From: an uncultured bacterium
Lineage (GTDB): Bacteria > Patescibacteriota > Gracilibacteria > BD1-5 > UBA2023
Direction of reading: 5' to 3'
DNA: 46,893 nt
Assembly: GCA_903908595.1 (NCBI GenBank)
Contig: CAIVSN010000158.1
Location: forward strand, 1-46,893
Under the pieces are notes generated by a model. That model was not told where the DNA came from. It made no database searches and worked only from the letters and a program-made list of their open reading frames with translations. The position numbers and the translations under genes are program-made. The stretch's first letter is position 1, and every line of letters starts with the position of its first letter. Positions 1-46,893 of the stretch are shown one piece after another.

Positions 1-84
1 TATCCGCCGGGACCGCTCGTTCAGGAGCGGATCCAGGATCTCGTACTTCTTTCGAACGAGCGATTCCATTGATTGTTTATCCAT
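1..84 (-). CDS. N-terminal fragment of a probable transposase (ISAzo13-like), cut by the window edge
   Basis: Reverse-strand translation from ATG at 84: MDKQSMESLVRKKYEILDPLLNERSRRI..., resembling ISAzo13-type transposase N-termini (xLxPxLxERxRR). Only 28 aa visible. Confidence 0.5.
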   Translation of the reverse strand, partial: MDKQSMESLVRKKYEILDPLLNERSRRI

Positions 85-298
85 GCGGACATGGTATCCA
101 TAATCATAAATATCACAAATTATTTATTTACAAGCCCTTAGAGACTAACGAACCACCGTGAAAAAACTGCGAAAAGCGGCGAAGCGACGATGGCAAATAT
201 CGTCGCAAACCGACTCCCGCGTTTCGATTTCAAAACGAAAGCGGCATATGGAAAGCCTTTTCTATTGGAAACTTTGAAAAAATTCATAGAGTATCGGC

Positions 299-682
299 AT
301 GTATTTAATGATAATCTACGCCATTCCCGTCAGCTTACTCCTGGTTATCATCGCGTACAGCCTGTTTTGATACCATCCGAGAAAGCTTTGACCGTCAAAA
401 AAAACATATTACCGGTGAGTCCTGAGCAACGCGGCAAACAAAGACCCCCACTCCGCGATCGTCAGCTGCGACACGGTTTTGGAGCTCATACTGAAAGACC
501 TGTGAAACCGAGGAACGGTAGCGGAAATGCTCCAGAAGCGGAAGAATTACAAGAACGTCGAGTATTTCTGGAAGTACCACAAGCTCCGGAACAAAATCGT
601 CCACGAAATGCATCCTCCAAGGGTTACTCCTGCGGAAGTGGCGGAATTCAAGAAGAGGATCGAGGAAGAGTTTCTGAATTAG
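299..682 (+). CDS. Small membrane-anchored protein with HEPN-like RNxxxH motif
   Basis: With UGA=Gly: MYLMIIYAIPVSLLLVIIAYSLFGYHPRKLGPSKKTYYRGVLSNAANKDPHSAIVSCDTVLELILKDLGNRGTVAEMLQKRKNYKNVEYFWKYHKLRNKIVHEMHPPRVTPAEVAEFKKRIEEEFLN, TAG stop. TM helix then LRNKIVHE. Four in-frame UGAs; missed by the ORF track. Confidence 0.75.
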
Positions 683-687
683 CCTAG

Positions 688-853
688 TATACCCAATAGG
701 AATTGGTTTTCGGTATTTTACGGTTACAGATTCGGAATAGATTTTATTTGTCTTCTTCCGCGAGCTTATCGGGAATAAGTGACCGAAGAAAAAAATAAAA
801 GATGTCCGAATATGTGACTGGAAAAACCGGGAAACCGATTCCTATTGGGTATA
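688..853. repeat. Family A palindromic repeat, copy 1 (166 bp)
   Basis: TATACCCAATAGGAATTGG...CCGATTCCTATTGGGTATA; terminal and internal arms form a long imperfect hairpin; near-identical to 2449-2614 and 8425-8590. Confidence 0.9.
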
Positions 854-1477
854 GAAATGGCACCGGGATCTGAGTTCGCAATCGGCACATTTCGGAGCCC
901 TTGCCGTACATTGGTACCTTCAGAAGAGCACGAACGGGTGGTGCATACCCTGTTTTTGTTCGGTCGTCAGTTTTCGTTCGATAGCCCGGTCGGTGAGTTC
1001 CGGGGTTTTGGTCCGGACGATCCCCAGCCGGTTGCATACGCGGTGGACGTGGGTATCCACGCCGACGAACGCACGTCCATACAAGACCGACAATACCACT
1101 TTCGCGGTCTTGATTCCGACGCCGGGAAGCGTTTGGATCAACGTGAGGTCGTTCGGTATGGTTCCGCCGAATTCGTCCGCGAGAATGCGGCCGCAGTTCC
1201 AAATGAACCTGGCCTTGTTTCGGAAATAGTTGATGCTCCTGACCGATTCGGTAACTTCTTCCAGGGAAATGGCCTTCATGTCGGCCGGAACGCGCACTCG
1301 ATCGAACAGCGCGGGAGTCGCCCGGTTCACGCCCACATCGGTCGCCTGTGCGGAGAGGATAACCGCGCACAGGAGCTGAAACGGGGTTTCGTAATCGAGT
1401 TCGATGATTTTCCCGCCATAGAGCCGTTCGACGACGCGGATGATTTCGGTGATTTCGGCAGGATTTTTCAGTTTCAT
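842..1477 (-). CDS. nth: Endonuclease III
   Basis: HhH (LPGVGIKTAKVVL), GVDTHVHRVCNRLG, then HHPFVLF-[UGA]-RYQCTARAPKCADCELRSRCHFYTQ containing the FeS Cys cluster; UGA falls on the Gly of the conserved HGR-like motif. TAG stop lies inside the family A repeat. Confidence 0.93.
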
Positions 1478-1518
1478 GGGCTTTTGGATATACTCTACGC
1501 AAATTACTATTTTTTACC

Positions 1519-2406
1519 ATGATTTTCGATACCCATTCCCATTGCTATTTCGAGAAGCTCGCCATACGAACCGACGAAATCCACCGAAATATGCTCGAAT
1601 CGAACGTGACCCACTCGGTACAGATCGGATGCGATATCCCGAGTTCGCTCGCGGCCATATCGCTCGCGAGGAAATATGCCAATTGGTACGCGACCGTGGG
1701 GTACCACCCCATCGACGCCCAAAACCCCGATCTGGCCAAGGACCGGGCCGGCGGAAAGAAAATCCACGAAGGATCCATTCCCGACTGCGAACCGATGGGG
1801 AAGGTTAGGGAAAAATACCACGGAGAACAGGAAATATGACTCCGGATGCTGATCGACGAACACCGCGATATCGTCGTGGCCGTCGGCGAGACCGGACTTG
1901 ACCGGCACTATCTGAGCGAGGATTCGGCCCAACGGGCCAAGGAGATTTCCGAGCAGTACTACTGGTTCGAGCGGTTGGCACGGGTGGGCAAGGACTATTC
2001 CCTGCCGCTGGTCATCCATTCGCGGGACGCGAGACAAGAAACCATCGATGCCATTAAAAAATTCGAAATCAGAAGCGCGGTAATCCACTGCTTCAGCGAG
2101 AACTACGGATTCGCGAAGGAACTCATGGAATATTCCGACGGGATATTTTTTAGCTTCAGCGGAATCCTCACTTACCCGAACGCCCCGGAAATCCGCGATG
2201 CCGCGTCGAAGATCCCCCTGGACCGGATACTCGTGGAAACCGACGCGCCATTCCTCTCCCCGCAAGCCGTACGATGAAAGACGAACGAGCCGAGCCATAC
2301 GAAGTTCGTGCTGGAATGCCTGTGCGGATTGAGAGAAGAATCGGCGGTAATGGTGGAACGGACGGTTTTCGAGAACAGCCTGAGGTTTTATGGGCTCAAA
2401 GGATAA
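1519..2406 (+). CDS. tatD: TatD-family metal-dependent hydrolase
   Basis: MIFDTHSHCYF..., GETGLDRHY, VIHSRDA, VIHCFSE, LVETDAPFLSPQAVR-[UGA]-KTNEPSH; UGAs at 1837-1839 and 2275-2277 read as Gly. Confidence 0.93.
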
Positions 2407-2448
2407 GCCTTGGGAATCCTCCCGAAAAACACGAACTCTTCGTTCATT

Positions 2449-2614
2449 TATACCCAAAAGGAATTGGTTTTCGGTATTTTACGGTTACAGATTCGGAACA
2501 GGTTTTATTTTTCTTCTTTCGGGACCTTATCGGCAATAAGTGACCGAAGAAAAAAATAAAAGATGTCCGGATATGTGACTGGAAAAACCGGGAAACCAAT
2601 TCCTTTTGGGTATA
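2449..2614. repeat. Family A palindromic repeat, copy 2 (166 bp)
   Basis: TATACCCAAAAGGAATTGGTTTTCGG...GGAAACCAATTCCTTTTGGGTATA. Confidence 0.9.
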
Positions 2615-2663
2615 TCCTATTTTCAAGAAAATCAAGTGAAATAGAGATGGCTAGCCTCTTGAA

Positions 2664-4913
2664 TTACACCATCTCCGTCAACTGGGCTTCCTTGAATTCG
2701 GGGATCCCCAGTTTCATACGCTCGACCAAGCGTTCGTACAGGTAGTAATCTTCCTCGTCTACGGCCACCAGCAGATACAATCTGGCCAACTCGCCGTGTT
2801 CTCCTTCTACCTTCTGGGAAATTTCTTCGATATTGATGAGCATGAGATAGAAGATATCGGAAATCTTTCTCAGGACTCAGATTTTGTTTTCTACAAGGAC
2901 TTCCATCCTCATCTTGGTGTTTTGTACCGGAACATTGGACCAGTTCGAAGGGATAAGCCGATCGAGACTTCCCTTTTTGATGGAGCTGCAGCTCACCCGG
3001 TGGATCTTGATTCATAGGCGGGTAACGTACCCGACTACCCGGCTGCCCGGAACCGGATGACAGCATTCGGCAAAGCGGTAGGCGATATTTTTCTGTCATC
3101 CGATAATCAGATCTCAGAAGGAATGTTCCGCCTCGATTTTTTTGAACCCCGTTTCCACGGGTTCCGCCTTTTGCTGGATGGGGAGGAATTCCCTTTGGAG
3201 CTGGGGCGACATCGACTCCGCAATGGAACGGACCAGCGAACTCGGCTTTCTGGAAAGGTTGCCGATCTGAAGGAGGATTTCTTCTTTTCCCTTGGTGTCA
3301 AGCGTGCGATCGTCGACGTGCTTGAGCAGGGATAAGTCTTTGTCCAACCCCTTTCCGTAATGTTTCTCAAGATATTCGGAAAGCATCATCCTTCCCTTGA
3401 TGATGAGGATTTCCCGCTGCTCGCGGTTGATTTCCGAACGGATGACCTCCTTGGCCCGGGACGTCTTGACGAACGAAAGCCAAGTAACGGAAGGACGGCG
3501 ATTCTTGTCGGTGACGATTTCCACGCGGTCGCCGTTGTGGAGAATGGAATCCAAGGGACATACCTTGCCATTGATCTTTGCGATGGAAAGTCGGTTTCCC
3601 AACTGCGAATGAACCGCGTAAGCGAAGTCTATCGGCGTGGAATCACGCGGGAGATTGATAACGGCTCCCTTCGGGGTAAAAATAAAAATCCGGTCGTCGA
3701 AAACGTTCGTCTTCATTTCCCCCATGAAATCCCCGTCCTCGATTTTGTCGATGAGTCATTTGAGTTCCTGTACCCAAAAAATATCCCGGGAAATCGTGGA
3801 CGAACCGGTTTCCTTGTAGTCGAAATGCGCAGCGACTCCCATTTCCGCCTGGCGATGCATGGCCATCGTGCGAATCTGGATTTCCGTCGGAAGCCTGCGG
3901 AACTCGGGGAGCAACCCGAGAACGGTGGTATGCAAAGACTGGTACCCGTTCGGCTTGGGAAGCGCGATATAGTCCTTGAAGCGCTTCGGGCTCGGCATGT
4001 ATTGGTTGTGGACCATGCCCAGGAGCTCATAGCAATTGGCAATGTTCTCCGTGATGATCCGGAGCGCGAACAGGTCGTAAATCTCGCTGACGAATTCGTA
4101 TCCCTTGCGGGTCATTTTCTTGTAAATGCTGTAGGGAGACTTGATACGCGAAGAAATTTCGTAAATCTTGATTCCGTCGGGACAAATGCTCGACAGGAGT
4201 TCCGTGGCCCGAGTGAGAAACAGGTCCTGTTCCGTTTTCATCTCGGCCAATTCATCGGTAATCCGCCTGAAATCTTCGGGATACAGGATGCGGAAGCACT
4301 CGGTTTCGAGAATTTCCTTGAAGTCGAAAATACCGAGCCGATCGGCAATCGGAACGTAGATATTCAGCGTTTCCAAAGCGATCCGGTGGCGCTTCTCCGG
4401 TTCCGGATGGAATTCCAGGGTCCTCATGTTGTGGATCCGGTCGGCGAATTTGACGAGAATGAGGCGCAAATCCTCGCTCATGGCAATGAACATCTTGCGC
4501 ATGCTTCCGATATTTCGGTCTTCGCCGCGGTACCGGACCTTGGAGAGTTTTTCCATCCCGGAAACGATGTGGGCGACCGATGGGCCGAATTCCGTTTCGA
4601 TTTCCGCTACGGTAACCGGCGTATCCTCGGGTACGTCATGGAGGAAACAGCTCTGGATCGTCACCAGATCCGGTTTGAGGATGGTGATGATGTGGGCCGT
4701 CTCCGTCGGGTGGATGATGTACGGGTCGCCGGACTTGCGGTACTGGCCTTCGTGCGCCTTTCGGGCGAAATGGTAGGCTTTGTATATTTCTTCTTGTACG
4801 ACCTCTCGGGAAATTCCGGTCATGTATCCCGTAACCGTATCGATAATCTCTTCGACGATGATATCGACTTTGGTATAGTCCACGGGGACGGCAACGGGGA
4901 TTTCGGAATTCAT
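2664..4913 (-). CDS. spoT: Bifunctional (p)ppGpp synthetase/hydrolase RelA/SpoT
   Basis: HD domain (HDVPEDT), synthetase (RIKSPYSIYKKM, NGYQSLHTTVLG), TGS (FTPKGAVINLPRDSTPIDFAYAVHS), C-terminal CCHPVPG and ACT region after merging across UGA (e.g. 3756-3758, 3114-3116). TAA stop. Confidence 0.95.
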
Positions 4914-7469
4914 TTATCGGCGGAGGTGAATGGATTTTTGTTCCAGGCTTTCGATGATGGCGTTCTGCAACGATTGGATTTCTTCGTCGCTTATCATCTT
5001 GGTGGCATCCTCGACGACGAACGAGAAGGTCACCGACTTCTTGTCCCGGCCTATTCTATCATGTTCGTACACGTCCGCAACCGAAAGATTCCGGATACGG
5101 GGATCGACGGCGGCGATCAGCTTCGCGACTTCGCCGGTACTCGCCGTCCGGTCGAGCAGAAAATTCAACTCCCGGGAGATGCCCGGGGATTTGCCCGGTT
5201 CGACGTATTTGAAATCCTGGGGAACGGAAGCGAGCAGCGAAACGATGTCGGCCTCGAAATACCAGGTCGTCTCGGGGAGCTCGAAACTTCGCAAAACCTT
5301 CGGGTGGAGGGAACCGAAACTCGCGACCGCGTTGACCGCGTTCGAATAGGTTCCCGAAATGTTCGGGTGGAGAAACGGGAGGCCGGAACCCTGCGAGACG
5401 TCGAGAGACGCTCAAAGCCGGCCAAAGAGCCCGTCCAACAGCATTCGGATTTCCGTTGCGCTGCCGTGGGATACCACTCCGGCGATTTTTTTGGATTCCG
5501 TCATGGCCCCTTCGGACTTCCGGTACGTCTTCGCAATCTCGAAGAACTTGACGGATGCCCGTCGTTTGAGATTCTCATGGACATTCGCGAACAACAGCGG
5601 TGCCATGGAACGGCGCATCGTCGTGAAATCCGGGTTGACGGGGTTCTGGATCACGATGGCATCCTGGGTATCCGTAATTCACGCCGCAGCGTCCTTCTCG
5701 GCATTGCCGAAAGAATAGTTGTACGCCTCGAAAAATCCGGAATCGCTGAAATAATTCTGGATCTCGTTGCGGAACATTCCCCAATCGTTTCTCCGGGCGA
5801 TGGCGAATGCTCCGGGCACGGGAGATTCGGAAATCGAGTCGTACCCGTGGATCCGGGCGACTTCTTCGACGATGTCATCGATACTCCCCATGTCGTTCGT
5901 GGCACGGTGGGAAGGCACGACGACTTCGTAGATCGTTTCGATGGCCTGATTTCGCTCCCGGTGCCCCAGCGAAACATTCGAGGGGTACAGGGTGGCAAAA
6001 TTCCCCCGGCACATCGCGGGAGCGAATTCGAGATCGGAAAGGGTTTTCATGACTTCCGACACGTCGATGGAATCGCCGATTCGGCTCTCGATATACGCAT
6101 GGGTGATTGCCAGCGTTATCGAATTCACCCGGGATTCGTTGACGTACTCGGAACTCCCGGTGACGGTGCCCCCGACCCTGGCGAACTCCAAAAACTGGAC
6201 CGCCCGGCGGAGCGCGACGGCGGAAAACGTCGGATCGAGCGACTTCTCGAAACGTGCGGAAGCCTCGGAACGGAGCCCGAGCCGTTGGGTCGTACGCCGG
6301 ATGGACTCCGGGTCGAACACCGCGGATTCGATGCAGATATTCCTGGTGGCCGCGGAGATACCCGTGTCCAGGCCGCCCATGACTCACGCAATGGCAAGGA
6401 GCTTTTCCGTGTCGGCAATCACGATGTCTTCGGGGGTGAGGACGTAGGTTTTGCCGTCGAGCGCGACGATGCTTTCGCCGGCTATGGCCTGGCGGACGAT
6501 AACGTGTCCGGCGATGGTATCCGCATCGAACGCGTGCATCGGCTGTCCGAGCTCCGTCATGAGGTAGTTGGTCATGTCGATGACGGCATCGTGGGTCGAA
6601 TGTCCGGAACGTTCCAACAGGATTTGGATTCCGAGCGGCGAAACGCGGTTGGAAATGCCCTCGAATTTCGCGAGGCTATACGACAAGATCCGGTCCGTCA
6701 GGATTTCTACCTGGATACGCGGAGCGTCCGCGATGCTCGTGACGGCGGAAGTGTCGAGTCGCTTCCGTTCGGCCCCGAATACCGTGGCGAACTCCCGGGA
6801 ATGCCCGTAAATGCCGAAAAGATCGGGACGGTTGGCAATGGAATCGTTGTCGATTTCGAATACGCAATCGATCAGGGGAATTCCGGTCGACTCGCCGGAA
6901 GCTCAGAGGACGGGGACGGTCAGGTCGAAAAACGGCTTCCCCACGACGGAATCGAGGTATCCAACGGCATAGTCCAGATTCAGGTCCATGATGCCGCCGG
7001 AACTCGAATTCGAAAGGCCGATTTCGTCGGCCCCGCACATCATTCCCCGGCTGGTCATCCCGGCCATTTTTCGTTCCCCGATGATGAAATCCGGGGCCAG
7101 TTGGCAGCCGACCACGGCGACGGGCGTATACATTCCGGGATAGACGTTGGGGGCTCCGGTGAGGATTTGCTCCGTATCGACCATGCTATCGTCCGGCTTG
7201 CAATGGTAATAGCCATGGAGCCCGGCACGAAAGATACGCTCCCCTCCCCCGACATCGACCTGGCATATCCACAGTTTGGACGATTCGGGATGCCGCTCCG
7301 CCGTGAGGACTTTTCCGACCACAACGCCATCGAACCGCTTGGATTGCCCTATGCCTTCGATTGATGCCGTATGAATGGAATATTGATGGGCCATCTCTCG
7401 GGAATCATATTGGGTACGGACTCCGGACAAGTCAACGAACAATCCGAGCCAGTTGAGGGAAATTTTCAT
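4914..7469 (-). CDS. pheT: Phenylalanine-tRNA ligase beta subunit
   Basis: MKISLNWLGLFVDLS..., B3/B4 region, HAFDAD, LLAIA-[UGA]-VMGG matching PheT AIAGVMGG, RPSRWVV/SEASARFEK, C-terminal FDX-ACB-like domain. Several UGA=Gly. TAA stop abuts spoT ATG. Confidence 0.95.
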
Positions 7470-7560
7470 AAGTTCTGTATTTATCGAATTGGCCCAAGTA
7501 TAACGAAAAAGACTTTGAGAGCAAAATTTGGAATTGGGGAAAATCGGATATACTGCGGTC

Positions 7561-7911
7561 ATGCTACGAAAAATCAAACATTTTCTCCTTATTTTAGGAC
7601 TGCCGCTGCTCTTGCCGAATTCGGCTTTTGCCGCCTCGAACTGGCTCGGAATCAACGACGATGACCTGAGAAACGGAAACCTCGGCTTCGAATCCATACC
7701 GGGAATCATCCTCAACGTGACCAACTTCATCCTTGGGCTCGTGGGAACCGTCGCCACGATCATGATCATTTATGGAGCCGTCCGAATCGGCTACGGAGCG
7801 GTAGCGGACGACAAGGAAGCCGGGAAAAAAATCGTCACGGCGGGCATCGTCGGATTCGTGATTTCCGTATCCGGATGGTTCATTATCAATTTCATAATCG
7901 ACAATTTCTAA
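7561..7911 (+). CDS. T4SS pilin-like (VirB2/TrbC-like) small membrane protein
   Basis: Signal peptide (LLILGLPLLLPNSAFA) followed by two TM helices, ...LGLVGTVATIMIIYGAVRIGYGAVADDKEAGKKIVTAGIVGFVISVSGWFIINFI. Confidence 0.7.
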   Translation: MLRKIKHFLLILGLPLLLPNSAFAASNWLGINDDDLRNGNLGFESIPGIILNVTNFILGLVGTVATIMIIYGAVRIGYGAVADDKEAGKKIVTAGIVGFVISVSGWFIINFIIDNF

Positions 7912-7912
7912 T

Positions 7913-8377
7913 ATGTACGAATGGACTATCCCAGGGAGGAAGACGCACTCCGCGAGCTGGTACATGGTAGCGGGCATTTCTATGCTTTCGCTCGCCATTT
8001 GGTGAGCCATAAGCCAAATCTACGCGCTTACCGTGGTCGTATTCATCATGGTCGGCGTGTACGTGCTTCTCGAAAACAACGCTCCGGAAAGCTCAAAGGC
8101 CGTTATCAACCAGAACGGCATCGGGGTCGGGGAGGTATTTTATGACTATGGGCAGATATCCGGATTCGAAATCGTATTCGAGGAAAAAGAACCGAAATTC
8201 ATGCGGATTGCGCTCAAAAAGAACCATCTCCGAACCATTGACATTCCCGTATACATGCTCAAGGAAACGGGCGTGGAAATCGGCGATTTGCGTACCCTCA
8301 TGTTGCAGTACATTCCCGAATGAGAAGGAAGCGAGCTTACCGTGGTCGATAAGCTGATCGACAAATTGGGATTGTAG
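7913..8377 (+). CDS. Hypothetical membrane protein, two N-terminal TM segments plus soluble domain
   Basis: MYEWTIPGRKTHSASWYMVAGISMLSLAIW-[UGA]-AISQIYALTVVVFIMVGVYVLLENNAP... IGVGEVFYDYGQISGFEIVFEEKEPKFMRIALKKN...; two UGA=Gly, TAG stop. Confidence 0.75.
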
Positions 8378-8395
8378 CCGCGGGGTACTCCAAGA

Positions 8396-8425
8396 AAAGC
8401 CCCCGTGGAAATCCACGGGGGCTTT
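8396..8425 (+). terminator. Rho-independent terminator
   Basis: AAAGCCCCCGTGG-AAAT-CCACGGGGGCTTTAT, directly abutting family A copy 3. Confidence 0.75.
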
Positions 8426-8590
8426 ATACCCAATAGGAATTGGTTTCCCGGTTTTTCCAGTCACATATTCGGACATCTTTCATTTTTTTCTCCGGTCACT
8501 TATTCCCGATAAGCTCCCGAAAGAAGAAAAATAAAACCTGTTCCGAATCCGTAACCGTAAAATACCGAAAACCAATTCCTATTGGGTATA
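8425..8590. repeat. Family A palindromic repeat, copy 3 (166 bp, opposite orientation)
   Basis: Reverse complement of copies 1 and 2 with few differences. Confidence 0.9.
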
Positions 8591-8602
8591 CTGATTCGGA
8601 AA

Positions 8603-9199
8603 CTATTTCAAATACTCGTCGATCTGTTTCTTGGCCACTTCGATGTGCGGCGCGATGACTTCGGCATTGTTTCCGGTTGCCCAGAATATTTTGACTTCCT
8701 TGGCTCCGATGAATTGGAAAAGCGCGGTAAGGTGACCCGTATAGAAGTCCCACGGATGACCGGCACCGGCAGGAATTCCCCCGCTCGTTCCGACGATGAC
8801 GACCCGGGTAATCTGCGATGCGAGACCAACGTATTTTCCTTCGTCCGACATTTTCCACGTCTGTCCGACCCGGATGACCTGGTCGAACCACGCCTTCACC
8901 GAAGCGGGCATCCCGAGGTTCCACATCGGAGCGGAAAGCACGACGGTATCCGCCGCGAGAATCTCGGCAACGACCGCGTCCTGATAATCGACCGCGTCCT
9001 TATCCGCCCCCTTGAGGGTCCCATACGGAGCGAAGCCGTACATGTGGGATATCTGGTTATCGGTGACGAATGGCACGGATTTGGAAACGTCCCTGGAGGT
9101 AACCTTGCCGGGTAGCTTGGAAAGGACGTGGTCCGCGAGGACCTGGGAATGCGATCGTTCCGCGCGGGGTGAAGCGTGGACGTAGAGAATGTTCGGCAT
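8603..9199 (-). CDS. azoR: FMN-dependent NADH-azoreductase / quinone oxidoreductase
   Basis: MPNILYVHASPRAERSHSQVLADHVLSKL... SAPMWNLGMPASVKAWFDQVIRVGQTW... GIPAGAGHPWDFYTGHLTALFQFIGAKEVKIFWATG; TAG stop. Confidence 0.88.
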   Translation of the reverse strand: MPNILYVHASPRAERSHSQVLADHVLSKLPGKVTSRDVSKSVPFVTDNQISHMYGFAPYGTLKGADKDAVDYQDAVVAEILAADTVVLSAPMWNLGMPASVKAWFDQVIRVGQTWKMSDEGKYVGLASQITRVVIVGTSGGIPAGAGHPWDFYTGHLTALFQFIGAKEVKIFWATGNNAEVIAPHIEVAKKQIDEYLK

Positions 9200-9326
9200 G
9201 GTTTTTGGAGTTAATGATTACGACATGACAGAATATCGAGTTTTTTTTCTAAATCAAGGAAAAAACAAATACCGAATCGGGTTCGGCAGGTATGTTTTCT
9301 ACAAATGTCGCAAAACGAAGACTCGG

Positions 9327-9446
9327 GGACTCCTGAAAAACGATGAAATCCGAAGTCAATTTCGAGCACCGAAGTGAGGCGTACTGGCAAGTACGTCGAA
9401 CGAGGAGCGGAGAAATTGACAAGGAGTTCGCGTTTTGCAGGAGTCC
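9327..9446. repeat. Family B hairpin repeat, copy 1
   Basis: GGACTCCTGAAAAACGATGAAATCCGAAGTCAATTTCGAGCACCG...GCGGAGAAATTGACAAGGAGTTCGCGTTTTGCAGGAGTCC; inner and outer arms complementary. Confidence 0.8.
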
Positions 9447-9883
9447 TACAGGTCATTTATGGATATCTCGTCCTTGCGGGGAGCCTGAGCGGAAACGGGC
9501 TCGTACGTGCCGATGCTGATTTCCTTTGGATTCGGGCCGTACTCGTTGGAACCCGGGTCGCTGTCGGTAACCATAAGTACCAAAAGCCATATTCAACCTA
9601 TGAGCGGCACAAATGATATCAATAGCATCCACCCGCTTTTGCCAACGTCATGGAGCCGACGTATCGCAACGGCAAGCGAAGGAATAAAAATAATCAGCGC
9701 ATAAATGCCGAATAAGGTCGTAGTAATTCCCATATTCTTCCCACTATACGCACCAAAGGCCAAAACGATCTGAAGCACTACCTGTAAGAGAAAATTGAAC
9801 AACACGAAATACCAATATTCCGACCGGGTCGATCGACCGCTGAATTCGGCGTATTTGTTGAACGCCATGACAAAGTATGACAT
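9446..9883 (-). CDS. DUF805 family membrane protein
   Basis: MSYFVMAFNKYAEFSGRSTRSEYWYFVLFNFLL...VPLIG-[UGA]-IWLLVLMVTDSDPGSNEYGPNPK...; canonical DUF805 ending recovered with UGA=Gly at 9593-9595. Confidence 0.92.
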
Positions 9884-9949
9884 GTAAGAAAGGATAAAAA
9901 GAAATACTTGCCGAGCATTGTACGAAAATTCCGAAAAATAAAAACAAAA

Positions 9950-10231
9950 TTATTTCGCGCCGTTCCCTATCAGTTCGAGCTTCTTTTTCCGGGAAAGGAG
10001 TTTTATCGCATGTTCCCTCTTGCAAGCCTCGCTCCAATTGCCGGCCTCCTCGAAATATGCCAATGTCACCGGCCTCCTCATCCGGGTATACTTCGCGCCG
10101 GTCGGACCGGCATTGTGTTCCTCGACCCTTCTCGAGATATCCTTGGTCGCGCCCGCGTAGAGCGTCCCGTCGGCACAAAGCAACAAGTACGCCCCCATTC
10201 CGCCTCGCGAATCGGGTGAAACGGGATCCAT
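9950..10231 (-). CDS. GIY-YIG nuclease family protein
   Basis: [76 protein letters not shown]. Confidence 0.88.
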
Positions 10232-10233
10232 GG

Positions 10234-11700
10234 CTAACTTCCGAGTTCCAGGTATTCGTCAATCCGGATCTGCCAAACGAATTCGTCCACGTGCGACACG
10301 AGCACCATCGCGCCCTCGTATTCGTCCAGCGCCTTCGCGATAATCGGCAAGTGCCGGAAGTTGATGTGGTTGGTCGGCTCGTCGAGGATGAGCAATCCCG
10401 GTTCGAGCAGCATCAGCCGGCAAAAGGAAACCAATCCTTTCTGACCTTCGGAAAGGAACTTGATTTGGGACTTCATCATTTCCCCGTTGATCAGGAAGCC
10501 CGCGGCGGTGGAACGGAGCTTCTGCTCCAAAACGATGCCGCCGGAATCGATCATTGCCTGGTTGAGGCAATCGTACACGGTCTGTTCGAAATCGAGCGTG
10601 GAGAAATCCTGCCGGTAGTATCCGACCCGGACGCCTTCGCCGATTTTCGCTCCATCGGATGTGCCGTTCGCGAGGGTTTCGAGCAGGGTGCTCTTCCCTA
10701 TCCCGTTCGGGCCGGACAACAGGAGGTGTTCTCACTTCCTGAGGGAAATGGTTGCTTCCTTGAGTATCGGCCGATGGTCGACGATGATCTTGTACTCGCG
10801 GATACCGAGGATTTCCCCGCCGATATCCTGCTGCATCGGGATGGAAAATTCTCGGATGGTCTTGTCTTCCCGCCGAACGTCGACCATGTTGTCTTCCATT
10901 TCTTCCGCTTTCTCGCGCATTTTCTTGGCAACGAGACGGAGTTTTCCCCCCTTGTGGGCGAAGACGTTGGCCTGTTCCTTGTTCTGCTGGGCGATTTTTG
11001 CCATCTGGGCGTTCTTCATGTTTTCTTTCTCGATCTGGGCGGAAATGCGCTCGACCACGTCGTAGTAGTCCCCCACGTACTGCTCGACCTTCTTGGTAAA
11101 AATATCGAGATACAGGACCCCGTGCGTGAACGCGTTCAAAAAATCCGCGTCATGCGAAATGACCAGACAGGTATTCTTGTACGCGATGAGGAAATCCGTC
11201 AGATGCTGGATGCCATCTCGATCGAGATTGTTCGTCGGCTCGTCGAGGAGGAGAATATCGGGATTCTGGATAAGGGCAGACGCGAGCAGGAGCCTGGCCT
11301 GCTGTCCGCCGGAAAACGAACCGATCACGCGTTCGAGCGGCGCCTTGAGATTGACGACTTCAAGGACCTGCGCGATCTTCGCGTCGATGTTGTACACCGA
11401 GTCGTCCGCGAAATATTTGCGGAAAAACGCTTGGACGGTAAGCGGCTTGTCGGCGGGATCGACAACTTGCTGCGCTATCGCGATCCGGAGGTTCTTATCG
11501 ATGTTGATGGTCCCGTACCGAGGCTTGAACTGACCCATGATCATGTTGAAAATGGTGCTTTTTCCCGCGCCGTTCTGGCCCATGATGGTCATCTTCATCC
11601 CGGATCTCACGGAAAAATCCGCCTCGTCGAGTATCACCTTTTGCGGGCTGAATTCGAACGCGACCTTGTTGAACCGGATTACGGTTTCGTTTGGAGCCAT
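10234..11700 (-). CDS. ABC-F family ATPase
   Basis: Two NBDs: [48 protein letters not shown]-[UGA][15 protein letters not shown], [32 protein letters not shown]. Confidence 0.92.
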
Positions 11701-11908
11701 AATAAAAACTTGAAATATTTTTCGACACAACTATATCGATTTCGCGGGAAAACCAAATGAATTTGGCACCGAGTTCCGGCAATCTCGATTCGGAGCGCCA
11801 TAAAGGGAGAATTCGAAAGCGGAATACGGAGCCATATAACTTCGAAACCCAGCTATGAGGCTGGGTTTCTGGCAAACGGGACCGGATTCGGCATTCGTTG
11901 AACGGTAG

Positions 11909-12691
11909 CTACCGGGTTGCGGTACTGAGGGTAATCTTGATTTTCTTGTTCGCGGCGGCCATATCGGCCTTCTCGATTTTCGCGAAAATTCCCATATCCT
12001 CTTCTTGGACGTATTGTTCCGCTTCATTGTAGAAATCGGTCCGGTTTTGGAGGATCTTTTCGGATACGCCGGCCGTATCTCCTTTCTGTTTTCTGACGGC
12101 CACTAATTCCTTGACGAGGGCCGAGTATTCCTTGGCGGCAACTTTTGCCGTATCCAGGAGCGCCGCGTATTCCTCTTCGGAAATATCGGTTCGGAGAATC
12201 GGGTCGAGCTTCGTTAGAACGGTTGGAACCTTCCTTTGTTTCCCTTTGAAGGATCCGTTGGAAAAACTTTTCTTTCCGAAGTAGACCTTGCCTCCGGTAG
12301 CGTCGAGACTTCCGTTGCTGACGGTAAGTTTGCCGGTAACCCGGAGTTTGCCGGTAACCTTGAACGTATCAGCGTTGCTGACGTTCATGTTGCCGTAAAC
12401 GTAGAGCACGTCGGAGATATCGATTTCACCGACGTTGCTGAGCGTCAAATCGCCCTGGTGGACGGTAGGAGAACTGACCTCGAAGAGATCGGAATTCGAG
12501 AGCCCTTCGTCGTCCATGGAATCGGTATCGAGCGCGTTGTCCGTCATTTCGTTGACATTCATTCCCTGGACGTCATATCCGCTGGTCATGCCGCCCACGT
12601 CCGTGGTCATGTTTGCGGCGTACGTGGCGGATAAGCTTGCGAGCGCAAAAGTAGTTGCGGCCAGCGCGGAAATGCTTTTTTGGTATTTCAT
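11909..12691 (-). CDS. Secreted protein of unknown function (short beta-type repeats then helical C-terminus)
   Basis: Signal peptide MKYQKSISALAATTFALASLSATYA; TLSNVGEIDISDVLYVYGNMNVSNADTFKVTGKLRVTGKLTVSNGSLDATGGKVYFG. Confidence 0.75.
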   Translation of the reverse strand: MKYQKSISALAATTFALASLSATYAANMTTDVGGMTSGYDVQGMNVNEMTDNALDTDSMDDEGLSNSDLFEVSSPTVHQGDLTLSNVGEIDISDVLYVYGNMNVSNADTFKVTGKLRVTGKLTVSNGSLDATGGKVYFGKKSFSNGSFKGKQRKVPTVLTKLDPILRTDISEEEYAALLDTAKVAAKEYSALVKELVAVRKQKGDTAGVSEKILQNRTDFYNEAEQYVQEEDMGIFAKIEKADMAAANKKIKITLSTATR

Positions 12692-12899
12692 AAGAATATG
12701 GGTTAAAAAAAATACCGGCATATGGTAAGCTAAATTCTTCAAGTTGCAAAGCCAAAACGGGGGAAAACAAAATTTCCCGAACGCATCGGGGCACATGCCG
12801 AACCCTCCCGGAAAATAACACAAGGGTTTGCCTCTCCGGGAATATTTGATATGATTCGGGTATCGTACTACCCATCGAAAAATTATCCGATACCAACCT

Positions 12900-14276
12900 A
12901 TGTTGAAAAGTAACGAAGCCATACCTGAGGCAAATATCGTCGCGACGCCACGAACGGGAACCGCCAGCGACCTTTCCATTTCCCGGAATACCAAATCCGT
13001 TGATACCCTTGCGGGGGAAGTGGAGAGCCTGAAAATCAAAATTTTGGAACAGGAACGTTTGCTTTTCGAAAAGGCCGAGCAGCTCGATCGTATGAAAAAA
13101 AGCTTCTTGAAAACGAAACTGGAACTCAGAATGTCCAAGCGCGTTTCTAAAAGCGTCGACACCATACTCAAAGACCTTGGCAAAATCGATATCGGCGACT
13201 ATATCGGCCTGTTCAACTATATCCTGAACACCCTGCCGGAGAAAATCCGCTGCCGAATGAAATACCACTTCCCGATGTCGGCGGATTCCACGGCAGAAAT
13301 GCACGATTCCGACCTGTTCCTCGCTTTGTTCGAAACCTCGTATGGCCTCATGGACTCGCGCTTCGGCAAAGACCGGGAAATCGGGTACGGAAGTATCGTG
13401 AGCCAAGAAAAATTGGATTTCCCATTTCCGGAAGGATCAGAAATCTATCCGGTCGTGGTCGAGGGAAAGGTTATCGGCCACGTGGAATTCTTGAGAGGCG
13501 ACGGTTCCATAGGATCCTTGGAAAGTATCCGCAGGGCCGTGAACCAGGTACTGCAATATCTCTGAGCCATCGTTTCGCAACTGCAGTACGTTATCATACT
13601 CCAAGAAAACAGCCTCATGATCCGGAAGCACATTTCCATGATCCAGACGGATTTGCTTACCGGGATCAACAGCCGGAGGGGATTTTTTTCCAAAACCGAA
13701 GCATTGCTCCGGAAGTATCCGCTCGCGAAGAAATCGATTCTTGCTATCGATATCGACCACTTCAAGCGTATCAACGATCGATACGGGCATTCGGGATGAG
13801 ACAAGGCGCTTCAGATTATCTCGAAATCGCTCGAAAGGAAACTGGGGAAAATCTTGCGGGAAATGAACGTCAACAACGATGACGAGAAGAGTCATATGCA
13901 CGGGGAAATCGGCCGAATCTGAGGCGAGGAATTCGCCATCCAGCTTATCGGGGCGGATTTGGAAGTCACCCATGCCATCGCCGAAGAGCTCCGGATGGCG
14001 ATAGAGCGGAAACTCTCGAAATTCGAAAACGGCGACGGGTCTATGCCTACCGCGCAGATTACGATAAGCATAGGCGTCGCCTCCTTTGAAAACGACGACT
14101 CCCCGCTCACGGGAAACGAACAGTCCACGATAATGGAACAGGCGGACAAGGCCCTGTATCACGCGAAACAGACGGGGAGAAACAAAGTCATCGCTTATCA
14201 CGACGAACTCGCGACTCCGCCGCAAGAAAGCGATTCCACTTCCCATTTGTCGATACGGAGGAAATGACGGGGATAA
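12900..14276 (+). CDS. Diguanylate cyclase (GGDEF domain, N-terminal coiled coil/GAF-like region)
   Basis: DLLTGINSRRGFF, DIDHFKRINDRYGHSG-[UGA]-DKALQII, GRI-[UGA]-GEEFAIQLIG (GGEEF), ISIGVA, ADKALYHAKQTGRNKV. UGAs 13563-13565, 13797-13799, 13920-13922, 14265-14267; TAA stop. Confidence 0.92.
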
Positions 14277-14301
14277 CCGGAGGTTCCGTTCATTTCCCGC
14301 T

Positions 14302-14464
14302 TAGTCTCCAAGCAAAAATAACTTACGCTTTCCCATCGTATGCATGAGGCATCAGCCATCGTTGCCTCATGCTTGTGGAGTCTACTCCACTGCACAAGAG
14401 TCGCCTTGCCTGATGCCTCATGCATACGCGGAAAAGTTGCAACTTATTTTTGCTTGGAGACTTA
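14302..14464. repeat. Family C inverted repeat, copy 1
   Basis: AGTCTCCAAGCAAAAATAA...GTATGCATGAGGCATCAG / CTGATGCCTCATGCATAC...TTATTTTTGCTTGGAGACT; right arm contains the TAA stop of the minus-strand gene. Confidence 0.8.
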
Positions 14465-15352
14465 CTCGTCGTCAGTATCGTTTTCGTACAGGATCGGATT
14501 CACCTTGGGATACACTTGGGCAAAGCAGTATTTTCTGATGCGGGTTTCGGGCTCGAAATGGATCGTAAGGGGGGATTTTCTCAAAATGGATTCGGCAAGG
14601 ATGCGATCGACCAACGCCAAGGGAATCTGGGTAATGCGGATGCCGTTCTTCATTTCGAGTTCCAGTTCCATAAAACCGTTGGATTTCAGCGAATTTCCCG
14701 CATCGACGAAATCGTTGCGGGCCAGGCACATGAGCTCTAGCAAGGACGCTTCCACGGGCTTGAGAAAATATTCGGCCGTAATGCTCGCGGTATAATTTTG
14801 TGCTTCGGAGAAAAAACAGCTGTACACGTTTTCTTCCGGATGGTTCGCATCGAGCAGCACGGGAACGTTTTCCGGAAAAAACGCGGAGAGTTCCGATTCG
14901 TCCAGTTCCGACTGCTCGAACGTATCGCTTTCGTCATACTCTTGGCACATTCCTATTTGAATCGACCAACCGGTCAGGATTTTCACCAGGTAATCGTCGA
15001 CGTTTTCGGGAGTTGCGTCAGAAGGTACCGGCATGGTAAGGCGGAGGAAATTATCAACGGGGAACGAAAGCGAATCCCCCTCGGCATCATCGACCCTCAG
15101 CATGGAATCGAAGGAAATACTGGAAGACCGGTTTTCTACGGTCACCTGGCCGAGCCGCATGAGTTTTTCGAAAAACAGTTCGGCTCAGACATCGAGATGT
15201 TGCCGGATTCTTTCCGGATGAATACGGTATTTCGGCTCGGGTCGCACCAATTGGGAAACCTTTGCCGACGAAGCGGGAATCAGCTGGGTGACTCAGGTAG
15301 ATCGCTCCGCGCGGGAGGCGGAAGCCCGACGGAAATCAATGATATTGTCCAT
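14462..15352 (-). CDS. Hypothetical protein
   Basis: Merged ORF MDNIIDFRRASASRAERST-[UGA]-VTQLIPASSAKVSQLVRPEPKYRIHPERIRQHLDV-[UGA]-AELFFEKLMRLGQVTVENRSSSISFDSML... to TAA. Confidence 0.75.
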
Positions 15353-15611
15353 ATGGTGCAATTGGAGAATCCAAGGGGAATAATGGCTTGACGCGTGTTG
15401 GATTTGATGTATGTATATTGGAAAAAGTCCGACTGTCAACCAGAAGGCCTATTCCCGGCATAGGAATATCCGAACGCTTCAAAAAATATTGACTCTATAC
15501 GATAATCACGTATAGGTATAGGAGTCTCTGCAATGAAAAGGAATAATGTAAAAACCGGCCTCACACCGACGAATTTTGAATATCCCTACCCTTGCTAAAC
15601 CGTAACGGAAC

Positions 15612-16697
15612 ATGAAACCAGACCCCTCGAAACCATCGGGAAGCAGAAGGCAGACCGACCATGCGCAGGAACTCATCGAAATGGAAGAAGACTCCGAGTA
15701 CGACCGTGCCCAAGAACAATTGTTCCATGCCCATTTCGAGGCATCCGAACTGGAAAACGCCTCCCTCAAGGTCCGGTGGGCCGTCGATGGCGCCATGCGG
15801 GCAATCACGGGGAAATCTTTCGATGCCAATTCGGAACGTACCCAATGATTTACCCGGGCGGAGCAGTATCCCCTCTGATTCTGCAACGATATCACGCATG
15901 CCGTCGAAACGATACTCCGATGAGGGCACATCGACCTGATTTCCCGACAATCAAGCCATCTCGCCCATGCGATGGTACGCGAACTGCAAGAAACCGATAC
16001 GGTACGATTGATATCGTGAGGAAAACGCGGGGATTTGCCTACGAGGATTTCCAAATTCGAAAAGGCGGGCGGGGTATTTGGGTCCGTATGGGGAATCATG
16101 CCGAACGAGGCATGCTTCCAATGGTTCATCATCGCCGGCAACCACGTGCTGAACGTAGCGAACGACGCGTCGGACCGCCTCGCCTACCCGGTGGACGTCG
16201 CCCCCCGCGATTCCCACGCGTACCGGAGCATACGCGACTATTTCGACTATATCAAGATCGCGGAAAAATACTGGGGGCAATCGATATTCCGGAACACGGT
16301 CCTGCCTTCCATCGCCCCGCTCTGCCCCATCATCGCGATCGACCGGAAATGAGGCGTTCATTTTCCCCGTCCCGAATCCCTTTCCAAACGGTCGGAAAAA
16401 TCCGGATTCCGGCTCTCGAAACGCGTAGTGGAGAGCCATGGACTGAAGGATCCTCCCGAGGAATTCCTCGCCTATTTCCAGGCGCTCGAATTCCCGGTTT
16501 TCGGCAATATCCCCGATTCGTTCGAGCGTTGGGCAGAAGCGTTCGCGCCTGGCAACGGCAGCGACGGGGAGGAAATGGCTGCATTCCAGTCGCGCCGAGC
16601 CATGTACCTCGCCCAGAAGGCCGAATTCGAATGGCTGGAGAGATACGGGGGCACTTTGGACGGCAAGGCATTGGGGATACGGGAAAACCGGGGATAA
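15612..16697 (+). CDS. Hypothetical protein with multiple in-frame UGAs
   Basis: MKPDPSKPSGSRRQTDHAQELIEMEEDSEYDRAQEQLFHAHFEASELENASLKVRWAVDGAMRAITGKSF... through ...KALGIRENRG; constituent ORFs 15612, 16035 and 16428 share one frame joined across TGA only. Confidence 0.7.
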
Positions 16698-16736
16698 CCC
16701 ACTTGTATTCGAACCGATTTTCGATACAATTCCGGG

Positions 16737-16760
16737 TATACCCAACAGGAATTGGTTTTA
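16737..16760. repeat. Family A solo terminal arm (remnant)
   Basis: TATACCCAACAGGAATTGGTTTTA. Confidence 0.6.
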
Positions 16761-16861
16761 AATTCCGTAATCCGAACCCTATGCTCTCCCCCGAAGAATC
16801 CCAAAGGATCGCCGATCTTTTGTTTCCCGAAGTTACCTAAACCGTCGCCGATCTCGAAGCG

Positions 16862-18451
16862 ATGTTTCCTCCGAGGCCCCAGGATTTCGTCACGAGAATC
16901 GCGCCGAGCCCAACGGGATTTTTGCATGTCGGAGCGCTGTATATGGCACTCATTTCCACCCAGCTCGCCTATCAGAAAAACGGGATATTTTTCCTGAGGA
17001 TCGAAGACACGGACGACAAGCGCGAGACGGAAACCGGAGTGGCCGACATCCTCTCCTGACTCACGAGGTTCGGGGTAAAAATCGACGAGGGAGCCATCGG
17101 GGAAAACGGTACCGAAATCGGGAATTACGGTCCGTACACCCAATCCAAACGGGCGAGATTCTATCACGTATTCGCAAAGCGACTCGTGGAAAAGTGACTC
17201 GCCTACCCTTGCTTCCTCACGGAAGGCGAAATCGCCGAAATCCGGGATTCGCAAGCGGCCATCGGAAAAATTCCCGGCATCTACGGCAACTATTCCCCCT
17301 GGAGGAACGAATCCTGCGAAAACGTCGTCGCGAGGATCGAAGCCGGGGATCCGTACGTCCTGAGGTTCCACGCGCCATCGGCCATCGGCTCCCGGGTCAA
17401 GGTCTACGACGAAATCCGGGGAACCATCGAAATGGACGATAATTTTCTCGATACCGTGCTGCTCAAGAAAAACGGGATACCGACGTACCACTTCGCGCAC
17501 TTGGTCGACGACCGCCTGATGCGTACTACCCACGTGATGCGGGCGGAGGAATGGCTGCCGTCGCTCCCCCTCCACTACCAGTTGTTCCGTGCCTTTGACC
17601 TTCCGGTGCTCAAATACGCCCACACCGCGCAATTGATGAAAATCGAGAACGGCAACAAGAGAAAACTGAGCAAAAGAAAGGATCCCGAAGCGAACGTCGC
17701 GTTTTTCTTCGAAGCGGGGTACCCGGTACTTGCCATCAAGAACTATCTCTGCGGCATTTTTGATTCCGGCTTCGAGGATTGGAAAATGAAAAACATGGAC
17801 CTCCCCTTCTCCGACTACGTGTTCGATTTCGCCCGAATGCCGAAATCCGGAGCCCTGTTCGACCTCAAGAAATTGGATTCCGTCAGCAATATCCACCTAT
17901 CGCATCTCTCGAACGAGGAACTGTTCGCGCAGATGCTCGACTGGACAGGGGAATTCCGGCCGGAACTGCACGCGATGATGATCGCCGAACGGGAGTTGGC
18001 ATTTCGGGCCATTGGCATCCAACGCGGAACCGAACGGGACCCGAAGAAGTTCACGCGGCTTTCGGACGTCGAGGCCTACCTCGCGCCGTTTTTACGCGGA
18101 GCGTTCGAAGCGCTGAAATCGGCGCGCGGGAGTATCGCGCTTCCCGTGCCGAAAGAATTGGCTATCGAAGTCGTGAACGATTATATCGAACATCTTGACC
18201 TGGAAATGAACGCGAACGACTGGATATCTTGGATGCGAGAGGAAGCCGCAAAATTCAAATTCGCCCGGGACGGCGCGGAATTCAAGGCGGGAGGCTGCGT
18301 GGGGAAATTCGGGGACTATGCCATGATCATCCGGGTCGCGGTAGCGGGGGGTACGAATTCTCCGGATTTGTACGAGATGATGCGGGCGTTGGGGGCGGAT
18401 GAGACGAGGAAGCGATTGGGGGATTTTGCGGATGAAATGCACAATCGTTAG
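16862..18451 (+). CDS. gltX: Glutamate-tRNA ligase (expected start at 16781 is interrupted by TAA at 16838-16840)
   Basis: [45 protein letters not shown]-[UGA][11 protein letters not shown], [31 protein letters not shown]. UGAs 17057-17059 and 17195-17197. Confidence 0.9.
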
Positions 18452-18591
18452 TGTTTGACTGGATTTGACGATACGCGTTCGATTCCCACGGCATATTTCG
18501 ATTCGGAAGAATAGGCTTGCCATAGAAAAAAAACCGTTTGCTGAGCTGGCTCACGCAATATCGGGTTGCCCAGCCCGGACTGGCTTGCCAT

Positions 18592-18628
18592 AGAAAAATC
18601 CGTCTGCCCAAGACAGACGGATTTTTCT
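18592..18628. terminator. Strong intrinsic terminator hairpin
   Basis: AGAAAAATCCGTCTG-cccaaga-CAGACGGATTTTTCT; T-tracts on both strands, so possibly bidirectional. Confidence 0.8.
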
Positions 18629-18684
18629 ATCCGGTCGTTTTGGAACGGAAGATTCTTGAAGGAACGGGAATCTTTTCATTGGAA

Positions 18685-20349
18685 CTAATTCTTGATACAT
18701 CTTACGCTCATTCCTGACGCGCGATTGCCAGTACCTATAGACACTCTATCAGAGTCGTTAGTGGAATTGCCATAAATAGACGAAACTCGATTGGTATTGA
18801 CATGGATTGGCACCGATCTCCGGTAACCGACAGAGAACGTCTGTCGGGGTTCTGAGGAATAGTACCATCCCATTTCCCCCTGCCCTTGGTATTCGCCATT
18901 AGCGGGATCGCGGTACCCCGCCGGACTGAGGTTAAGGTCTTTGCCATAGTTGCTGTTAGCCGCTAATGCCCATGACCATTCTTGCGAGGTTGGCACATGG
19001 TAGCCCGAAGCACAAGGTCATTTCATAAGCGATTGGTCCGAGGCGCTCTGATCGGAAAATTTAATCGTTGTCGGACTACGGGACGATGCCGACCCGCCCC
19101 AGAAATTGTCGTTCTGTTGGCCGCTTACGAAATCGTCGTATGACGTTTCATTCCAATCCAGGTAGTGAAATTTCACGCACTCGGGAATGCCGAACGTACG
19201 ACCGTCATTTTCCCCACAATCCCCGATCATGATGAAGTTGGAGTGTCACGCGATGCCATTGGAAGCGGGTTTTGTGGTAGGGTTTCCCTTCGTGGCTACG
19301 TTGTCGTTACGTCCCCATTGATAAATCCCTCCGAGGACATCGCGGGATGCGAGATTGCAGTCCTCCTTTCAGCTGCAGCTCAAGAGATTCCCGCCGGTAT
19401 AGGCTTTCGTGGCCCCTGCATTGCAGGCTGCCCATACCTGTCCGTTCGAGAGCGTAATATCGAAAGCGTCACAGCCTGGATAGGTGGATGAAGCATATGA
19501 ACATCTTTGTTCCGTAAACGGCGTCCCACCGGCACATCCGGCAGGAGAAGGCGAACTCGCGGTAACTTTCTGCTTACCATCGTATCGGCAAGCTTCGGAT
19601 GGCACATACGTCCAGGAAGTGCAAGCATTTCCCGTGCCGGCATCGCAGCCCTTTCCGGTCCTCGCGAGCCAAGCCTTCGCGTTCGTCCCGTCGGTATCGC
19701 TTCCGCCCTTGGCGGCGCATGCCATGGTCAAGGCGAGCTTGTCGGCCTTAAGGGTTCCCGTATCGACCTGCGAGACCCACCATGCGAGCCCGCCCGTATC
19801 GGAATCGCGTCCGAGGATATCCCGGTAGGCGGCGCTTACGAGGGTTTCGGTAGCCGTGAGGGCAGTTCCGGTATTGGAAACGGTATCCGTTCCGGAAGCG
19901 GATCCCGTTTCCGTAAGCCCTCCTATGAGCCCGACGAGGTCGGTCAGGGAAGCGGCATGGTCGTCCCGGAGCTCGGCCGCCCTCGGGTAGACGTACTGGA
20001 AGAGGAACGCGTAATCGGGACCGTGCGCTGCCCTGACGGTATCGTCGAGCTTGCTCAGCTTCGCGAGGTACCCGTCGATGTACGCGACGTACTTGGCGTT
20101 GTCCGCGGGGGAACCAGCCTGGGCTTCGGACTTCGCCTTGACCTTGGCGACGAGGCCGTCGAGGATGGCGGCTCACTTGCCGTCGGTGAGAGAGGAGAGC
20201 TTCGCGTCGGCGGCGGCATCCCTCGCGGCGTAGGGGGTGGAGTTCAGGACGAGCCCTTCGCTGGAGGCTCAGAACGAGAGGAGCGCCGTGGCGGCGAAAA
20301 CGCCAACGGCTGCCAGGGACTGCCTGGCGGAAATGAGGGTCGGTTTCAT
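18685..20349 (-). CDS. Secreted protein: DUF4214-like segment plus FISUMP-like C-terminal domain
   Basis: Signal-type N-terminus MKPTLISARQSLAAVGVFAATALLSF-[UGA]-A; AYRDILGRDSDTGGLAWWVSQVDTGTLKADKLALTMACAA (DUF4214-like); ITLSNGQVWAACNAGATKAY ... GYHVPTSQEW (FISUMP-like). Merged across UGA, TAA-type stop. Confidence 0.8.
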
Positions 20350-20502
20350 ATGCGCGGAAATGAGGGGATAAGATACGGGAAACAGTGTAGGAGGGTTTTT
20401 CCGGAAAAGCAAATCGGTATCGCGAAATACCTCGAATTCCGAAGAAAATACCCAATGGCATTACCCTCACGGGAAGCACGAAAGGAATCCTTATTGCCGT
20501 GA

Positions 20503-20533
20503 AAAAAATGGGCCGGAGAAATTCTCCGGCCCG
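20503..20533 (-). terminator. Intrinsic terminator
   Basis: Minus strand GGCCGGAGAATTTCTCCGGCCCATTTTTTT just after the TAA of the 20542-20835 gene. Confidence 0.8.
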
Positions 20534-20541
20534 CTCTTTTT

Positions 20542-20835
20542 TTAGAAACTCGGTGCAACTTTGAACCCCATTGCGGGACAGTACACAAATTCCAGATTTT
20601 CTCCTTTTTCCACCATCAGACAGTCGTTCAACTGCTGGAGAATTCCGGGATTCGACACGATATACCTGACGCACTGTTCGGTTAGAACCGCTGGCATCTG
20701 GGGGATATCGATCGCCTTCTGGAACTCCGACGGATTCCTTCCTCCTTCCATCAGGGCGAACCTGATGCCGGAAACCATGTTTTCGCCGATACCGGATATC
20801 CTGGCGAAATGAGAAAGCGCAAACCCGATACTCAT
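20542..20835 (-). CDS. Hypothetical protein (97 aa)
   Basis: MSIGFALSHFARISGIGENMVSGIRFALMEGGRNPSEFQKAIDIPQMPAVLTEQCVRYIVSNPGILQQLNDCLMVEKGENLEFVYCPAMGFKVAPSF; TAA stop then terminator. Confidence 0.7.
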   Translation of the reverse strand: MSIGFALSHFARISGIGENMVSGIRFALMEGGRNPSEFQKAIDIPQMPAVLTEQCVRYIVSNPGILQQLNDCLMVEKGENLEFVYCPAMGFKVAPSF

Positions 20836-20927
20836 ACTTGCTCCTTTTTTTGGTCACTCAGCCGATGTTTCAGATCGGAACCTTCTCCATGAAAAACGGG
20901 AAAGGTTCCGGTCGGCAATACCTATTG

Positions 20928-20962
20928 TATACCCAACCGAAAACCAATTCCCGTTGGGTATA
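20928..20962. repeat. Family A minimal copy (35 bp, the two ends joined)
   Basis: TATACCCAACCGAAAACCAATTCCCGTTGGGTATA. Confidence 0.7.
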
Positions 20963-20993
20963 GCGGTATCATAGACAAAATAGGGTATTCGTC

Positions 20994-21022
20994 AAAAAAA
21001 TCCCGGGTTCCCCGGGATTTCA
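20994..21022 (-). terminator. Intrinsic terminator
   Basis: Minus strand AAATCCCGGGGAACCCGGGATTTTTTT downstream of the EEP gene. Confidence 0.75.
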
Positions 21023-21042
21023 GCAGACCCCGATTCTCGCCA

Positions 21043-22002
21043 TCACTGGCCGAATTGGAATCCGATAACCATGGGCAAGTGATCGCTGATGGCGCGTGCC
21101 TTCCTTAAATCGTCAGCCGATATCGGAGCCGGATACCGGCTCGTGAAATCGATGACGGAGGAAAAACACACGACGATATTGCCGTGGGTGTAGATGTTGT
21201 CGTACTGTCGGAAGAGGTGTTCCCCGTCTTTCGGCGACTGTTTGAGGGAAGTCAGCCCTTGGATATTCGAACGGAAACCCAATGGAACCAACCGCGGATC
21301 GGTATCTTTCGGAGAGAGGTTGAAGTCTCCCGACAGGATTGCCGGCGCGGATTTTTCCATCTTGAATTCGTTCGATAGTTTCAGCGCGTCGAGCTCTGCC
21401 GACGGATTCTTCTTGGCGGGGACGGCATGGTATTGGAATACCCGTACCGAATTCCCCGCCCGGGTAAGAAACTCGGCCGTGAACGGTTCGCGCTCCACGG
21501 AATCTCGCAAATCCGATACGAGGTGGGCTTCGCGGCGATTCGTCTCGAACTTCGATGGCTTGTACCAGAACCCGTACCTCTCGGAACTCGGATTCCTGGG
21601 GAGCGTCGGGTCGCTGTGGAACGAATCCCACTTGAAACCCCTCCTCGAAAGCGACTCCTGAAGTCTGGCCACGGCTTGGGGGCCGGGATAGTTCATGCTC
21701 ACTTCCTGCCCGGCCACCAGATCGGCACCGGATTCGAAAATGATATCCGCCATGGCCTCGATGGTCTCGTCCGATTTGGACTTGCCGAAGTTTCCCAGAT
21801 TCCAGCTCAGGTACCGGAACGTGGTCCGGTTCGTTGCACAGACAGGATCGGCCGACGATTCGGTAGCGGCCACGGGATGGCCAATCGGGTTCGGGACATC
21901 CGGCGTAGAGGCGCCCGGGGAAACCGTGAGATACCAGGCCGCGGAGACCGCGACCCCGGCAATCAGGATTCCGAAGAAGGCGCCGCGTGTATTTTCAGTC
22001 AT
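21043..22002 (-). CDS. Endonuclease/exonuclease/phosphatase (EEP) family protein, membrane-anchored or exported
   Basis: N-terminal TM (GAFFGILIAGVAVSAAWYL); RYLSWNLGNFG, AGQEV, ILSGDFNLSPKD, ISDHLPMVIGFQFGQ. Confidence 0.87.
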   Translation of the reverse strand: MTENTRGAFFGILIAGVAVSAAWYLTVSPGASTPDVPNPIGHPVAATESSADPVCATNRTTFRYLSWNLGNFGKSKSDETIEAMADIIFESGADLVAGQEVSMNYPGPQAVARLQESLSRRGFKWDSFHSDPTLPRNPSSERYGFWYKPSKFETNRREAHLVSDLRDSVEREPFTAEFLTRAGNSVRVFQYHAVPAKKNPSAELDALKLSNEFKMEKSAPAILSGDFNLSPKDTDPRLVPLGFRSNIQGLTSLKQSPKDGEHLFRQYDNIYTHGNIVVCFSSVIDFTSRYPAPISADDLRKARAISDHLPMVIGFQFGQ

Positions 22003-22150
22003 TGCGTTTTCCTTTCTGCCGTGGGGCAAATCGTTTTGGGTATTGGTGTATTCCGTGAGATTCGGACGAATTAGGTATATGGAAAATCCATGTTTGTCAA
22101 ACGCCATTTGCGCAATCGGGAAATCGAATACTCCGGCAGCCTATTCCCCC

Positions 22151-22199
22151 TAAGTCTCTCAGCAAAAATACGTTGCAACGTATTTTTGCCGAGTGACTA
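22151..22199. repeat. Family C compact hairpin, copy 2
   Basis: AAGTCTCTCAGCAAAAATACGTTGCAACGTATTTTTGCCGAGTGACT; overlaps the TAG stop of the downstream ABC gene. Confidence 0.7.
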
Positions 22200-23972
22200 A
22201 CTCACCCGCTTGCCGTGCAACAGCATTTCGAGCGCGGTTTCCATACTGTCGGCCGAAACGATCCCCCCGGCGTTCACGAAAAATATCCCGTCGGCATTCT
22301 TGATGGTATTCAAACGGTGCGCGATAATGATTTTGGTCGTACTGGCCGGAAGCCGGTCAAGAATGGTTTCCAAGAGCTGCTCGGTGACCGTGTCGATATT
22401 GGCCGTCGCCTCGTCGAGGATGAGGATTTCCGGCTTTCGGAGCACCGCCCGCATGAAGGCGATGAGCTGCCGCTGCCCGAGGCTCACCGTTTCCCCGCCG
22501 TTCGCGACCTTGGCGTCGAGTCCCCCATCAAAGCGGGCAAGGAGCTTGGAAAAGCCCATATTTTCCAGTACTAAGTCGCGCTCATTTTCCGAACACGCGG
22601 AGAATTCCCCGTTTCCGTAAAACACGTTGTCCCGAATCGTTCCGGAAAACAGGAACGGCTCCTGAAGGATGAATCCGATCTTCTGGGCCCGCTCGTCGGC
22701 ATCGTAGGTCCGCAGGTCGCGACCGTCCAAAAATACCGCGCCGGACGACGGATCGTACAGTCGGGCCATAATGGACGCCGTCGTGGTCTTCCCGCCTCAC
22801 GTCGGGCCTACCAGCGCGTAGGTTTTGCCTTTTTCGAGAGAAAAATCTATGCCGTTCAGGACGTTTTTCCCGTCCGGGTAGTGAAACGACACGTCTTTGA
22901 ATTCCATGACGGGGACGGGATCACGAAGAGAAGCGACTTCGGAGGGTTCGAGCCGGATCATGTCGGATTCCATTTTCAAAACTTCGGAAATCCGGTCGAG
23001 CGAAGCCAAAGCCAACTGGAACGACGACCACATCGAGGCGATCTGCCGGAGCGGACTGTAAAAATTGACGACGTAGATCTGAAAGCCGATCAGCATTCCG
23101 ATCGTGAGGTCCCCCTGTGAAACCAGGTACAGGCCAAAGCAGAGGGCTACGAGCTGAGCCAGGTTGGACGCGAACCCGTACAATGGCAAAAACACGTTGC
23201 TCGCGAGGCCGGAAGCCACGGACGCGGAGAAGTTCATTTCGTTCGATTCCAGGAATTTCTTGCGGAAATAGTCCAAGCGGTGGAATGCGACGATGACTTT
23301 GAAATGGCTCAGGCTCTGCTGGATATCGGAGCTGATATCGCCGAGCGATTTGAGGCTGCCGAGGTTTTTTCGCTTGACCCAGGGGGAAACGAACCGGGTC
23401 ACGATGACGATCCCAAAGGCCGGAAGCAGGGAAAAAAATCCGAGCTCGAAACTGAGGAACAGCATCGTGATGCCGATTCCGAGCATGAGAAACAGGTTTC
23501 CCACGAGCTGGACGAGTCACTGTCAGAAGAATTGGTTGAGTTTGTCGGTATCGTTGTTGATGCGGGAAATGAGATCCCCGGCGCGGTTCTGGTTGAAAAA
23601 CGCCACCGGAAGCTCCTGGAGCTTGGCAAAAATCGTATTCCGGAGCCCGAAAAGCACCCGGCGTCCAACGCCGCCCATGGACTTGTTCTGGACGTAGGAC
23701 GCGTAGCTTCCGACCAAGAAAATAACGAGAAGCACTCCCGAAAACGTCAGGACCTGGCGGTAATCGTGGGTCGCGATGCCGGTATCGATGACGTGGCCTA
23801 TGACGACCGGAGCCGCGAGCGCCGTCAAAGAACTGAACAACATGGCCACGAGAGTCAGGTACAATGCCGGTTCTTCCCCTTTGAGGAACGGGACGAACCG
23901 CCGGACGGATCCGATGACGGAATCGCCCCGGTGGTCCGTTTCCGAAGCGTTAAGCTGGTAATTCGTAGGCAT
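22197..23972 (-). CDS. ABC exporter half-transporter (TMD-NBD), canonical NBD with variant signature motif
   Basis: VGPT-[UGA]-GGKTTTASIMARLYDPSSGAV (Walker A with UGA Gly at 22797-22799), VSLGQRQL, ILILDEATANID, IIAHRLNTI. Confidence 0.92.
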
Positions 23973-25686
23973 GGGTGCTTTGTTGTGAATGGGAAATCTG
24001 TACGTATTCGGGAGAAGCCGCCATGAGTTCGTCATGGGTGCCGACGTCGAGCACCTCCCCTTCCATGAGCAGGATGATCCGGTCGTACTCCCGTATGGTT
24101 TCGATTTTTTGCGTTATGGAAACGAGCGTGATGTCCGGATAATTCCGGCGGACGTTGTCCAATATTTTCGTCTCCGTCGCCACGTCGAGCCGAGCGGTGA
24201 AATCGTCCAGGAGCAGGATTTTGGGATTCAAAGCGAGCGCCCGTGCCAGCATGATCCGCTGTTTCTGTCCGCCGGAGAGGCTGGATCCCCGCTCGGAAAC
24301 GACCGTGTCCAGTCATTCCGGCAGCGAATCCAAGAAATCCCGGAGTTCCGCGGTGTCGATGGCCTTCGCGATGCTCGAATCCGTCACGGTATTGCTGAAC
24401 GCGATATTTTCCCGGAGCGAGAGATGGAAAACGATGCTGTCCTGGAAGACGAGGCCCAATTGCGAATGGAAGGATTCCCGATCGAACTCTTCCAGAGGAA
24501 CTCCGTCGAATTCCACGGAACCGGAAGTCGGACGGAGCAGTCCCGCCATGAGGTACAGGAGCTGTGTTTTGCCGGCGGCCGTGGGCCCGACGATGGCCGT
24601 CCTCGTACCCGGGGCAATCGAGAACGAGACGCCCTTGAGCGCGGTTTTCTCCCCGAAGGAAAGCACGACGTTCTTGAATGCTATTCCGCCCAGGAGCTTT
24701 TTGACCAATGTGCCTCACTTCGGCTGGTCCGGCGCGCCGAGCACTTCCAGAATCCGGGCGTACGACGCGCTGGCCTGGGCGATGATGCCGCTCATGAACC
24801 CGATGATCATGATCGGGAAAATAAGGATCGCCAGGTATCCGTTGAACGCGGAAAAATCCCCGAGCGTCATGCTCCCGGTGATGACGAAATGCCCTCAGAG
24901 CACGAGGATGATGAGCAGGGCCAAATTCGACGTGAGCATGATTACCGGAATCAGCGTCGCGAAGAGGATCAGTATGGAAAAGCTGATTTCCCTCGATTTG
25001 GTATTGGCCGCGAGGAATTTTTGGAATTCAATCGCCGGGGAATTGAGCAGCCGGATGAGGGCAGCGCCCAAAATGCTTTCGTTGATGATGCGATTGAGCC
25101 AATCGACCGTCTCCTGCGAAACCTTGAACAGCTTGCGGACTCTGCCGAGCACGTACGCGAACGCGAACCCGATAATCGGAACCACGGCGAGGACGGCCAG
25201 GGCCAATTTCCAATCGATCATCAGGAGGAGGATGCTCGCGCCGAATATGAGGAATATCGAGGAAACGATCGAGGAAACGGCCTGCGAAACGAACGATTTC
25301 ACCGAGTCGACGTCGGAAGTGAGATTGGTGAGGAGCTTCGACGGGGTGACGCGCTCGACGAATTCGTAATCCTGCCGGGAAACCTTCTCGACGATCCGGG
25401 TCCGCAAATCCCTCGCTACCCGCTCGGAAGCGATGACCTGGGTTACGCTCTGCCCGTACGTCAGAAGTCCGATCAGGACGGATACGGAGAAAAATTCTAC
25501 GAGCACGGCCTTCAAATCGAAAGCGCCCGAAGCGTGGGCATCGATGGCGGAAGATATGATTTTGGGGATCGCGAGGCCGAGCCCGTTGGCAAGCAGGGTC
25601 AGCGCGATAAGCCCGGCGATGATTCCCGCGTAGGGTTTCAGGAGGGAAAATATCGTGTCGGGACGATCAGAGGCCGGGGCGTTCAT
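23950..25686 (-). CDS. ABC exporter half-transporter (TMD-NBD), degenerate catalytic motifs
   Basis: GPTAAGKTQLLYL, SLSGGQKQRIML, ILLLDDFTARLD, SITQKIETI; overlaps the start of the partner gene. UGA=Gly at 24895-24897 and elsewhere. Confidence 0.9.
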
Positions 25687-25750
25687 GGGAAAAATGGTTG
25701 AGCGAACTGGCATTATACGGAAAACCGGGGGAAATTACAGGGGATTATGC

Positions 25751-25867
25751 CTAAGTCTCCAAGCAAAAAATAACTTACGCTTCCCCACCCTACGGGAAAC
25801 CAATTCCTATTGGGCATAACTCATACGCACGCGGAAAAGATGCGACGTATTTTCGCTTGGAGACTTA
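25751..25867. repeat. Family C element, copy 3, enclosing a family A end
   Basis: TAAGTCTCCAAGCAAAAAATA ... TATTTTCGCTTGGAGACTTA flanks GGGAAACCAATTCCTATTGGGCATA. Confidence 0.7.
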
Positions 25868-25955
25868 TTGCCGATAAGCTCCCGAAAGAAAAAAATGAAA
25901 CCTGTTCCGAATCGGTAACTGTAAAATACCGAAAACCCGATTCCTATTGGGCATA
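25863..25955. repeat. Family A half-copy fused to family C
   Basis: CTTATTGCCGATAAGCTCCCGAAAG...CCGAAAACCCGATTCCTATTGGGCATA matches the second half of copy 3. Confidence 0.75.
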
Positions 25956-25972
25956 TCATGGAGAACCTTGGA

Positions 25973-26031
25973 AAAACGATGAAATCCGAAGTCGAATTCG
26001 CGTACCGCAATGAGGCATACTGGCAAATACC
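25973..26031. repeat. Family B partial copy
   Basis: AAAACGATGAAATCCGAAGTCGAATTCGCGTACCGCAATGAGGCATACTGGCAAATACCCC. Confidence 0.6.
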
Positions 26032-26102
26032 CCAAAATTCTTGACATTTGTCAAAAAACTTTTAATTTGCATCGATAGGGGGTATTTTTTCTCTTCGTCC
26101 AT

Positions 26103-26999
26103 ATGAATACCGTAGCGGAACGTATTTTGGAAGCTGACCGAAACGACGCTATGGTCCGGACCAAGAACGACATGCGTGCCTGGGACAGGAAACGACGCGA
26201 CGAAATTTTGGGCTATCTGATAATGACCGGACAATCCGAAATGGCCAAAGAACTGTTCGGATTGGACGAACCCGGGATTATCCGAATTCAGAATTCCATC
26301 ATTTTGCCAGGGGAACCCCCGATATACGTTCCCGAATCGAGGGATACCGGCGGATTCCTGATGAACGAGCTCGGCAAGAAAGAGCTTTCTTTCCTGCTCC
26401 AATCCTTTTATCCGAATCCGGTTCTCCGCGATTACGTCATCGAAATGATTTTTTATAGGAACGGGTTTCTGGATAAGACGCTCACCGATATCCTCGAAGT
26501 CATGGAACTGACGAACTCGCTCATTACCACCTGCGTTTCTACCAAGAAAACCGTGCTCCACGTCGTGCGTGACGATGATCCGGTTCGGATTCCCGACGCG
26601 TCGAACGACGAGCATTTTACCCCGCTCGTCGACCGTATCGGTGATTTGGAACCCGGATACTTCGGCTATATCCACGAAGCGTACAAGATCCGGCTCCACT
26701 ATGCGGAATCGCTCTTCTGCTCGACAGTCGCGGCCCTCGCGGAAATGCCCGAAAACCAGCTCTGGGCCGTCGATCCGGAACATATGAAATTTCACTTGCC
26801 GGAAACGCAACGGAACCACGTGAATCTCATTGCGTCGATTTGCGAGTTCCACGTGTCGTTCGACCGGCATTACCCCCAGCTCCATACCGCGGTCGAATCG
26901 ACGGTGGCCGCCTGGATCCTCATATACAAATGATACGGGGCGCCGGCCGGAGCCACCCGGAACCATTTGCGGGGAAAGGCGATAGCAAAAAAAACGTAA
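26103..26999 (+). CDS. Hypothetical protein (~298 aa)
   Basis: MNTVAERILEADRNDAMVRTKNDMRAWDRKRRDEILGYLIMTGQSEMAKELFGLDEPG...WILIYK-[UGA]-YGAPAGATRNHLRGKAIAKKT, TAA stop. Confidence 0.75.
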
Positions 27000-27101
27000 A
27001 AGTATTTTTGACAAATTATCCTTGTTTTGTAAAGTCCATGGGTCAAAGCAAAATCCTTTGTTTTGAATGGAAATCATTGGTTGAAACAAATGGAGTCAAA
27101 T

Positions 27102-27536
27102 ATGGAAAACAAAAAATTTGGTGCAATAGTCGCGGTCATGTTATTGCTGTTCTTTTCGCTTATCGCGAGTCTTCCCTCGGCACCGAAACAGTCGGTCGCA
27201 GTGGAAAAACTCGCCGATATGGCGAAGCCGGAAATCAAGAAAAATCTGGTACTGCCGGATTTGTCGAAAAATCCGACCATGGAAGAACGTTTCGCAAGAT
27301 TGGAAATGCGGCAAGACGCGTACCGCAAAGAGTATCGGCACGTTCGGAGCTCCGAATTCGCCTACTCGATGGAAGATCCGTTGCGGAACGTAGACGGAAG
27401 CCTGCTCAGCAATCCCGCCCGGGTCTGTTTCCGGGCGAGCATTATCCTGGAAACGGAAGCAGGTCTCATTACCTTCCATCGGAAGGATCGCCTTGCGACC
27501 GTCGTACCTTGTCCGAAGCTCCCCTTCGAACAATGA
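27102..27536 (+). CDS. Hypothetical membrane-anchored protein; UGA precedes an intrinsic terminator (readthrough would extend to TAA at 27638)
   Basis: GGAG upstream of ATG 27102; MENKKFGAIVAVMLLLFFSLIASLPSAPKQSVAVEKLADMAKPEIKKNLVLPDLSKNPTMEERFARLEMRQDAYRKEYRHV...CPKLPFEQ then TGA. Confidence 0.7.
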   Translation: MENKKFGAIVAVMLLLFFSLIASLPSAPKQSVAVEKLADMAKPEIKKNLVLPDLSKNPTMEERFARLEMRQDAYRKEYRHVRSSEFAYSMEDPLRNVDGSLLSNPARVCFRASIILETEAGLITFHRKDRLATVVPCPKLPFEQ

Positions 27537-27558
27537 TCCGATAGGTCAATCTCCTTAA

Positions 27559-27592
27559 CCGGACGCCCCCATGAACATGGGGGCGTCTTTTT
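27559..27592 (+). terminator. Intrinsic terminator
   Basis: GGACGCCCCCATG-AA-CATGGGGGCGTCTTTTTC. Confidence 0.85.
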
Positions 27593-27649
27593 CGTTGGAA
27601 AAAATACAAAAATAGATACCATGATTACGAGCCCATAACCAACACGCCC

Positions 27650-28204
27650 ATGAAAAAACTCATCATCAGCGCAAATCCGAGCACCAAGGGATTCACCCAT
27701 GCCATCGTCAACAAGATGAAGGAACTCTCCGAAAAGAACGGCGATTCCGTCGAAGTCCTCGACCTGTACCAAACCGAACTCCGGCAGGATTTCCTGCGTT
27801 ACGAAGAAAAACGGGAGATGGCAAAGGACGAAGTGACGAAAAAGATCCAATCGAAGATAACGGAAGCCGACGAACTCGTTTTCGTATTTCCAATCTGGTG
27901 GGGCGACGCGCCGGCCATCATGAAGAATTTCATCGACTGCAATTTCAGCGCGGGATACGCGTTCAAATACACTCCGGAAGGCAAATCCGTCGGGCTCCTC
28001 ACCGGAAAAAGCGCCAGGATTATCGCGACTTCCGGTTCGCCTTCCTACTTTTACAAGGTATTTCTCCACATCCAGTTCGGATGGAATATGAACCGCATCG
28101 GGTTCTGCGGCATCAAGCAGAAATCGTTCACGGTATTCTGAGGCATCGACAACAAAGGAACGGACAGGGGGAAATATTTGGAAGCCCTGAAAGATTTGGT
28201 ATAG
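27650..28204 (+). CDS. NAD(P)H dehydrogenase (quinone)/flavodoxin-like oxidoreductase
   Basis: MKKLIISANPSTKGFTHAIVNKMKEL...DELVFVFPIWWGDAPAIMKNFIDCNFSAGYAFKY...SFTVF-[UGA]-GIDNKGTDRGKYLEALKDLV, TAG stop. Confidence 0.87.
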
Positions 28205-28251
28205 GAAAATATCAAGGTAGATACTCGGGATTTTCCAATGGCGACGCTTCG

Positions 28252-28890
28252 TTACCGTGCGGCTTTTTTTTCGGCGAATACCACGAGCCGATCCGGATAA
28301 CTCTTGGTCTTCGGATTCCAGGACCCCTGGCAGGTAACGATATTGAGCCGAGAGGATCCTTCGACGGTACCGAATACTTCTTCCGCCGAATCTTCCGCCA
28401 AATACGTTCGAATTTCCAAGACCGTGAAATCTGCGGACTGTCATTTCCTATCGATGACGGTAACCGTATCGCCCTTGCGCATCCGGTGGAGATTGGCGAA
28501 CACCGTAGGCTTTCAACGTATCCAACCATAGTGCCCGGCGATTACGGAGGTTCCCGGATTGCCGGGTTTCGCTCCGGATCTGAGCCAGCCAGCGTCAGCA
28601 TACTCCGAGGGCGAATCCATATGTCCGTCATCCGTCAATCAGAGAATTTCCATTTGGGCATACACCCCTATCCGCGGTATGACGATACGTCAGGGAACTC
28701 CGAATTTGACGGCAACCGGAGCTTTTGCCGACCGGTAGGCCAAAGGAAGAACGGCATTCGCATTTGCGAAAAAAGGAAAAGCCGAAGACGCCGCTATTCC
28801 GAGATATGCCACCATGCGGATAGCCCTGCGGAGCGGGATCGTCGCGTCGATACTCCCCTGCCATCGGGACAAATGGGGAACTATCTCCAT
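28252..28890 (-). CDS. Sortase family transpeptidase
   Basis: N-terminal TM; RIVIPRIGVYAQMEIL..., VIAGHYGW (His), VFANLHRMRKGDTVTVIDRK, LNIVTCQGSWN (Cys), SYPDRLVVF (Arg). Four in-frame UGA=Gly; TAA stop. Confidence 0.9.
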
Positions 28891-30515
28891 TCTCCGGCCA
28901 AATACCGATTCAAGTTTCGGAAAAAAGATTCTGGAAACGATACTTCCGATTCGTCGTATACGCCGGTTTTCGGAAGTTTCGGCACTGGGACGGGTACGGG
29001 AGCGGGAGTCGGAACTTCCGGAGCGGGAGTCGGAACTTCCGGAGCGGGCCGGACGATCACCACGGCCGTATCGTAGGCATAGACGATGCGCCCGTTTGCC
29101 GTTCCGTTTGCCGTAGCGAGGTTGGTGGTGCTGACGCGCACGTTCGTCCGACAGCTAAACGACCAAGTTTCACTCGGTTCAAGGAGGAAATTGTCGTTGA
29201 CGTCACCCGAATCCAGAGATATCACGGCACACTTGTCATCTTTCAGTTCCACCGAATGCAAAGCGACGGTTCCGGGATTCGTAACCAGATACGTATATGT
29301 GACGTCTCCGCCTCCGTACAAAAACGGCAAACGGCGATCCGCGGTCTTCCTGACGCCAATCCGGGGTTTCACGAGCACTACCGGGGTCGTGGGAGCTACC
29401 TCTACCCCTACGCCGACCGCTGTCGGCAATACGGCGGCACCGGAATTGGCCACGGGGTTAATGTTCGTCGCGCTGTTTCCGGCAGGAGCAACGACCGGCG
29501 CGACGACCGGCGGAACAAACGTATTGGTGATGGTGCACGTCTTGGAATCGCCCGCGACGAGCGCGATGCTTCCCGTGGAGCTGCAGTCTCAGGAATAACT
29601 CTGAGAATACGATGCGTTCGCATTTTCCACAATCGAATACCTTCCAGCGCTCAAAACGAATGGCGTTCAAGGGGACGCGGCACCGATATACGGACTGCCC
29701 AGAACGTCGGAACCGGATTGGTTGACGTGAAGGACAAAATCCGAAGGTACCGCGGTACCTCCGGAACCGTTGACAACGGTCTTGATGACGTTGAGCGTCG
29801 CTTGAGATGGAAGCGCTATGCAAATGGCCCGCTTGACGGTATTATTGTCGAGCGTGACGGCCCCGTTTCTCGCGAAAATCCTTCATTCGACGTTCGCGGA
29901 AGTTATGAGCGTGGCGCTAGTCAGAGCGAGGATATTCCCCTTGAAAACGGAATTCGCGCCGAGTGTGGCGGAACTTCCCACATACCAGAATACGTTGCAG
30001 GCCTGGGCGCCGTTGGACAGCAGGACGATGCTCGAACCGGCCGTAATGAGCGTGGTCGTGGATTTGAATATGAAAACGGCATTGGGGTCTCCGAGCGCGT
30101 CGAGCGTGACGGTACCGGTAATACCGAACGTTCCGGCAGCGGAGTTATATACCCCGGGATTCCTCGTCGTTCCCCCGAGTTCCGTGGGGATCGTGGAAGT
30201 AACGATCTCGGAAGCCAGACTGTTAATGGCTGAGAGCACGTCATTCTGCGCTTGGACGGCTGTCGGATTTGCCACGTGGAGTATCCCATTGAGGACTCCC
30301 GGTGGAAATCCGGTGACGGAGGAGCCGGGACTGAGCCCGAGATTTCCCGTGACGATTCCGGGACCGGTGACGGTCGAACCGGCAATCACGGCGAAACTGT
30401 CGGCCGTAAGCAGGCTTACGGGAGTCGGCCAAGCAGCGAATGCCCTGCCGGTCAGAACCGAGCCGAAAAATAGGGAGATAGTGATAGCTATCCCCATCGA
30501 ATATAGACGTTTCAT
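28881..30515 (-). CDS. DUF3494 (ice-binding-like) surface protein with LPKTG motif
   Basis: Signal peptide MKRLYSMGIAITISLFFGSVLTGRAFA; SFAVIAGSTVTGPGIVTGNLGLSPGSSVTGFPPG...NPGVYNSAAGTFGITGTVTLDALGDPNAVFIFKSTTTLITAGSSIVLLSNGAQACNVFWYVGSSATLGANSVFKGNILALTSATLITSANVE-[UGA]-RIFARNGAVTLDNNTV; Pro-rich linker; LPKTG at 28962-28976. Confidence 0.92.
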
Positions 30516-30590
30516 AAGGTGCGTGGTAAAGGTTACGTAAAATTCGGCAGATTCTGGAAAATCCGCCCTTTTGTAAAGCATGATATGTTA

Positions 30591-30744
30591 CCTAACCAAA
30601 TCTGGTTTCCCGGTTTTTCAGTCACATATTTGGATATCTTTTATTTTTTTCTTCGGTCGCTTATTGCCGATACGCTCCCGAAAGAAGAAAAATAAAATCT
30701 ATTCCGAATCTATGACCCTATACCAAAAACCAAATTCGCTTAGG
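30591..30744. repeat. Family A diverged copy
   Basis: CCTAACCAAATCTGGTTTCCCGGTTTTTCAGTCACATATTTGGATATCTTTTATTTTTTTCTTCGGTCGCTTATTGCC...CCAAAAACCAAATTCGCTTAGG. Confidence 0.75.
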
Positions 30745-31058
30745 GACTAGGTATATTTTGAGAAGAAAAGGGACGATCCCGTATTTTCTCGACAAGCTAT
30801 TATAAGCATGTGGTACACTGCATCAACGGCATCCTTCCGATCATCAAACATTCTCGCGTCGTCGGTATGCCGGCTCTGCTGGCAAATTCACAAAATACGA
30901 ATCGTACCAACAGTATGAGCCAGTATTGGCGGAAGTCAAAAAGTAAAACCGTGAAATCCAATTCAGAAAATGAAAACACCTGTTCAAAAGCCGCTGGAAA
31001 CCCATTAAAAAACACGATACGTATTGACAAAAACTTCGTTTTCTCTATAAGAAAACTC

Positions 31059-33959
31059 ATGGAAAAAATGGTAATCGAACCTCGCAATGTCGGGGCTCAT
31101 GACGAATTGCGTACCGATGTCGCTCCGGGTCCTTCGAATCCGGATACTCTTGATACCACTGTTGCCCCCGTTACCCTGAAGCGGTATTTCCGGGAGAAAA
31201 TCCTCGCTATCGCATGAATCAACGAAAAAATCGTCACTTCCAAATACCGCAACGTCCTCCCGGCGGTAATTATGGCAACGGGCATGGGCATAACGATGCA
31301 GATAGCCAATTCGGAGCGGGAAAGTTTCATAAAGAGCGTTGAATTCTGATTGCACCACAAACTCGAAGAAATCATCGCTCCGGTCGAGAGTCGATTCAAA
31401 GCGTATCAGCAGATACTTTTCGGAATCCACGGACTGTTCGGGCTCTCGAAAGACGTATCGGGAGCAAATTTCAAATCCTACGTCGAATCGCTGGAGCTCT
31501 CAAAAAATTATCCCGAAATACACGGGATCAGCATTTCCTACTTCATACCGAAGAAAGATGAAGCCGAGCACGTAGCGAAAATACGAAGCGAAGACGACGG
31601 AACGCTCGGAACCGATTTCGAGATAAAGAATCACGATCATGCCCCCGTCGAGTATATCGAGCCTCATGACGAATCGAATCCAAAAGTAATCGGGTTTGAC
31701 GATTTCCCCGATCTCGTTAGGAAAGCGGTTTTCGAGAAATCGAGGGATACCCATCAGATCATCATTTCCCAAAGATTCAAGCCGGTACTAGAAATCGATT
31801 CGTTCGATTCACGATTCCTTGCCACCTACCCGATATACGGCAAAAAATCTCCCCATGAAAGCCTCGAACAGCGCCGGAAGAACATATTGGGATGGGCGGC
31901 ATTGGCGTTCGAGATTCCGGAACTCATGGAGGACTACGAGAAAACGGAAGCCGACACGTACGATCTGAGCATTTATGACGTCGATAAGAAGAGAAAAGAT
32001 ACTCTCATTTACGGAAAATCCCTGAATAATGAAACCCGACAGGGCCATTTGTCGCTTTCATCCGAAAGAATCGTACATGTCGGCGACAAGAACTGGAAAG
32101 TCGTCATACGTCCTCGTCATGATTTCAGCGCAACGGAGCACCTCGACCGGGCAAACTTCATCCTCTACGGATGAGGAATCCTCAACTTGCTTATCGGATT
32201 CTTCCTCTGGCAACTCATTCAGAAGCGCCACCTATCATTGGTGACGCTCGAGGCGCTCAGACAAATCGCGGAACGACTCGCCCAAAGCGAAAAACGATAC
32301 AGCACGCTGTTTCACGAGAGCCAGGTTTCCATGTTCATTATCGATCCCGAAACGGGAGTTATCGAAAATGCCAACAAAAAGGCAACCGAATTCTACGGTT
32401 ATGCTTACGACCGCCTGCTCGGAATGAAAATCTCCGAAATCAACGTGCTGCCTCCGGAACAAACCCCGGAAAAAATGGCCTCAGAGGCGAAACGTGAAAA
32501 AAAGAAATTCGAATTCCAGCACCAAACCGCCTCATGAGTCGTCCGTGACGTGGAAGTATCGTCGTCGCTGATAGAGCTGGACGGAAAATTCAAACTGATC
32601 TCCGTCATAGAAGACATTACGGCGCGGAAGAAAGCCGTGGAAAAAATCATCGTCATGGCGAACTACGACAACCTTACCGGGCTGCCGAATAGGAATTTTT
32701 TCATGGAACGGCTCAAACAGAGTTTCGCGAGCGCCGACCGGAACCGCACTTCCGTGGCCATCATGTTCGTGGATCTGGATCAGTTCAAGGCCGTGAACGA
32801 TTCCCTCTGACACGCCATAGGGGACAAACTCCTCGTGAAAGTCGCGGAACGGATGAAGAAGTGCATCCGCGCGGAAGATACCGTAGCGCGCCAAGGGGGC
32901 GACGAATTTCTCATTCTCATACCGAACCTTACGGCACCGAACCAGTCTTCCGGCATCGCGAAAAAACTGATTGCCGAAATAAAGAAGCCTTTCGAAATCG
33001 ACGGACATGAGGTTCGCGTCGGATCAAGCATCGGGATCACCACGTATCCAAACGATTCCGACAACGTCGAAACCCTCCTCCGGTACGGGGATATCGCCAT
33101 GTATAAGGTAAAAACGACCTGACGAAACAATTTCCAGTTTTTCTCCCAGGAAATGCAGGAGGCTTCGATCGAACAACAAAAGCTCGCCACCGCGCTCCAT
33201 CACGCGATCGAGCAAAAGGAAATGTGGGTAGCGTATCAGCCGGTATTGGATGCGAAAACCGGAAAAATCGCCAGTATGGAAGCGCTGTTGCGTTGGAACT
33301 CCGTGGAGTTATGACCGATATCGCCGTCAAAATTCATTCCGATCGCGGAAGACACCGGGCAAATCATGCAAATCAGCAATTGGACGATCCGCGATGTCTG
33401 CGAAAAAATCGTCGAATGGGAAGGTCAGTGACTGCATGTCCCAAAAATCACCGTTAACCTTTCCCCCCAGCAATTCCGTTCGAGGCATCTGGATCGTGAT
33501 ATCACGGAAATCCTCTTGGAAACGGGAGTTTCCCCAAAAAAAATCGGCATAGAAATCACCGAGAGCATGCTGATGGAAAACGTGGAAGTGGCCATCGTGA
33601 CCTTGGGGAAACTTTCGAAGATGGGTTTCGAAATCTCCCTCGACGATTTCGGTACCGGGTATTCGAGCCTGAGCTACCTCCGGAGATTCCATGTGAACCT
33701 CCTCAAGATCGACCAATCGTTCGTTGCCAACCTGAGCGACAGCATAGATGACACGCTCCTGGTTTCGGGCATTATTTCTTTGGCGCACAGCCTCAAAATG
33801 AAGGTGATTGCCGAAGGCGTGGAAACCAAAGAACAATTCGAGACGCTGCTCTCGTTGGGATGCGACTACATCCAAGGGTACTATTTCTGAAAGCCCGGGA
33901 ATACGGAGAAGACCGTGGAACGAATCCGGGGCGAAAAAACGTATTTGGAAATCCAGTAA
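31059..33959 (+). CDS. CHASE-PAS-GGDEF-EAL c-di-GMP turnover protein (start uncertain; may begin at 30810)
   Basis: CHASE-type FKAYQQILFGIHGLFG...; TM; PAS (YSTLFHESQVSMFIIDPETGVIENANKKATEFYGY); DNLTGLPNRNFF, NDSL-[UGA]-HAIGDKLL, ARQGGDEF; EALLRW, VNLSPQQFRSRHLD, GVSPKKIGIEITESML, DDFGTGYSSLSYL, DQSFV, AEGVE, YIQGYYF-[UGA]-KP. TAA stop. Confidence 0.93.
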
Positions 33960-33969
33960 ATCAGAACCA

Positions 33970-34052
33970 GATGAAATCCGAAGTTGCATTCGAGCACCGG
34001 AGCGAGGCGTACCGGCCAGTACGCCCGCAAGGAGCGGAAAATGCAACGAGGC
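33970..34052. repeat. Family B hairpin repeat, copy 2
   Basis: GATGAAATCCGAAGTTGCATTCGAGCACCGGAGCGAGGCGTACCGGCCAGTACGCCCGCAAGGAGCGGAAAATGCAACGAGG. Confidence 0.8.
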
Positions 34053-34077
34053 GGATCGAAAGGCGGTACCCCCGCAC

Positions 34078-34203
34078 GAGAAATCGGGCAAAAACGATGA
34101 AATCCGAAGTTGCATTCGAGCACCGTAGCGAGGCGTACTGGCTAGTACGTCGAGCGAGGAGCGGAAAATGCAACGAGGAGTTCGCGTTTTTACCCGATTT
34201 CTC
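34078..34203. repeat. Family B hairpin repeat, copy 3, overlapping the nudix 3' end
   Basis: GAGAAATCGGGCAAAAACGATGAAATCCGAAGTTGCATT...AATGCAACGAGGAGTTCGCGTTTTTACCCGATTTCTC. Confidence 0.8.
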
Positions 34204-34663
34204 CGTAGACTTCGGCATATTCTTCGATGTGCCCATCCCTCCCGAAAAAGAACTCGAACTCGACGGACTCCCCTTCCAACACCCTCGGAAGCCAATACGG
34301 ATCGTCCTCCCACATCGCATCGTACGGGATATCCCCGATATCGAACCACTGGGGCTTCATCTCTTCGGTTTCTTCGAATTCCCCGTCGTATCCGTAGGAA
34401 ACGAATACGTTCACGTCCTGATCCCAGTCGGGATTGCCATCGAAATGGAAGTGCAGGACTCCCCGGGATTCCAGGGCAGCCGGCCCGATTCGTACGGAGG
34501 TCTCTTCGAAGAGCTCGCGGCTCGCGGCCTGCGCGATGGTTTCTCCCGGTTCGAGCTTGCCGCCGGCGCCGTTCCACTTGTCCTTGCCGAACCCGCGTTT
34601 TTTCATGGCGAGGAGGATTTGGTTCTTTGGATTGAACACGAAAACGAGCGTGGATTGCCGCAT
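34190..34663 (-). CDS. Nudix hydrolase (MTH1/MutT-like)
   Basis: MRQSTLVFVFNPKNQILLAMKKRGFGKDKWNGAGGKLEPGETIAQAASRELFEETSVRIG (Nudix box GxxxxxEx7REUxEE). Confidence 0.92.
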   Translation of the reverse strand: MRQSTLVFVFNPKNQILLAMKKRGFGKDKWNGAGGKLEPGETIAQAASRELFEETSVRIGPAALESRGVLHFHFDGNPDWDQDVNVFVSYGYDGEFEETEEMKPQWFDIGDIPYDAMWEDDPYWLPRVLEGESVEFEFFFGRDGHIEEYAEVYGEIG

Positions 34664-34704
34664 GGGTCGGACGGGTGATGGGAAATAAGATTTGACTTCG
34701 GAGT

Positions 34705-36432
34705 CTACCCTTTGGGAAACAGGGTCGCAAGGAATTCTTCCGTCTGTTCCACTCGGATCTTTTTGGCCTTGCGATCGATAATTCCGTACTCCGTGGCTTT
34801 CCCGCCGGAAATCTTCTTGAAGAAATCTTGGAGGTGCATCGAGTTCGTGCCGAAAAGCCGGTCGGAAAGGCCGGACTTTTCCTTCGGGAATTTTCCCCCC
34901 ATAGCCACGGCATGTTCTCATTCGAGGGATTTGGAATACCGTTCGACGAATTTCCAAAAATTCACGGATGCTTTCGCGTGAATGAGGATTTCCCGCCCGG
35001 TCACATGGATTCACGTTTGCGGATCGTCGTACCCTTCCTCATACCAACGCTTCAGCCCTATCCGGGAAAGGTTTCCGAATTCGTCGGTAAGATTGGCGCT
35101 ATCCTTGGAAATAGCCCCGAACCACACGCAGAGATCCCGAACGCTAAAATTCCGATACCCGCTCTCCTTCATTCTCGGCACGTACGCGGTGGAATTCGAA
35201 GAAATCGTACCTCAGATCCGCTCGATATCGATTGGCTTCAAAGAATCGGCGTATTCGGCGAACGACTTCCAAAACGATGGGGAATACAGGGACTTCAAAA
35301 GAACGTCTTTCCCGAATACGCGGGTTCACGAAACGGAATCGACGTAACCTTCGTTACACCACTTCTTCAAACCCTCGGCCGAGAGGTATCACTTGGAATT
35401 GACGATGACGGAAAATTCCGACATATCCGCCCCGAGCCATTCCAATACTTCGTCGATGCTGATTTTTTTCTGCCCATCTCATTTGATAATGGTGGCGAAG
35501 GTGGAAACCCAGTTCGGAAATTTGCCTCAGATTTCTAGCAAGGCGGGGACCGAAAGAGAACTCGCGTATTTGGAAACTTCTTCCCAGAAATTTTGGGAAA
35601 AGTAGAATTTTTTCAATATTTCTTTTCAAGTGACGTTCGCTCCGGTCTCCGGATCGGCGTATCAGAAATCGAACCAGTGCTTCAATCCCTCCCCGGTAAG
35701 CCAGCCGTGTTCGTCGCAGAATGCCGCCTTCTCGGGGCTCAGGGCCCCAAGCCATAGGCACATGTTCTTTGGGTGGTTTGCTTCGAATCCCGCCTTCTTT
35801 ATCCGAGGGGAAAAACTGCCGAGGGACTGGGGGATCGATCCGCCGATGGCCAGCAAATCCGCATCGGTCAGAGTCGCGACGTAATCGGAAAAGGTAACCC
35901 AGAACGAGGAAGAATACAGGGCACGGAGCAGGATATCTTTCCCGTAAACCCGCTCTCCGGAAACGGAATCGACGTATCCGGACGACGACCATTCCATCAG
36001 CGATTCGTCGGAAACGAAGGGAATGAATTTGGCTCCGCTCCGTAATCTGGCCCTTGCGGGCTTGCTAGCCTTCTCGGATTTGGCATAGGTCTTCTTTTTG
36101 GTTTTTTTCCGGATGGATTTCTTCCGGGTGGACAACCCGCTTCATAAGAGGCGGGCAGTATCATCGAGTTCCCGCGTTTTTCCGAACGAGATGTTTATGG
36201 AATCGAGTTTCCTATACAGCTTCAGGCTCTCGTCCTCGATGATGATGGAATCGAGCTTCTTGTACAGCTTGAGGCTCTCGTCCTCGATGATGATGGAATC
36301 GAGCTTCTTAAAGATCTGAACGCTCTCCTCCTTGAGATTTTTCAATCATTTTCCGATATTGGCAATGATGGAAACGGGGCGGGGCGCTGGTGAAAGGCTC
36401 GGCACGAGTTTGGATTTTTTTTTCGGTGGCAT
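34705..36432 (-). CDS. Uncharacterised protein with Lys-rich N-terminus, 15-aa repeats and four ~100-aa tandem domains
   Basis: ATG at 36432 (MPPKKKSKLVPSLSPAPRPVSIIANIGKGLKNLKEES...). Repeats start GYVDSVSGERVYGKDILL, GYADPETGANVTGKEILK, GYVDSVSGTRVFGKDVLL, GYDDPQTGIHVTGREILI, each followed by FW..(F/V)..Y..SL....GG. Frame continuous with UGA=Gly to TAG. Confidence 0.85.
36199..36318 (-). repeat. 45-bp coding tandem repeat
   Basis: Encodes KKLDSIIIEDESLKLYKKLDSIIIEDESLKLYRKLDSI; units nearly identical at DNA level. Confidence 0.85.
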
Positions 36433-36649
36433 AGGTCAGAAATTCAATGTTAAAATAAAAAAACGGCATAATGGGAAATGTTTGGATCAAGCATAACTTG
36501 ACCTGAATTTTTTCATCTTACGATTCCGCATTTTGCGAAACCCGTTTTTTCTCCCAGAACATAATACCGATAATGTGGACAAAGGGCAATACAATATTAG
36601 GAAAAAATATAAATACCCGGGATTCTGCTCGATTTTGACAAATATTTTA

Positions 36650-36684
36650 AAAAAAATCCGGTACCCTTTGCGGGATACCGGATC
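36650..36684 (-). terminator. Intrinsic terminator
   Basis: Minus strand ATCCGGTATCCCGCAAAGGGTACCGGATTTTTTTT downstream of the DHODH gene. Confidence 0.75.
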
Positions 36685-36847
36685 GTGTTTTCGTCCGCAG
36701 AACCTCACGGTCAGCGGGACATTTCCCATCAGATTTCACAGGACTTCGGCCTCCGGTCGAGACATCCACCGGTACGGAGGGGCATGGGCTATTGGAAGTC
36801 GGAATCCGATGGCAGCGCAGGAGAAAATCTTCAGGACCTCGGGTTCG

Positions 36848-37750
36848 TTAGGCACAGATATTCTCCAAAGGTTCGAGGTCAAGGTATTCGGATGCGATAT
36901 CCGAGAATATGCGAGGGCCAAAAAGGAACAGGGCCGTCGCGACTTGGACCACCGAAGCACCGGCGTAGAGCATTTTCCTGACGGCGTCGCCAGATTGGAC
37001 GCCACCGACGCCCCAGACCCGTATATTGGCGGGAAGGGCCTTGCGCCACTGGCTGATTTGGCCAAGGGCGATCGGAAGCAAGAATTTGCCAGCGCCCCCG
37101 GCCCAGCCCGTCGCGTCGGGAGTCTGAATGACCGTCCGTCCAGCCGAATCGAAATCCAGGCAGTTCGGCAGGGTGTTCATGGTGACGACGGCGAAGACCG
37201 GGTAATAGCGGATAAGATCGGCAAGGTCCGCGATATCGTTGGGATTCGTCATGGGTGAGACCTTGGCCAGAAGTATGCTTTCTTCCGGCGGAGGACCGAC
37301 CGAATACAGAATCTCGTCGACCACGGTCAGGTCGAACGACGCTATCGATTTCCGTTTGCCGCCATCGGCGACGTTCGGACATCCGAGGTTGAGCTCCACG
37401 CCGTCGAAACCGCATTCGAAACCCAGGTGGGCCAGAATACGGTATTCCTCGGGAGTAAAACCGGCAACGCTCAAATAGATCGGCTTGTCGAAACTATGCG
37501 CTATTTCGACCATATCGCGGCCGCGTTTTTGGAGATACGCCAAGCCGGAGTTCGGAAGCCCCAGCGAGTTGAGGGAAAAGTCAGGATCGCCATTGAAGAC
37601 GTTCCCGGGATTCCCATCTCGCGGAGCGACGGTATACGAACCCGTCATGACATATGAGGCACTGGACAGCGACAGCTGATGGACTTGATCCAACGTCTTG
37701 CACCAACCGGCGGCAGGACCGACCGGAAACCCGGGGAAAGGGAACAACAT
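36848..37750 (-). CDS. Dihydroorotate dehydrogenase family protein
   Basis: NSLGLPNSGLAYL, PIYLSVAGF, GVELNLGCPNV, ILLAKVSPMTNPNDI, VTMNTLP, GVGGVQSGDAVRKMLYAGASVVQVATALF. AGGAGG Shine-Dalgarno just upstream of ATG. Confidence 0.88.
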   Translation of the reverse strand: MLFPFPGFPVGPAAGWCKTLDQVHQLSLSSASYVMTGSYTVAPRDGNPGNVFNGDPDFSLNSLGLPNSGLAYLQKRGRDMVEIAHSFDKPIYLSVAGFTPEEYRILAHLGFECGFDGVELNLGCPNVADGGKRKSIASFDLTVVDEILYSVGPPPEESILLAKVSPMTNPNDIADLADLIRYYPVFAVVTMNTLPNCLDFDSAGRTVIQTPDATGWAGGAGKFLLPIALGQISQWRKALPANIRVWGVGGVQSGDAVRKMLYAGASVVQVATALFLFGPRIFSDIASEYLDLEPLENICA

Positions 37751-37935
37751 ACGACCTCCTAAGAAAAGTTGATGGGAAAAAGTTAACGAGCGAATCAAAC
37801 GAGAACGGGAAAAGAATCCCGCTCCGTATGAAATCCAAGTAGTTATAACGGTTTTTTCACGAAATGCAATTCGTATGGGAAACCTCGAATCAATCGGAAG
37901 AATCTCAGAGTGAAAATCGAATCGTGAGAGGCTGC

Positions 37936-38700
37936 CTATTCCGGTACGTCGGGTTCTGAATCCTCGCCCGAACTCCCGTTCAAGATCGCCTTCTGCCGTT
38001 TCCAATCCGGAAAAAATTCATCCATATGGCGTCGGAATTTCTCATTGTGCCCCCGCTCCAGGAGATGAACCATTTCGTGGACCAGAACGTAGAGAATGGA
38101 CTTCATGGGCTGCTTCGCGAGCTCGGTATTGAGCCAAATGCGCTTCGTGACGACATTGCAGGTACCCCACCGGGTTTTCATCGCCCGAAAACGCATATCG
38201 GCAACGCGGACGCGCATGACCGTTTCGAGCCTGGCGATTTCCGGTGCCAGAAGCGGGGCGAGCCGCCAGGCGTACCAGGCTCGGAGGACCGCTTCCCTCC
38301 CCTTCGCCGAGGTGCCGGGGCGTACCGAAAGCCGGAGGGACGATTCGTCCGAAATCATGACTTCCGGCGGAGAATTTTGCTCGACCACTTCCAGCCGATA
38401 CGGTATTCCAAGAAAATAATGGATTTCCCCGCTCGCGTATTCCATTGCCGAATCGCGTTCCATAGCAAGGAATTTCGATCGTTGGCGGGCAAGCCAATCC
38501 GACTTGGACGCTACGAACGTCCGAACGGTATCGAGACTCATCCGCAGCGGCGCGGTAGCGGTGACTTCCCCATCGGCAAGGCGCACCCGGAGACGAAGGT
38601 TTTTGACGTTCTTCCGGGTCACGGTTACGGAAAAGCCTTCCATGGAAATCGAATCGACACGTTCCGCCGAAGAAAAAAAGGCTAGTTTCGGTATTTTCAT
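37936..38700 (-). CDS. YgjP-like metallopeptidase domain protein (DUF45)
   Basis: KTRWGTCNVVTKRIWLNTELAKQPMKSILYVLVHEMVHLLERGHNEKFRRHMDEFFPDWK. Confidence 0.92.
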   Translation of the reverse strand: MKIPKLAFFSSAERVDSISMEGFSVTVTRKNVKNLRLRVRLADGEVTATAPLRMSLDTVRTFVASKSDWLARQRSKFLAMERDSAMEYASGEIHYFLGIPYRLEVVEQNSPPEVMISDESSLRLSVRPGTSAKGREAVLRAWYAWRLAPLLAPEIARLETVMRVRVADMRFRAMKTRWGTCNVVTKRIWLNTELAKQPMKSILYVLVHEMVHLLERGHNEKFRRHMDEFFPDWKRQKAILNGSSGEDSEPDVPE

Positions 38701-40358
38701 AACCCAAGGGATTGTATGGCATCGTAGCTGGTGGCGAATACGCGCCGCTCGTGGCGGGCATCGTGGAAGAATTTCGTTTTTTTCAGAAGTTTTTCCGTCA
38801 AGACGGAAACCCCCGAATAATACGCTTCGATTTTGAATTTTTCCATGTGCCGGACCATTTTTTCAAGGGTTTCCAGCCCGTCGAGATCGATGTTGTGCAC
38901 GCTGGAAAAACTGAAGATCACGTTCTTCGGCTTCTTCAGCTGTTCCACTTGGTCGAGCTGGGCCTCCACGTTGATGTACGTGAGGGATCCGCTGAATTTG
39001 TAGATGAGCGTGTCCTCGGGTTCCTGTTTGGGAATATATTCCCGCAAACGGGCCTTCACGTAGTAATCCCCATTGCGGAAAATCGACACGTAGACGTTGC
39101 CGTCGGACACCTTTTTGATAAAGACGATCAGGGTAATCGTCGTGGCGGCCAGTATGGCGATGAGCGGATCATCGAACGTCGTGATAGCCGCGGTCAGCAT
39201 GGTTATCGCGAAGGCGAACCGGTCATAGTGCCAAATCTTCCGGTACCGTTCGACTTCGATCATCCCCACGGCAATCGACATCAGGATAGCCGCGATCACG
39301 CTCATGGGAAGCAGTTTGAACCATCCGAATCCGACCGCCGAAATAATCAGCGTTCCAATGGCGGCAATCGAGGCCGATATCCGGTGGTCGGCCCCGGATT
39401 TGACATTGAGCGCGGTCCGCACGAGCACGGCGGTCGCCGGCATTCCGCCAACCAGCCCGGAGCAGATATTGGCCAAAGCCAATCCCCGGACTTCCAAATC
39501 CTTGTTGAACTTCGTTTTCGACATATCTTCCGCGATCTTTGCGGATATGAGCGTTTCGAGAATGGCCACGATGGCCACCACGAGCGAGGTCAGGGCAATC
39601 GATTTGTACAGGATGATGTTGTCGTACAACGTGCTCCGGGAAAACAGCGATGGGAAATCCGGAAACGACACGAGGGTAAACGAAAGCGAAGCGAATTTGT
39701 CTTGAATGGTATCGACCGGGGGGATCCACCCCCGGACCGAAGCGTAACCGGTCAGGATGCCGACAATCGTCAGGGGCAAAGCTCCGGGGATGCCGGGGAT
39801 TTTGCGCTTCCAAACCGCCAGGAAAGCGAATGAAACCGCGAAAATCGCGAACGCCGCAAGATTCGCGTCGGGCAGGTGGACCGCGGTCCGGATCAGGCCA
39901 TCGAGAAAATCCTTCTGCGGTCAGGCAGAAATTCACAGGGCGTTATTCAGCTGGGATGCGGCGATGGTCACCCCTACCCCGAGCAAAAACCCATGGAGGG
40001 CGCTGGACGGAATGAGCGTGACGTACTTGGAAAGCCGGAACGCGTACACGACGAAAATAATGCCGCCGGCCCCGATCGCGACGAACGGCACGAACGTCGC
40101 GCCGTGAGCGACGCTGAAAGCGAGGAGAATTCCCGACAAAGCCCCCGCCGGACCGTAGATATTGTGTTTGGAAGAAGCGAAGAGCGATGCCGAAAAACCG
40201 GCCCAGATCGCCGTGAGGATGCCCATGAGCGGAGCCTGCGGGTAGTCTCAAAGCGATGCGACGGCGAGCGCGAGCGAAAGCGGGATATTCACGAGCGCGA
40301 CCGTAAGTCACGGTTTGTAATTGGCTCGGAGCCGGGAAAGGAACGTAGTCATCGGCAT
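38682..40358 (-). CDS. SulP family inorganic anion transporter with STAS domain
   Basis: MPMTTFLSRLRANYKP-[UGA]-LTVALVNIPLSLALAVASL-[UGA]-DYPQAPLMGILTAIWAGFSASLFASSKHNIYGPAGALSGI..., NICSGLVGGMPATAVLVRTALNVKSGADHRIS; C-terminal STAS (HNIDLDGLETLEKM). Reads through TGA 38697-38699 to TAG 38682-38684. Confidence 0.9.
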
Positions 40359-40585
40359 GTTTAAAAATCGGAACGGATACAATATATTACCGGAGCGAAA
40401 ATATCAAGCCGAACTTTGATTTTTAGCGTGGCGGGGTTCGGAGATACTCTGTATCCGTTGCGGTCGAAGCCGAATTGGTCCGTCAGGCATAACTCGCGGG
40501 ATTGGAACGGGAACACGGGAAACGAACCAGCTTCCATTCGATGGGAAGCGCCGGGATCGGGATAAAAAACAGGCGGGGATGCGGC

Positions 40586-41509
40586 TTACGGTACGGCGTT
40601 CTTCGGCATGGGGATGAGATCCCCATATTTCCGGTCCAATGCCTCGTGATCGGGCCGGAAAAAGTTGTAGCCGCTGTGCGGGGTGAACGTGAGTTCTCAG
40701 AAATATATCCTATCGGAAACGCAGTAGAGATCGACCCGCATCAGGGGAAATCCCGCGGAAAGCAATCGCGCGTATCCGACCATGGTTTCGAGGCGTTCGG
40801 GTTTCGGCAAATCGAACATCCCCTCGTATCCCGGCTGGTTTCCCATATAAAAATCCAACCGGTTCCCCTTCGGGTCGATAAAAATCCTCCGATGGTCGCC
40901 AAACCGTCCAATGTCGATCTGGATAAAATCCGGCTCGCCGTCGAAACAGTGGATTTTGTAGTCGACGATGACCGGAAAAAGCGGATCTTCCAACAGTTCT
41001 TCAACGATGATGCGGGGTTCGATATTCCGATAATGGAGTTCCCTACCCGCTATGGAATAATCCACGCCCATCCATTGGTCCAGGGTGCGTACCGTTTCGG
41101 GAATATCCAACGCTGCCTTGTCGCGAACGAAGATATTGAAGCTGGTACCATGCGCGCACTTGATAACGAATTTCTCGGGAAGCGTTTCGAACGGGATATC
41201 CCGCGCGGACTTTCCCTGCCAGTAGAGTTCTACCAGGACCGATTTGCCGATTTTTTCGGCAATGAAATCCCGGACCGCGAATTTGTCGGACAGCTCGCTG
41301 AAAATCGGATCGGTCTGAATGAGCTTGAGCGCTTGGATTTTTTCGTTGTAGGTTTTCGGATGGTCGAGATCCGGGAATCTTCGAAAGATAAAGAAATATT
41401 TCAGGCGGATCAACTGCCGATCGGAAAGCAGGCCCATGAGATAATTCCGAAATCGAATCGCGGAAACGGAGAACGATTTGCGCATTCCACCGGTTGGGGC
41501 TGACGTCAT
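40586..41509 (-). CDS. TupA-like ATP-grasp protein (glycosyltransferase/polysaccharide-associated)
   Basis: FPDLDHPKTYNEKIQALKLIQTDPIFSELSDKFAVRDFIAEKIG, FVIKCAHGTSFN, PRIIVEELL, DYKIHCFDGEPDFIQID, MRVDLYCVSDRIYF-[UGA]-ELTFTPHSGY; UGA on the FGELTF Gly. Confidence 0.9.
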
Positions 41510-41601
41510 TTTGAATAGATAGGGAATGGCTCGAATATATGCGAAATCCTCTCGAATTCAAACGATTTGACTCAGTCAGCGCGTTCCCGGGCCCGTTCGG
41601 G

Positions 41602-41973
41602 TTACAGTTCGAAACTGAGCGCCATTTCCCGGTCGGGCCCATTGAGGAAAAAATCGAATTCCAACCAGAATCCGCCGTTCCTCTTCGACCATTCGATGAG
41701 GTTGCGGTTCAGGAGCGGTTCTTCATACACGGCTTCCGGCAACGGGAACGCGAGATTGAAAAACATGATTTTGGCCTTCCTGAAGCCTTCCAATCGTACC
41801 AGGACTTCGCAAACGATGCGATCCGGCAAGTCATCGCCTTTGACGAAAGCCACGTATTTAAAATCTTTGAACCGCATGATGTCTTCCCGGGCCAATTCGA
41901 ACTTGTCGCAGTAAAACGTCAGCTTCTCGGAGATGGACGATGCGTCCGGATCGTATTTCACGACGAGGTTCAT
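41602..41973 (-). CDS. Hypothetical protein (123 aa)
   Basis: MNLVVKYDPDASSISEKLTFYCDKFELAREDIMRFKDFKYVAFVKGDDLPDRIVCEVLVRLEGFRKAKIMFFNLAFPLPEAVYEEPLLNRNLIEWSKRNGGFWLEFDFFLNGPDREMALSFEL. Confidence 0.7.
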   Translation of the reverse strand: MNLVVKYDPDASSISEKLTFYCDKFELAREDIMRFKDFKYVAFVKGDDLPDRIVCEVLVRLEGFRKAKIMFFNLAFPLPEAVYEEPLLNRNLIEWSKRNGGFWLEFDFFLNGPDREMALSFEL

Positions 41974-42130
41974 AATGATTGGGTTAAGATGGCTTGTAGA
42001 AAAGTGCTCGGAATTCGGAAGGGTGGCACGAGCATCGTACCCAGCAATATTAATACCGGATTATACCATGGAAGTTAGCCCGGTCGAAAGATGGAAGGAA
42101 AATAGCCAGCCGGGAGATGGCCCCCAATCT

Positions 42131-42157
42131 AGAAAAAATCCCGCGCGAGGCGGGATC
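42131..42157 (-). terminator. Intrinsic terminator downstream of the MCP gene
   Basis: Minus strand ATCCCGCCTCGCGCGGGATTTTTTCT. Confidence 0.8.
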
Positions 42158-42184
42158 TGGAACGCGGGGATGGTTTCCCCCGCA

Positions 42185-44152
42185 TCATGTCACGTGTATC
42201 CCCCGCATCAGATTCATGAGATTTTGAATCGTCCCATGAACTTCTACGAGCGACGCCGCGATTTCTTCGCTCGTCGCGGCATTTTCATTCGCAATCGCGC
42301 TCAGGTGTTCGATTTCCCTTTTGATTCCGATTACCGACTCGTGGGTAGAATCGCAATCGTTCGATAGCCCTTCCGTGACCGTCGCCAACCCCTGATTGAT
42401 ACCGCTGAACGCTTCGGTGGTTTCATTTTCCATATGTCGTACGGAAGTGACGGCAAAATCCATATTTTGTATGGCCTTCGCGAGGTCGCCGGACGTGTCC
42501 TTCATGCTCTTCAGCAATTGGCCGGTGGTACGTTTCCCGGCGTCGCTGGCGACTTTCGATCGCTCTGCCAGGGTGCGTACTTCCAATGCCACCACCGCGA
42601 AACTCCGACCCGATTCTCCCGCCCTTGCCGCCTCGATTGAGGCATTGAGGGCGAGGATGTTGGTCTGGAAGGCAATTCCCTCGATCGTGCTCAATACCTC
42701 GATGATCTCCCTGATACTGCCTTCCGACAGCATCGCGAACGTACCGCTCGCGGTCACGATAGCGGATTGTGCCGACCGTATCCCCTGAGTGACCTGCTCG
42801 ACTTCTTTTGTCACCAGCCGTTTCGCGTGGTCTATCGCCCCTTCCTGTTCCCTGAGTTTGCCGATATCTTGCCGGGTATTGCTCGCATGGGTCTCAAGCG
42901 TTTCGGTGTTCCGGCTCAATCCTTCCGCGGCCAAGCTGAGCCCCTCGTTTTCCGTTCCTTGCGAAAGGGTGGCGGTCGAGACGTGACCCGTGCTTGCCTC
43001 TATGTCACTTAAGGAAGATTTTGCCGCCTCGAACGCGGTCTTTATGGGACCGAGCTTGAATCGGAGCACGAGGGCGAGGGATGCCACGACCAAAATGAAC
43101 AGGCCGGTCATGGATGCCCATATGATATTCCTAAGCAGAATGGATTCCGTCAGTATCTCCGTTTTGGGGAGGGCGCCAACTATCATCATGCCTACGTCCG
43201 GAACATCCTGGAACCACCCGACCTTTTCGGTAATGCTTCCGTCCGCCTCCTTCCATTTGTAAGAAAATTCCCCGGGAGCGAATACGATTTTCCCATCCCC
43301 GGAATGGGTGACGGTACTTTTTTTACGAGCCAGTATGTCCTCGAATATTTTCTTTCCATTCTCGGCATCGGTCTGACCCAGAAAATTTTTTCCTACAAAA
43401 GAAGCGTTCCGGTGCATCAACATGTTCCCATACGTTTTTCCCGCTTTGGAATCAAGCACGTAAATATATCCCGTCTGCCCTATTTTCTGATTCAGGAGCA
43501 CGGCCGTAAACGCATCGATGATCGGTTGTACGTTCGTTCCCACGTATCCGACGATTTTACGTCCTCCCACGTCCTGCAGCGTCTGGTATTTCGCGAAGTA
43601 GTTGACGCCGAGTATCGGGGCGAGCCCGATAAACGGCCTATCCGCTTGTATGGCTTCGATAACGGGTACCGAATCCATAACCGTCCCGTACATGCGGTTT
43701 TTTTGGACGTCCCGCACCGAAGTGGAAATCCGTACGCATTTCGCCTCGCACGCGATTACCGACGCGACCGAACCCCGGTAGATTTCCGAGAACTTGTCCA
43801 CCTGCCGGTGTTGGTTCGTGACGACGGCATCCTGGTTCGAAAACACGGGGACTTGGTTCGATCCGGACGAAGCCGGATCGAACTTCCATTCCTTGTTGTC
43901 AAACATCCCGGCAAAAGAATCGAACTGGGCATTGGTATTGGCCATGAAGCCAATATGCATCATTTGCAAGGAATTGGCATTCCCCACCATGATCGTATTG
44001 ACCAGTTTTTCCGTTTCGCGTTTGCTATTCTGACCGCTCAAATGGGAGAGTCCCAACGATATGGTCAACGCGGCAAGGGAAAACACCGCTCCGATCGCCA
44101 GAAGGATCGAAGCAAGCGTGGAAGTCGATTTCCTATTTGTTTTCGTAGCCAT
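42185..44152 (-). CDS. Methyl-accepting chemotaxis protein (Cache-type sensor, MCP signal domain); ends at UGA
   Basis: TM helices; [25 protein letters not shown]; tip [44 protein letters not shown]-terminus [11 protein letters not shown] then TGA at 42185-42187. Confidence 0.92.
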
Positions 44153-44277
44153 TTTCGTATTTCCTTCAAATATTGGTTGATTGAGAAAAAGAAGCCGGTT
44201 CGGATTCTATAGAAGGAATTTATATTAACAAAAAAATAGATTATTCCGTTCGAGTGTCCGACACGGGGTACGATGGG

Positions 44278-44316
44278 CCGAAAAAAATCGCCAACCGGAA
44301 ATCCGGCGGGCGATTA
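44278..44316 (-). terminator. Intrinsic terminator downstream of ahcY
   Basis: Minus strand AATCGCCCGCCGGATTTCCGGTTGGCGATTTTTTT. Confidence 0.7.
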
Positions 44317-44332
44317 CTCGTGACGATGATTC

Positions 44333-45736
44333 CTAATACCGATAGTGGTCCGGCTTGAACGGTCCGACCTTCGGCACCCCGATATAGTCGGCCTGCTCGG
44401 TGGAGAGCTCCGTAAGCTCTGCCCCAATGCGTCCGAGATGGAGCCGCGCGACTTTCTCGTCGAGGTGCTTCGGGAGGCGGTAGACGCCGACCGGGTAGGC
44501 TTCGGGATGGTTGAAAAGTTCCATCTGCGCGAGCGTCTGGTTCGTGAACGAATTGGACATGACGAACGAGGGGTGGCCCGTCGCGCAACCGAGATTGACG
44601 AGGCGGCCTTCCGCGAGGAGGAGGATCTTGTTCCCGCTCGGGAGCGTGATGTGGTCGACCTGGGGCTTGATATTGTCCCAGACGTATTTTCTCATGCTCA
44701 TGACGTCGATTTCGCTGTCGAAATGCCCGATGTTGCAAACGATGGATTCGTGCCGCATCTTCACCATGTGATCATGGGTGATAATATCCTTGTTTCCGGT
44801 TGCCGTCACGAAGATGTCGCCCTTGTCACAGGCATATTCCATCGTAATGACCCGGTACCCTTCCATGCTGGCTTGAAGCGCGCAGATCGGGTCGATTTCC
44901 GTGACCCAGACCGTCGCTCCCATGCCTCGGAACGCCGAAGCACATCCCTTCCCCACGTCGCCGTATCCGCACACGACCGCGATTTTCCCGGCGATCATGA
45001 CGTCGGTGGCCCGCTTGATTCCGTCGATGATGGACTCCCGGCAACCGTACAGGTTGTCGAATTTGGACTTCGTTACCGAGTCGTTGACGTTGATCGCGGG
45101 GAACGGAAGCCGTCCCGCCTCGAACATCTGGTAGAGCCGGTGGACCCCGGTGGTGGTCTCTTCGGAAACCCCGCGGATGTTTTTGCGGATGTTGGAATAG
45201 AATCCTGGCTTGGAAGCGAGGGTTTTCTTGATGGCAGCGAACAATACGCGTTCTTCTTCGCAGGTCGGGTTCGCGAGGACCCCGATGTCGGATTCCGCTT
45301 CGGAACCGAGGATCACGAGCAAGGTCGCGTCTCCCCCGTCGTCGAGGATCATGTTCGGTGTGCCGCCGTCTGACCAGTCGAGGATTCGGTGGGTGTATTC
45401 CCAGTATTCTTCGAGGGATTCGCCCTTGTACGCGAACACCGGAATGCCGGCTTCCGCTATCGCCGCCGCCGCGTGGTCCTGGGTCGAGAAAATATTGCAG
45501 GAAGCCCACCGGATGTCGGCCCCAAGCGCTTTGAGCGTTTCGATGAGCGCCGCCGTCTGGATGGTCATGTGGAGGGAGCCGGCAATCCGAGCGCCCTTAA
45601 GCGGTTGGGAATCCCCGTATTCCTTCCGGAGGGACATGAGCCCCGGCATTTCCGTTTCGGCGATTTCGAGCTCCTTCCGTCCCCAGGCCGCGAGGGAAAT
45701 ATCGGCAATCCTGTAGTCGTTCGTGTTCGTGTTCAT
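44333..45736 (-). CDS. ahcY: Adenosylhomocysteinase
   Basis: [91 protein letters not shown]-terminal KPDHYRY. No internal UGA; TAG stop. Confidence 0.97.
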
Positions 45737-45784
45737 AGTGAAATTGGTTAAAAAAAAAGAGAGCATTGTATCGAAAGCAATTCC

Positions 45785-46723
45785 TTACGCAAAGAATTTT
45801 TCTCAGAATTCCTTCATTCCTATCGCGTCGACGGAATCCCGGGTAAACGTGTGGTTCTGCCCCCCGACGTGCTCGATCTTGATGCCGCCGAGCACGCTGC
45901 CGAGCTTACAGGACTTCTCGATGTCCCATCCTTCGGAAAGCCCGCACAGGAGACCTGCCCGGAACGCGTCGCCGCATCCGGTCGGATCCACGGGGGTATG
46001 GACGAAAATCGTCGGGATTTCCGTTTCTCCCGATTCCTGGCAGATGCGGGATCCCTTCTCCCCGAGGGTGACGATCGCGATTTTGCCGTAGGACTTCGCG
46101 ATGTCCGTGAAATACTGTCCGGACAGGCCCCGGAAGGTCTCATACTCGTATTCGTTCATGATCGTGATGTCCGCTTGGACCACCATTTTTACGAGTTCGT
46201 CCCCGGAAAACAGCCCCATAGCCTGCCCCGGATCGAAAATCGTAAAAATCCCGCGTTCGGTGCATTCCCGCAAGTGGTTCATGATGCCGAGCCGGGAATC
46301 GGGAGCGATAATGGCATGCGAATACGGCGCGTTCCTTACGGAAATTTCTCAGGAAAAACCCATCGCCCCGGGATGGAACGCCGTGATCTGCCGGCCGATT
46401 TCGTCGCCGATGATGTAGCCCTGCGGGCTGAACGTCTGGGGGATGACCCTGATGGAATCCGTACGGATGCCAAGTTCCGCGAGGCGGAGGAGGTATCCTT
46501 CCGCATCCTCCCCGACCGCGGCGATGATTTCGGAAGATTTCCCGAGCAGAGAAAGGTTGTACGCGATATTCCCGGCGGCGCCGCCGTACTCGCGACGGAT
46601 GGTCGGAACGAACAGCGACATATTGAAGCTGTCGAGCGCGTCGGGGATGATTTGGCTTTTGAAAGTCCCGACGACCGATATGATGGTATCGAACGCCACG
46701 GAACCTGAAACGAGTATGCTCAT
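45785..46723 (-). CDS. PfkB-family carbohydrate/nucleoside kinase (adenosine kinase-like)
   Basis: MSILVSGSVAFDTIISV..., GGAAGNIAYNLSLLG, GRQITAFHPGAMGFS-[UGA]-EISV, VDPTGCGDAFRAGLLCGL; last UGA followed by EKFFA and TAA. Confidence 0.9.
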
Positions 46724-46893
46724 AGAAAAAAGGGGTTATGGAGCCTCTGCAATATTCCCTTCGTTAGTAAAAATCTCATATTTTTTAGGCATATTTTATG
46801 ATAGAAAAATGAGTTTAGTGGTTCTAAATGAATTTTTATAGAGTAAAATAGGACAAAAAAGATGAAATTTTAATAGATGTGGAATATTGCAGA

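Follow-up and report, generated by a model that had tools for sequence, protein, structure and literature searches.

Does UGA end translation in the organism that carries this stretch of DNA (46,893 nucleotides, analysed in full and here called the window), or is it a sense codon, and if so, for which amino acid? The original prediction was that UGA is read as glycine throughout (NCBI translation table 25), that gene after gene is interrupted by TGA only and each time at a glycine of the family, and that the true gene ends are TAA or TAG; elsewhere in the genome a tRNA-Gly(UCA), the absence of RF2 and a fitting marker-gene placement were expected. The code as such is rare but already known; it is NCBI code 25, described since 2013 (Campbell et al. 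2013; Rinke et al. 2013; both cited in PMC8629427 and PMC13092985), and it is also given for a BD1-5/SN-2 genome in PMC4032931. As set out below, the window almost certainly comes from a Gracilibacteria/BD1-5-type genome that uses table 25 by means of tRNA-Gly(UCA) and without RF2, glycine presumably being what this tRNA is charged with in the cell.

In-frame TGA codons in the genes of the window

Every TGA named in the original prediction exists and lies in frame, in a gene backed by Pfam or by a solved structure (Table 1); the codon check confirmed seven sites, that is, the six named before and a second one in GltX. In the structure alignments TGA was translated as X. The solved homologues have glycine opposite the Nth site (FFGRYHC), the TatD site (both chains, HRGKENQP and FRGKRNEP) and the PheT site (AIAGIMGG and AIAGVMGG), while at position 17195 of GltX the solved chains shown have glycine in two of three cases and aspartate in the third; in the alignment of relatives this column is glycine in eight of eight, the query counted among the eight. 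The claim that each TGA falls on a family glycine thus holds for Nth, TatD and PheT, whose sites are invariant, but some TGAs lie off any conserved glycine, and the TatD motif, cited as QPYRGKTNEPS, in fact reads QAVRGKTNEPS. Many genes are indeed interrupted, but several, among them those for S-adenosylhomocysteine hydrolase and the flavodoxin-fold protein, contain no TGA at all, which marks UGA as a minor codon for glycine here. No tRNA gene was found within the window itself.

Table 1. Genes of the window, with their in-frame TGA codons and the evidence for their assignment
Gene product	Position	Strand	In-frame TGA	Evidence
Endonuclease III (Nth)	842..1477	-	920-922, at Gly of FFGRYHC	Pfam HhH-GPD 2e-20; PDB alignment
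TatD DNase	1519..2406	+	2275-2277, at Gly of R-G-K-x-N-x-P	Pfam 2.6e-59; PDB alignment
RelA/SpoT (HD, TGS, ACT domains)	2664..4913	-	5	Pfam; PDB 2.7e-124; ORF list
PheT	4914..7769	-	4, one at 6384-6386 in AIAGVMGG	PDB 5.8e-77 with TGA as X
Flavodoxin-fold gene	8603..9199		0	
DUF805 protein	9446..9883	-	9593-9595	Pfam 1.4e-35; codon check
Second GGDEF protein	12828..14276			
Glutamyl-tRNA synthetase (GltX)	16862..18451	+	17057-17059, 17195-17197	TIGR00464 5.1e-78; PDB alignment
ABC exporter half-transporter	22197..24035	-	3	Pfam
ABC exporter half-transporter	23950..25713	-	3	Pfam
Ice-binding-like surface protein	28881..30581			
CHASE-PAS-GGDEF-EAL protein	30810..33959	+	9	Pfam; ORF list
SulP sulfate permease with STAS	38682..40490	-	6	Pfam 2.6e-49
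TupA-like ATP-grasp	40586..41812	-	40697-40699, in FGELTF	Pfam 8.5e-46; codon check
Methyl-accepting chemotaxis protein (Cache sensor)	42050..44152	-	1	Pfam
S-adenosylhomocysteine hydrolase (AdoHcyase)	44333..45766	-	0	Pfam 9.2e-148; ORF list

The gene content of the window is rich for the group, with a CHASE-PAS-GGDEF-EAL protein and a second GGDEF protein; there are also a Cache-type chemotaxis receptor and an ice-binding-like surface protein. Chemotaxis receptors are present in 15 of 40 relatives; a search of the genome to which the window belongs returned no CheA dimerisation domain, and the receptors may thus be orphans.

Meaning of UGA across the genome

The window is part of a draft genome (G000; 2.41 Mb in 186 contigs, 98.65% complete, contamination 5%), of which about 578 kb was sampled and aligned to E. 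coli proteins. The 12,052 aligned columns contain TGA 31 times, TAG twice and TAA never, which bears out for TAA, but not quite for TAG, the statement that only TGA interrupts the genes. Of the 26 TGA columns without a gap, 19 have glycine (binomial p ~5e-16 at a background of 8%); about one quarter of the TGA columns have another residue, which is to be expected with homologues this distant. Where the ends of homologous genes were readable, they are TAA (14) or TAG (9) and in no case TGA, just as had been proposed. A simple gene caller based on codon usage returned 342 genes, of which 237 contain TGA. TGA makes up 7.5% of the glycine codons, a rough figure given how frequent antisense shadow ORFs are at the GC content of this genome. 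Highly conserved genes are poorer in TGA; RpoB has none, against 97 GGN codons. A test of coding potential around stops is unusable for this genome owing to the long antisense ORFs of GC-rich genomes, and was applied only to three relatives (G144, G128 and G134; see below). Judged from these alignments, UGA is read as glycine in the window and in its genome.

Release factors and tRNAs

The sole gene of the RF1/RF2 family in the genome, on contig C168, scores 459 bits against the RF1 model, which is over the cut-off, and 269 bits against the RF2 model (TIGR00020 with its own cut-off), which is under it. The profile search, whose positive controls came from 10 of 14 reference genomes, thus found no RF2 (prfB) in this genome; as the assembly is a draft (186 contigs, contamination 5%), this absence leans on the completeness of the assembly and on its relatives. 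One tRNA with a UCA anticodon is encoded outside the window (G000:C142:29555-29633(-)), adjoining tRNA-Gly(GCC). It has 79 nt, ordinary arms and the acceptor GCGGGGG...CCCCCGC-U-CCA, in which G1:C72, C2:G71, G3:C70 and U73 agree with the glycine rules of Codetta as laid down in PMC8629427. Both the lack of RF2 and the presence of tRNA-Gly(UCA) had been anticipated. Among the 30 typeable tRNA matches of this genome, complete though it is to 98.65%, tRNA-Ala, tRNA-Val and tRNA-Asp are absent, which reflects either assembly gaps or unusual tRNAs.

The reading of UGA is best explained as follows. The dedicated tRNA(UCA) with its glycine-type acceptor presumably receives glycine from glycyl-tRNA synthetase and decodes UGA with it; RF2, which would be the only factor to end translation at UGA, is absent, leaving this tRNA without a competitor at that codon, and RF1 terminates at UAA and UAG.

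Other readings of the internal TGA codons

Bacteria such as Mycoplasma and Hodgkinia have reassigned UGA to tryptophan instead (code 4), and the GC-rich Hodgkinia shows that high GC is no bar to such a change (PMC8629427). For the genome of the window this is most improbable: none of the 26 TGA columns has tryptophan, whereas TGG columns have it in 31 of 64, the tRNA-Trp is an ordinary one with the anticodon CCA, and the tRNA(UCA) bears glycine acceptor elements together with U73. The standard code could be upheld only if the internal TGAs were due to pseudogenes, sequencing errors or selenocysteine readthrough. ARAGORN does name the tRNA(UCA) tRNA-SeC, but this label follows from the UCA anticodon alone; the tRNA has the length and the ordinary arms described above, and the TGA columns have glycine rather than cysteine. 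Pseudogenes or errors are hard to reconcile with homology-supported genes that contain TGA, no TAA and TAG only twice, and with the hundreds of TGA which the codon-usage caller found spread over the genes of this genome; as RF2 is missing as well, the standard code has a negligible chance of applying here.

A code of the Absconditabacteria type, in which CGA and CGG also mean tryptophan, deserves mention since CGG as tryptophan has been predicted for some Gracilibacteria (PMC8629427). Yet arginine is found in 142 of 290 CGG columns and in 62 of 111 CGA columns, tRNA-Arg with the anticodons UCG, CCG and GCG are all present (besides one with CCU), and the RpoB tree sets the genome outside the SR1 family, all of which renders this code exceedingly unlikely. 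Both Gracilibacteria and Absconditabacteria had been named as the source; with CGA and CGG as arginine, Gracilibacteria/BD1-5 is the closer match.

Distribution of the code among relatives

The survey covered 353 genomes of the class, families f1-f3 being the order of the window's genome. A match of RF2 grade was found in none of the genomes of f1-f3 and f5, with one exception (G112); RF2 is present in most genomes of f4 and from f6 on. Most f1-f3 genomes have a near-identical tRNA-Gly(UCA), and one genome of the same genus has the identical sequence; the search pattern misses the version of this tRNA in f5, which is the family of the named SR1 genome RAAC1_SR1_1. The exception, G112 (L116), is an own-order assembly of 2.7 Mb with tRNA-Gly(UCA) and, on another contig, a strong RF2 match (1.1e-152), which is probably contamination.

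In an RpoB tree built from ORFs picked by homology, the order forms one clade (100/100); choosing the longest ORF instead gave a wrong tree, as GC-rich genomes carry long antisense ORFs. The marker gene therefore assigns the window's genome, as foreseen, to an order without RF2, and the second family without RF2 is the one that includes RAAC1_SR1_1. RpoB does not reject a single clade of the order and SR1 (p-AU 0.17); SR1 sits on a long branch, whose position may be wrong. The order is Gracilibacteria/BD1-5-like (GTDB class JAEDAM01 in PMC13092985), a formal name which we infer. As a taxonomic marker GltX is of little use here: beyond two SR1 genomes, its alignment search returned mostly Clostridia. 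After these two genomes, the GltX of this family (16862..18451 in the window; loci L235-L312) is closest to sequences from Clostridia and other Bacillota, which points to horizontal transfer; some genomes of the same family (f1) carry a different, more distant type.

Compared with known systems, the genome shares with other users of table 25 the meaning of UGA, the tRNA-Gly(UCA), the lack of RF2 and the stops UAA and UAG; it is GC-rich (0.527), larger (2.41 Mb) than its relatives and sparing with UGA, but does not differ in essence. With Absconditabacteria (SR1; RAAC1_SR1_1, CP006913) it has in common the absence of RF2, seen throughout f5, and the use of UGA as glycine; unlike them, it keeps CGA and CGG as arginine and stands in a separate RpoB clade, and the GC content of SR1 is lower. 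The Codetta screen of Gracilibacteria and Absconditabacteria (PMC8629427) is similar in spirit in its method of inference.

GC content and the use of UGA

The GC content of the genome (0.527 over 373 kb) had been singled out as unusually high. It is indeed high, at 53%, but not novel; for the reassigned groups 0.21-0.53 has been published (PMC8629427), so that the genome falls at the upper limit of what is known and not beyond it, and several other members of its family exceed 50% GC locally. In GltX, TGA accounts for 45-88% of glycine codons in many relatives of ~21-28% GC and for 3-9% in relatives near 50% GC. The code would go back to an ancestor of the order and would have persisted in those lineages whose GC later increased, with UGA reduced there to a minor glycine codon; RF2 once lost, rising GC would dilute UGA without restoring it as a stop.

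The RpoB of a genus mate, G001, is 95% identical over 477 columns. G000 and G001 (L186-L190) are ~13 points of GC apart (0.53 against ~0.40, G001 having ~0.38-0.44 in the stretches sampled), which is a steep change between such close relatives. They also differ in assembly size, 2.41 Mb against ~1.1 Mb, most relatives having 0.7-1.5 Mb; with contamination estimated at 5%, the window's genome is either truly larger or a mixed bin. Its 33 tRNAs include no obvious duplicates among the typed ones.

A distant relative with both tRNA-Gly(UCA) and RF2

G144, a member of family f11 (1.5 Mb, 95% complete, 1% contamination; loci L176-L185, L196-L215 and L344-L363), groups in the RpoB tree with families that have RF2 (97/85). 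It encodes a tRNA(UCA) (L176:4485-4561) of 77 nt with a clean cloverleaf and glycine acceptor elements, which is ~61% alike to the tRNA-Gly(UCA) of the window's genome and 57% alike to the only other readable glycine tRNA of G144. Its RF2 gene (L177:6984-8006 (-)) is intact, with the SPF and GGQ motifs; it shows eight departures from conserved positions, the median being three in the 31 further RF2 sequences compared from the class.

When a frame in 764 kb of G144 is followed beyond its TGA, the next 40 codons remain coding-like in 56 of 83 cases, as compared with 7 of 324 for TAA and TAG together; in the RF2-bearing relatives G128 and G134 the corresponding TGA counts are 0/8 and 0/13. Gene ends of G144 determined by homology to these two relatives (n=60) are TAA in 42, TAG in 16 and TGA in 2 cases, and those determined against E. 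coli are TAA 18, TAG 18 and TGA 0, whereas in the relatives TGA ends 5 of 32 and 9 of 39 genes. About 100 of 566 genes called in G144 contain TGA, at 3.4% of glycine codons; RpoB has none. Glycine is the commonest residue at these codons (9/21 against E. coli, 13/27 against proteins of the window's order), and tryptophan does not occur among the residues listed; against G128 and G134 proteins glycine is found in 1 of 10, matches too few to inform. The nameable TGA-bearing genes include those for type IV pilus ATPases, a pilus inner-membrane protein, TrkA and TSP3-repeat proteins; in PilT the TGA stands at the invariant first glycine of Walker A (LVTxPTGSGKST against LVTGPTGSGKST), and a PilB-like ATPase has its TGA where solved homologues carry glycine.

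A mere mixture of two species is not the explanation, since contig C43 carries rpoB together with the TGA-bearing pilT, and contig C59 carries RF2 together with the TGA-bearing pilB-like gene; the tRNA(UCA) is on contig C1. It is reasonably probable on this evidence, if well short of certain, that UGA was reassigned to glycine at least twice in the class, and that G144, nested among RF2-bearing families with UGA as a stop codon, seems to decode it as glycine with RF2 kept, through a change that would be independent or still incipient; this RF2 may be needed only for UAA. A second pattern (60 genomes) and the first pattern (380 genomes of the phylum) yielded no additional convincing tRNA-Gly(UCA) in RF2-bearing lineages, the matches there not being tRNA-like. 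The two Gracilibacteria species with RF2 that are read as standard code in PMC8629427 are without tRNA-Gly(UCA), which sets them apart from G144. We found no report of the combined state in a literature search that was not exhaustive and saw its sources in part.

Implications

The window is ordinary for its clade. Table 25 is required for calling its genes, as nearly all long proteins are otherwise fragmented, and the window clearly exemplifies a code that survives at 53% GC, UGA being one of the minor codons for glycine. In codon reassignment, the question whether the tRNA is gained before or after RF2 is lost becomes testable with G144, which holds both; if the reading of its UGA codons is true, G144 would represent a living intermediate in the reassignment of a stop codon, the tRNA having been gained before the release factor was lost.
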